The notes beneath the pieces are model-generated. The model worked only from the letters and a program-made list of their open reading frames with translations. It did not search any database and was not told the origin of the DNA. This document shows, one piece after another, positions 1 through 64,000 of a stretch of 64,000 bases of DNA. The stretch comes from Megascapheus bottae (Eukaryota > Chordata > Mammalia > Rodentia > Geomyidae). The DNA lies in NCBI GenBank assembly GCA_024803745.1, contig JANJXV010000153.1, forward strand, positions 1,054,001 through 1,118,000. The letters are read 5' to 3'. Every line of letters starts with the position of its first letter. Within the stretch, counting starts at the first letter, position 1. A program made the translations under genes and the position numbers.

Positions 1-205
1 TGGCCTTGAACTCAAAACCTGGAGCTTTTTCTTAGCTTTTCTTTGCTCAAGGTAGCACTCTAGCTCTTGACCCACAGCTCTACTTCAATCTTTGTTCTTG
101 CTCTAAACTGGGAGTATGAGTCTCATGCATTTTTCCCTTTGCTGGGTTGGTTTTAAACCACAATACTAAGATCAGGATCCTGAATATGCCTCGGATTACA
201 GGTAT
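1..205 (-). repeat. Degraded B1-ID dimer SINE
   Basis: The order 'tggccttgaactc', 'ctcaaggtagcactctagctc', 'gagtctcatgca', 'ggattacaggta' matches the reverse complement of the B1-ID dimer that recurs throughout the window. It is old, since several positions differ from younger copies. The same insertion is in the partner duplication, so it predates that duplication. Confidence 0.65.
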
Positions 206-1159
206 TATCTAATCAAAACAAATTCCTGATTTCTTTTTTAGACATAATTAGTTCTTTCAGGTGAGCCACCAGCCACTCATGCAAGAGCATTGCAGGATCC
301 CAGCATTCATCTTGTCTCCAGTCTTATTCCATCCATCTCAGAATGGTCATCTAAAACACCCTGCTGCATGCCTGAAGTTGCAAGGAACGTTCTCAACGCC
401 ATGAGAAGCCCCCTTAAGCTCTGCCTCAGACATGCCCAGCCCCCATCCCACTTCCACATGAGCATTTGATTAGGAGAAATTTCCTGAGTACATCATCATC
501 TTTTCCTCACCATTCAAATTTCATCTTTGGAGTCATTTCTCCCAGACAAAGAGGAACATGATCCATGGTTTGATAGCAGCTCCAGCTTCATAGTCCCAGC
601 CACCAACACCCCCCCCCATTACCCTGCAAGACACCTGAATTCAAGGACAATGTTTTCACTACCCCTGACTCTTATCAAATGTTTTAACTTATACAGTGCA
701 TTAAAATAATTTTACTAAATGGAATAAACACATGGCATCAAGCTTCACAATCTTTGCACCTGAACTTTTAGTGAATCACAGACACACCAGCATTTCTGTA
801 GCCAACAGAAATCTTAGCTTTGAGATTTCAGCATTCCTGGTATCCAAGTTTGGATGTGTTTACACTGCCCTTAATGGGGCACTTCAATCACACAATCCCA
901 CAACAATCACTGTCATTTGACATTCACTGGTAGGTGGTGCTAGGAAAAAGACTGATATGCCAACTCCATGCTGGCTTGACCTATGCCATCTTCAAACCTG
1001 AAGCAAGTGGGGCTCCTCTCTCCATGACATCTTTTGTGTACTATCCCAGGAGGACCTTTAACTTGAGACAAAATTATGAAGACTATCTCTACCAGCAAAG
1101 ATTCCAGTGAGATGTGCCTACATGGATAAAGCTAAAATCTCACTAAAGTGAGGTTGTTG
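206..1159. other. Unique part of duplication, no gene recognised
   Basis: Only short open frames (about 60 codons) occur, and they show no recognisable domain. A homopolymeric C run near 609 differs in length from the partner copy. I see no splice-site-flanked exon, RNA gene or mobile element here. Confidence 0.5.
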
Positions 1160-1368
1160 GCAGTGCTGGAGCCTGAACTCAGGGCCTGGGCACTAAGCAT
1201 TTGTACTCAAGACTAGCCCTTTACCACTTGAGCCCAAATTCCAATCCCAGCTGTTTTTATTTTTGGTAGTAAGAATCTATCAGACTTTCCTGTTCTAGGT
1301 GACTTGGAACTTCCATACTCAGATCTCAGCCTCCTGACCAGCCTGGATTAAAAGTGTGGATCAGCCAT
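1160..1368 (-). repeat. B1-ID dimer SINE at duplication edge
   Basis: The sequence runs from the ID half (gaactcagggcctgggcact, accacttgagccc) into the B1 half (cagatctcagcctcctga). The normal 3' B1 end (gtgagccacc...) is cut after gatcagccat, which is exactly where similarity to copy 2 ends. Copy 2 continues with gcgccac, closer to a normal SINE end, so copy 1 may carry the rearranged junction. Confidence 0.8.
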
Positions 1369-1376
1369 TAAGGGTT

Positions 1377-3022
1377 TTATCTTGTGTTGGTTCTGTGACA
1401 CAAGCTGAGTTTTCTTCCACAGACTAAAAAGTCTTTCCTATTTATTACATTGCTAAGGCTTCTCATATGTGTGAACTCTCTTACGCTTCCTGAAGGGTGA
1501 ATACTGCACGAAAGACTTTCAACTTTGGTTATATTCCTAAGGTTTCTAATATGTGTGAATTCTGTTATGCCTCCTGTAATGTGACTTCCATCTGAAGGTC
1601 TTACCACATTTGATGCACTCGTACAGTTTCTCTCCTGTGTGTGTTCTCTGATGCAATTTGAGGGAAGACTTCCATTTGAAAGACATTCCACATCGGTTAC
1701 CTTCATAAGGTTTTTCTCCTGTTTGAATTGTCTTATGCATGTTGAGGGTTGGCTTCTGTGTGAAGGACTTTTCACATATGTTACACTCATTAGGTGTTTC
1801 TCCTGAGTATATTCTCTGATGAACATGGAGTTTTACCTTCCATTTGAAAGACTTTCCGCATTCACTACATGCATAAGTTTTCTCTCCTGTGTGTGTTCTA
1901 TTATGCCCATCAAGATATGACTTCCACTTGAAGGTCTTTCCACATTTGTTGCACACATAAGGTTTCTCTCCTGTGTGTGTTCTTTGATGAAATTTGAGGG
2001 AAGATTTCTGTCTGAAAGACTTTACACATTGGTTACATTCATAAGGTTTCACTCCTGTGTGTATTCTCTGATGAACACGAAGTTTTCCCTTCCCTTGGAA
2101 AGACTTTCCACATTCATTACACTTATAAGATTTCTCTCCTGTGTGTGTTATTTGATGAACTCGAAGGTGTATCTTCTGGGTGAAAGACTTTTCTCATTTG
2201 TTACATTCATAAGGTTTCTCTTCTGTGTGTCTTCTCTGGTGCAAAGTGAGGTATGATTTCAGTCTAAAAGTCTTCCCACATTTATCCCATTCATAAGATT
2301 TCTCTTCTGTGTGAGATCTCTGATGTGTGTTGATTGCTGAATTCTGGGCAGAAATTTTATTACGTTCCTCATATTCATAAGGTTTGTCTTCTCTTGGAGA
2401 TCGAGGTTGGAGCGTCAGGTCTGACTTCTCAGAAATTAATTTTCACACTTGACGTACGCATCACATATCTCAGGATATTTGCTCTGAGGTATTGTAAGGC
2501 GTATTTCATTACTGAAAGATTTCTCACATTCACTACATGTATGAGGAGTCTCTCCTGTGTACATTTTCGGATGTGTAGTGATGGTCGGTGTTAAGTACAA
2601 TATTTTTCATCACACAGTACATTTAGCAGTTTTCCTCCCTCCCTGAAGAATTTCTTGGGCAGGGAGAACAGAATTATGATACTGTAGATTTTTTGGACTG
2701 TCACAATCATGAATAAAATGCTCTGAATATCCGATGGATTTTTTAAGAACAGGAGACATACGAGATCTATATGCAGCATGCATCTCATCAGGCTTAGGAG
2801 ACAGAAGCATGTTCTGACACTTTATAAACTCCTCAGTCCTCATCCCTAAGTTGTTACCGTTATTACTAATTAGCTCTGGATTATGTGTAGAGCTCAAATT
2901 TAAAGTTGTTGCAAATCTCACGTTTTCCTCCACTTCGATACTGCTTGCAACTGCTACTTCACAAAGACATTCATGTGGACTTTCCTGGCATGTCTTGAAC
3001 ACATTTTCCATTACCTGGACAT
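1377..3022 (-). pseudogene. C2H2 zinc-finger exon of KRAB-ZNF, degraded
   Basis: This is the terminal exon of a KRAB zinc-finger gene. A splice acceptor (tttag) lies just beyond 3022. The reading frame continues the KRAB-B exon through a shared Asp codon, then runs through a spacer beginning VQVMENVFKTCQES to a stop at 2610. Degenerate fingers follow in other frames. From about 2190 down to 1546 a frame is open and encodes C2H2 fingers joined by HTGEKP-type linkers. At 2194-2196 the second zinc-binding Cys of a finger has become TGA. Of the last six fingers, the third ends HVHQRIY (second His lost), the fourth ends MHKTIQ (second His lost) and the fifth has YEGNRC (first Cys lost). The frame stops in a linker at 1546, while finger remnants with further stops continue to about 1440. 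KRAB-ZNF proteins normally bind specific DNA and recruit TRIM28. This copy can hardly make the full protein, though a KRAB-plus-spacer product remains possible. Confidence 0.88.
1546..2190 (-). pseudogene. Residual open finger block (about eight C2H2 units)
   Basis: This is the longest uninterrupted finger frame in the locus. The fingers follow C-x2-C-x12-H-x3-H spacing with the conserved Phe and Leu core positions. The first two complete units of the lower part (motifs CNQCVKSF and CNKCGKTF) and the last (CIKCGKTF) keep all four ligands. Three middle units each lack one ligand. Several units share an unusual FKWK or FRWK motif after the second Cys, so they probably arose from one another by internal duplication. 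No in-frame ATG precedes the block, so it is not a stand-alone gene. Confidence 0.8.
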
Positions 3023-3435
3023 CTAAAATGAGTCATAGAAAAAAAGACACAAACATACATGAGATACAAATATTCCTTACTGTAAAGATAATGACTTTAC
3101 TTTCCCATCCTAAGTGTTAGATATTTTAAAATATAAAAGTGGAAATTGATTTGTGAGAAAAATATGCTTTTCTCCCTAACCTATTAAGAAAATGATATTT
3201 TACAATGACCAATAATGTTTTTCTGTGTTTTAGTTCTCTTTTTATATCACAGGAAATATTTATTGAAATTACCCATCTATGTATTGCTACAGTTTTAAGC
3301 TGAGTACTATCTACAGCATACCTGCAGCTGTTTTTTTTTTAAATACTGTTTTGTTTATACATTGAGGAATAGCTGCCTTTCTTTTATTTTTGAGAAATAC
3401 TCTAAATATTGTGCTGTTTTGCATCTTTTTAAAAC

Positions 3436-3454
<19 letters not shown>

Positions 3455-3467
<13 letters not shown>

Positions 3468-3600
3468 GTAGTTCATAGGCCTCGGCCCTGTCCCTGAACA
3501 CTTCAGCAGAAGACTATAACCCCTATCCTTGAGCTACAGCCCCACTTCATGTTTTCTAGAGTTAACTACTGATAAGAGTCTCACGTCCTGAGTACCAGAT
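3455..3600 (-). repeat. Partial B1-ID SINE
   Basis: A poly-T start is followed by the ID-half motifs (ggcctcggccctgtccctga, gagctacagccccacttc) and a short B1 part (gagtctcacg). It is 5' truncated and diverged. Confidence 0.65.
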
Positions 3601-3952
3601 AGGATTACCTTACCCAGTTTCAATGCTGTTTGCTTATTAACCATTAAGTGAGGAACACGAATTTTTTCTAGATTCAGCGGCCACAAGTTTGGTTTATATG
3701 TCTGTTTGCCTTTGATCCAAGCAAGAACGATTCTTGATAGTAAGGTCTTACACCTATATCCCTTCAGTTACAACTTCTCACTAAAGTCTCAATTTAGGTA
3801 TTTGTGGGAATTTTGAAATTTATTTCTTTCCATTTGAAGTCTTATAAAAATTCCTTTTCTAACACTCCTGTCCCTCAGAACCATGGAAGACCAGAAAATC
3901 CCCAGCTCATTGTCTAGTTAATTTTCTTATGTTGATTGAAACTTTGTTGTTT

Positions 3953-4135
3953 TTTTTCCCTTCCATTCCTGGGTTTGAACTTAGGACCTAACCACTGTCC
4001 TTGGGTTTTCTCAAGACTAGAACCCTACCAATGAATTCATTACTTCTGGCTTTTTCTATGTATGTTGTAATAAGGAATAAAACCTGTGTCTTTGTGCATG
4101 CTAGGCAAGCACTCTACCACTAGGCTCAATTTCTG
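3953..4135 (-). repeat. ID-ID dimer SINE
   Basis: The right half has 'ggttttctcaagactagaac', then a short linker (tttttctatgtatg), then the left half ending in 'catgctaggcaagcactcta'. This is the reverse complement of the dimeric ID element seen many times in the window. Confidence 0.75.
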
Positions 4136-4269
4136 GTGGAAACGTCTGGTTTTGAATACCAGTCTCTTCCTACCAGCATAAAGATATTATCCTTATCAGA
4201 GAATAATGCCGTGACATATTCCTTGTTTGCTCAATCATTTATAGTCTTAGTTTTAAAGAAATGAAAGAA

Positions 4270-4299
4270 TGATATTTCTTTCTTTCTTTCTTTCTTTCT

Positions 4300-4353
<54 letters not shown>

Positions 4354-4380
4354 TTTCCTTCCTTCCCTCTTTCTTCCCTC

Positions 4381-4415
<35 letters not shown>

Positions 4416-4445
4416 ATTTCTTTCTTTCTTTCTTTCTTTCTTTTT
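4270..4445. repeat. CTTT tetranucleotide microsatellite
   Basis: About 175 bases of nearly pure CTTT repeats are interrupted by CCTT/CCCT variants and one ATTT unit. The Lys/Glu-rich and Phe/Leu/Ser-rich open frames across it are artefacts of the repeat. It sits directly at the poly-T end of the following SINE, so it probably grew from that SINE's tail. Confidence 0.97.
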
Positions 4446-4680
4446 TGTTTTGCAGTCATGGGACTTGAATTCTAGACCTGGCTGTTCTTCCTGAGCTCTT
4501 CAGCTCAAGGCTACTGCCCTATGTCTTTAGACTCAACCCCACTTCTCATTTTCTATTGGTTCATTGGAGAGAAGAGTCTAAGGTGTTTTTGTGATAGGTC
4601 AGTCTTTGAACCTTGATCCTCAGATCTCAGCCTCCTAAGTAGCTACGATTACAGGCATGAGCCACGGGCTCATGGCTTTC
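4446..4680 (-). repeat. B1-ID dimer SINE
   Basis: It reads ttgaattctagacctggctg, then cagctcaaggctactgccct, then tcagatctcagcctcctaag, then gattacaggcatgagccac. All dimer parts are present, and the expanded CTTT tail adjoins at its poly-T end. Confidence 0.85.
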
Positions 4681-4774
4681 TCATTTTATTTTGTTTCACA
4701 GTGATTTCTACAGAGAAATCTAACTTTAACTCTACTGCCACATAGAATTCATCATATCACCCTATGATTCTTGG

Positions 4775-4945
4775 TGCTGGGGGTTTGGGCTAGCATGCAC
4801 AAAGACCTGGTTCAGTTCCTTGGTACTACATACAAAGAAAAAGCCAGAAGTGGTGCTATGACTCCAGTAGTAGAGAGCTAGCCTTGAGAAAACCCAAGGA
4901 CCATGCTCAGGCCCTGAGACCAAGCATAGGATTGGGAAAAGAAAA
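4775..4945 (+). repeat. ID-ID dimer SINE
   Basis: It has a left half with ggttcagttccttggtact (a diverged pol III B-box region), a linker agaaaaagccagaagtgg, a right half ctagccttgagaaaacccaa, and an A-rich end near 4945. Confidence 0.75.
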
Positions 4946-5089
4946 TGATTCTTGTTTCATTCACAAAGAATTCCATAGGTTCCACACAGGATTTAGGGTA
5001 ACTAAGAATATTATTGCTCAGTACATCACAACATGAACTTACCAATGGGGCTCAGGCTCCAACATCAATATGAAGATGCATTCACTCAC

Positions 5090-5179
5090 CTGTGATATTC
5101 TTGTCAGAGGAATTTCCTATCCAGAGTTCTGCACAGTGCTCTAGCCTATCAATTAATACAGGTTTGGGAACACAGGGCC
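5090..5179 (-). CDS. KRAB-B box exon
   Basis: This 90-base exon is bounded by an acceptor AG (5181-5180, context ttacag) and a GTGAGT donor (5089-5084). It translates to about 30 residues, PCVPKPVLIDRLEHCAELWI and then GNSSDKNIT. This matches the KRAB b-box pattern (KP..I..LE.....W). Its phase joins the KRAB-A exon through a Gly codon and the finger exon through an Asp codon. The b-box supports repression by the A-box. I see no damage in this exon. Confidence 0.88.
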
Positions 5180-5354
5180 CTGTAAATTAGAAAAAGTAGA
5201 GAATTATTGCTTATGCTATGTCATCATTGCTTTAAGTTCGCAGACATCCTACTCACAAGTTATCTAATAATTCTTTTCTCTCATTTCTCACTGGCTCCAT
5301 GGTTGACTTTTCTCCAGCTCTGGATTCATTTTGTATGGCATAAACTTAGCTGTC

Positions 5355-5600
5355 TTGCTCAAGGCTAGAAAAATACCAGTTTGAGTCCCAGCTCCACTTA
5401 CATGCATAGGTCTTCATGCATGCTAGGCAAGCACTCAACCACAAAGTCAAACTCTTGACACTCCACTAACATTTTTGAGGGGTTACTTGGAGTTATAGAG
5501 TTTCATGGCAATTTTTATGCCATTGCTGGCTTCAAATTAGAATACTTAGATTTCTTCCTCCTGAATATTTTAAGATTACAGGCATGAAACATTGCACCTA
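5355..5600 (-). repeat. Degraded SINE remnants (ID then B1)
   Basis: An ID fragment ('catgctaggcaagcactcaa') is followed by a diverged B1 fragment (gattacaggcatgaaacat) and lies inside the KRAB-A/KRAB-B intron. Both are old. Confidence 0.55.
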
Positions 5601-5925
5601 GTGCCAGGTTTCCATTATAAACTCACTGTTTAGTGATTTGTAGATCCTATTTCCAATAATGATATATATTCTATTCTGGATGGTTTATCCACTTACAATT
5701 ACTGTGTAATTTTGGAATGTCGTCTCCATTAGAGGAAACATAATTTAGAACTGTTGTCAAAGTATCCTGAAGGTATCCTGAAGAATGAGTACAAAATTAC
5801 TTTAGGTTTTCTTTAGAAAGTAATGATACTTCTCAGGGCCTGGAATCTTTCATTTAAATAGTATTGAAAGTTTGATAAACATTCACGTATCTGCAAAATA
5901 ACAAGGCACTTGGCCTTGCAAGTCA

Positions 5926-6096
<171 letters not shown>

Positions 6097-6194
6097 TTAG
6101 CACTGAGTTATAAACACACCATGTCTGGAATTTTATTCTTTTTTTGTTGGAATTGTATTCCTTCACTTAAATCTTTAGAGTTACATGAAATATT

Positions 6195-6395
6195 GACCTG
6201 AAAAGCTTAGGGATGGTGCCTAGGCCCAGACTTCAAGTCCCAAGACCCACAAAAAAATAAAAAGGCAAGCCACGTGTTGGTGGCTCACGCCTGTCATCCT
6301 AGCTACTCAGGAGACTGAGATCTGAGGACCATGGTTTCAAAGCCAGCCTGGCACAAAATTCCATGAGACTCCTTTCCAATTACCCACCATAAAAT
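6195..6395 (+). repeat. ID monomer plus B1-type SINE
   Basis: An ID-derived half (cttagggatggtgcctaggc, ending in an A-rich run near 6262) is followed by a B1-derived half (ggtggctcacgcctgtcatc, gctactcaggagactgagat). The second element stops before its ID partner. Confidence 0.75.
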
Positions 6396-6399
6396 GTTT

Positions 6400-6645
6400 A
6401 ATGGCTTGTGGCATATCATGGTAGAGCAATTGTGGTATCGACAGAAATAAGTCGGGGGAGTAGATTTAGGTTATAAATGGAATTATTCCATTGAAAAGGA
6501 ACTACATTATATGATGACATATGCTGATACTGAGAGAATATTGCAAAATCTTAGGGTATCAAGTAATAATATTGTGAAGTACACCCAGAATGTTAATGTT
6601 CTATGTCTGGCATAATAATCACTTGGGGAAGAAACTATTTTTTCT
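6400..6645. other. AT-rich spacer, no gene seen
   Basis: This is AT-rich sequence between SINEs with no recognisable coding, RNA or repeat signature. Confidence 0.4.
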
Positions 6646-6890
6646 TTTTTTTTTGGCTGGGGGATTTGTAAGGCTTGAACTCTGGGCCTGGGCACTGTTG
6701 CTGAGCTCTTCAACTCAAGGCTACCACCCTACCTATAAAGCCACAGTGCCATTTCCCATATTCTAGTGGTTAACTGTCGATGAGAGTCTCATAGACTTTC
6801 TAATGCCCAGGCTGGCTTTGAACCAAATCTTTAGATATCAGCCTGATATCTGAGTAGCTAGGATTACAGGTAGAATTCACTGCACCTGGC
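6646..6890 (-). repeat. B1-ID dimer SINE
   Basis: A poly-T start at 6646 is followed by gcttgaactctgggcctggg, cttcaactcaaggctaccac, and gctaggattacagg near 6860. It is complete but moderately diverged. Confidence 0.8.
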
Positions 6891-6989
6891 AAGAAATTTA
6901 TTTCTTGCTGTTTTATACTACAAATTTACTGTATGTTTCACTTTTTCAAAAAGACTGAGGATGACCTTTGTTCTGTATATAATGGGAAG

Positions 6990-7112
6990 AGGGGTAGGGA
7001 GCTGTGAGCAGAACAACTGAGGGGCAATACTCAGGGTAGGACAATAGCCTTAAACTAAAGAGCTCACGGCCCAAGGTCCAAGCCCCATGACTTTCCCCAC
7101 TACCCCACAAAA
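6990..7112 (+). repeat. ID-derived monomer SINE
   Basis: It has agccttaaactaaagagctc and caaggtccaagccccatgac, then an A-rich tail around 7110. This is the right half of the dimer standing alone. Confidence 0.6.
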
Positions 7113-7290
7113 AAAAGGGAAAAAAATTGGAAATTGGAGAGGATTTTCTAAAAAGAATATATAGAAATTGTAGTTCAAAATGTAGAAAGAAGTTCAATAT
7201 TAACAGTCATGAGAAAAATTAAAATTACAATGAAATCATTACTTTAAGTATATTAATATAAATATAGTTTTAAACAAAAAGATCCACATA

Positions 7291-7321
7291 CACACACACA
7301 AACACACACACACACACACGC
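7291..7321. repeat. CA dinucleotide microsatellite
   Basis: A short, imperfect CA run lies in AT-rich DNA, with one AAC interruption. Confidence 0.9.
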
Positions 7322-7329
7322 ATACAAAA

Positions 7330-7980
7330 AAACAACTTTCAACGTCTAACTATTACTGGGAAGGTAGTGAGAAGAAGTAGAACTTTGGAATAGTTCTGCA
7401 AGGAATATAAAACAATCAAAAATTGCGTGGAGAGTGCTAAAAAAAGTACTAAATATAGAATTACATAGAAATATGGTCCAACACTTCTATTTCTAGATTT
7501 GTACCTAATGGAAGAGAAAGCAGAGACTAGAACAAATATGTGGAGAATCCATTCACAACTATTAATAATAATCCAAAGATAGAAATATGCAAAACAATGC
7601 ATTGAAAAGGAAGAACATTTTACTATATTTTACAGATGAATCTTGATTACAGTAAACTAAAAATACAGCAGTCATAAAGGAAGAGCTAGGGTATGTTTTC
7701 CCTTCCAGAGCTTCCAAGGATCAACAAACCCTTGGAGCCAAAAAGCACGATGGTTCCAGAGAATGGAGTAGAGAGGAACAGGAGCTGAATGTTTAATGAT
7801 TATACATGGAAGATGAAAATTGCTCTAGATGGGTAGAATGAAGAGAGAACTGTACCCTAAACAATGGTTATGTAGCCACACAGGATGGGACACACCTATA
7901 CTCTCTGATCTTGGGAAACTCAAGAAGGATTTCTAGCCATCCTGGATGCATGGAAAGATCTATCATAAAAACTAATGTGG
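7330..7980. other. Intergenic/intronic DNA, no gene seen
   Basis: This is AT-rich and lacks conserved motifs. Open frames are short and have no recognisable domain. Confidence 0.4.
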
Positions 7981-8140
7981 AGGGGCTGGGAGTTTGGCAT
8001 AGTTGTAGAGTGCTTGTATGAAGACGAAGGTTCAATTCCGCAGTACCACATACACAGAAAAAACCAGAAGTAGTGCTGTGGCTCAAGAAGAAGATCACTA
8101 GGCTTGAGGAAAGCTGAAGGACAGTGCTCAGACCGAGTTT
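7981..8140 (+). repeat. ID-ID dimer SINE
   Basis: It has ggggctgggagtttggcata, gaaggttcaattccgcagta (pol III B-box like), agaagtagtgctgtggctca, and an A-rich end near 8150. Confidence 0.8.
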
Positions 8141-8154
8141 TAAAAAAAACCCAG

Positions 8155-8395
8155 AAAGCTGAGCATGATGGGGTGGTGGCTCACTTCTATAATCCTAGAT
8201 ACTCAGGAGGCTGAGATCTGAGGATCAAGGTTTAAAGCCATCCTGGCACAAAAAGACCTGAGACACTTATCTCCAATTTACCTTTAGAAAATGGGAATTG
8301 GGGCTTGGCTCCAGGGTAAGGTGGTAGCCTGGAGCTGAAGAGCTCAGGGATAGTGCCCAGGCTGAGTTCAAGATCTATGACCCACCAAAAAAAAC
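8155..8395 (+). repeat. B1-ID dimer SINE
   Basis: It has a B1 half (gtggctcacttctataatcc, actcaggaggctgagatctg), an ID half (agagctcagggatagtgccc), and a poly(A)-like tail at 8384-8400. Confidence 0.85.
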
Positions 8396-8399
8396 CCAA

Positions 8400-8841
8400 A
8401 AAACAAAAAATAAGATTGAAAAAATTGGATTCTGTGAATTTTATCAGGCATATAAATCTTTTTTTACGGTTGAAATAACAAATTGTTTGGAAAAAAGTTT
8501 TTACCTAGAAATGTACACTACAAATGGAATTAACAACAAACACAAAATATGCAAAAGATACAAATTATCACAATATGGGTATCCTGCTTCTGTATCTTTC
8601 ACTGACTCTTGTTCAAATGAGTCACATATTCTGAATCATTAATCCCAGTCGATAAATGCCACAAGTGTTAGCTTGTACTGTACTTCTTGGGAAATCAAAA
8701 GCAAATACTAAGCAAATGTGTGTTAGATTTTGTCAACAGTGATATTTCAAATATAAATCCCTACTCATTGCATTATTTAATATCAATGCCGGAATCTAAC
8801 TTACACTGGCAGAATCTTCAATCTTTTGAGAATCTTCAAAA
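8400..8841. other. Left flank of the L1 array, no gene seen
   Basis: This AT-rich sequence resembles neither L1 nor X. It abuts L1 ORF2 at 8842 with no poly(A) or poly(T) tract, so the junction is a break in an element, not an insertion end. Confidence 0.6.
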
Positions 8842-9189
8842 GGGTGTGTAAATATTTAGGATCGTTATGTCTTCCTGGAGGAAAGATCCCTTTAGTAGTA
8901 TGTAGTAACCTTCTTTGTCTTTTCTTACTAATTTTAGTTTGAAGTCTATTGTATCTGATATGAGGATGGCAACTCCAGCCTGTTTATGGGGGCAGTTAGC
9001 TTGATAGAGTTTATTCCAACCTCTCACTTTCAAAAGATGATTGTTTTGGGGTAAGATGTGTCTCTTGAAGACAGCAGAACGATGGCTCTTGAATTTCATC
9101 CAACTAGACAGCCTATGCCATTTAATTGGAGAGTTAAGTCCATTGATATTGAGAGTTAGGATTGAGAGATATTTATTAGTTACCACCAT
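8842..9189 (-). pseudogene. L1 ORF2 5' fragment (copy A), endonuclease
   Basis: The fragment starts at ATG 9189-9187 (MVVTNKYLSILTLNINGLNS). LNINGLNS carries the conserved active-site Asn of the APE-like endonuclease. A short deletion near 9090 relative to copy B changes the frame. The fragment ends at the array edge within TILNIYTP, so it lacks the rest of the nuclease and all of the reverse transcriptase. Confidence 0.9.
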
Positions 9190-9420
9190 TTTAAAAAGCT
9201 TTTAGTAGGGCCTGTGTCTTGACAGTTCTTGTGGTCCTTAGACGGTATGCAGTTTAGGTGCCATTTCTTTCCATATATTGCATTTATTTTGGTTTTGTAT
9301 GTATAGAGCATCTTTGAGAATTCTCTGTAATGTTGGTTTTGTTTCGACATATTGTTGCAGCTTTTCCCTGGAATGGAATGTTTTTATTGTTCCCTCAGTT
9401 ATGAATGAGAGCTTAGCTGG

Positions 9421-10421
9421 CTACAGTATTCTTGGTTGGTAGTTATTTGATTTAAGGGCATGACATATATGCTTCCAGTCACTTCGTGCTTGCATGGTCT
9501 CTGCTGAGAAATCTGGGGTTATTCTGATTGGTTTGCCTTTGTAGGTTACTGATCCCTTTTCCCTGGCTGCCTTTAGGATCTTTCCTTTCGTTTCTATTGA
9601 TCCAGTTCGGATCACAATGTGGCGGTGGGATGTTCGTTTCTGGTCAGGTCTGTTTGGGGTTCTAAAAGCTTCTCGTATCTGGATGGGCCTGCCCTTCTGG
9701 ATATTTGGGAAATTCTCTGAGATGATTCCCTGAAGTATATTTCCAATACCATTGACCTCTTCCTCCATGCCCTCCTCAATACCAACTAGCCTTAAATTAG
9801 GCTTCTTAATTGTATCTTGGACCTCCTGAAGCGCTCTGTCATATTTCCTAGATTTGGATTGACTCATTTTCTGTTCTTTATAATACCTAAATTATCTTCA
9901 GCCACGGAAATTCTCTCCTCTGCAATGTCTAACCTGCTATCAAAGCTATCTACTTTATTTTTCATCTCCCTTGCTTCTAAATGCTCACTTTTGATGCCTT
10001 GCATCCCTTGTTTTAGATCATGTATGGATTTCTTTATCTCCTTGATTTCCTTTTGAGTGGTTAGCTCAGTAGCTTCATTTTCTTTGGACATTTGCTGGAG
10101 TTTGGTCACGTTTTTATTTGTGGATTCTTTGAATTCATCCATCTTTCTTTGAAAAACCTTTATTATGGCCTCCTTTATGGCTTCTTCTTTTTTACTTATC
10201 ACCTTGTTTTTGCTTTCCTCTTGTTCAGGTATGGCTTCCTCCATTATCTCTTTCTTTATATTTTCACATTTTTCATTAATGATGTTTATCAATTGCATTT
10301 GTGTAGCAATTGGAAGACTCTCCTCTAGGTTTGTCAGTGACTGTTCCATTGTCTGTTTACATTGGGTGGGGGATGTTGTTTCTTGATTTGACATTTTTCT
10401 TGAGTTTCTTGTTCTGCCCAT
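9421..10421 (-). pseudogene. L1 ORF1 (copy A), frameshifted
   Basis: ORF1p is a trimeric nucleic-acid-binding chaperone that coats L1 RNA. The start MGRTRNSRKMSNQETTSPTQ lies at 10421, followed by a long Lys/Glu-rich coiled coil, an RRM-like region (KPNLRLVGIEEG) and a C-terminal domain (SHRHIVIRTGSIETKGKIL; ITPDFSAETMQARSDWKHIC). A 4-base deletion near 9880, relative to copy B, splits it into 185- and 148-codon frames. The frame ends in QPRIL and then TAG at 9421-9423. Downstream, in-frame PAKLSFITEG shows that the stop replaced a Tyr codon and cut off the last ~50 residues. Confidence 0.92.
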
Positions 10422-10981
10422 TTGAAAATGGGAGCAAGATTACTACTAAATACGATTATAGTTTTTCAGATATAACCAACCTAGACCTCTGTAGCTGGCA
10501 GACACTAGATGTTCACAAGTTTTGATTGGTATTATCACTCTTTCTTTTTGTGCACTTACATACCAGCCTAATACAACCACTGAAATGCGATTTATACCCA
10601 AAACAATAAGCCTCTCAATCCAATCTCTATTGTCTTTAAGTCCCTCTGAGCCTAGAGAATAATTAACCACCTACATATACAATATTGCTCAACAGCCATC
10701 AAGTGTAGATCCGTGCAGTATAAGGGTTGAAAGACGAGCAGAGGTCCAGAGATAGAAAAAAAGAATGAGAGAGGTCAGGGGAGGTGCAAGAGGATTAACG
10801 TAGGAGTGTAAGAATATTGTAGTAATGAAGAAAAGTTATAGCATAAGGATAACTGACATAAGTTGGTAAGTAGGTAGCATATTTCAGTACAAAGTTTGGA
10901 AAGTATTAGAATAAATCTTATGTGTTGCTGCACGACTAGCTCTTAGCCCAACCAGTGGCCTCACAGTGGACCATGGGATGG
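10422..10981 (-). promoter_or_regulatory. Putative L1 5'UTR (copy A)
   Basis: These 560 bases lie between the ORF1 start and the point where similarity to the L1-free X copy (55870-57232) stops. This makes 10981/10982 the best estimate for the L1 5' end. It recurs in each unit. It is AT-rich with no CpG island. An internal promoter would be expected here, but I recognise no YY1 site or other specific motif. Confidence 0.5.
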
Positions 10982-12359
10982 ATCTGTTTTTCTTGTCTAC
11001 GTTGAGGGAAAGGGGTATTTCACAAGATGCAGAAGCGAAGATTTCAGAAGCAAATGCTGTGAGTGTATTAGCTCGTAAAAAGCATTTTTATTTTCTTTTA
11101 TCTTTCTGCCAGTTTTGGGGCTTGAATTCAGGGCCTGAGCACTGTCCTCGGGTTTTCTCAAGTCTAGCACTCTGCCACTTGAGCCACAGTGCCACATCTA
11201 GATTTTCTATCTATGTGGTACTGAGCAATCAAACCCAGATCTTCATGGATGCTAGGCAAGCAGTCTACCACTATGCCAAACTCTCAACCCTGACATAGTA
11301 ATTATAAAGTCATCATCATCATCATCATCATCATCATATCCAAATATCCTTTCTCCTACAAAGAATGAACACTTAACTGTGTCTAATGCTTTTTCTTAAT
11401 TTCACTAATTCTTCTGTGTTTTTCCCTCTTGCTTTTTTTACACATGACAGCAAAGCTAATCATCAGGAAAAAATTGATTAGGATACAGAATCCTAATAAT
11501 ATCCTAGTAGATTGACGTCAAAAATGTGTGCAAGATGCCCTGTGTGTTTGACCCAGTCGTAGAGTCCTTGGCTACCAAGCAGTAAGCCTCAGGTTGGATT
11601 CCTCATTACCACATACATAGAAAACGCTGCAAGTGGTGCTGTGGCTCGGTGGGACAGCTAAAGCCTAAAGAAAGCCCAAGAACAATGTTCACACTCTGAG
11701 GTCAAGTCCCAAGACTAGCAAAAACAAAAAAAATTCGACAAGGGGCAAAATGCTGGCAGAGAAGGCACTGTGAAGCAAATGTTTTGTAAAGGATGAGGGC
11801 AATATTGACCCTTAAGTTTGGATCTTACCTAAGAAAGTCTCCTTGAGCCTGAGACCAGACTGGTAGTTGGGCCTAGTGGAAGACATTGGGATTGGACAAA
11901 TAAGGTGTGCTGTATACTACATCCACATGCATATTGTGAGATTGGAGGAGAGATTCAGCCTCCAGTATGTCTTTGGTGAGGTCTTTTGTGAGCAAGGATC
12001 TTTGGTCATTGGGCCCTGAAAGGTGACCCTGCCTCCCTCACAATGGAACAGAATATGGAACCCTGGTAACCAAGCCACTGTAACTAACAACCAGCTCAAG
12101 CCAGCTCACTTGGCCTTTGGCTCAGGAGGAAGAAAGATGTTGCTGTGCTGTTGCCAAAGTTCAGGAAATTCGAGTCTCAGGCATGGAAGTTGTGTATGTC
12201 TTACTCGAAGATGTACATGCAAGATCATTGCCAAGCCACAAATCCAGTATAACAGAACTTTCTCTAAGAAGATGGCCAGGAAAATCCAGGGCAACCAGAT
12301 GAGGTAAATTTCTAAGAAGAAATGTATTTGACCCCATCATCCTCCCCACACACTACAAC
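10982..12359 (-). repeat. X segment, unit 1 (non-L1 part of the array)
   Basis: This 1.38 kb segment links the L1 5' end of copy A to the 3' A-tract of copy B. It contains an ATC/GAT microsatellite (11311-11337) and two ID-ID dimer SINEs on the minus strand (about 11100-11290) and plus strand (about 11540-11735). Repeated short open frames across it are not genes: they cross SINEs and show no conserved domain. A diverged copy in reverse orientation, with both SINEs at matching places but no L1, lies at 55870-57232. Shared SINEs show that X is host genomic DNA carried along with the L1. Confidence 0.88.
11311..11337. repeat. ATC trinucleotide microsatellite in X1
   Basis: About nine ATC/TCA units. 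The equivalent tract in other units varies in length and is longest in units 4 and 5. Confidence 0.95.
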
Positions 12360-12720
12360 TTTTTTTTTCCATTTTTTATTGTAATTAGTAAAAGGGTTAG
12401 ATGATATTTGCCAGATAGAAAGTGCATTAATTCACATACATTGATACCCTTTCACATGTCTTGGTACCCATTTCCCTCCAACCCCACACCCCCAACCCGT
12501 CTTCGTTTTCCCCCCTTCCCTATCAAATTTCAAATATCCAAATACAAATGAATTCAATATATCAGATAACAAAGTGAGATACTATACCAATATGGGATAA
12601 CCAAGGGACAGCAGACGTGATGAGAGACAACATAGTACATTAAGGACAACAATCATTCATTATATGGCTTTTGTGTCAATATCCTGGAGGTCCTTTCAAT
12701 TAGCTTCACATTATATGGCC

Positions 12721-15700
12721 TTATATATGGCCTTTTGCTCTATTGACAATCTCTGCTAGTAGAGCCCAAGGTTTCAACTGATTATGACGAATGAGGTAAA
12801 CCAATGAGCCGAAGTTCCTTTGAGTCTGGCTTACTTCACTTAATATGATTTGTTCTAAGTCTTTCCATTTCCTAACAAATGGGGCGATGTCATTCTTTCT
12901 GACAGCAGCATAGAATTCCATTGTGCACAAATACCACAACTTGTTGATCCACTCATCAACTGAGGGACATCTGGGTTGGTTCCATATCTTTGCTATGGTG
13001 AATAGTGCTGCAATGAACATTGTTGTGCTAGTGGGTTTAGTATGCCCTTGTTTCTGGATTGTTGGGTAAATGCCAAGTACTGGAATTGCTGGGTCATAGG
13101 GGAGTTGTATGTTTAGCGTTTTGAGGCACTGCCTCACTGCTTTCCATAGTGGTTGAACGAGTTTGCACTCCCACCAACAGTGTAGTAGTGATCCCTCCTG
13201 ACCACATCCCCTCCAGCATCTGTTGTCATTCGTTTTCCTGATCCTGGCCATTCTAACTGGAGTTAGGTGGAATCTTAGACTTGTTTTGATTTGCATTTCT
13301 TTTACGACCAGAGATGTTGAGCATTTCTTCATGTGTCTATAGGACATTTTTGTTTCTTCTTCAGAGAAGACTCTCTTTAAGTCTTTGGCCCATTTTGTAA
13401 TGGGATGGGTGTTACTTTGGAGGTTAGTTTTGGAGTGATTCAATTTTTTGAGTTGTTGATATATTTTAGATATGAGGCCTTGTTCCGTTGTTTGGGTGGT
13501 GAATATCTTCTCCCACTCTGTAGGCTTCCTGATTAGTTTACTAGCTATATCCGTTGCCATACAAAAGCTCTGCAGTTTAATGCAGTCCCACTTATCCAGC
13601 CTTTCTCTGATTTGTTGTGATTCTTGGTCCTTATTAAGAAAGTTTCGACCTGTACCAAGGAGGCCTAGTGTATCTCCTATTCCTTCCTGTAAACTTTTCA
13701 GTGTGTCAGCTTTTACCTCCACGTCTTTGATCCATTTGGAGTTAATTCTAGTGCAAGGGGACAAAGAAGGATCCAACTTTAGTTTTCTGCAGGTGTTTAA
13801 AAAGTTCTGCCAGCACAACTTGTTGAAGAGGCTATCTTTATTCCATTCTATTTTTTTGGCTCCCTGGTCAAAGATTAGGTGGCCATAGGTCTGTGGTTTA
13901 ATATCTGGGTCCGCAGTTCTACTCCATTGGACTTCAGGCCTGTTCTTGTGCCAGTACCAAGCTGTTTTGAGAATTATAGCTCTGTAATAGAGCCTTAAGT
14001 TTGGAATTGAAATTCCTCCAGCGCTGTTCTTTCTGCTAAGAAGTGTTTTTGCTATACGGGGTCTTTTATTATTCCATATGAAATTTTGAATTGCCTCTTC
14101 TATGTCTTTAAAGAATGACATTGGGATGTTGATGGGTATTACATTGAATTTGTAGATAGCCCTTGGCAAGATTGTCATTTTCACAATGTTGCTGCTTCCA
14201 ATCCAGGAGCATGGGAGGTTTTTCCATTTCCTTAGTTCTGCTTTAATTTCCTTTTTTAGGGTTTTAAATTTTTCATCTAAACGGTCCTTTACATTCTTAG
14301 TTAAGCTAATTGCTAGGTACTTTATTTTCTTTGAGGCTATTGTGAAAGGATTTTCTTTCCTGATTATTGCCTCGTTCCTCTCAGTGTTGGCGTAAAGTAA
14401 GGCAGTTGATTTGTGAGGGTTGATTTTATGGCCTGCTACCCTTCCAAAGCTTTGAATCAGCTGAAGGAGCTTGGGAGTAGAGTCTACAGGATTCTTTAAA
14501 TAGAGAATCATGTCATCGGCAAAGAGGGATAGTTTTATTTCCTCTTTCCCTACTTGGATCCCCTTTATGCTTGCTTCTTGCCTTATTGCACTGCCTAGGA
14601 ATTCTAGTACTATGTTAAAAAGGAGTGGAGAGAGTGGGCATCCTTGTCTCGTTCCTGATTTTAGAGGGAATGGCTTTAGATCTTCACCATTAAGTATAAT
14701 ACTAGCAGTGGGTTTCTCATACACAGCCTTTATTACATTGAGAAATGTTCCATGGATTCCTAGTTTCTCCACATCTTTTAACATAAAGGGGTTTTGGATC
14801 TTGTCAAATGCCTTTTCCGCATCTATTGAGACAATCATGTGATTTTATCCCTGCTCCTGTTGATGTGTTGAATTATATTAATTGATTTGTGTATGTTGAA
14901 CCAGGTTTGCCTCCCTGTGATGAATCCAGTTTGATCATAGTGTATATTTTTTTGATTAGTTGTTTTAGATGGTTGGCCAGTATTTTGTTGAGAAGTTTTG
15001 CATCGAGGTTCATCAAAGAAATGGGTCTATAGATCTCTTTCTTTGATGAATCTCTGTCTGGTTTGGGGATGAGGGATATGCTGGCTTCACAGAATCAGTT
15101 TAGTAAAGAACCTTCATTTTCAATTTCGTTGAAGAGCTTGAGGAGTATTGGTGTGAGCTCTGCTTTGAAGACCTTATAGAATTCAGCTGTGAATCCATCT
15201 GGCCCTGGGCTCTTTTTAAGTGGAAGTTGTCTAATTTCCATTTCTATTTCAGAGCTTGAAATAGGTCTGTTGAGTTGGGTTAGCTCCTCTTCGTTCAGTG
15301 TGGGTATGTTGATATTGTCTAGGAATTCATCCATTTCTTCTAGATTCTCAAATTTGTTGGCGTAAAGGTTTGAGAAGTATTCCCTCATGTTATTCTGGAT
15401 CTTGGTAATTTCTGTCGTGATATTACCATTTTCATCTGCGATTTTGTTTATTTCGATATGCTCTCTTTTTTTTTGGTAAGATTTACTAAGGGCTTGTCAA
15501 TTTTGTTAATTCTTTCAAAGAACCAACTCCGTGTTTTGTTGATTCTTTCTATAGATTTTTTTTATTCCAAATCATTTAATTCTGCTTTGATTTTAATAAT
15601 TTGCTTTCTCCTAATGGGTTTAGGGTTGGTTTGTTGCTCTTTTTCCAGGAGGTTAAGGTGAGACATTAACTAGTTGGTTTGCCATTTTTCCAAGTTGCTG

Positions 15701-16616
15701 TTGTAGGCACTCAGCGCTATAAATTTTCCTCTGAGTACTGCCTTTGTTGTGTCCCTAAGGAGTTGATATTTGTGTGCTCCTTATTGTTAAATTTCATAAA
15801 CAGTTGGATATCTGTTCTGATCTCTTCGATTACCCATTGATTTTGATTCAACAATGTGTGGTTCAGTCTCCATGAGTTACAGGGTTTTCTTTGGTGGAGA
15901 TTTGTGTTCAGCTCCAATTTGATGCCTTTATGGTCTGAGAGTGTGCATGGAATAATTTCAGTGTTTCTGAATCTGTCCAGGTTTGCTTTATGGCCTAAGA
16001 TGTGGTCTATTTTGGAAAATGTTCCATGTGCTGCTGAGAAAAACGTATATTGTGGTGTTACTGGGTGGAATATTCTGCAGATGTCTGTTAGATCTAGTTG
16101 GTCTATATAGTTGTTCAGTTCTAAGGTTTCTCTTTTGAGTTTTTGCCTTGATGATCTGTCCATAGGTGAGAGTGGTGTGTTAAACTCACCAACAACCACT
16201 GTATTTCGATCTATGTATGGTTTCAGTGTAAGTAAAGTTTGCTTGATGAAGTTTGGAGCTCGGGGATTGGGTGTGTAAATATTTAGGATCGTTATGTCTT
16301 CCGCGAGGAAAGATCCCCTTAGTAGTATGTAGTAACCTTCTTTGTCTTTTCTTACTAATTTTAGTTTGAAGTCTATTGTATCTGATAGGAGGATGGCAAC
16401 TCCAGCCTGTTTATGGGGGCAGTTAGCTTGATAGAGTTTATTCCAACCTCTCCCTTTCAAAAGATGATTGTTTTTGGGTAAGATGTGTCTCTTGAAGACA
16501 GCAGAACGATGGCTCTTGCTTTTTGATCCAACTAGACAACCCATGCCGTTTAATTGGAGAGTTCAGTCCATTGATATTGAGAGTTAGGATTGAGAGATAT
16601 TTATTAGTTCCTACCA
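12721..16616 (-). pseudogene. L1 ORF2 (copy B), interrupted
   Basis: ORF2p combines an APE-like endonuclease with reverse transcriptase for target-primed integration. ATG lies at 16616. In the true frame the ETHL motif is intact, but a 1-base shift follows within the next ~10 codons. GDFN has become GEFN (16185-16187), altering a metal-binding Asp. Further breaks are a frameshift near 15720, TGA at 15095-15097 (in the N-x-FCEAS context) and a frameshift just before [15 protein letters not shown] (14838). The downstream 705-codon frame keeps the FADDMILYL catalytic motif, [13 protein letters not shown], and a C-terminal CX3CX7HX4C knuckle. The stop used by the other copies is TTG here (12775-12777 on the plus strand), so this frame runs on to 12721. 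Confidence 0.93.
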
Positions 16617-16848
16617 TTTTTAAAAGCTTTTAGTAGGGCCTGTGTCTTGACAGTTCTTGTGGTCCTTAGATGGTATGCTGTTTAGGTGCCTTTTCTTTAA
16701 CTATATTGCATTTATTTTGGTTTTCTATGTATAGAGCATCTTTGAGAATTCTCTGTAGTGTTGGTTTTGTTTCGACATATTGTTGCAGCTTTTCCCTGGA
16801 ATGGAATGTTTTTATTGTTCCCTCAGTTATGAATGAGAGCTTAGCTGG

Positions 16849-17853
16849 CTACAGTATTCTTGGTTGGTAGTTATTTGATTTAAGGGCATGACATATATGC
16901 TTGCAGTCACTTCGTGCTTGCATGGTCTCTGCTGAGAAATCTGGGGTTATTCTGATTGGTTTGCCTTTGTAGGTTACTGATCCCTTTTCCCTGGCTGCCT
17001 TTAGGATCTTTCCCTTCGTTTCTATTGATCCAGTTCGGATCACAATGTGGCGGTGGGATGTTCTTTTCTGGTCAGGTCTGTTTGGGGTTCTAAAAGCTTC
17101 TCGTATGTGGATGGGCCTGCCCTTCTGGATATTTGGGAAATTCTCTGAGATGATTCCCTGAAGTATATTGCCAATACCATTGACCTCTTTCTCCACGCCC
17201 TCCTCAATACCAACTAGCCTTAAATTAGGCTTCCTAATTGTATCTTGGACCTCCTGAAGCGCTCTCTCATATTTCCTAGATTTGGATTGACTCATTTTCT
17301 GTTCTTTCTCTATAATACCTAAATTATCTTCAGCCACAGAAATTCTCTCCTCTGCAATGTCTAACCTGCTATCAAAGCTATCTACTTTATTTTTCATCTC
17401 CCTTGCTTCTAATTGCTCACTTTTGATGCCTTGCATCTCTTGTTTTAGATCATGTATGGATTTCTTTATCTCCACGGTTTCCTTTTGAGTGGTTAGCTCA
17501 GTAGCTTTATTTTCTTTGGACATTTGCTGGAGTTTGGTCACGTTTTTATATGTGGATTCTATGAATTCATCCATCTTTCTTTGAAAAACCTTTATTATGG
17601 CCTCCTTTATGGCTTCTTCTTTTTCACTTATCACCTTGTTTTTGCTTTCCTCTTGTTCAGGTATGGCTTCCTCCATTATCTCTTTCTTTATATTTTCACA
17701 TTTTTCATTAATGATGTTTATCAATTGCATTTGTGTAGCACTTGGAAGACTCTCCTCTAGGTTTGCCAGTGACTGTTCCATTGTCTGTTTACATTGGGTG
17801 GGGGATGTTGTTTCTTGATTTGACATTTTTCTTGAGTTTCTTGTTCTGCCCAT
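16849..17853 (-). CDS. L1 ORF1 (copy B), 334 codons uninterrupted
   Basis: This is the only uninterrupted ORF1 in the array. A coiled coil spans about residues 30-190, followed by an RRM-like domain (KPNLRLVGIEEG near 215-230) and a C-terminal domain with SHRHIVIRTGS and ITPDFSAETMQARSD. It retains 4 bases (about 17304-17312) missing from copies A, C, D and E. It still ends at the shared TAG (16849-16851), with the family's final ~50 residues encoded beyond it. A protein of this frame would therefore be C-terminally short. I expect it to be non-functional or impaired, but it could be translated. Confidence 0.9.
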   Translation of the reverse strand: MGRTRNSRKMSNQETTSPTQCKQTMEQSLANLEESLPSATQMQLINIINEKCENIKKEIMEEAIPEQEESKNKVISEKEEAIKEAIIKVFQRKMDEFIESTYKNVTKLQQMSKENKATELTTQKETVEIKKSIHDLKQEMQGIKSEQLEAREMKNKVDSFDSRLDIAEERISVAEDNLGIIEKEQKMSQSKSRKYERALQEVQDTIRKPNLRLVGIEEGVEKEVNGIGNILQGIISENFPNIQKGRPIHIREAFRTPNRPDQKRTSHRHIVIRTGSIETKGKILKAAREKGSVTYKGKPIRITPDFSAETMQARSDCKHICHALKSNNYQPRIL

Positions 17854-18411
17854 TTGAAAATGGGAGCAAGATTACTACTAAATACGATTATAGTTTTTCA
17901 GATATAACCAACCTAGACCTCTGTAGCTGGCAGACACTAGATGTTCACAAGTTTTGATTGGTATTATCACTCTTTCTTTTTGTGCACTTACAGACCAGCC
18001 TAATACAACCACTGGCAAGCGATTTATACCCAAAAAATAAGCCTCTCAATCCAATCTCTATTGTCTTTAAGTCCCTCTGAGCCTAGAGAATAATTAACCA
18101 CCTACATATACAATATTGCTCAACAGCCATCAAGTGTATATCCGTGCAGTATAAGGGTTGAAAGACGAGCAGAGGTCCAGAGATAGAAAAAAAGAATGAG
18201 AGAGGTCAGGGGAGGTGCAAGAGTATTAACGTAGGAGTGTAAGAATATTGTAGTAATGAAGAAAAGTTATAGCATAAGGATAACTGACATAAGTTGGTAG
18301 TAGGTAGCATATTTCAGTACAAAGTTTGGAAAGTATTAGAATAAAACTTATGTGTTGGTACACGACTAGCTCTTAGCCCAACCAGTGGCCTCACAGTGGA
18401 CCATGGGATGG
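17854..18411 (-). promoter_or_regulatory. Putative L1 5'UTR (copy B)
   Basis: Equivalent to the segment in copy A, with a few single-base differences and small deletions. No specific factor site is recognised. Confidence 0.45.
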
Positions 18412-19786
18412 ATCTGTTTTTCTTGTCTACGTTGAGGGAAATGGGTATTTCACAAGATGCAGAAGCGAAGATTTCAGAAGCAAATGCTGTGAGTGAATTA
18501 GCTCGTAAAAAGCATTTTTATTTTCTTTTATCTTTCTGCCAGTCTTGGGGCTTGAATTCAGGGCCTGAGCACTGTCCTCGGGTTTTCTCAAGTCTAGCCC
18601 TCTGCCACTTGAGCCACAGTGCCACATCTAGATTTTCTATCTATGTGGTACTGAGCAATCAAACCCAGATCTTCATGGATGCTAGGCAAGCACTCTACCA
18701 CTATGACAAACTCTCAACCCTGACATAGTAATTATAAAGTCACCATCATCATCATCATCATCATATCCAAATATCCTTTCTCCTACAAAGAATGAACACT
18801 TAACTGTGTCTAATGCTTTTTTTTAATTTCACTAATTCTTCTGTGTTTTTCCCTCTTGCATGTTTTACACATGACAGCAAAGCTAATCATCAGGAAAAAA
18901 TTGATTAGGATACAGAAACCTAATAATATCCTAGTAGATTGACGTCAAAAATATGTGCAAGATGCCCTGTGTGTTTGACCTAGTGGGAGAGTCCTTGGCT
19001 ACCAAGCAGTAAGCCTCAGGTTTGATTCCTCATTACCACATACATAGAAAACGCTGCAAGTGGTGCTGTGGCTCGGTGGGACAGCTAAAGCCTAAAGAAA
19101 GCCCAAGAACAATGTTCACACTCTGAGGTCAAGTCCCAAGACTAGCAAAAACAAAAATAATTCGACAAGGGGCAAAATGCAGGCAGAGAAGGCACTGTGA
19201 AGCAAATGTTTTGTAAAGGATGAGGGCAATATTGACCCTTAAGTTTGGATCTTACCTAAGAAAGTCTCCTTGAGCCTGAGACCAGACTGGTAGTTGGGCC
19301 TAGTGGAAGACATTGGGATTGGACAAATAAAGTGTGCTGTATACTACATCCACATGTATATTGTGAGATTGGAGGAGAGATTCAGCCTCCAGTATGTCTT
19401 TGGTGAGGTCTTTTGTGAGCAAGGATCTTTGGTCATTGGGCCCTGAAAGGTGACCCTGCCTCCCTCACAATGGAACAGAATATGGAACCCTGGTAACCAA
19501 GCCACTGTAACTAACAACCAGCTCAAGCCAGCTCACTTGGCCTGTGGCTCAGGAGGAAGAAAGATGTTGCTGTGCTGTTGCCAAAGGTCAGGAAACTCGA
19601 GTCTCAGGCATGGAAGTTGTGGATGTCTTACTCGGAGATGTACATGCTAGATCATTGCCAAGCCACAAATCCAATATAACAGAACTTTCTCTAAGAAGAA
19701 GGCCAGGAAAATCCAGGGCAACCAGATGAGGTAAATTTCTAAGAAGAAATGTATTTGACCCCATCATCCTCCCCACACACTACAAC
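18412..19786 (-). repeat. X segment, unit 2
   Basis: Same composition as unit 1: two ID-ID SINEs and a shorter ATC tract (about 18742-18764). It ends exactly at the A-tract of L1 copy C. Confidence 0.9.
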
Positions 19787-20203
19787 TTTCTTTTTTTTCA
19801 TTTTTTTATTGTAATTAGTAAAAGGGTTAGATGATATTTGCCAGATAGAAGGTGCATTAATTCACATACATTGATACCCTTTCACATGTCTTGGTACCCA
19901 TTTCCCTCCAACCCCACACCCCCCACCCGTCTTCGTTTTCCCCCCTTCCCTATCAAATTTCAAATATCCAAATACAAATAAATTCAATATATCAGATAAC
20001 AAATGAGATACTATACCAATATGGGATAACCAAGGGACAGCAAGCGAGATGAGAGACAACATAGTATATTAAGGACAACAATCATTCATTATATGGCTTT
20101 TGTGTCAATATCCTGGAGGTCCTTTCAATTAGCTTCACATTATATGGTCTTATATATGGCCTTTTGCTCTATTGCCAATCTCAGCTAGTATAGCCCAAGG
20201 TTT

Positions 20204-23200
20204 CTACTGATTATGACGAATGAGGGAAACCACTGAGCCTAAGTTCCTTTGAGTCTTGCTTACTTCACTTAATATGATTTGTTCTAAGTCTTTCCATTTC
20301 CTAACAAATGGGGCGATGTCATTCTTTCTGACAGCAGCATAGAATTCCATTGTGTACAAATACCACAACTTGTTGATCCACTCATCAACTGAGGGACATC
20401 TGGGTTGGTTCCATATCTTTGCTATGGTGAATAGTGCTGCAATGAACATTGTTGTGCTAGTGGGTTTAGTATGCCCTTGTTTCTGGATTGTTGGGTAAAT
20501 GCCAAGTACTGGAATTGCTGGGTCATAGGGGAGTTGTATGTTTAGCCTTTTGAGGCACTGCCGCACTGCTTTCCATAGTGGTTGAACGAGTTTGCACTCC
20601 CACCAACAGTGTAGTAGTGATTCCTCCTGACCACATCCCCTCCAGGATCTGTTGTCATTCGTTTTCCTGATCCTGGCCATTCTAACTGGAGTTAGGTGGA
20701 ATCTTAGACTTGTTTTGATTTGCATTTCTTTTATGACCAGAGATGTTGAGCATTTCTTCATGTGTCTATAGGCCATTTTTGTTTCTTCTTCAGAGAAGAC
20801 TCTCTTTAAGTCTTTGGCCCATTTTGTAATGGGATGGGTGTTACTTTGGAGGTTAGTTTTGGAGTGATTCAATTTTTTGAGTTGTTGATATATTTTAGAT
20901 ATGAGGCCTTGTTCCGTTGTTTGGGTGGTGAAGATCTTCTCCCACTCTGTAGGCTTCCTGATTAGTTTACTAGCTATATCCGTTGCCATACAAAAGCTCT
21001 GCAGTTTAATGCAGTCCCACTTATCCAGCCTTTCTCTGATTTGTTGTGATTCTTGGTCCTTATTAAGAAAGTTTCGACCTGTACCAAGGAGGCCTAGTGT
21101 ATCTCCTATTCCTTCCTGTAAACTTTTCAGTGTGTCAGCTTTTACCTCCACGTCTTTGATCCATTTGGAGTTAATTCTAGTGCAAGGGGACAAAGAAGGA
21201 TCCAACTTTAGTTTTCTGCAGGTGTTTAACCAGTTCTGCCAGCACAACTTGTTGAAGAGGCTATCTTTCTTCCATTCTATTTTTTTGGCTCCCTGGTCAA
21301 AGATTAGGTGGCCATAGGTCTGTGGTTTAATATCTGGGTCCGCAGTTCTACTCCATTGGACTTCAGGCCTGTTCTTGTGCCAGTACCAAGCTGTTTTGAG
21401 AATTATAGCTCTGTAATAGAGCCTTAAGTTTGGAATTGAAATTCCTCCAGCGCTGTTCTTTCTGCTAAGAAGTGTTTTTGCTATACGGGGTCTTTTATTA
21501 TTCCATATGAAATTTTGAATTGCCTCTTCTATGTCTTTAAAGAATGACATTGGGATGTTGATGGGTACAACATTGAATTTGTAGATAGCCCTTGGCAAGA
21601 TTGTCATTTTCACAATGTTGATTCTTCCAATCCAGGAGCATGGGAGGTTTTTCCATTTCCTTAGTTCTGCTTTAATTTCCTTTTTTTATCGTTTTAAAGT
21701 TTTCATCTAAACGGTCCTTTACATTCTTAGTTAAGCTAATTGCTAGGTACTTTATTTTCTTTGAGGCTATTGTGAAAGGATTTTCTTTCCTGATTATTGC
21801 CTCGTTCCTCTCAGTGTTGGCGTAAAGTAAGGCAGTTGATTTGTGAGGGTTGATTTTATGGCCTGCTACCCTTCCAAAGCTTTGAATCAGCTCAAGGAGC
21901 TTGGGAGTAGAGTCTATAGGATTCTTTAAATACAGAATCATGTCATCGGCAAAGAGGGATAGTTTTATTTCCTCTTTCCCTACTTGGATCCCCTTTATGC
22001 TTGCTTCTTGCCTTATTGCACTGCCTAGGAATTCTAGTACTATGTTAAAAAGGAGTGGAGAGAGTGGGCATCCTTGTCTCGTTCCTGATTTTAGAGGGAA
22101 TGGCTTTAGATTTTCACCATTAAGTATAATACTAGCAGTGGGTTTCTGATACACAGCCTTTATTACATTGAGAAATGTTCCATGGATTCCTAGTTTCTCC
22201 ACATCTTTTAACATAAAGGGGTTTTGGATCTTGTCAAATGCCTTTTCCGCATCTATTGAGACAATCATGTGATTTTATCCCTGCTCCTGTTGATGTGTTG
22301 AATTATATTAATTGATTTGTGTATGTTGAACCAGCTTTGCCTCCCTGTGATGAATCCAGTTTGATCATAGTGTATATTTTTTTTGATGAGTTGTTGTAGA
22401 CGGTTGGCCAGTATTTTGTTGAGAAGTTTTGCATCGAGGTTCATCAAAGAAATGGGTCTATAGATCTCTTTCTTTGATGAATCTCTGTCTGGTTTGGGGA
22501 TGAGGGATATGCTGGCTTCACAGAATCAGTTTAGTAAAGAACCTTCATTTTCAATTCGTTGAAGAGCTTGAGGAGTATTGGTGTGAGCTCTGCTTTGAAG
22601 ACCTTATAGAATTCAGCTGTGAATCCATCTGGCCCTGGGCTCTTTAAGTGGAAGTTGTCTAATTTCCATTTCTATTTCAGAGCTTGAAATAGGCCTGTTG
22701 AGTTGGGTTAGCTCTTCTTGGTTCAGTGTGTGTATGTTAATATTGTCTAGGAATTCATCCATTTCTTCTAGATTCTCAAATTTGTTGGCGTAAAGGTTTG
22801 AGAAGTATTCCCTCATGATATTCTGGATCTTGGTAATTTCTGTCGTGATATTACCATTTTCATCTGCGATTTTGTTTATTTCGATATGCTCTCTTCTTTT
22901 TTTGGTAAGATTTGCTGAGGGCTTGTCAATTTTGTTAATTCTTTCAAGAACCAACTCCTTGTTTTGTTGATTCTTTCTATATTTTTTTTATTCCAAATCA
23001 TTTAATTCTGCTTTGATTTTAATAATTTGCTTTCTCCTAATGGGTTTAGGGTTGGTTTGTTGCTCTTTTTCCAGGAGGTTAAGGTGAGACATTAACTAGT
23101 TGGTTTGCCATTTTTCCAACTTGCTGTTGTAGGCACTCCGCGCTATAAATTTTCCTCTGAGTACTGCCTTTGTTGTGTCCCTAAGGAGTTGATATTTGTG

Positions 23201-24043
23201 TGCTCCTTATTGTTAAATTTCATAAACAGTTGGATATGTGTTCTGATCTCTTCGATTACCCATTGTTTTTGATTCAACAATGTGTGGTTCAGTCTCCATG
23301 AGTTACAGGGTTTTCTTTGGTGGAGATGTGTGTTCAGCTCCAATTTGATGCCTTTATGGTCTGAGAGTGTGCATGGAATAATTTCAGTGTTTCTGAATCT
23401 GTCCAGGTTTGCTTTATGGCCTAAGATGTGATCTATTTTGGAAAATGTTCCATGTGCTGCTGAGAAAAACGTATATTGTGGTGTTACTGGGTGGAATATT
23501 CTGCAGATGTCTGTTAGATCTAGTTGGTCTATATAGTTGTTCAGTTCTAAGGTTTCTCTGTTGAGTTTTTGCCTTGTTGATCTGTCCATAGGTGAGAGTG
23601 GTGTGTTAAACTCACCAACAATCACTGTATTTCGATCTATGTATGGTTTCAGTGTAAGTAAAGTTTGCTTGATGAAGTTTGGAGCTCCGGGATTGGGTGT
23701 GTAAATATTTAGGATTGTTATGTCTTCCGGGAGGAAAGATCCCTTTAGTAGTATGTAGTAACCTTCTTTGTCTTTTCTTACTAATTTTAGTTTGAAGTCT
23801 ATTGTATCTGATATGAGGATGGCAACTCTAGCCTGTTTATGGGGGCAGTTAGCTTGATAGAGTTTATTCCAACCTCTCACTTTCAAAAGATGATTGTTTT
23901 TGGGTAAGATGTGTCTCTCGAAGTCAGCAGAACGATGGCTCTTGCTTTTTGATCCAACTAGACAACCTATGCCGTTTAATTGGAGAGTTAAGTCCATTGA
24001 TATTGAGAGTTAGGATTGAGAGATATTTATGAGTTCCTACCAT
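20204..24043 (-). pseudogene. L1 ORF2 (copy C), interrupted
   Basis: ATG lies at 24043. TGA at 23924-23926 replaces a Cys codon just before the ETHL motif, where Gln has also become Arg; both changes are shared with D and E only. The GEFN change, the TGA at 22526-22528 and the frameshift before [15 protein letters not shown] (22268) are shared with B, D and E. A private frameshift near 21690 splits the reverse transcriptase into 198- and 469-codon frames. The first Cys of the C-terminal knuckle is Ser (20645-20647), as in D. The stop at 20204 follows SLIRHNQ. Confidence 0.92.
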
Positions 24044-24274
24044 TTTTAAAAGCTTTTAGTAGGGCCTGTGTCTTGACAGTTCTTGTGGTCCTTAGATGGT
24101 ATGCTGTTTAGGTGGCATTTCTTTCCCTATATTGCATTTATTTTGGTTTTCTATGTATAGAGCATCTTTGAGAATTCTCTGTAGTGTTGGTTTTGTTTCG
24201 ACATATTGTTGCAGCTTTTCCCTGGAATGGAATGTTTTTATTTTTCCCTCAGTTTTGAATGAGAGCTTAGCTGG

Positions 24275-25275
24275 CTACAGTATTCTTGGTTGGTAGTTAT
24301 TTGATTTAAGGGCATGACATATATGCTTCCAGTCACTTCGTGCTTGCATGGTCTCTGATGAGAAATCTGGGCTTATTCTGATTGGTTTGCCTTTGTAGGT
24401 TACTGATCCCTTTTACCTGGCTGCCTTTAGGATCTTTCGTTTCGTTTCTATTGATCCAGTTCGGATCACAATGTGGCGGTGGGATGTTCTTTTCTGGTCA
24501 GGTCTGTTTGGGGTTCTAAAAGCTTCTCGTATCTGGATGGGCCAGCCCTTCTGGATATTTGGGAAATTCTCTGAGATGATTCCCTGAAGTATATTTCCAA
24601 TACCATTGACCTCTTTCTCCACGCCCTCCTCAATACCAACTAGCCTTAAATTAGGCTTCCTAATTGTATCTTGGACCTCCTGAAGCGCTCTCTCATATTT
24701 CCTAGATTTGGATTGACTCATTTTCTGTTCTTTATAATACCTAAATTATCTTCAGCCACGGAAATTCTCTCCTCTGCAATGTCTAACCTGCTATCAAAGC
24801 TATCTACTTTATTTTTCATCTCCCTTGTTTCTAATTGCTCACTTTTGATGCCTTGCATCCCTTGTTTTAGATCATGTATGGATTTCTTTATCTCCTTGAT
24901 TTCCTTTTGAGTGGTTAGCTCAGTAGCTTTATTTTCTTTGGACATTTGCTGGAGTTTGGTCACATTTTTATTTGTGGATTCTTTGAATTCATCCATCTTT
25001 CTTTGAAAAACCTTTATTATGGCCTCCTTTATGGCTTCTTCTTTTTCACTTATCACCTTGTTTTTGCTTTCCTCTTGTTCAGGTATGGCTTCCTCCATTA
25101 TCTCTTTCTTTATATTTTCACATTTTTCATTAATGATGTTTATCAATTGCATTTGTGTAGCAATTGGAAGACTCTCCTCTAGGTTTGCCAGTGACTGTTC
25201 CATTGTCTGTTTACATTGGGTGGGGGATGTTGTTTCTTGATTTGACATTTTTCTTGAGTTTCTTGTTCTGCCCAT
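24275..25275 (-). pseudogene. L1 ORF1 (copy C), frameshifted with extra stop
   Basis: The N-terminal 185 codons (24718-25275) are separated from the RRM and C-terminal region by the shared 4-base deletion. A private GAA-to-TAA change ends the second frame after KILKAAR at 24413, before the C-terminal domain. The shared TAG is at 24275-24277. Confidence 0.92.
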
Positions 25276-25836
25276 TTGAAAATGGGAGCAAGATTACTAC
25301 TAAATACGATTATAGTTTTTCAGATATAACCAACCTAGACCTCTGTAGCTGGCAGACACTAGATGTTCACAAGTTTTGATTGGTATTATCACTCTTTCTT
25401 TTTGTGCACTTACAGACCAGCCTAATACAACCACTGATAAGCGATTTATACCCAAAACAATAAGCCTCTCAATCCAATCTCTATTGTCTTTAAGTCCCTC
25501 TGAGCCTAGAGAATAATTAACCACCTACATATACAATATTGCTCAACAGCCATCAAGTGTAGATTCGTGCAGTATAAGGGTTGAAAGACGAGCAGAGGTC
25601 CAGAGATAGAAAAAAAAGAATGAGAGAGGTCAGGGTAGGTGCAAGAGGATTAACGTAGGAGTGTAAGAATATTGTAGTAATGAAGAAAAGTTATAGCATA
25701 AGGATAACTGACATAAGTTGGTAAGTAGGTAGCATATTTGAGTACAAAGTTTGGAAAGTATTAGAATAATACTTATGTGTTGCTGCATGACTAGCTCTTA
25801 GCCCAACCAGTGGCCTCACAGTGGACCATGGGATGG
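25276..25836 (-). promoter_or_regulatory. Putative L1 5'UTR (copy C)
   Basis: Same segment as in copies A and B, with minor substitutions. Confidence 0.45.
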
Positions 25837-27212
25837 ATCTGTTTTTCTTGTCTACGTTGAGGGAAAGGGGTATTTCACAAGATGCAGAAGAAAAGATTTC
25901 AGAAGCATATGCTGTGTGTGAATTAGCTCGCAAAAAGCATTTTCATTTTCTTTTATCTTTCTGCCAGTCTTGGGGCTTGAATTCAGGGCCTGAGCACTGT
26001 CCTCGGGTTTTCTCAAGTCTAGCCCTCTGCCACTTGAGCCACAGTGCCACATCTAGATTTTCTATCTATGTGGTACTGAGCAATCAACCCCAGATCTTCA
26101 TGGATGCTAGGCAAGCACTCTACCACTATGCCAAACTCTCAACCCTGACATAGTAATTATAAAGTCATCATCATCATCATCATCATCATATCCAAATATC
26201 CTTTCTCCTACAAAGAATGAACACTTAACTGTGTCTAATGCTTTTTTTTTAATTTCACTAATTCTTCTGTGTTTTTCCCTCTTGCATTTTTTACACATGA
26301 CAGCAAAGCTAATCATCAGGAAAAAATTGATTAGGATACAGAAACCTAATAATATCCTAGTAGATTGACGTGAAAAATATGTGCAAGATGCCCTGTGTGT
26401 TTGACCTAGTGGGAGAGTCCTTGGCTACCAAGCAGTAAGCCTCAGGTTTGATTCCTCATTACCACATACATAGAAAACGCTGCAAGTGGTACTGTGGCTC
26501 GGTGGGACACCTAAAGCCTAAAGAAAGCCCAAGAACAATGTTCACACTCTGAGGTCAAGTCCCAAGACTAGGAAAAACAAAAAAAATTGGACAAGGGGCA
26601 AAATGCAGGCAGAGAAGGCACTGTGAAGCAAATGTTTTGTAAAGGATGAGGGCAATATTGACCCTTAAGTTTGGATCTTACCTAAGAAAGGCTCCTTGAG
26701 CCTGAGACCAGACTGGTAGTTGGGCCTAGTGGAAGACATTGGGATTGGACAAATAAGGTGTGCTGTATACTACATCCACATGTATATTGTGAGACTGGAG
26801 GAGAGATTCAGCCTCCAGTATGTCTTTGGTGAGGTCTTTTGTGAGCAAGGATCTTTGGTCATTGGGCCCTGAAAGGTGACCCTGCCTCCCTCACAATGGA
26901 ACAGAATATGGAACCCTGGTAACCAAGCCACTGTAACTAACAACCAGCTGAAGCCAGCTCACTTGGCCTGTGGCTCAGGAGGAAGAAAGATATTGCTGTG
27001 CTGTTGCCAAAGGTCAGGAAACTCGAGTCTCAGGCATGGAAGTTGTGGATGTCTTACTCGAGGATGTACATGCTAGATCATTGCCAAGCCACAAATCCAG
27101 TATAACAGAACTTTCTCTAAAAAGAAGGCCAGGAAAATCCAGGGCAACCAGATGAGGTAAATTTCTAAGAAGAAATGTATTTGACCCCATCATCCTCCCC
27201 ACACACTACAAC
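25837..27212 (-). repeat. X segment, unit 3
   Basis: Full-length X with both SINEs and the ATC tract (about 26167-26188). It has the undeleted arrangement, like units 1 and 2 and unlike units 4 and 5. Confidence 0.9.
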
Positions 27213-27630
27213 TTTCTTTTTTTTGCATTTTTTTATTGTAATTAGTAAAAGGGTTAGATGATATTTGCCAGATAGAAGGTGCATTAATTCACATACATTG
27301 ATACCCTTTCACATGTCTTGGTACCCATTTCCCTCCAACCCCACACTCCCACCCGTCTTGGTTTTCCCCCCTTCCCTATCAAATTTCAAATATCCAAATA
27401 CAAATAAATTCAATATATCAGATAACAAAGTGAGATACTATACCAATATGAGATAACCAAGGGACAGCAAGCGAGATGAGAGACAACATAGTACATTAAG
27501 GACAACAATCATTCATTATATGGCTTTTGTGTCAATATCCTGGAGGTCCTTTCAATTAGCTTCACATTATATGGCCTTATATATGGCCTTTTGCTCTATT
27601 GCCAATCTCTGCTAGTAGAGCCCAAGGTTT

Positions 27631-30600
27631 CTACTGATTATGACGAATGAGGGAAACCACTGAGCCTAAGTTCCTTTGAGTCTGGCTTACTTCACTTAAT
27701 ATGATTTGTTCTAAGTCTTTCCATTTCCTAACAAATGGGGCGATGTCATTCTTTCTGACAGCAGCATAGAATTCCATTGTGTACAAATACCACAACTTGT
27801 TGATCCACTCATCAACTGAGGGACATCTGGGTTGGTTCCATATCTTTGCTATGGTGAATAGTGCTGCAATGAACATTGTTGTGCTAGTGGGTTTAGTATG
27901 CCCTTGTTTCTGGATTGTTGGGTAAATGCCAAGTACTGGAATTGCTGGGTCATAGGGGAGTTGTATGTTTAGCGTTTTGAGGCACTGCCGCACTGCTTTC
28001 CATAGTGGTTGAACGAGTTTGCACTCCCACCAACAGTGTAGTAGTGATCCCTCCTGACCACATCCCCTCCAGGATCTGTTGTCATTCGTTTTCCTGATCC
28101 TGGCCATTCTAACTGGAGTTAGGTGGAATCTTAGACTTGTTTTGATTTGCATTTCTTTTATGACCAGAGATGTTGAGCATTTCTTCATGTGTCTATAGGC
28201 CATTTTTGTTTCTTCTTCAGAGAAGACTCTCTTTAAATCTTTGGCCCATTTTGTAATGGGATGGGTGTTACTTTGGAGGTTAGTTTTGGAGTGATTCAAT
28301 TTTTTGAGTTGTTGATATATTTTAGATATGAGGCCTTGTTCCGTTGTTTGGGTGGTGAAGATCTTCTCCCACTCTGTAGGCTTCCTGATTAGTTTACTAG
28401 CTATATCCGTTGCCATACAAAAGCTCTGCAGTTTAATGCAGTCCCACTTATCCAGCCTTTCTCTGATTTGTTGTGATTCTTGGTCCTTATTAAGAAAGTT
28501 TCGACCTGTACCAAGGAGGCCTAGTGTATCTCCTATTCCTTCCTGTAAACTTTTCAGTGTGTCAGCTTTTACCTCCACGTCTTTGATCCATTTGGAGTTA
28601 ATTCTAGTGCAAGGTGACAAAGAAGGATCCAACTTTAGTTTTCTGCAGGTGTTTAACCAGTTCTGCCAGCACAACTTGTTGAAGAGGCTATCTTTCTTCC
28701 ATTCTATTTTTTTGGCTCCCTGGTCAAAGATTAGGTGGCCATAGGTCTGTGGTTTAATATCTGGGTCCGCAGTTCTACTCCATTGGACTTCAGGCCTGTT
28801 CTTGTGCCAGTACCAAGCTGTTTTGAGAATTATAGCTCTGTAATAGAGCCTTAAGTTTGGAATTGAAATTCCTCCAGCGCTGTTCTTTCTGCTAAGAAGT
28901 GTTTTTGCTATACGGGGTCTTTTATTATTCCATATGAAATTTTGAAATGCCTCTTCTATGTCTTTAAAGAATGACATTGGGATGTTGATGGGTATTACAT
29001 TGAATTTGTAGATAGCCCTTGGCAAGATTGTCATTTTCACAATGTTGCTTCTTCCAATCCAGGAGCATGGGAGGTTTTTCCATTTCCTTAGTTCTGCTTT
29101 AATTTCCTTTTTTAGGGTTTTAAAGTTTTCATCTAAACGGTCCTTTACATTCTTAGTTAAGCTAATTGCTAGGTACTTTATTTTCTTTGAGGCTATTGTG
29201 AAAGGATTTTCTTTCCTGATTATTGCCTCGTTCCTCTCAGTGTTGGCGTAAAGTAAGGCAGTTGATTTGTGAGGGTTGATTTTATGGCCTGCTACCCTTC
29301 CAAAGCTTTGAATCAGCTCAAGGAGCTTGGGAGTAGAGTGTATAGGATTCTTTAAATACAGAATCATGTCATCTGCAAAGATGGATAGTTTTATTTCCTC
29401 TTTCCCTACTTGGATCCCCTTTATGCTTGCTTCTTGCCTTATTGCACTCCCTAGGAATTCTAGTACTATGTTAAAAAGGAGTGGAGAGAGTGGGCATCCT
29501 TGTCTCGTTCCTGATTTTAGAGGGAATGGCTTTAGATTTTCACCATTAAGTATAATACTAGCAGTGGGTTTCTCATACACAGCCTTTATTACATTGAGAA
29601 ATGTTCCATGGATTCCTAGTTTCTCCACATCTTTTAACATAAAGTGGTTTTGGATCTTGTCAAATGCCTTTTCCGCATCTATTGAGACAATCATGTGATT
29701 TTATCCCTGTTCCTGTTGATGTGTTGAATTATATTAATTGATTTGTGTATGTTGAACCAGCTTTGCCTCCCTGTGATGAATCCAGTTTGATCATAGTGTA
29801 CATTTTTTTTGATGAGTTGTTGTAGACGGTTGGCCAGTATTTTGTTGAGAAGTTTTGCATCGAGGTTCATCAAAGAAATGGGTCTATAGATCTCTTTCTT
29901 TGATGAATCTCTGTCTGGTTTGGGGATGAGGGATATGCTGGCTTCACAGAATCAGTTTAGTAAAGGACCTTCATTTTCAATTTCGTTGAAGAGCTTGAGG
30001 AGTATTGGTATGATCTCTGCTTTGAAGACCTTATAGAATTCAGCTGTGAATCCATCTGGCCCTGGGCTCTTTTTAAGTGGAAGTTGTCTAATTTCCATTT
30101 CTATTTTAGAGCTTGAAATAGGCCTGTTGAGTTGGGTTAGCTCTTCTTGGTTCAGTGTGTGTATGTTAATATTGTCTAGGAATTCATCCATTTCTTCTAG
30201 ATTCTCAAATTTGTTGGCGTAAAGGTTTGAGAAGTATTCCCTCATGATATTCTGGATCTTGGTAATTTCTGTCGTGATATTACCATTTTCATCTGCGATT
30301 TTGTTTATTTCGATATGCTCTCTTCTTTTTTTGGTAAGATTTGCTAAGGGCTTGTCAATTTTGTTAATTCTTTCAAGAAACAACTCCTTGTTTTGTTGAT
30401 TCTTTCTATAGTTCTTTTATTCCAAATCATTTAATTCTGCTTTGATTTTAATAATTTGCTTCCTCCTAATGGGTTTAGGGTTGGTTTGTTGCTCTTTTTC
30501 CAGGAGGTTAAGGTGAGACATTAACTAGTTGGTTTGCCATTTTTCCAACTTGCTGTTGTAGGCACTCGACGCTATAAATTTTCCTCTGAGTACTGCCTTT

Positions 30601-31471
30601 GTTGTGTCCCTAAGGAGTTGATATTTGTGTGCTCCTTATTGTTAAATTTCATAAACAGTTGGATATCTGTTCTGATCTCTTCGATTACCCATTGTTTTTG
30701 ATTCAACAATGTGTGGTTCAGTCTCCATGAGTTACAGGGTTTTCTTTGGTGGAGATGTGTGTTCAGCTCCCATTTGATGCCTTTATGGTCTGAGAGTGTG
30801 CATGGAATAATTTCAGTGTTTCTGAATCTATCCAGGTTTGCTTTATGGCCTAATATGTGTTCTATTTTGGAAAATGTTCCATGTGCTGCTGAGAAAAACG
30901 TATATTGTGGTGTTACTGGGTGGAATATTCTGCAGATGTCTGTTAGATCTAGTTGGTCTATATAGTTGTTCAGTTCTAAGGTTTCTCTGTTGAGTTTTGC
31001 CTTGCTGATCTGTCCATAGGTGAGAGTGGTGTGTTAAACTCACCAACAATCACTGTATTTCGATCTATGTATGGTTTCAGTGTAAGTAAAGTTTGCTTGA
31101 TGAAGTTTGGAGCTCCGGGATTGGGTGTGTAAATATTTAGGATTGTTATGTCTTCCGGGAGGAAAGATCCCTTTAGTAGTATGTAGTAACCTTCTTTGTC
31201 TTTTCTTACTAATTTTAGTTTGAAGTCTATTGTATCTGATATGAGGATGGCAACTCTAGCCTGTTTATGGGGGCAGTTAGCTTGATAGAGTTTATTCCAA
31301 CCTCTCACTTTCAAAAGATGATTGTTTTTGGGTAAGATGTGTCTCTCGAAGTCAGCAGAACGATGGCTCTTGCTTTTTGATCCAACTAGACAACCTATGC
31401 CGTTTAATTGGAGAGTTAAGTCCATTGATTTTGAAAGTTAGGATTGAGAGATATTTATTAGTTCCTACCAT
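27631..31471 (-). pseudogene. L1 ORF2 (copy D), interrupted
   Basis: ATG lies at 31471. Shared lesions are the TGA at 31352-31354 (with C and E), GEFN, the TGA at 29952, and the frameshift before [12 protein letters not shown] private base loss near 30996 breaks the endonuclease further. The 687-codon C-terminal frame (27631-29694) keeps the FADDMILYL motif. The first knuckle Cys is Ser (28072-28074), shared with [11 protein letters not shown] is shared with F, whereas B, C and E have Asp at the His position. Confidence 0.92.
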
Positions 31472-31702
31472 TTTTAAAAGCTTTTAGTAGGGCCTGTGTC
31501 TTGACAGTTCTTGTGGTCCTTAGATGGTATGCTGTTTAGGTGCCATTTCTTTCCCTATATTGCATTTATTTTGGTTTTCTTTGTATAGAGCATCTTTGAG
31601 AATTCTCTGTAGTGTTGGTTTTGTTTCGACATATTGTTGCAGCTTTTCCCTGGAATGGAATGTTTTTATTGTTCCCTCAGTTATGAATGAGAGCTTAGCT
31701 GG

Positions 31703-32703
31703 CTACAGTATTCTTGGTTGGTAGTTATTTGATATAAGGGCATGACATATATGCTTCCAGTCACTTCGTGCTTGCATGGTCTCTGCTGAGAAATCTGGGG
31801 TTATTCTGATTGGTTTGCTTTTGTAGGTTACTGATCCCTTTTCCCTGGCTGCCTTTAGGATCTTTCCCTTCGTTTCTATTGATCCAGTTTGGATCACAAT
31901 GTGGCGGTGGGATGTTCTTTTCTGGTCAGGTCTGTTTGGGGTTCTAAAAGCTTCTCGTATCTGGATGGGCCTGCCCTTCTGGATATTTGGGAAATTCTCT
32001 GAGATGATTCCCTGAAGTATATTTCCAAATCCATTGACCTCTTTCTCCACGCCCTCCTCAATACCAACTAGCCTTAAATTAGGCTTCCTAATTGTATCTT
32101 GGAACTCCTGAAGCGCTCTCTCATATTTCCTAGATTTGGATTGACTCATTTTCTGTTCTTTATAATACCTAAATTATCTTCAGCCACAGAAATTCTCTCC
32201 TCTGCAATGTCTAACCTGCTATCAAAGCTATCTACTTTATTTTTCATCTCCCTTGCTTCTAATTGCTCACTTTTGATGCCTTGCATCCCTTGTTTTAGAT
32301 CATGTATGGATTTCTTTATCTCCTTGATTTACTTTTGAGTGGTTAGCTCGGTAGCTTTATTTTCTTTGGACATATGCTGGAGTTTGGTCACGTTTTTATT
32401 TGTGGATTCTTTGAATTCATCCATCTTTCTTTGAAAAACCTTTATTATGGCCTCCTTTATGGATTCTTCTTTTTCACTTATCACCTTGTTTTTGCTTTCC
32501 TCTTGTTCAGGTATGGCTTCCTCCATTATCTCTTTCTTTATATTTTCACATTTTTCATTAATGATGTTTATCAATTGCATTTGTGTAGCAATTGGAAGAC
32601 TCTCCTCTAGGTTTGCCAGTGACTGTTCCATTGTCTGTTTACATTGGGTGGGGGATGTTGTTTCTTGATTTGACATTTTTCTTGAGTTTCTTGTTCTGCC
32701 CAT
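31703..32703 (-). pseudogene. L1 ORF1 (copy D), frameshifted with extra stop
   Basis: A private GAA-to-TAA change after ELTTQK (32329) ends the coiled-coil frame at 124 codons. The shared 4-base deletion separates the C-terminal 148-codon frame (31703-32149), which ends at the shared TAG. Confidence 0.92.
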
Positions 32704-33263
32704 TTGAAAATGGGAGCAAGATTACTACTAAATACGATTATAGTTTTTCAGATATAACCAACCTAGACCTCTGTCGCTGGCAGACACTAGATGTTCACAA
32801 GTTTTGATTGGTATTATCACTCTTTCTTTTTGTGCACTTACAGACCAGCCTAATACAACCACTGATAAGCGATTTATACCCAAAACAATAAGCCTCTCAA
32901 TCTAATCTCTATTATCTTTAAGTCCCTCTGAGCCTAGAGAATAATTAACCACCTACATATACAATATTGCTCAACAGCCACCAAGTGTAGATTCGTGCAG
33001 TATAAGTGTTGAAAGACGAGCAGAGGTCCAGAGATAGAAAACAAGAATGAGAGAGGTCAGGGCAGGTGCAAGAGGATTAACGTAGGAGTGTAAGAATATT
33101 GTAGTAATGAAGAAAAGTTATAGCATAAGGATAACTGACATAAGTTGGTAAGTAGGTAGCATATTGGAGTACAAAGTTTGGAAAGTATTAGAATAAAACT
33201 TATGTGTTGCTGCACGACTAGCTCTTAGCCCAACCAGTGGCCTCACAGTGGACCATGGGATGG
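32704..33263 (-). promoter_or_regulatory. Putative L1 5'UTR (copy D)
   Basis: It shares small variants with copy E (for example ctctgtcgctgg in place of ctctgtagctgg), consistent with D and E being close relatives in this region. Confidence 0.45.
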
Positions 33264-33591
33264 ATCTGTTTTTCTTGTCTACGTTGAGGGAAAGGGGTAT
33301 TTCACAAGATGCAGAAGCGAAGATTTCAGAAGCAAATGCTGTGAGTGAATTAGCTCGTAAAAAGCATTTTTATTTTCCTTTAATTTTCTGCCAGTCTTGG
33401 GGCATGAATTCAGGGCCTGAGCACTGTCCTCGGGTTTTCTCAAGTCTAGCCCTCTGCCACTTGAGCCACAGTGCCAAATCTAGATTTTCTATCTATGTGG
33501 TACTGAGCAATCAAACCCAGATCTTCATGGATGCTAGGCAAGCACTCTACCACTACGCCAAACTCTCAACCCTGACATAGTAATTATAAAG

Positions 33592-33634
<43 letters not shown>

Positions 33635-34381
33635 ATACATATTAAATGCTGGAAGTGGTGCTGTGGCTCGGTGGGACAGCTAAAGCCTAAAGAAAGCCCA
33701 AGAACAATGTTCACACTCTGAGGTCAAGTCCCAAGACTAGGAAAAACAAAAAAAATTCGACAAGGGGCAAAATGCAGGCAGAGAAGGCACTGTGAAGCAA
33801 ATGTTTTGTAAAGGATGAGGGCAATATTGACCCTTAAGTTTGGATCTTACCTAAGAAAGGCTCCTTGAGCCTGAGACCAGACTGGTAGTTGGGCCTAGTG
33901 GAAGACATTGGGATTGCACAAATAAGGTGTGCTGTATACTACATCCACATGTATATTGTGAGACTGGAGGAGAGATTCAGCCTCCAGTATGTCTTTGGTG
34001 AGGTCTTTTGTGAGCAAGGATCTTTGGTCATTGGGCCCTGAAAGGTGACCCTGCCTCCCGCACATTGGAACAGAATATGGAACCCTGGTAACCAAGCCAC
34101 TGTAACTAACAACCAGCTCAAGCCAGCTCACTTGGCCTGTGGCTCAGGAAGAAGAAAGATGTTGCTGTGCTGTTGCCAAAGGTCAGGAAACTCGAGTCTC
34201 AGACATGGAAGTTGTGGATATCTTACTCGAAGATGTACATGCTAGATCATTGCCAAGCCACAAATCCAGTATAACAGAACTTTCTCTAAGAAGAAGGCCA
34301 GGAAAATCCAGGGCAACCAGATGAGGTAAATTTCTAAGAAGAAATGTATTTGACCCCATCATCCTCCCCACACACTACAAC
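33264..34381 (-). repeat. X segment, unit 4 (deleted form)
   Basis: It is about 258 bases shorter than units 1-3. The deletion joins an expanded ATC tract (about 33593-33633) to atacatattaaatgctggaa, removing the DNA between the microsatellite and the middle of the plus-strand ID-ID SINE. Unit 5 has the same junction. The L1-free copy has the full arrangement, so the deletion is the derived state. Confidence 0.92.
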
Positions 34382-34799
34382 TTTCTTTTTTTTTCATTTT
34401 TTATTGTAATTAGTAAAAGGGTTAGATGATATTTGCCAGATAGAAGGTGCATTAATTCACATACATTGATACCCTTTCACATGTCTTGGTACCCATTTCC
34501 CTCCAACCCCACACCCCCCACCCATCTTGGTTTTCCCCCCTTCGCTATCAAATTTCAAATATCCAAATACAAATAAATTCAATATATCAGATAACAAAGT
34601 GAGATACTATACCAATATGGGATAACCAAGGGACAGCAAGCGAGATGAGAGACAACATAGTACATTAAGGACAACAATCATTCATTATATGGCTTTTGTG
34701 TCAATATCCTGGAGGTCCTTTCAATTAGCTTCACATTATATGGCCTTATATATGGCCTTTTGCTCTATGGACAATGTCTGCTAGTAGAGCCCAAGGTTT

Positions 34800-37700
34800 C
34801 TACTGATTATGACGAATGAGGGAAACCACTGAGCCTAAGTTCCTTTGAGTCTGGCTTACTTCACTTAATATGATTTGTTCTAAGTCTTTCCATTTCCTAA
34901 CAAATGGGGCGATGTCATTCTTTCTGACAGCAGCATAGAATTCCATTGTGTACAAATACCACAACTTGTTGATCCACTCATCAACTGAGGGACATCTGGG
35001 TTGGTTCCATATCTTTGCTATGGTGAATAGTGCTGCAATGAACGTTGTTGTGCTAGTGGGTTTAGTATGCCCTTGTTTCTGGATTGTTGGGTAAATGCCA
35101 AGTAGTGGAATTGCTGGGTCATAGGGGAGTTGTATGTTTAGCGTTTTGAGGCACTGCCGCACTGCTTTCCATAGTGGTTGAACGAGTTTGCACTCCCACC
35201 AACAGTGTAGTAGTGATCCGTCCTGACCACATCCACTCCAGCATCTGTTGTCATTCGTTTTCCTGATCCTGGCCATTCTAACTGGAGTTAGGTGGAATCT
35301 TAGACTTGTTTTGATTTGCATTTCTTTTATGACCAGAGATGTTGAGCATTTCTTCATGTGTCTATAAGCCATTTTTGTTTCTTCTTCAGAGAAGACTCTC
35401 TTTAAGTCTTTGGCCCATTTTGTAATGGGATGGGTGTTACTTTGGAGGTTAGTTTTGGAGTGATTCAATTTTTTGAGTTGTTGATATATTTTAGATATGA
35501 GGCCTTGTTCCGTTGTTTGGGTGGTGAAGATCTTCTCCCACTCTGTAGGCTTCCTGATTAGTTTACTAGCTATATCCGTTGCCATACAAAAGCTCTGCAG
35601 TTTAATGCAGTCCCACTTATCCAGCCTTTCTCTGATTTGTTGTGATTCTTGGTCCTTATTAAGAAAGTTTCGACCTGTACCAAGGAGGCCTAGTGTATCT
35701 CCTATTCCTTCCTGTAAACTTTTCAGTGTGTCAGCTTTTACCTCCACGTCTTTGATCCATTTGGAGTTAATTCTAGTGCAAGGGGACAAAGAAGGATCCA
35801 ACTTTAGTTTTCTGCAGGTGTTTAACCAGTTCTGCCAGCACAACTTGTTGAAGAGTCTATCTTTCTTCCATTCTATTTTTTTGGCTCCCTGGTCAAAGAT
35901 TAGGTGGCCATAGGTCTGTGGTTTAATATCTGGGTCCGCAGTTCTACTCCATTGGACTTCAGGCCTGTTCTTGTGCCAGTACCAAGCTGTTTTGAGAATT
36001 ATAGCTCTGTAATAGAGCCTTAAGTTTGGAATTGAAATTCCTCCAGCGCTGTTCTTTCTGCTAAGAAGTGTTTTTGCTATACGGGGTCTTTTATTATTCC
36101 ATATGAAATTTTGAATTGCCTCTTCTATGTCTTTAAAGAATGACATTGGGAAGTTGATGGGTATTACATTGAATTTGTAGATAGCCCTTGGCAAGATTGT
36201 CATTTTCACAATGTTGATTCTTCCAATCCAGGAGCACGGGAGGTTTTTCCATTTCCTTAGTTCTGCTTTAATTTCCTTTTTTAGGGTTTTAAAGTTTTCA
36301 TCTAAACGGTCCTTTACATTCTTAGTTAAGCTAATTGCTAGGTACTTTATTTTCTTTGAGGCTATTGTGAAAGGATTTTCTTTCCTGATTATTGCCTCGT
36401 TCCTCTCAGTGTTGGCGTAAAGTAAGGCAGTTGATTTGTGAGGGTTGATTTTATGGCCTGCTACCCTTCCAAAGCTTTGAATCAGCTCAAGGAGCTTGGG
36501 AGTAGAGTCTATAGGATTCTTTAAATACAGAATCATGTCATCTGCAAAGAGGGATAGTTTTATTTCCTCTTTCCCTACTTGGATCCCCTTTATGCTTGCT
36601 TCTTGCCTTATTGCACTCCCTAGGAATTCTAGTACTATGTTAAAAAGGAGTGGAGAGAGTGGGCATCCTTGTCTCGTTCCTGATTTTAGAGGGAATGGCT
36701 TTAGATTTTCACCATTAAGTATAATACTAGCAGTGGGGTTCTCATACACAGCCTTTATTACATTGAGAAATGTTCCATGGATTCCTAGTTTCTCCACATC
36801 TTTTAATATAAAGGGGTTTTGGATCTTGTCAAATGCCTTTTCCGCATCTATTGAGACAATCATGTGATTTTATCCCTGCTCCTGTTGATGTGTTGAATTA
36901 TATTAATTGATTTGTGTATGTTGAACCAGCTTTGCCTCCCTGTGATGAATCCAGTTTGATCATAGTGTATATTTTTTTTGATGAGTTGTTGTAGACGTTT
37001 GGCCAGTATTTTGTTGAGAAGTTTTGCATCGAGGTTCATCAAAGAAATGGGTCTATAGATCTCTTTCTTTGATGAATCTCTGTCTGGTTTGGGGATGAGG
37101 GATATGCTGGCTTCACAGAATCAGTTTAGTAAAGAACCTTCATTTTCAATTTCGTTGAAGAGCTTGAGGAGTATTGGTGTGAGCTCTGCTTTGAAGACCT
37201 TATAGAATTCAGCTGTGAATCCATCTGGCCCTGGGCTCTTTTTAAGTGGAAGTTGTCTAATTTCCATTTCTATTTTAGAGCTTGAAATAGGCCTGTTGAG
37301 TTGGGTTAGCTCTTCTTGGTTCAGTGTGTGTATGTTAATATTGTCTAGGAATTCATCCATTTCTTCTAGATTCTCAAATTTGTTGGCGTAAAGGTTTGAG
37401 AAGTATTCCCTCATGATATTCTGGATCTTGGTAATTTCTGTCGTGATATTACCATTTTCATCTGCGATTTTGTTTATTTCGATATGCTCTCTTCTTTTTT
37501 CGATAAGATTTGCTAAGGGCTTGTCAATTTTGTTAATTCTTTCAAGAACCAACTCCTTGTTTTTTTGATTCTTTCTATAGTTTTTTTATTCCAAATCATT
37601 TAATTCTGCTTTGATTTTAATAATTTGCTTTCTCCTAATGGGTTTAGGGTTGGTTTGTTGCTCTTTTTCCAGGAGGTTAAGGTGAGACATTAACTAGTTG

Positions 37701-38641
37701 GTTTGCCATTTTTCCAACTTGGTGTTGTAGGCACTCCGCGCTATAAATTTTCCTCTGAGTACTGCCTTTGTTGTGTCCCTAAGGAGTTGATATTTGTGTG
37801 CTCCTTATTGTTAAATTTCATAAACAGTTGGATATCTGTTCTGATCTCTTCGATTACCCATTGTTTTTGATTCAACAATGTGTGGTTCAGTCTCCATGAG
37901 TTACAGGGTTTTCTTTGGTGCAGATGTGTGTTCAGCTCCAATTTGATGCCTTTATGGTCTGAGAGTGTGCATGGAATAATTTCAGTGTTTCTGAATCTGT
38001 CCAGGTTTGCTTTATGGCCTAAGATGTGGTCTATTTTGGAAAATGTTCCATGTGCTGCTGAGAAAAACGTATATTGTGGTGTTACTGGGTGGAATATTCT
38101 GCAGATGTCTGTTAGATCTAGTTGGTCTATATAGTTGTTCAGTTCTAAGGTTTCTCTGTTGAATTTTTGCCTTGTTGATCTGTCCATAGGTGAGAGTGGT
38201 GTGTTAAACTCACCAACAATCACTGTGTTTCGCTCTATGTATGGTTTCAGTGTAAGTAAAGTTTGCTTGATGAAGTTTGGAGCTCCGGGATTGGGTGTGT
38301 AAATATTTAGGATTGTTATGTCTTCCGGGAGGAAAGATCCCTTTAGTAGTATGTAGTAACCTTCTTTGTCTTTTCTTACTAATTTTAGTTTGAAGTCTAT
38401 TGTATCTGATATGAGGATGGCAACTCTAGCCTGTTTATGGGGGCAGTTAGCTGGATAGAGTTTATTCCAACCTCTCACTTTCAAAAGATGATTGTTTTTG
38501 GGTAAGATGTGTCTCTCGAAGTCAGCAGAACGATGGCTCTTGCTTTTTGATCCAACTAGACAACCTATGCCATTTAATTGGAGAGTTAAATCCATTGATA
38601 TTGAGAGTTAGGATTGAGAGATATTTATTAGTTCCTACCAT
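34800..38641 (-). pseudogene. L1 ORF2 (copy E), interrupted
   Basis: ATG lies at 38641. The TGA at 38522-38524 is shared with C and D, GEFN is present, and the TGA at 37121 and the frameshift before [11 protein letters not shown] are shared with B, C and D. The 687-codon C-terminal frame is open from 36863 to 34800, with an intact FADDMILYL and all knuckle Cys/His residues ([18 protein letters not shown]). PLLGIYP is shared with F, in place of PVLGIYP. Confidence 0.92.
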
Positions 38642-38872
38642 TTTTAAAAGCTTTTAGTAGGGCCTGTGTCTTGACAGTTCTTGTGGTCCTTAGATGGTAT
38701 GCTGTTTAGGTGTCATTTCTTTCCCTATATTGCATTTATTTTGGTTTTCTATGTATAGAGCATGTTTGAGAATTCTCTGTAGTGTTGGTTTTGTTTCGAC
38801 ATATTGTTGCAGCTTTTCCCTGGAATGGAATGTTTTTATTTTTCCCTCAGTTATGAATGAGAGCTTAGCTGG

Positions 38873-39872
38873 CTACAGTATTCTTGGTTGGTAGTTATTT
38901 GATATAAGGGCATGACATATATGCTTCCAGTCACTTCGTGCTTGCATGGTCTCTGCTGAGAAATCTGGGGTTATTCTGATTGGTTTGCCTTTGTAGGTTA
39001 CTGATCCCTTTTCCCTGGCTGCCTTTAGGATCTTTCCTTTCGTTTCTATTGATCCAGTTCGGATCACAATGTGGCGGTGGGATGTTCTTTTCTGGTCAGG
39101 TCTGTTTGGGGTTCTAAAAGGTTCTCGTATCTGGATGGGCCTGCCCTTCTGGATATTTGGGAAATTCTCTGAGATGATTCCCTGAAGTATATTTCCAATA
39201 CCATTGACCTCTTTCTCCACGCCCTCCTCAGTACCAACTAGCCTTAAATTAGGCTTCCTAATTGTATCTTGGACCTCCTGAAGCGCTCTCTCATATTTCC
39301 TAGATTTGGATTGACTCATTTTCTGTTCTTTATAATACCTAAATTATCTTCAGCCACGGATATTCTCTCCTCTGCAATGTCTAACCTGCTATCAAAGCTA
39401 TCTACTTTATTTTTCATCTCCCTTGCTTCTAATTGCTCACTTTTGATGCCTTGCATCCCTTGTTTTAGATCATGTATGGATTTCTTTATCTCCTTGATTT
39501 CCTTTTGCGTGGTTAGCTCAGTAGCTTTATTTTCTTTGGACATTTGCTGGAGTTTGGTCACGTTTTTATTTGTGGATTCTTTGAATTCATCCATCTTTAT
39601 TGAAAAACCTTTATTATGGCCTCCTTTATGGCTTCTTCTTTTTCACTTATCACCTTGTTTTTGCTTTCCTCTTGTTCAGGTATGGCTTCCTCCATTATCT
39701 CTTTCTTTATATTTTCACATTTTTCATTAATGATGTTTATCAATTGCATTTGTGTAGCAATTGGAAGACTCTCCTCTAGGTTTGCCTGTGACTCTTCCAT
39801 TGTCTGTTTACATTGGGTGGGGGATGTTGTTTCTTGATTTGACATTTTTCTTGAGTTTCTTGTTCTGCCCAT
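38873..39872 (-). pseudogene. L1 ORF1 (copy E), double frameshift
   Basis: A private 1-base loss near 39597 and the shared 4-base deletion near 39330 split ORF1 into frames of 91, 92 and 148 codons. The last ends at the shared TAG (38873-38875). Confidence 0.92.
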
Positions 39873-40432
39873 TTGAAAATGGGAGCAAGATTACTACTAA
39901 ATACGATTATAGTTTTTCAGATATAACCAACCTAGACCTCTGTCGCTGGCAGACACTAGATGTTCACAAGTTTTGATTGGTATTATCACTCTTTCTTTTT
40001 GTGCACTTACATACCAGCCTAATACAACCACTGATAAGCGATTTATACCCAAAACAATAAGCCTCTCAATCTAATCTCTATTATCTTTAAGTCCCTCTGA
40101 GCCTAGAGAATAATTAACCACCTACATATACAATATTGCTCAACAGCCACCAAGTGTAGATTCGTGCAGTATAAGTGTTGAAAGACGAGCAGAGGTCCAG
40201 AGATAGAAAACAAGAATGAGAGAGGTCAGGGCAGGTGCAAGAGGATTAACGTAGGAGTGTAAGAATATTGTAGTAATGAAGAAAAGTTATAGCATAAGGA
40301 TAACTGACATAAGTTGGTAAGTAGGTAGCATATTGGAGTACAAAGTTTGGAAAGTATTAGAATAAAACTTATGTGTTGCTGCACGACTAGCTCTTAGCCC
40401 AACCAGTGGCCTCACAGTGGACCATGGGATGG
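39873..40432 (-). promoter_or_regulatory. Putative L1 5'UTR (copy E)
   Basis: Nearly identical to copy D over its length; no specific factor sites recognised. Confidence 0.45.
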
Positions 40433-40760
40433 ATCTGTTTTTCTTGTCTACGTTGAGGGAAAGGGGTATTTCACAAGATGCAGAAGCGAAGATTTCAGAA
40501 GCAAATGCTGTGAGTGAATTAGCTCGTAAAAAGCATTTTTATTTTCCTTTAATTTTCTGCCAGTCTTGGGGCATGAATTCAGGGCCTGAGCACTGTCCTC
40601 GGGTTTTCTCAAGTCTAGCCCTCTGCCACTTGAGCCACAGTGCCAAATCTAGATTTTCTATCTATGTGGTACTGAGCAATCAAACCCAGATCTTCATGGA
40701 TGCTAGGCAAGCACTCTACCACTACGCCAAACTCTCAACCCTGACATAGTAATTATAAAG

Positions 40761-40800
<40 letters not shown>

Positions 40801-41547
40801 ATACATATTAAATGCTGGAAGTGGTGCTGTGGCTCGGTGGGACAGCTAAAGCCTAAAGAAAGCCCAAGAACAATGTTCACACTCTGAGGTCAAGTCCCAA
40901 GACTAGGAAAAACAAAAAAAATTCGACAAGGGGCAAAATGCAGGCAGAGAAGGCACTGTGAAGCAAATGTTTTGTAAAGGATGAGGGCAATATTGACCCT
41001 TAAGTTTGGATCTTACCTAAGAAAGGCTCCTTGAGCCTGAGACCAGACTGGTAGTTGGGCCTAGTGGAAGAAATTGGGATTGGACAAATAAGGTGTGCTG
41101 TATACTACATCCACATGTATATTGTGAGACTGGAGGAGAGATTCAGCCTCCAGTATGTCTTTGGTGAGGTCTTTTGTGAGCAAGGATCTTTGGTCATTGG
41201 GCCCTGAAAGGTGACCCTGCCTCCCTCACAATGGAACAGAATATGGAACCCTGGTAACCAAGCCACTGTAACTAACAACCAGCTCAAGCCAGCTCACTTG
41301 GCCTGTGGCTCAGGAGGAAGAAAGATGTTGCTGTGCTGTTGCCAAAGGTCAGGAAACTCGAGTCTCAGGCATGGAATTTGTGGATGTCTTACTCGAAGAT
41401 GTACATGCTAGATCATTGCCAAGCCACAAATCCAGTATAACAGAACTTTCTCTAAGAAGAAGGCCAGGAAAATCCAGGGCAACCAGATGAGGTAAATTTC
41501 TAAGAAGAAATGTATTTGACCCCATCATCCTCCCCACACACTACAAC
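40433..41547 (-). repeat. X segment, unit 5 (deleted form)
   Basis: Same deletion junction as unit 4, with a slightly shorter ATC tract (about 40762-40800). It joins the A-tract of copy F. Confidence 0.92.
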
Positions 41548-43837
41548 TTTCTTTTTTTTTCATTTTTTTATTGTAATTAGTAAAAGGGTTAGATGATATT
41601 TGCCAGATAGAAGGTGCATTAATTCACATACATTGATACCCTTTCACATGCCTTGGTACCCATTTCCCTCCAACCCCACACCCCCCACCTGTCTTGGTTT
41701 TCCCCCCTTCCCTATCAAATTTCAAATATCCAAATACAAATAAATTCAATATATCAGATAACAAAGTGAGATACTATACCAATATGGGATAACCAAGGGA
41801 CAGCAAGCGAGATGAGAGACAACATAGTCCATTAAGGATAACAATCATTCATTATATGGCTTTTGTGTCAATATCCTGGAGGTCCTTTCAATTAGGTTCA
41901 CATTATATGGCCTTATATATGGCCTTTTGCTCTATTGACAATCTCTGTTAGTAGAGCCCAAGGTTTCTACTGATTATGACGAATGAGGGAAACCACTGAG
42001 CCTAAGTTCCTTTGAGTCTGGCTTACTTCACTTAATATGATTTGTTCTAAGTCTTTCCATTTCCTAACAAATGGGGCGATGTCATTCTTTCTGACAGCAG
42101 CATAGAATTCCATTGTGTACAAATACCACAACTTGTTGATCCACTCATCAACTGAGGGACATCTGGGTTGGTTCCATATCTTTGCTATGGTGAATAGTGC
42201 TGCAATGAACATTGTTGTGCTAGTGGGTTTAGTAGGCCCTTGTTTCTGGATTGTTGGGTAAATGCCAAGTAGTGGAATTGCTGGGTCATAGGGGAGTTGT
42301 ATGTTTAGCGTTTTGAGGCACTGCCGCACTGCTTTCCATAGTGGTTGAACGAGTTTGCACTCCCACCAACAGTGTAGTAGTGATCCCTCCTGACCACATC
42401 CCCTCCAGCATCTGTTGTCATTCGTTTTCCTGATCCTGGCCATTCTAACTGGAGTTAGGTGGAATCTTAGACTTGTTTTGATTTGCATTTCTTTTATGAC
42501 CAGAGATGTTGAGCATTTCTTCATGTGTCTATAGGCCATTTTTGTTTCTTCTTCAGAGAAGACTCTCTTTAAGTCTTTGGCCCATTTTGTAATGGGATGG
42601 GTGTTACTTTGGAGGTTAGTTTTGGAGTGATTCAATTTTTTGAGTTGTTGATATATTTTAGATATGAGGCCTTGTTCCGTTGTTTGGGTGGTGAAGATCT
42701 TCTCCCACTCTGTAGGCTTCCTGATTAGTTTACTAGCTATATCCGTTGCCATACAAAAGCTCTGCAGTTTAATGCAGTCCCACTTATCCAGCCTTTCTCT
42801 GATTTGTTGTGATTCTTGGTCCTTATTAAGAAAGTTTCGACCTGTACCAAGGAGGCCTAGTGTATCTCCTATTCCTTCCTGTAAACTTTTCAGTGTGTCA
42901 GCTTTTACCTCCACGTCTTTGATCCATTTGGAGTTAATTCTAGTGCAAGGTGACAAAGAAGGATCCAACTTTAGTTTTCTGCAGGTGTTTAACCAGTTCT
43001 GCCAGCACAACTTGTTGAAGAGGCTATCTTTCTTCCATTCTATTTTTTTTGGCTCCCTGGTCAAAGATTAGGTGGCCATAGGTCTGTGGTTTAATATCTG
43101 GGTCCGCAGTTCTACTCCATTGGACTTCAGGCCTGTTGTTGTGCCAGTACCAAGCTGTTTTGAGAGTTACAGCTCTGTAATAGAGCCTTAAGTTTGGAAT
43201 TGAAATTCCTCCAGCGCTGTTCTTTCTGCTAAGAAGTGTTTTTGCTATACGGGGTCTTTTATTATTCCATATGAAATTTTGAATTGCCTCTTCTATTTCT
43301 TTAAAGAATGACATTGGGATGTTGAGGGGTATTACATTGAATTTGTAGATAGCCCTTGGCAAGATTGTCATTTTGACAATGTTGATTCTTCCAATCCAGG
43401 AGCACGGGAGGTTTTTCCATTTCCTTAGTTCTGCTTTAATTTCCTTTTTTAGGGTTTTAAAGTTTTCATCTAAACGGTCCTTTACATTCTTAGTTAAGCT
43501 AATTGCTAGGTACTTTATTTTCTTTGAGGCTATTGTGAAAGGATTTTCTTTCCTGATTATTGCCTCGTTCCTCTCAGTGTTGGCGTAAAGTAAGGCAGTT
43601 GATTTGTGAGGGTTGATTTTATGGCCTGCTACCCTTCCAAAGCTTTGAATCAGCTCAAGGAGCTTGGGAGTAGAGTGTATAGGATTCTTTAAATACAGAA
43701 TCATGTCATCTGCAAAGAGGCATAGTTTTATTTCCTCTTTCCCTACTTGGATCCCCTTTATGCTTGCTTCTTGCCTTATTGCACTGCCTAGGAATTCTAG
43801 TACTATGTTAAAAAGGAGTGGAGGGAGTGGGCATCCT
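41548..43837 (-). mobile_element. L1 copy F, 5' part missing at array edge
   Basis: It contains the 3'UTR and ORF2 from reverse transcriptase to the C-terminus (frames 43024-43704 and 41967-43064, separated by one extra T near 43050). ORF1 and the start of ORF2 are absent. Similarity stops at 43837 within codons that precede the FADD motif in sense order. This looks like an ordinary 5'-truncated L1, but its 3' side is joined to X5 like every other unit, so it is part of the array. Confidence 0.93.
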
Positions 43838-43859
43838 GAATGCTACCCCCTAGTACTTT

Positions 43860-44015
43860 AATGCAAAGCTTTGGGCTGTGGCATTTTAAGCACAATTCAA
43901 CGCTCTGTTTTTTACTGGTTAATTAGAGGTAAAAATCTTATGGAATGTATTGCGTGGCTGATTTTGAACTGGAATCCGCAGTTCTCAGCTTATCTTGAGT
44001 AGCTAGGATTACAGT
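43860..44015 (-). repeat. Old B1-ID SINE remnant
   Basis: It has gtggcattttaagcacaatt, tactggttaattagaggtaa and gtagctaggattacagtac, in the order of the minus-strand dimer. It starts about 20 bases from the array's right break. Confidence 0.55.
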
Positions 44016-45110
44016 ACTTTTACAACATGTATGCTCATACACATTGCTTCTGATCCAAACACTCATTGTTCAATTTAACTAACAAGATGTGAGGAACGAT
44101 GATTGACTGTAATTTACTGGATGGGATTCTAGTGAGTATATATTTCCACTTCCACTCTGAAGCCAGGGAAATGTTTCTGGTACATGTTTCAACTATCTCC
44201 CAAAGAGGAAATAATATGTGAGTACGTTTGGTAGTATTTCAGATAGGAGATGGACTTTGGTGTTTGGAACCTGTTGGGCAGAGTGTATCAGCTGGGCTGT
44301 GATAACAGAGATGATGTTACAGACAGTAATATCTTCATCCCAGACAGACTTAATCCAGATCCTTGGATTTCAGGCCTTGAGTAGATAGAATTACAAGTGT
44401 GAGCTGTCACCACCACCTGGTTCATTTTGGAAACCTTAATTGCTTCTCATTTGTTCCTTTCCTTTTTTGGAAGATTGATCTAAGCTGGCTGATTGTGCAT
44501 CACAATGAAGTGATTCCCCTCAGGAATTGCAAATATTTGTTTCATCAGCACGGAATGAATGAAGTTGATCTAAACCCAATAGTATTTTCCTTCTGATAAA
44601 TAGGGAACTTACTTATATCATTTTTCCTTGCCTTTGCTTTCCCAAAGCAAGCAACATGTTTCTTAAAAACTATACTTCATGAGAATATTATAATTAGAAG
44701 CTGTCTTCTGCACACTTCAGAATAGTCCTTGCATTTATAAACTTATATTACAATATTAGGTAGAAGAATGGTGACTGTTAGTTTCATAACTACTTCATAT
44801 GTTTTACTCTTTAAGGCTCATTAAGTCAAGAATGGATTAAATACATTTATACAATAGTAGAACATAGCTCCTGCTGATTTGATGTGTGTGCAGATGATAC
44901 ACAGATTTATTAGGATTACTCAAAAGTTTTCTTCAAATTTTCAGTAGTAGACTGCTATGCTAACTGGTAGGTGATAGTAATGATGCTGAAATTCTATGAA
45001 TCAGCTATGAAGCAGAATTTCAGGGGAGAGTATTTGCTAGGGACTTAATTTCTTAGACGCATATCAAGAATATTGAACTATAACACCAAATGATGGAGGA
45101 CTCAGCGTCA
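44016..45110. other. Unique AT-rich DNA, no gene seen
   Basis: No repeat family, exon signature or long frame is recognisable. A short SINE-like patch (gtagatagaattacaagtgt near 44380) is the only hint of an old insertion. Confidence 0.45.
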
Positions 45111-45114
45111 CATT

Positions 45115-45345
45115 TTGTTGTTTTATGCAAGTCCTGGGACTTGAACCCAGGGCCTAGGAACTGTCCTTAAAAGTTTTTTTTTGCTTCAGGCTAGTGTTCT
45201 ACCACTTTATCCACAGCTCCACTTCCAGATTTTTGGTAATGAACTGTAAATCAGAATATCATGCAATTTGTTTGGGCTGGATTCAAACCTGATTCTGTGT
45301 AGATAGGATTCCAAGTGTGAGCGCACAGAGCCTGGCTAGTATCAT
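45115..45345 (-). repeat. B1-ID dimer SINE
   Basis: It has gacttgaacccagggcctag, ttctaccactttatccacag and the B1 part (ggattccaagtgtgagcgc). The left boundary is poly-T free. Confidence 0.75.
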
Positions 45346-45349
45346 TCAT

Positions 45350-45585
45350 CATTCAAGTCATGGGACTGCAATTCTGCACCTGGGTCTTGTCACTGAGCTT
45401 TTCAGCTCAAGACTACTGCCCTATCCCTTGAGCCATAGGGCCACTTCTGGGTTTCTGGTGGTTAATTGGAGATAAGAGTCACATGGACTTCAGTGCCCAG
45501 GCTGACTTTGAACTGCTATCCTTGGATCCCAGCCTCTTGAGTAGCTACATTTACAAGTGTGAGCCACCATACCCGGCTAAATTAT
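45350..45585 (-). repeat. B1-ID dimer SINE
   Basis: It is nearly complete: gcacctgggtcttgtcactg, cagctcaagactactgccct, cagcctcttgagtagctaca, gtgagccaccatacccggc. Confidence 0.85.
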
Positions 45586-45589
45586 TTTT

Positions 45590-45830
45590 TAAGTTAATTT
45601 ATTTTGTTAAGTCAATATATAGTTGGCATACGGTTACATAAGTAATGAACATATTTCTTAAGAAAATTGTTATCCCCTCCCTCATTTTTCTCTGTTTTCC
45701 TACCCTCAGCCCCCTCTCCACCCAGATTGTTCAGTTCATTTCCGTTTAGTGTCTTCCAAGTATCACTGTTCAATTGGTTCACCCTTTTTCCTTTGTTTTT
45801 TTTTTACCATTTTATTATACCCTCTCCATT
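45590..45830. repeat. Old interspersed repeat of unclear family
   Basis: The block with ggttacataagtaatgaaca and gttatcccctccctcatttt is similar to 52285-52400 (gttacatatgtaatgagtac, gttaccccctcccccatttt). Two diverged copies suggest an interspersed element, possibly an old L1 3' end. I cannot name it. Confidence 0.45.
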
Positions 45831-46004
45831 CCCCAAATCACATAAACCTATGTACAAGACACAGGGTACCCGAATTCAACACAGTGACTACAGAGAATAA
45901 AACTAAAGGGAAAAAGAAGAAAAGAGGTAAAAAGCAAAGAAAATGAAAGAACATCATACAGTACCTTAGAAGCAACAACACTGAAAAAACAAAACATAAA
46001 ACCT

Positions 46005-46135
46005 TGGGCTGAAAATGAAGCTTGCCTAGCATGTATGAAACCCTGGATTCCATTCCTCAGCACCACATAAACAAAAAACTGGAAGTGCCACTGTGACTCA
46101 GCTGGTAGATTTCTTACGTTCAGCACAGAGTGTCT
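46005..46135 (+). repeat. Partial ID-ID SINE
   Basis: It has cttgcctagcatgtatgaaa, ggattccattcctcagcacc and aaactggaagtgccactgtg. The right half is cut short. Confidence 0.7.
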
Positions 46136-46234
46136 CCAAGTGACAAAAATCTGTCACATTAAATCAGGCTTCAAAACTTTGCTAGGAACCAGTTATGTGA
46201 TTTGGAATAAAGTCCAGTTTTCAAAAAATCACTA

Positions 46235-46475
46235 GCCAGGCGCTGGAGGGTCATAATTGTCATTCTACTAGCCAGGGAGAAGGTGATTCAAAGCCTTTGC
46301 AAGCAAAAAAAATGAAAACAAAAAAAACTGTAAGATTCTACTCTCCACTTATCCACCCAAAAACTAAGTGGAGTTGTGGCTAAAACTGGTACAGCATTAG
46401 CCTTGAGGAAAAAGAACTAAGAGACCTTGCCCAGGTCCAAAGTTCAACCTCCCCACCAAGAAAGAAAAAAAAGGA
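46235..46475 (+). repeat. Degraded B1-ID SINE
   Basis: It has tagccaggcgctggagggtc, then gtggagttgtggctaaaact and agcattagccttgaggaaaa, ending in an A-rich tail near 46474. Confidence 0.7.
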
Positions 46476-47280
46476 GTCCAGATACCTTAGTTTAAAAAGT
46501 ATATCTGGATATCTTAGTAGATTTTTCTGATCTTTCCTCATTCATCTGATGGAACCACATAATCTTGATCCTGATCTGACTAAGAGCCTGCATTGTGCTT
46601 AATAAATTCATTCCACATATTCCAGTAGAATCTTGACAGCTAACAGCCACTTACCAATGCTTTATTCTACGTTTAGGCCAGTATGTCTTCATACCATCTA
46701 CACAGTCAGCTATATCATCTTTCCAGAAGTATCATTGAGTGTAGAACACTCAGAACTAAAATAATTGCATAAAGATGTAATAAAACCCCTTGATTCATTA
46801 AGAAAATTTCTGTACCACTTAGAGCAAGTACATTAGTGGTATTTACCTCTAGCCTCTTTTTTAAAAAATTTGTTAACATTGAATTTTACATCATATTTCA
46901 AATGTCATGTTTAACCAACAAGTATTCAAGAAGGGAATCGCTATACAATCACTGGCACATAGATTTTAGAATATAGTAAAAATTAAGCTGAGTCTTTGTA
47001 TGTCATAGATACAGATTAATCTATAATAAAACACATGTCTATAGAGTGTATAGTCTATCCTAGATTTTTATGTCTATGTAGTTATGTTTATATCTCCAAA
47101 ATTATGTCCAGAACTTTGGGTATCAACTATTCAATCATCGCTCTACTACCATTTTAAACTACTATCCATATATTAAGGATATCATGTACCTTTTGATCCT
47201 TGGTCTTAACTTATCTCACTCAACAGGATTCACTCTAATTTCATCCACTACCCCAAAAATGCCATTATTATTTTTTTCTG
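46476..47280. other. AT-rich DNA, no gene seen
   Basis: No gene, RNA or repeat signature is recognised. Frames are short. Confidence 0.4.
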
Positions 47281-47284
47281 TGCA

Positions 47285-47863
47285 GATCTTCTTTTTATGT
47301 ATTTATATTTATTGTAATTTATAGAAGGGTTACATTATATTCACCAGATAGAAGGTGCATTACTTCTCAAACTTTGATACCCCATGTAATGATATGGTCC
47401 CCATTTCCCTTCCCCTACCCCCATTCATGTTCATTTCCCCCCTTCCCTATCCAATTTCAAATAACCAATTAGGCACATATGAAATATATCAGAAAACAAG
47501 GTGAAATATTGTAACAATATGATATAACCAAGGGATAGCAAAAGAGATAAGAGATCACATAGTTCATTAAGGACAACAATCACTCATTATATGAGTTTTG
47601 TTTCTTTATCTTGGAGGTCCTTACATTTAGTGTCATACTATTTGTCACGATGTCTCTAGATTTTGTTCTATTGTAAATCTCTGGTAGCAGAGCCCAAGGT
47701 TTCTACTGAATTTGACAAATGAGGGAGACTCTTGGGCCTATGTTCCTTTGAGTTTGGCTTACTTCAGTTAATATGATTTTTTTCCTTTTCATCCACTTCC
47801 CCGAGAATGCCATTATTTTATCTTGTCGGTTGGCTATGTATCATTCCATTGTGTGTGTGTGTG

Positions 47864-47918
<55 letters not shown>

Positions 47919-47985
47919 ATTACATTTTTTGTAGTAGGGCATCTGGTTGTTTCCATCATCCAACCTCATTTTCTACAGATATTTT
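47285..47985 (-). mobile_element. Old L1 3' fragment with microsatellite
   Basis: The 3'UTR (gaagggttacattatattca, agatagaaggtgcattactt) matches the array's L1 3' end but is more diverged. It is followed by the ORF2 tail (gtttggcttacttcagttaa; cagcat equivalents mutated). The tail is interrupted where cattccattgtgtg expands into a long GT repeat (47849-47921). Frames are destroyed. Confidence 0.8.
47849..47921. repeat. GT dinucleotide microsatellite
   Basis: About 70 bases of GT repeats with GC and TTTG interruptions, lying inside an L1 ORF2 remnant. Confidence 0.95.
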
Positions 47986-47994
47986 GATAGTCTC

Positions 47995-49115
47995 TTTTTT
48001 ATTTTCAGGGTAATGTATAGAGGGGTTACGATTACATTTACAGGTAGTGGACTGCATTACTTCTCACACATTTATTCCACTCCACATGTTTTTGTCCCCA
48101 GTTCCCTCTCCCCTCCCCTTCCCAATCATCTTGTTTCCCCCCTTCCCTTTCCTATTTGACATAAACAAATAAACATATATACAATATGCCAGGGAAAAAT
48201 CAGATACAGTAACAATCTGATATTAACCAAAGGGCAAAATAAGAGATGAGAAATAACATAGTAGATTAAGGACAAAAATCACACAAGATCAAGAGCAACG
48301 ATGACACAAGATATAGCTCTTGTTCCCATATCCTAGAGATCCTTTCATTTAGTCTCATCCTATATGACCTTATATACCTAGGTTTTTGAGTTATTGTAAT
48401 CCTCTGCTAGGAGAGTCCTAGATGTGAACTAATTATTACAAATGAGGGAAACCATTGAGCTTATGTTTCTTTGGGTCTGGCTGCTTCACTTAATATGAAT
48501 TTTTCCAAGTCTTTCCATTTCCTTACAAATGGGGCGATGTCATTCCTTCTGATGGCAGCATAGCATTCCATTGTGTATAAGTACCACATCTTCTTGATTC
48601 AGTCATCTACTGAGTGGCATCTGGGTTGGTTTCATATCTTTGCTATGGTAAATAGTGCGGCAATGAGCATCATTGTGGTAGTGGCTTTAGTATGTCCTTT
48701 TTTCTGGACAATTGGGTAGATGCCAAGTAGTGGATTTGCTGGATCATAGGGGAGCTCTATGTTCAGTCTTTTGAGGAACCACCACAATGCTTTCCCTAGT
48801 GGTTGAACGAGTTTACACTCACACCAACAGTGTAGCTGTGATCCTACCTGGTCACTTCCCCACCAGTATCTCTTATTAGATTTTTTGATAATGGCCATTC
48901 TGACTGGAGTCAGGTGGAATCTCAAAGTTGTTTTGATTTTCATTTCCGTTATTGCTAGAGATATGGAGCATTTCTTCATGTGTCTAAAGCCCATTTTAAT
49001 TTTTTCTTCAGAGAATACTCTTTTAAGTCTTTAGCCCACCTTTTAATAGGATGGTTGTTTCTTTGAAGATTTGTTTGGGAGAGATTCATTTTTTTCAGCT
49101 ATAGATATATTTTAG
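47995..49115 (-). mobile_element. Old L1 3' fragment (3'UTR and ORF2 C-terminus)
   Basis: A second, independent 5'-truncated L1. ORF2 C-terminal codons are readable at 48632-48994 (GFRHMKKCSISLAITEMKIK, HCWCECKLVQPLGKALW, LPYDPANPLLGIYPIVQKKG), with a damaged zinc knuckle (YWWGSDQ where CWRGCGQ is usual). It is clearly older than the array copies. Confidence 0.88.
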
Positions 49116-49144
49116 ATAACTACATATATTTTTGTAGAAAAAAG

Positions 49145-49290
49145 AATGGAAGCCATCATGCTGGCTCACAACTTAATTTCAGCTACTTAGGAGGCTCAGG
49201 GCTTAGGATCACAGGTCAAAGCCAACCAGGGCCCTACAGTGTGTGAGATCAAACTCTGTGAACATACAATGACTGTAAGAGGAATCTCAC
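49145..49290 (+). repeat. B1-type SINE half
   Basis: It has gctggctcacaacttaattt, agctacttaggaggctcagg and agccaaccagggccc. It lacks the ID half. Confidence 0.65.
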
Positions 49291-49292
49291 TG

Positions 49293-49490
49293 CCTGGGAA
49301 TGTAGCCTAATGGTAGAGTGCTCACCTAGAATGCATGAAGACCTAGGTTCTATTCACCGGTACCGCATATTCAGAAAAAAGCTAGAAGTGGCGCTGTGTT
49401 TCAAGAGGCAGAGCACTCACCTTGGGCAAGCGAGTCCAATGAAAATGTCTAGGCCCTGAGTCCAAGCCGTAGGACTGGCAAAAAGAAAAA
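49293..49490 (+). repeat. ID-ID dimer SINE
   Basis: It has tggtagagtgctcacctaga, ttctattcaccggtaccgca, aagctagaagtggcgctgtg and caagccgtaggactggcaaa, then an A-rich tail. All parts are present. Confidence 0.85.
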
Positions 49491-49594
49491 AAAGAGCAAT
49501 CTTACTTAAGTAACAAGGAATGTACCCTATATTTATACAGACTGAAAAATTCATTAAGAAATTAGAAAATATGTATAAAGTGCATAATTTCTTT

Positions 49595-49690
49595 TGTGTG
49601 TTGGCACTGGGTCTTCAACTGAGTGCTTCAGCTCTATCCCTGACCTTTTCTGCTCAAGGCTAGCACTGTACCAATGCAGCCCCAAATCAA
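49595..49690 (-). repeat. ID-derived fragment
   Basis: It has ctgagtgcttcagctctatc and tctgctcaaggctagcactg, a short minus-strand half-element. Confidence 0.5.
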
Positions 49691-49894
49691 CTATCTTCAA
49701 TTGAGATATAAGCGATGAATATTTCAGGGTGCTTCATGAAAAACATTTTTATAAATTGAAACTTTCAACACAGTCTTATTTTAGTATGAATGTTGAGATG
49801 GGAAGAGACAGAAAAAGTGAAATGTTTCCTGATCCCCATAGAGAAGAGACTCAGCAGAACCACTGTGGTCTGCAGGCTTCTTTGTGAGTTTTGT

Positions 49895-50110
49895 TTGCTT
49901 GTTTGATTTTTGTCAATTGTGGGGCTTGAACTCTGGGCCTGGGCACTGTCCCTGAGCTCTTCAGCTCAAGGCTAGTGCTTTAATCTGTGAGCCACAGTGC
50001 CACTTCTGGTTTTTCTGGCAGTTAACTGGGTACTTTGGCTGGCTTTAAACTTTGATTCTCAGATCTTAGCCTCCTGAGTAGCTAAGATTATAGGTGTGAG
50101 GTACCATCAC
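49895..50110 (-). repeat. B1-ID dimer SINE
   Basis: It has gcttgaactctgggcctggg, cagctcaaggctagtgcttt, ttctcagatcttagcctcct and attataggtgtgaggtacc. Confidence 0.85.
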
Positions 50111-50479
50111 CAGGCTGCTGCTCTGTTACTATGCAGGTTCTGGATCAAGAACTTCAAGTTCTTACTTCAATTTTTTCTTCTCTTGCCTGATACTCTGCCA
50201 TTAGAACGAAGCCCCAGTTCCTGGTCTTTGTTGGTTAATGAGAGATATTATGATTTTCTAATATTCAGAGCAATGATTATAAAACCCAGCATTTTACTTA
50301 CTTGAATAAATTAAGAGACAGGACCTAGTGAGATGGAAAACAAAATTTTTTTTCAAGTTGCTATCCTGTTCTAATGCATAAGTCTGGCTATTTTGCTTAC
50401 ACACAAATATGTATTTTACCAATTTCTACTCTATTTTTGCTTAGCTTAAATCCACCACTGCCATTTCATAGATTTTGTT

Positions 50480-50752
50480 GTTGTTGTTTGCGGTGCTTGA
50501 ACTCTGTGCCTGGGCTGTTCCTCAGATCTTCAGTTCAATGCCAGTGCTCTACTACTTTTGATTTGGCCAGTCCTGGGCTTGAACTCAGGGACTGAGCACT
50601 GTCCTTATATTTTCTCAAGGCTAGGGCTCTACCACTTCAGCCTCAGCACCACTTCCAGCATTTTTCTATGTATGTGATATTGAGGAATTGAACCCAGGTC
50701 TTCGTGCATGCTAGGCAAGCACTCTACCACTAGGCCAAACTCCCAGCCCAAA
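50480..50752 (-). repeat. ID fragment followed by ID-ID dimer SINE
   Basis: A short ID piece (gcttgaactctgtgcctggg) breaks off near 50558. A full minus-strand ID-ID dimer then follows (gggcttgaactcagggactg; 'catgctaggcaagcactcta'). Confidence 0.8.
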
Positions 50753-50784
50753 ATTATTCATCATTACTATTAGCTATCTTCTTT

Positions 50785-51015
50785 TTTTTATTATTGATTC
50801 GTCATGTTGCTTGGACTTTGGGCCTGGACTGTCCCTGACCTCTTCAGCTCAAGGCTAGCGCTCTTCCTCTACAGCTCCATTTTTGGTTTCTGGTAGTTAA
50901 TTGGTGATGTAAGTCTCACAAACATATGTGTCCAGGCTGGCTTTGGGCTTTGAACCAAGATCCTCCAATCTCAGCCTCCATAGTAGGTAGAATTACACGC
51001 TTCAGCCAGCAGTGC
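50785..51015 (-). repeat. B1-ID dimer SINE
   Basis: It has ggactttgggcctggactgt, cagctcaaggctagcgctct and aatctcagcctccatagtag. The TC microsatellite begins just after its end. Confidence 0.8.
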
Positions 51016-51026
51016 CTGACTGTTTG

Positions 51027-51154
51027 ATGTCTCTGTCTCTGTTTCTCTGTCTGTCTGTCTCTGTCTGTCTGCCTGTCTGTCTCTCTGTCTCTCTGTCTCT
51101 CTCTCTCTGCCTCTGTCTCTCTCTCTGTCTCTCTGTCTCTCTCTCTCTGTCTCT

Positions 51155-51232
<78 letters not shown>

Positions 51233-51248
51233 GTCTCTCTCTGTCCCT
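51027..51248. repeat. TCTG/TC microsatellite
   Basis: About 220 bases of TCTG repeats grade into pure TC and back. The Ser/Leu-rich frame across it is an artefact. Confidence 0.97.
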
Positions 51249-51249
51249 C

Positions 51250-51440
51250 TTTTGGTTGTAAGACTTTAATTGTGCACCTGGGCAGTGTCCCTGGGCTCTT
51301 CAGCTCAAGGCTACAACCTTAAACACCTTGAGCCACAGTGTCACTTCTGGTTTTCTGGTGCTTAAGTGGAAGAAACAGTTTCATGCACTTTAGTGTCTGG
51401 CCTGGCTTTGAACTGTGATCCTCAGAACCCAACCTTCTTC
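51250..51440 (-). repeat. B1-ID dimer SINE
   Basis: It has tgcacctgggcagtgtccct, cttcagctcaaggctacaac and the B1 part (ggcctggctttgaactgtga). It is truncated at the B1 end. Confidence 0.75.
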
Positions 51441-51540
51441 ATTTCCAGCTTTTTTTTGGTGTAAGTGGTACAGAGTAATTGAACACAGGGCTTTGTGCAT
51501 ACTAGGCAAGCAAACTACCACTAGTGTGCACTCCAGCCTT
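51441..51540 (-). repeat. ID-derived half SINE
   Basis: It has gtaagtggtacagagtaatt and catactaggcaagcaaacta, the left half of a dimer in reverse. Confidence 0.6.
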
Positions 51541-51544
51541 AGAT

Positions 51545-51782
51545 AAGGGCTTTCTTTTTCTTTTTCTTTTTTTCACTCATGGGGCTTGAACTCTGGGCCT
51601 GGATGTTTACCTTAAGCTCTTCAGCTCAAGGCAAGAGCTCTACCACTTGAGGCACATTGTCATTTTGAATTTTCTGGATTATTTGGAAATAAGATTCTCA
51701 CAGATTTTTATGCCTGGGCCGTCTTTGAACCTCGATCCTCCAGGGTAGCTAGGATTACCAGGGTGAGCCACCAGTCACGGGC
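51545..51782 (-). repeat. B1-ID dimer SINE
   Basis: It has gcttgaactctgggcctgga, cagctcaaggcaagagctct and gtgagccaccagtcacgggc, complete with moderate divergence. Confidence 0.8.
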
Positions 51783-51794
51783 ATTAAATTATTA

Positions 51795-51900
51795 TTTTTT
51801 GCATGTCCTATGGCTTCAACTCATGGCCAGAGCACTATCCTAGGGCTTGCTCAAGGATAGAACTTTACTTCAGCCAGCCAACTCCCGGTCCAAATAGGCC
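51795..51900 (-). repeat. Degraded ID fragment
   Basis: It has catgtcctatggcttcaact and gcttgctcaaggatagaact, a short and old remnant. Confidence 0.45.
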
Positions 51901-52034
51901 ACTCTTGAAGCTAGAATTACAGAGATCTGCCATAATACTGGCATGTTGTTATCTAAGTATATAATTTTTCTTCTATTTTTGATGGCTTTTCCTTAGTGTA
52001 CATATTTCCTACATATTTTATGGAAAACTTCCTT

Positions 52035-52242
52035 CCCACTGGGGCCATAAGTTAAGCCTAGTGGAAGCGTTCTTGCCGAGCATGAATGAAGACCCAAGTT
52101 CAATTCCTCAGCACAACATTGATAAAAAAAGATAAAAGTGGTGCTGTGGCACATGTGATAGAACTTGCGCCTTAAGAATAAACAAAAACAAAAACAACGA
52201 TCGTGCTCAGGTCCTGAGTCTAAGCCCAGTACTGGCAAAAAA
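52035..52242 (+). repeat. ID-ID dimer SINE
   Basis: It has gcctagtggaagcgttcttg, agttcaattcctcagcacaa and gtggtgctgtggcacatgtg. A small insertion of A-rich DNA splits the right half, which ends in a poly(A). Confidence 0.8.
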
Positions 52243-52284
52243 AATTCTGCCCAAAGTAGACATTTAAACTTATTGTACTTTTCA

Positions 52285-52400
52285 AAAAATTTGTTGTTCA
52301 AGGTGATATACAAAGAGATTGCTGTTACATATGTAATGAGTACATTTCTTGTAAACACTGTTACCCCCTCCCCCATTTTCTCTTTCCTTCCCCCCAAGTC
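52285..52400. repeat. Second copy of unclear old repeat
   Basis: Matches the block at 45590-45830 in order and sense; see that entry. Confidence 0.45.
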
Positions 52401-52404
52401 ATAA

Positions 52405-52820
52405 ATTTCATTTACAACAAATATATATGTATTTTCATTCCTGAAAAAAATAGTTTAAAATGTGTTCAAATAAATGATGTAGGTTGATATATTTATCAAA
52501 ATGGATTACTTGAACTCTAAAATAAACATTCTAAGGAATTTTTCTCATAAAATTGTAGTAATGCTATAAAACTAATATAAAAGGAATTTTAGTTATTAAT
52601 TTCTTATGTTTTACCTTTAACATTATTACACTAAGCATACTGTTTATGGTATTAATACAGACAGCATGAAATATGATTATGTAAAAAAATTAAATGATGA
52701 AAAAATAGTAAGGTTGGGGGCCAGTAGTTTGGCTTGGTGGCACACACCCTGGACTGGCAAAAAAGAAGTAGCGTTAGATAAAACAGATTTATTTCCAAAT
52801 GTGTGGAAAATGGTATGATT
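52405..52820. other. AT-rich DNA, no gene seen
   Basis: No gene or family is recognised; short frames only. A SINE scrap (cttggtggcacacaccctgg) may lie at 52730-52765. Confidence 0.4.
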
Positions 52821-52824
52821 TCTT

Positions 52825-53015
52825 GTTTGGCTAGTCCTGGGCTTGACCTGAGGGACCAGGAACTGTCCTTGGCCACATTTGTTCAAGGGTGGCACTCTTA
52901 CACCTGAGCAACAGTGCCCCATCTGCTTTTTCTGTGTATGCAGTGTCGAAGAATTGAATCAAGGTCTTCTTGTATACTAGGCGAGCACTCTACAACTAGG
53001 CAACATTAAAAGCCA
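52825..53015 (-). repeat. ID-ID dimer SINE
   Basis: It has 'ggctagtcctgggcttgacc', then ttctgtgtatgcagtgtcga, then tactaggcgagcactctaca. It is complete but diverged. Confidence 0.75.
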
Positions 53016-53429
53016 AAGTAGATTTTTGATGCTATTGTGGAGTTTTAATTTTCTTAAATATTTGTACAAAGCACAATGGATATATAATCAGACTTGAACT
53101 CACAGAACAGAGTCCCACATAATATTACAGTTACTCTGGCACTTCTCCCGATTGACAAAACACATTTCCAGGCATCTGCTCTGTCCTTAAGCTTTGGTAG
53201 CTGACTTGTCTTTCCATGGAGGCCTGGCCTGGATTCCTGGTGATTCCATGCATTTCATAGTTCCCTGTATATCCAGTAAGGTTGTCTTCTATGGGACCAG
53301 ACCGGTCTGGTTTTTGGCCCACCCAGGACCTATGTGTCTGAGGTCTCACATTATAAGTGGAAAATAAAACACAGTATAATAAGCACTGAAGAACTGCACA
53401 CCATAATATTAACAATGAGAGTTTAATAG

Positions 53430-53954
53430 TTAGCAAAGTAAATACAATGAATACTTGACAAGAATCATGAGAGCAAGATAAAGAGATTTCTTTTTAGGAA
53501 GGGGACAGGGAAGCTCTAAATCCAGATTGGCCTCCAAGTTGCCTTCAGACAGTAATTCTACTTCCGAGTCCTCAGAAGGGTCTCCTTCCTCATGAGAAAC
53601 AGAATGTCCTTCCTGAGTTAAGAGGGGGATGGATTCTGGTTTGTCGAATGGAGATTGAGTCTCTTTTAGTGAGATGGATGGGTCTGGATATTCTGTGAGG
53701 ATGGATTCATTTTCCTCCAATGAATCCAGTATTGAGAGTACACTTGCTGCTTCCCATGGGGACATTTTCCATGAGCCCAGCGTGTGCCCCTTCAGCTTGC
53801 ACAATAAGTGGAGTGTTCTCTGACTCAGATGGACTGACTCTGGGTGGAGTGTGAAAGGAAACGGAAGGAAATCTGGCTGCTCTTTTTCTTCCTCCATAGT
53901 ATCTGCAGGTTCAACTGTGTCACACATGGGGTTCAGAGCAAAAGGTATATCCAT
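53430..53954 (-). pseudogene. Unrecognised 174-codon frame
   Basis: This long open frame starts MDIPFALNPMCDTVEPADTM, is rich in Glu, Ser, Pro and Leu, and has acidic low-complexity stretches (EEGDPSEDSEVELLSEG) and a hydrophobic C-terminus. I do not recognise a domain. It exceeds the frame length expected by chance here, and its composition is protein-like, not repeat-like. It may be a surviving exon or part of a retrocopy that includes the coding-like DNA to 54760. I see no confirming splice sites. Confidence 0.35.
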
Positions 53955-54439
53955 AGGACTCTAAACCTGTTTGGTAATTTCTACAGAAGGCCCATGGTTT
54001 CTGGAGTGCAGTGATGATTCTCAGTCTCCATCAGTCACCAGCTCCATTGGTGGGTTTTTCATCCGGAGTTCAGGATAAGCTCTTACACGATGACCCAAAC
54101 CTAAGAATGGAAAAAGGTACAGAGTGGACAGAGTGGACTCTGCAAGTTGAAGTGTCACTCAACTTCCATGAGGATGTATTGGAGGAACCTGTAGAACTGG
54201 AGTTTGGACTGAACACTGAGGAGGTGTAGGGTCTTTCTAATGAGTGCTTATTCCCGAGTCCTTTCAGAGGACAGACATTACCTGGCTGACACCACCCATA
54301 AAGGGCATTTTGCCAAGCTCTGTAGAAGTAAGGGCCAACCAATATCTAGACCACATGGGCTTCCTACTCACAGGTTCTGAGGCACCCACACCAGGACTTC
54401 TACTTTTTCTTGGTCTTACTGGTCACATATTCCTCCAGC

Positions 54440-54760
54440 TGGTCAAAAAGTTTGTGTTTAGAAGAGCAGGTCCAAAGCCGACATGTGGAGCCTCATATAG
54501 AGCTTGAGTTGTGTCAGGGTGTGGCAGTTCTTGAACTCGTAGAAATCACTCGGGTAGAAGTCCATTCACATCGTATAGATGGAACACATGATGCTGTGGG
54601 CACATTCGGTACAAGGAAAGTGAGAGCCTTCTCTCTCCATCCTGAGCCTTTTACCAAAGCCCCTTTCTTGCAGGATTCTAATGCTGTGGCTGTCCTGCAG
54701 AGATGTGCACTTATGTGCTGGGAGGGGTGTAAGAGACACTCGAGAACAGGATGACTTTTA
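54440..54760 (-). pseudogene. Unrecognised broken coding-like segment
   Basis: On the minus strand one frame reads from a stop near 54750 through CTSLQDSHSIRIL, SHFPCTECAHSIMCSIYTM, an in-frame TGA, then MDFYPSDFYEFKNCHTLTQL and MRLHMSALDLLF to a TAA. A further frame continues HKLFDQLEEYVTSKTKKK and a stop at about 54389, as if one base had been gained. The reading is strongly protein-like but interrupted twice, so I call a pseudogene. I do not recognise the family. No introns are evident, which would fit a processed copy. Confidence 0.4.
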
Positions 54761-54899
54761 CACCCCACTTCCAGAAGCTTCTGAGAGAGGCCTCTATGCA
54801 TCTGTCCAAAGTAAACGCACCTTAAATTAACTAACTAAATGCTCTAAATAAATCAATAAGTGAATGCTCTACATAAAGAACTAAATGCTCATTGCTCTA

Positions 54900-55130
54900 A
54901 TCTTAGCCACCCAGCAGGCTGAGCTCTGAAGATCACAGTGGAAAGCCAGTCTAGTCAGTAAAAGTCTAAAGGCACTTGTCTTCAATTAGGCAGCAAAAAG
55001 CCAGAACTTGACCTATGACTCAAATGGTACAGTGCTAATTTTTGAACACCAAACGGATGGCATTTAGACCTGGGTTCAGGTTCAAGTGGCAGCACTGGAC
55101 CACACACCAAAATGTAAATGCTTTCAGGTT
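54900..55130 (+). repeat. Old B1-ID SINE
   Basis: It has cagcaggctgagctctgaag, caattaggcagcaaaaagcc and gactcaaatggtacagtgct, a heavily mutated dimer. Confidence 0.6.
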
Positions 55131-55869
55131 CTAACAGGCAAAGCTATCACAATCCCTCCCTGATGGCTCAAAAGTGATTCAGCCCCCAGCTTTCCCTCTC
55201 ACTCCAGTATTTCACAGGCCTCCGCCATTAGTACTGACACCTCATTTCTTACTGGGAAATGGGATTTCCTAGGATGTCACCTAGGTGAGGGCTGCAGTTG
55301 GGAGCCACTTACTCATGCCTGAAATCCAACTTCTCAGTAAGCACACTGTTGAGACTCCAGTAGCTTGTGAGGGAAATGAAATGGCATGGTGTCCCAGTCA
55401 TAATGAAGTAGTTTGTGCACTTGTATCATGCTTAGCTCCCCTGTGAACACCCCAGTGAACCAAACAGGCTCAGAGAGGAGCCAAGTATTCCAAGGCTTGG
55501 CCAGGAGTGGTGAGCAAACATGGGTTTGGAGGGGGAACACTCACTTTTTCAAGAGAATTTCCAGCAACTACTACATTGTCCTCCACTATTTGAAATTGTG
55601 CAGGAAGTTTCCCACATAAAAGAGATCACCTTTCTGGTAGGCAGGGATCAGCTTTGTCAGCAGCATCTCCAACAGGCCTTCCTCCAGGATCCATAGGTTA
55701 CAAGGCTCATTCTGAGTCTGAGCTTACTTACCATCACATTATGTTGGCAAAACAGTGGATATTTCAAACGTAGGAATGGGACCACACTTCACACTGAGGA
55801 ATTGGTATAGAGTAGATTGGAAATGACACACTCTAATCTCAGTATAGTCACTTGAAAGCACACAAGAAG
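55131..55869. other. Unique DNA left of the X paralogue, no gene seen
   Basis: No family or exon is recognised. Just before 55870 there is no A-tract, unlike the array, where X follows an L1 poly(A). Confidence 0.45.
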
Positions 55870-57232
55870 GTTGTAGTTTGTGGGCAGGATGATGGGTTCA
55901 AATAGGTTTCCTCTCAATATACCTCATCTGAGTTTCCCTGGAGTTTCCTGGCTTTCTTCCTAGAGAAATGCCTGATATACTGGAATTTTGTCTTGGCCCT
56001 GATCCAGCATCTACTTCTTCAAGTGAGACATCCATATCTCTCATGCCTGAGATCCGAGCCTCCTGACCTTTGGCAACAGCACAGCAACATCTTTCTTCCT
56101 CCTGAGCCACAGGCCAAGGGAGCTGACTTGAGCTGGTTGTCACATACAGTGGCTTGGTTACCAGGGTTCCATATTCTGTTCCATTGTGAGGGAGGTAGGG
56201 TCACATTTCAAGGCCCAATGACCAAAGCTCCTTGCTCACAGAAGACCGCCCCAAAGACATACTGGAGGCTGAATCTCCCTTCCCACCTCACATATGGATG
56301 TAGTAAACAGCACACCTTTTTGTTCAAATCCCAAGTCATTAATTAGGCGTAAGTGCTAGCCTGGTCTCAGGCTCAAGGAGCCTTTCTTAGGTAAGATCCA
56401 AACTTAACTGTCACTATTCCCCTTAGACTTCACAAGACATTTTGCTTCACAGTGCCTTCTCAGCTTGCATTTTGCCTCTTGCACATTTTTTTTGCTAGTC
56501 CTGGGACTTGACCTCAGAGCCTGACCATTGTTCTTAGGCTTTCTTTAGGCTATAGCTGTCCCACCAAGCCACAGCACCACTTCCAGAGTTTTCTATGTAT
56601 ATGGTACTGCAGAATCAAACCGGACTCTTTTTGTGTGGTAGCCAAGCACTCTACAAATAGATGAAAGACCCAGGCCATCTTGCACATATTTTTCACTTCA
56701 ATCTACTAGGACGTTGTTAGGTTTCTCTATCCTAATCTATTTTTCTTCCTGATGAATATCTGTGCTGTCATCTGTAAAAATGCAAGTGGGAAAATCACAG
56801 AAGCATTGGTGACATAAAAAAAAGTCATACAGACATAGATAAGTGTTCATTCTTTGTAGGAGAAAGGATATTTTGATATGATGATGATGACTATTTATAA
56901 ATACTTAATCGGGGTTTAGACTTTGGCCCAGTGGTAGAGTGCTTGCCTAGCATCCATGAAGATCTAGGTTTGAGTCCTTAATATCACACAGATATAAAAA
57001 TCCATATGGCAATGTGGCTCAAGTGGCAGAGGGCTAGACTTGGGAAAAGCCAAGAGCAGTGCTCAGGCCCTGAGTTCAAGCCCCAGAAAAAACAAAAGAA
57101 AAGAAAAGAAAAGAAATGTGCTTTTTACAAGTTATTCACTCACAGCATTTGCCTCTGAATTCTTCGCTTCTGCATCTTGTGACTTATCCCTTTCCCTCAA
57201 TGTAGACAAGAAAAACAGATTTTATTACTTGC
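55870..57232 (+). repeat. L1-free paralogue of the array's X segment
   Basis: Over about 1.36 kb it matches the minus-strand sense of the array's X segments, from gttgtagt at one end to gacaagaaaaacagat at the other. It includes both ID-ID SINEs (about 56485-56670 and 56910-57100) and a short GAT tract (56876-56891). It lacks the D/E deletion. Divergence from the array units is clearly larger than between units. Neither side shows L1 sequence, so it represents X before, or independent of, association with L1. Shared SINEs mean that both derive from one ancestral locus by duplication. Confidence 0.88.
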
Positions 57233-58165
57233 TATCCTGTTGTCCAATCTTTGGATATTAATTCAAAATACAATATTGCCTGAGATATTGTGTGTGTGCA
57301 TGTGTGTGTGTATCTGCCAATGTGTGCATGCACACATGTGTACAGGGTTTAGGGCTTACTCATAGGGCCTGTGTGATAACCCTCAGCATCTTTTCCTCAA
57401 AGGTAGTGGTCTTTCACTTGTAGCTTATTATAGCTAATTGGATTTGAGAGATTCACTCAATTTCTTGCCCTGTGCATTGGAACCCAGTGCTGGGTTCTCA
57501 TATTGTTAATTGTAGCTATAGAGAAGCCTGAGGTCTGGGGATCCTCGTTAGAATCCAGCCCCTGAAAGAAAGTCACTGATAGAAATCTTTATCTTCAGTT
57601 AAGCACGAATAAATAAGGCAAAAGTGGAACTGTGGATCAGTTCCTCTTGTAGCAGCCATGAGAAAATTAGTAATTGGCAGCACCTGGTCCCTGAGAGAAA
57701 TCCTTAGCACTGGTTCAAAAAAAGAAAGAAAATAATGAAAAAAATTAAAACTTGCTGAGGAATCCGTAAGGATAAACGTGCCTGTGAATAATCTTGTCAT
57801 TTCAGATTCCCTCAAGAGCTTATGTCTCTCTATATTTTTTTCAAGTTTTTTAAAGATATTTACATATTTTCTATCTTTCTTAAACAGAGATAGCCATCCA
57901 CAAAACACAAACACAAACTCTCACACAGTATACCACCCACCCATAAGTGTCTGGCTATGTATATATGTATAGTCATATGTATTGATCTGTCTCTCTATAC
58001 TAATATATAAATGCATAAACATATGTATTTAGACAAACAGGAAACATACATAGATAGGTCTCAGGCATTTCCAGATTTTGTGCAAGTCTTCTGAGTGCAA
58101 CTTACCATTGTATTGTTTGTCAAGATAGAGTCCCTCTAACTTTTGGCCAGCTTCTTGTCCTTTGA
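57233..58165. other. Unique DNA, no gene seen
   Basis: It holds a short GT/GTGCAT-rich patch (57290-57345) and possibly an old SINE scrap near 57355-57500. No coding signature is recognised. Confidence 0.4.
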
Positions 58166-58167
58166 TA

Positions 58168-58370
58168 CTTTTTTCTGCCAGTCCTGGGTTTTGAACGCTA
58201 GGCCTGGATGCTGTCACTGAGCTTGAGCTTCTTGCATTCAGTAGTTTATTGCAGATAAGAGTCTCATGGAATTTCTGTCCTGGGCTGGCTTTGAATTGTG
58301 ATCCTCAGATCTCAAACTCCTGAGTAGCTAGGATGACAGTCTTGAGCTACCAGTACCTGGTTCCTTTGCC
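58168..58370 (-). repeat. B1-ID dimer SINE
   Basis: It has ggttttgaacgctaggcctg, aagagtctcatggaatttct, cagatctcaaactcctgagt and agctaccagtacctgg. The ID half is shortened. Confidence 0.8.
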
Positions 58371-60149
58371 TCTTTTACCCTTTTTTTGGCCCCACCACAG
58401 CCATGGTATCTACCTTCCTATGTTCTCTCCACCTGCCCCCAGACAGGGGTCTGACAGACGCTTTCCACCCACTTATTCATGTTCTCCTCTGTATTGGCTG
58501 ACAGCTAAGACATGCACTCACTTGTCTGGATGCCAAACACAAAGCCATGTGATTGTTTCTCAGTCTGGAACATCCTATCAGATTTATAGCACCACAGAGG
58601 GTCAGGTTGATGCTCCTCCAGGGCTTCTTAAATTGTTCTCATATTAATCCACAACACGTTTGTCATCACTTGTCCAGCTAATTCATGGACTAAAGCAGCA
58701 TTCCCTACAAACTTAGATCCCAATACCATGAGGACACTCAAGGGTGCATTAGGAGTGTGACCTGCAGGTGGATGTGAGCCTGTCTAAGTTGGAGGGGATT
58801 TCTCCACCACAGGAAATGGAATACAAATTTAGAATCTGCTTTCATGAGGTGACAATCTCTGGCAGATGTTCTTATCAAATGTGGCACTGCCTACTTCCAG
58901 CTTAAAACATGGGTTGATGACCCAGCATAACAGAGAATGTATTCACCCCGGCCCAACACATAGGCTGGGACCCTGAACTTTCAGGTAGCATTTGGCTTTG
59001 AAGGTCATGAGATCTTAGTCTATAAATGATGAGCCCCCTCCCGTGAGGCATAGCAAACGGAGCCAAAGTGCAACCCAGTTAAGCACCAGATCAAGCTTCC
59101 CTTCTACAGTAGGGTATGGTTTGAAAACTGTGCATAGCTTCTGTTTGAAGCCAGTCCAGAAAGGAAAGTCCATGAAACTCTCATTTCCAATTAACTGCCA
59201 AGAAAAAGCCAAAGATAGAGATGAAACTCAAGAGAGCTAGAGAGCCATCTGAAAAGGATGGTTACACCCTGCAACATCCTCATTATCTGATCTTGAAAAC
59301 ATCTCTGCGTGCATCCCAGCATGCAGCCAGCATCTGGGATTGACAGTGACCCCTGCGCCCATTGGCAATCTGCACTGTCTCTGACATCTGTAATGTGAAC
59401 CTCATTCTGTTGGGTTTGTGAAGTGGTGTCAACCCTGCAGAAGGACCCAACTGTGCCCTAACTCCCACTGTCCCCTGGGGCCCCTAGCATTCCCCCATCT
59501 GCACCCCTCCTGTGGCTTCTGATCCTAGGGAGCCCTCCTGCCCTGTCCAACACTCACATGAAGTGCATATTTCTTCTCCTGGGGCAACTTCTCCACAGAG
59601 AGTACATGACATGCCCACTCTCCAGGCACGGGGAGATCCTGCCAAAGTAGCAAATCAGTGATAAGGACATAAAGTGATGAATAGAATTTTAGATCCTGAT
59701 GGTAGACAGTCTGCAAAATCCAAGGGAGAATGGAATTGGAGGGGACCAGCGATCAGGATGTGGGCATGGAGCTTCCCTTCCAAGGGGGTGGGGGAAGTCA
59801 CAGGCTGGGGGATGCACAGGATGATACATGGGCCCTGTGCAGCTACTGGGTCACCCCCTTCTGCATCTCAGCCTTTGGCTTTGAGCTCTGTGATCGTCAA
59901 GATGTGCACAGTCTGTACTCTGGCTGGCAGAAGAAAGGACCCTGGGAAGACAATTGTAGACCCTTTGTGAGTGTAGGAAGGGTTAGGCTGGACACCCAGT
60001 CCAAGAGGAGCTAAAACTGGAGTCGAGGGGTGTGCAAGGAGTGGGTGTGAGGGTTGTGGGCAGTCACAGTCACGGCAGAGGTGGCTCTGTCTGTGGGGTG
60101 AGTGCCTCCCTGCAGGCACAGCACTGGACATATCAGAGATCCACATGAA
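58371..60149. other. Higher-GC unique DNA, no gene recognised
   Basis: GC content is higher than in the rest of the window, with frames up to about 98 codons on both strands and no domain that I can name. Gene fragments could be hidden here, but I see no exon with convincing splice sites. Confidence 0.35.
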
Positions 60150-60268
60150 AAGGAAAAGCTGGAAATGGCACTATGGTTCAAATGGTAGAGCATCAACCTT
60201 GAGCAAAAGAGCTCAGGGACAGTACCCAGGACCTGAGTTCAAGCCTCATGACTGTAAAAGAAAAAGAA
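60150..60268 (+). repeat. ID-derived half SINE
   Basis: It has aaaagctggaaatggcacta, tggtagagcatcaaccttga and gttcaagcctcatgactgta, then an A-rich tail. Confidence 0.75.
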
Positions 60269-61513
60269 CCAGGACTATGAGATGGAACCTGGTACTCTCT
60301 TGGTCTAATCAGACACAAGAAGAGGCCGGGATAGGCTGTGGAAAAACACAGAGAACATCTTCCCCCAGCTCATCCTGTCCTGCATGCAGGGACAGCCATG
60401 TAACTAGGGCTACGGTGAGATCATCTTCACCCCCGTGCTGCCATCTGAATTGTAGGCCTCTGTCCTGGCATGGGGTGTCCTGATGGCTGAGCAGGTGCCC
60501 TAACCCTAGATGGAGAGCAGCCACTGACTGTGGTAGCTAAGGAGAGATCTGTTCCATAGCTATCTGGCCACCCAGCATGGGAGCCATAACCACCCCCCAC
60601 CCAGGTAGAGGCCAATGGTTCTCCAGGTGCTACTAACATTGCCCCACCCCTAGCTCTGGGTACACGTGACATTCCCTCCACAAGGAGCAGGACTAAGTGA
60701 AGGATCAGGAAGCTGCCTATGGGCTTCAGATGATGGCCAGGCTGGCACTACAGATGGCCTCAATCTGTCAGCACCTTCCCCTGCCTCCATCATTCCTCCA
60801 TCATGCCTCTCTACCTCCCACCCATTAACGTTGTAAACTAATGAACTGGGCTCTCATCATTCCTCTCATCTCTTCACCCACCTTGCCATGCGTCCATCCC
60901 TCTGTCACTTCCACCCCACACACATCCCACCACCAGCCACCCTCTAGCTTATGAGGATCTCAGAGGAAGCTCTTGGTGAAGGGCTTGTGACCACAAAACA
61001 GTTACTATCACCCGCTCCGGCCTGATCCACCACAGAATAAGAACAGCCAAGCAGGCACCCACTGCAGCAGAGTTGCTCTGCTGCCACTCTGATTTCTTCA
61101 TGGCCAGGACTTGGCTCTCCTCAGCCTCTCAGCTCAGTAACCAGAACATTGTGCTTTCACAGAGCCATGGCTTCCAGTCTCCATGGACACAATGACATCA
61201 AGGTGATGCCAACTTCCCCATCTCTATATACTTCTAACTATGGGATGGGAGCTGAGGTTCTCTTCTGTCACTCCATCCGCTAAGAGGCTCATGCAGATTT
61301 CTATCCTTTGCTCATCATGGTGACTCTTTGGTTAACAAGTCACTGCTGGGCTTCCAGTTCACCACATATAGAACCCATACTCCAACACTTTTCTTAGAAG
61401 GACTGATGACTTTTAAATATTCTCTAGTTTTAAATTTCTAGTTCCTTCTCTCTTTCATTTATATATTTCCCTTCCTCACATCCTTCTCTTTTTTACCTTC
61501 CTTCTTTCATTCC
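60269..61513. other. Higher-GC unique DNA, no gene recognised
   Basis: It is C-rich with CCACC/CCATC clusters (60780-60960). Short frames only. The last ~80 bases are CT-rich and lead into duplication copy 2. Confidence 0.35.
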
Positions 61514-62880
61514 TGGCCTTGAACTCAAAACCTGGAGCTTTTTCTTGGCTTTTCTTTGCTCAAGGTAGCACTCTAGCTCTTGAGCCACAGCTCTACTTCA
61601 ATCTTTGTTCTTGCTCTAAACTGGGAGTATGAGTCTCATGCATTTTTCCCTTTGCTGGGTTGGTTTTAAACCACAATACTAAGATCAGGATCCTGAATAT
61701 GCCTCGGATTACAGGTATTATCTAATCAAAACAAATTCCTGATTTCTTTTTTAGACATAATTAGTTCTTTCAGGTGAGCCACCAGCCACTCATGCAAGAG
61801 CATTGCAGGATCCCAGCATTCATCTTGTCTCCAGTCTTATTCCATCCATCTCACAATGGTCATCTAAAACACCCTGCTGCATGCTTGAAGTCGCAAGGAA
61901 CGTTCTCAACGCCATGAGAAGCCCCCTTAAGCTCTGCCTCAGACATGCCCAGCCCCCATCCCACTTCCACATGAGCATTTGATTAGGAGAAATTTCCTGA
62001 GTACATCATCATCTTTTCCTCACCATTCAAATTTCATCTTTGGAGTCATTTCTCCCAGACAAAGAGGAACATGATCCATGGTTTGATAGCAGCTCCAGCT
62101 TCATAGTCCCAGCCACCAACACCCACCCCATTACCTTGCCAGACACCTGAATTCAAGAACAATGTTTTCACTACCCCTGACTCTTATCAAATGTTTTAAC
62201 TTATACAGTGCATTAAAATAATTTTACTAAATGGAATAAACACATGGCATCAAGCTTCAGAATCTTTGCACCTGAACTTTTAGTGAATAACAGACACACC
62301 ACCATTTCTGTAGCCAACAGAAATCTTAGCTTTGAGATTTTAGCATTCCTGGTATCCAAGTTTGGATGTGCTAACACTGCCCTTAATGAGGCACTTCAAC
62401 CACACAATCCCACAACAATCAATGTCATTTGACATTCACTGGTAGGTGGTGCTAGGAAAAAGACTGATGTGCCAACTCCATGTTGGCTTGACCTATGCCA
62501 TCTTCAAACCTGGAGCAAGTGGGGCTCCTCTCTTCGTGACATCTTTTGTGTACTACCCCAGGAGGACCTTTACCTTGAGTCAAAATTATGAAGACTATCT
62601 CTACCAGCAAAGATTCCAGTGAGATGTGCCTACATGGATAAAGCTAAAATCTCACTAAAGTGAGGTTGTTGGCAGTGCTGGAGCCTGAACTCAGGGCCTG
62701 GGCACTAAGCATTTGTACTCAAGACTAGCCCTTTACCACTTGAGCCCAAACTCCATTCCCAGCTGTTTTTATTTTTGGTAGTAAGAATCTATCAGACTTT
62801 CCTGTTCTAGGTGGCTTGGAACTTCCATACTCAGATCTCAGCCTCCTGACCAGCCTGGATTAAAAGTGTGGATCAGCCAT
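61514..62880. repeat. Direct duplication, copy 2 (partner at 1-1368)
   Basis: Same segment as at the window start, same orientation, including both degraded SINEs. After gatcagccat it continues with gcgccacacctgaggac, unlike copy 1. Upstream is CT-rich DNA; the upstream context of copy 1 is outside the window. Confidence 0.93.
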
Positions 62881-63274
62881 GCGCCACACCTGAGGACTTC
62901 TGCCAGCACATTTTTTCCCAAAAATTGGAAGAGGAAGATGAGGGAGGATTGGGCTCATCCTGCCCTGCATATGAAGGAGAGCATCAGCCCGTGAAATTCA
63001 TTCCCTGTTGTAGGCTGCTGGAGAAAAGGTAGCAAATAGGCACAGGCTGGCAGCAGATGCCACAGAACAACTTGTGACCAAGACTCCCAGAGCAGACCTC
63101 AGAATCGATGACAGAGTTGGATCTATCCAGTAACAGAGGCAGTGGTGACACCTGAAACTGCGCGTTTGAGCCTTTGCTGCTAGTAAACAGGGCCACCTAT
63201 GTCTCAATGAGAAAGGTGAGATTTTGGTGGAGAAGGTGAGATTAAACATTATGTATCATGCAAGAAGACAGACT
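62881..63274. other. Unique DNA after duplication copy 2
   Basis: No gene is recognised; frames of 70-83 codons on the minus strand show no domain. Confidence 0.35.
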
Positions 63275-64000
63275 ATAAGGGGTCGTTTATTATTCCAAGT
63301 GAAATTTTGGATTTCCTCTTCTGTTTCTTTAAAGAATGACATTGGGATTTTGATTGAAGATTGCCATTTTTACAATATTACTCCTTCCAAACCAGGAGCA
63401 TAGGTTTTTGCATTTCCTCAGTTCTGCGTTAATTTCCTTCTCCAGGGTTTATAGTTCCATCAAAAAGGTGCTTTACATTCTAAGTTAATTCCTAGGTATT
63501 TTATTTTCTTTGATAGCAAAATGAGTTGCTATCCTGATTCTTGCCTCATTCCTCTCGTTTCTTGGCATATAAGAAGGCAGTTGACATTGAAGGTTAATTT
63601 TATACCCTGCTACCTTACCAAAGTTTTATACCAGCTCAAGCAGCTTCGGAGTAGAGACTATAGGGTTCTTTAAATACAGAATCATGTCATCTGTAAGGAG
63701 AGAAAGTTTCAGTTCCTCTTTCCCTTTTCCTCCTCACTCCAGTTAGAATGGCCAAGATCCAGAAATCTAATAACTTATGCTGGAGGGGATGTGGCCAGGA
63801 GGGATCACTACTACACTGTGGTGGGATTGCAAACTCGTTCAACCACTATGGAAAGCACTATGGCAGTATCCCAAAAAGACTAAACATAGAGCTCCCCTGT
63901 GATCCAGCAATTTCACTACTTGCCAATCGTCCAGATAGGACATACTAAATTCACTAGAACAATAACATTTATCACAGCACTATTTACTATAGCAAAGGTA
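63275..64000 (+). mobile_element. L1 3' fragment with inverted 5' part
   Basis: 63275-63730 is L1 ORF2 reverse transcriptase on the minus strand, recognisable by DNA similarity to the array (gggtcgtttattattccaag; tacagaatcatgtcatctgt). From about 63735 the sequence is L1 ORF2 C-terminus on the plus strand (frame from 63748: [20 protein letters not shown]), running out of the window. Inverted 5' part, sense 3' part and a lost middle are the hallmark of twin-primed L1 insertion. It is more diverged than the array L1s and has broken frames. Confidence 0.85.

Follow-up and report, generated by a model that had tools for sequence, protein, structure and literature searches.

A probable two-level macrosatellite in Megascapheus bottae: tandem L1 elements with a putative giant target-site duplication, carried in a duplicated KRAB zinc-finger block

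How do near full-length L1 elements come to lie head to tail, and is the arrangement confined to one locus? A sequence-only reading of the window (the whole 64-kb stretch of DNA analysed here) had described an array of at least four complete and two partial L1 units. K-mer offsets and self-BLAST of the window confirm this array, with direct repeats spanning 8842-43837 and comprising four complete units (10982-40432) flanked by two partial ones. The five landmarks of that reading (10982, 18412, 25837, 33264 and 40433) all proved, on unit BLAST, to be exact starts of a segment that we call X, and their spacings of 7430, 7425, 7427 and then 7169 bp agree with its period of 7.43 kb, later 7.17 kb. 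One unit consists of a 6.05-kb L1 on the minus strand and 1,384 bp of host DNA, X. The reduced final spacing reflects a 258-column alignment gap, beside a TCA microsatellite, that is common to the X copies of units 4 and 5 (u4, u5). The statement that there is no intervening DNA holds if X is counted as part of the unit, but not between the L1s themselves, which are separated by 1,381-1,384 bp of non-L1 DNA in units 1-3 and by 1,121-1,124 bp in units 4 and 5. The parts of the array are as follows.

8842..43837, minus strand (L1 sense): whole (L1-X)n array, four complete and two partial units (self-BLAST; unit BLAST).
8842..10981, minus strand: left partial unit, the initial 2.14 kb of an L1 (5' part, ORF1 and beginning of ORF2), truncated by the left array junction; 97.2% identical to unit positions 5288-7430, with the junction also present on contig C52.
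10982..12365, no strand: unit 1 copy of X, 1,384 bp of host DNA that we interpret as a giant L1 target-site duplication; its ends are the L1 5' end and poly(A) end, and it is uninterrupted in the C195 and X' copies (see below).
12366..18411, minus strand: L1 of unit 1, 6,046 bp, with an ORF1 of 334 aa at 16849-17853 and an interrupted ORF2.
18412..25836, minus strand: unit 2, with X at 18412-19792 and L1 at 19793-25836.
25837..33263, minus strand: unit 3, with X at 25837-27218 and L1 at 27219-33263.
33264..40432, minus strand: unit 4, with X, carrying a deletion, at 33264-34387 and L1 at 34388-40432.
40433..43837, minus strand: right partial unit, in which X carries the deletion of unit 4 (40433-41553) and is followed by the final 2.28 kb of an L1 (41554-43837), truncated by the right array junction.

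Such large repeats are difficult to assemble and the evidence here is assembled sequence, as would suit an artefact in which one or two units were falsely expanded. However, the complete units are 97.65-98.59% identical and differ pairwise by 105-168 substitutions; therefore, the array is not a copied read. Units 4 and 5 also have a deletion in common, and many contigs of the assembly searched (2.84 Gb, 2,786 contigs) contain the structure. Because the units differ by 1.4-2.35% and the structure is found on many contigs, assembly error is an unlikely source of the array; false expansion was rejected on these grounds, and we give it almost no credence.

The L1s of the array measure 6,044-6,046 bp and have a recognisable ORF1 and reverse transcriptase (RT). 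ORF1 matches Pfam Transposase_22 (E=6e-26), and ORF2 contains an RT domain (PF00078, RVT_1; E=2.2e-26) and an Exo_endo_phos match that is right at the cut-off (E=2.7e-5); hence, the elements have the LINE-1 combination of an ORF1 with an L1 RBD-like domain and an ORF2 with endonuclease and RT. None of the four complete units has an intact ORF2. Three of its stops are common to units 1-4, and two of these are also present in a unit on C52. A dispersed L1 on contig C5, which served as the outgroup for this comparison and is itself interrupted elsewhere, lacks the two shared stops within its extent. As the stops are common to the units, the units spread at the DNA level. From these stops we infer that the L1 was dead before the L1-X copies spread.

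The nature of X is central to the origin of the unit. All five X copies in the window begin at the identical base after the L1 5' end, and the boundaries of X coincide exactly with the two ends of the L1 (5' and poly(A)), such that the same host segment lies on either side of the L1. At the junction, the L1 3' end, which is poly(A)-like, joins the target at a site of the TCTT/g type. Within X of unit 1 there are SINE-like stretches at 11108-11290 and 11540-11729, and the SINEs resemble those of kangaroo rats and their relatives. Segments related to X occur elsewhere as uninterrupted host DNA, one of them in the window.

55864..57220, minus strand: X', an inverted paralogue of X (83%), without L1 and continuous with host flanks.

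X' is uninterrupted at 29 of the 30 fetched loci that were compared with the unit (28 to position 1384 and one to 1378). At a related locus, C195, X also runs uninterrupted between host flanks and is 91.9-92.9% identical to the array copies; its left flank, X and right flank are collinear with their X' counterparts (84.7%, 85.2% and 87.2%, respectively), and the C195 and X' flanks have no match within the array. With a difference of 7-8% from the array X, C195 is a relative of the target and not the founder site; it and the X' loci thus present the unoccupied segment, with its flanks, in relatives of that site.

It is also conceivable that X belongs to the L1 itself, as either a 5' UTR of great length or a 3' transduction, and that L1-X spread by retrotransposition. 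L1 and X do occur together at all eight loci of one comparison and at nearly all of those in a second, both junctions are present in thousands of copies, and a lone 595-bp piece of X plus L1 3' end is present on C5. This C5 piece, however, lacks poly(A) at its X end and sits inside another L1. A 3' transduction has a poly(A) at the far end and short target-site duplications around the whole, whereas X runs straight into the 5' end of the next L1. The tailless C5 piece and the host-X-host arrangement at C195 and the X' loci led us to reject a long 5' UTR or 3' transduction, and the common ORF2 stops and an array that is cut inside L1 at both ends led us to reject spread by retrotransposition; we consider this explanation highly improbable. 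An LTR-like element was dropped as a candidate because X paralogues have common flanks past both ends. X can best be understood as the giant target-site duplication left by a single founder L1; relatives of the founder locus (native flank-X-L1-X-native flank) were found, but not the locus itself.

The arrangement is not confined to the window. A genome search for further L1-X junctions, as the sequence-only reading had proposed, yielded 13,621 exact matches to the L1-5'/X junction, counting both strands of the whole assembly, together with 11,851 exact copies of X 30-mers; reversed-pattern controls gave 0 in both cases. If every junction marks one unit, the satellite totals about 101 Mb. A caution for L1 counts from this genome is that they are in part a product of amplification at the DNA level and not of jumping. 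The exact right end of the window's array (a junction 29-mer) is present in 1,777 copies (control, 0). Among the matches listed, C52 contains runs of 1 to 23 units (gaps of up to 3 units bridged), so that unit number varies between arrays of this one genome, and one- or two-unit spacing is also found on C54, C149, C171, C198 and C270. Kilobase units lying head to tail in variable number, and the junction count, support the proposed macrosatellite with a monomer of L1 plus host DNA, and the presence of other tandem loci upholds its status as a distinct kind of satellite. That reading was right but understated, as there are two further layers: the giant, target-site-duplication-like X and a larger KRAB zinc-finger block. 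Units in the window are no closer to one another than to other loci, and only units 4 and 5 group together among them in a tree of X. Within-array X identity on C149 (99.44%) equals that between C149 and C198 (99.43%). Judged from these comparisons, local homogenisation is not general.

The block around the array is marked by three features.

1546..3032, minus strand: exon region for the C2H2 zinc fingers of the block's KRAB-ZNF gene (1549-2193 matches Pfam zf-H2C2_2 at E=4.5e-47).
5935..6066, minus strand: exon with approximate ends, from the reading frame, which we take to be KRAB-A from its KRAB motif.
61514..62880, plus strand: start of the next block copy, equivalent to window 1-1368 at 97.8% (self-BLAST).

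The C2H2 exon has an in-frame stop between fingers, which suggests that the window's KRAB-ZNF copy is a pseudogene; the identical stop is present in the next block copy, whose zinc-finger exon lies just right of the window (window-equivalent 65114). The array starts ~2.8 kb upstream of the KRAB exon in the gene sense. A 31-mer of this exon (at 6024) has 4,035 exact copies, and the left array junction and its host flank are unbroken on C52 (96.8% over window 6738-9759). Among 30 listed KRAB matches on the C52 plus strand, 19 are followed by a first X at 4.83-4.98 kb (4,958 bp in the window; chance, 1.5%) and 11 have no X at the expected distance. KRAB and C2H2 exons thus lie together in a duplicated block in the window, as in KRAB-zinc-finger segmental duplications, with the C2H2 exon repeated in the next block and KRAB at the expected distance in those 19 cases. 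Of 49 spacings that separate neighbouring right junctions among the matches listed, 27 come within 0.1 unit of 34.3 kb + n x 7.425 kb (chance, 20%), but the 34.3-kb offset was picked after viewing those spacings and 10 of these 27 belong to the n = 0 class, which makes the p of 6e-8 too strong; 17 of 39 fit without this class, and 22 of the 49 do not fit. An open period scan of these spacings, with no fixed offset, peaked at 7,160 (R 0.413) and not at 7,425 (R 0.400; median, 0.226). A joined-flank search found no array-free block among 40 scored of 1,290 candidates; 39 of the 40 matches cover the left half (one being 4 bases longer) and the other, the window's own, the right half.

We consider it very probable that these observations describe a two-level macrosatellite, in which an L1-X array born from a target-site duplication is carried in a repeatedly duplicated KRAB-ZNF block. 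One L1 would have inserted with a 1,384-bp target-site duplication, giving X-L1-X, as the uninterrupted sites in two relatives suggest. The X copies, as kilobase direct repeats, could then have permitted unequal homologous exchange, or circle excision and reinsertion, to yield (L1-X)n. A piece of array broken inside L1 at both ends would next have been placed at its present position 2.8 kb upstream of the KRAB exon. Block and array were duplicated together well over a thousand times, the copies lying on many contigs and both strands, and array length would have changed largely by whole units, presumably through unequal exchange between arrays. An unlikely alternative is that arrays were seeded many times by amplifying extrachromosomal L1-X circles that integrated at random phases. 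Array ends inside L1 (8842, 43837, and unit position 3049 beside LTR-like sequence at C52:2.0 Mb), the C5 piece as a tailless insertion, and near-identical units on C171 and C198, which fit fresh local amplification, are consistent with such circles. However, 1,777 places have the identical right junction and the left junction is common with C52; therefore, many arrays descend from one placement. Moreover, the C52:2.0-Mb array may be a rearranged block, because block DNA also forms its right flank (97.6% to window 52241-53916).

Under the reading of a single placed and duplicated array, L1-X is most likely a satellite of a passive or selfish kind, providing homology for further block duplication, with no protein function needed. 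More tentatively, and with somewhat less than even confidence, the array may have been the engine: a self-expanding satellite, born from a target-site duplication, whose inter-array exchange drove explosive KRAB-ZNF block duplication. A dead retroelement would then power the growth of a gene family that normally silences retroelements. Satellite growth tied to KRAB-ZNF gene duplication is testable in sister species. The locus would also offer a traceable satellite birth, with a founder insertion, an exchange-enabling repeat and >13,000 exact junction copies.

In humans, macrosatellites are known from few loci. Two of these, D4Z4 and DXZ4, likewise have kilobase units in variable-copy tandem arrays (PMC3018141, PMC3081327); unlike them, the L1-X unit is a near-full-length L1 plus an apparent target-site duplication and its array end recurs 1,777 times. 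A literature search within open-licence papers, to the extent of the text available, found no published description of the L1-X repeat. PROsat of Phodopus roborovskii is also a rodent satellite attributed to LINE-1, but its table entry gives only the LINE-1 link (PMC6947457). In young mouse KRAB-zinc-finger clusters, KZFP blocks grow by segmental duplication, carrying retroelements along, and recombination between elements has been proposed as a driver; the portions consulted stress ERVs and do not mention a tandem L1 array, whereas the blocks described here carry an L1-X array with a recurring end (PMC11952569, PMC12597820). Giant L1 target-site duplications in NER-deficient cells resemble X in their kilobase length (5 bp to 5.3 kb; median, 1,495 bp), and the authors regard such repeats as prone to recombine (PMC5223499). 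Those inserts are new, in cultured cells and expected to be short-lived, whereas L1-X would have been amplified in the germ line. L1-X looks like a natural counterpart of the giant target-site duplications from repair-deficient cells.

Direct repeats extend across window 8842-43837 in a self-comparison, and the landmarks that the sequence-only reading had placed at 10982, 18412, 25837, 33264 and 40433 proved to be the exact starts of X, the host-DNA part of each unit. The four complete units (u1-u4) measure 7430, 7425, 7427 and 7169 bp; each contains 6,044-6,046 bp of minus-strand L1, joined in u1-u3 to an X of 1,381-1,384 bp of non-L1 DNA. An alignment gap of 258 columns in X is common to the short u4 and the right partial unit, u5. 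Pairwise identity among the complete units is 97.65-98.59% (105-168 substitutions per pair).

The boundaries of X coincide exactly with the L1 start and the L1 poly(A) end. An inverted paralogue, X' (window 55864-57220), is 83% identical to X and has the same two ends, but runs on into host flanks. At 35 of the best 40 places among 84 candidates the X' flank was complete or almost complete, and X' is uninterrupted in 29 of the 30 fetched loci, to unit position 1384 in 28 and to 1378 in one; in the remaining locus (L068) it is broken internally by an L1-like stretch. The most divergent among the X' flank matches, on contig C195, has an X 91.9-92.9% identical to the three full-length window copies; its flanks are collinear with those of X' and have no match in the array. 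In L1 sense the C195 locus reads GAAAGCACAC/AAGAAAGTTGTAG ... X ... GAGAAAAAGAGAT/TTCGTATC; in the array, the L1 poly(A) stands at the position of the first slash and the L1 5' end at that of the second. The simplest account of these sequences is that X is a 1,384-bp target-site duplication.

ORF1 of u1 is open (334 aa) and matches Pfam Transposase_22, while a 687-aa piece of ORF2 in u4 matches Pfam RVT_1. Three ORF2 stops lie at identical positions in u1-u4: one follows QRQYSEENL, one follows IENEGxLLN and one immediately precedes an 11-residue motif. A unit on contig C52 carries the first and third, the motif of the second being unmatched in that unit. A dispersed L1 on contig C5 extends over the sites of the second and third stops and lacks both; it is interrupted at other places. 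The array L1 reads GEFNTPLS at a site where active L1s have GDFNTPLS. Because the stops are common to the units and two are absent from the C5 element, the array L1 was already dead by the time these units were copied.

Searches of the whole assembly with exact 30-mers matched the L1-5'/X junction 13,621 times (6,967 + 6,654) and the X end 11,851 times (6,141 + 5,710); neither reversed-pattern control had any copy. Positions were available for about the first 100 places per pattern among the matches listed. On the C52 plus strand, at least 123 units occur among the matches listed, 103 of them in runs of two or more; capture-recapture (94 and 90 matches, 66 common) suggests about 128. If each junction represents one 7.4-kb unit, the 13,621 copies would occupy about 101 Mb, or 3.5% of the 2.84-Gb assembly, which is only an estimate because short pieces exist, for example on C5. 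There, a lone 595-bp piece (L039 7860-8454) consists of part of X and the L1 3' end. It is located at the 3' terminus of an older L1 in inverted orientation and carries no poly(A) at its X end, which makes it a tailless DNA insertion.

The right junction, where the array ends inside L1 at window 43837, has 1,777 exact copies (955 + 822; control, 0), with about 7.7 L1-5'/X junctions for each array right end. On C52, an unbroken match (L077) to window 6738-9759 includes the left junction, at 8842, and its host flank. A zinc-finger exon recurs just right of the window (L075, 98.2%) and window 1-1368 is repeated at 61514-62880; the window thus approximates one block of a larger repeat, which includes a KRAB exon:

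window ~5935-6066: KRAB exon (KRAB-A)

A 31-mer from this exon (window 6024) has 4,035 exact copies in the whole genome. The KRAB-ZNF expansion is very large in its own right. The copies of this 31-mer are more than twice as numerous as array right ends. Among the matches listed on the C52 plus strand, 19 of 30 KRAB matches have the first X following at the distance seen in the window, against 1.5% expected by chance. No array-free block was found among the best 40 of 1,290 joined-flank candidates. The same in-frame stop is present in the zinc-finger exon at window 1546-2442 and in the next block (L075 1114-2000), so both copies look dead. The next block copy is split in two by about 2.2 kb (window 62881 to window-equivalent 65113) that has no counterpart at window 1368 and contains L1 fragments and a TC-rich stretch. 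The block spacer holds a 176-aa open frame (window 53433-53960, minus strand) with no match in Pfam.

Among the matches listed, 27 of 49 neighbour spacings of right junctions below 100 kb fit 34.3 kb + n x 7.425 kb; the computed p of 6e-8 is too strong, because the offset was picked from these very spacings and the n = 0 class supplies ten of the 27 fits. With that class removed, 17 of 39 spacings fit, versus 20% by chance. An open period scan of these spacings peaked at 7,160.

Layers of repetition, common junctions, common ORF2 stops and uninterrupted X sites are all observed in the one genome assembly analysed. Two X copies flanking one L1 may have made unequal exchange possible, and exchange within and between arrays would then have altered array length and block number. 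In a non-random sample of loci, namely those matching the X of the window best, identity within arrays exceeds that between arrays at C171, C198 and C270. For C149, X identity is tied (99.44 within versus 99.43 to C198), with L1 identity slightly higher within; in the window array, identity within does not exceed that between arrays. In the X tree, window units are scattered apart from u4/u5, and C149 units intermingle with C54 and C129 units. The array in the window has the look of an older mosaic. An array with different ends lies at about 2.0 Mb on C52 (L041 5200-5394, L042 7027-7329): its left end adjoins LTR-like sequence, and at its right end X breaks off at position 1114, where block DNA resembling window 52241 takes over.

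In NER-deficient cells, L1 target-site duplications are reported to range from 5 bp to 5.3 kb, with a median of 1,495 bp; the same paper remarks that recombination is favoured between large repeats lying close together (PMC5223499).
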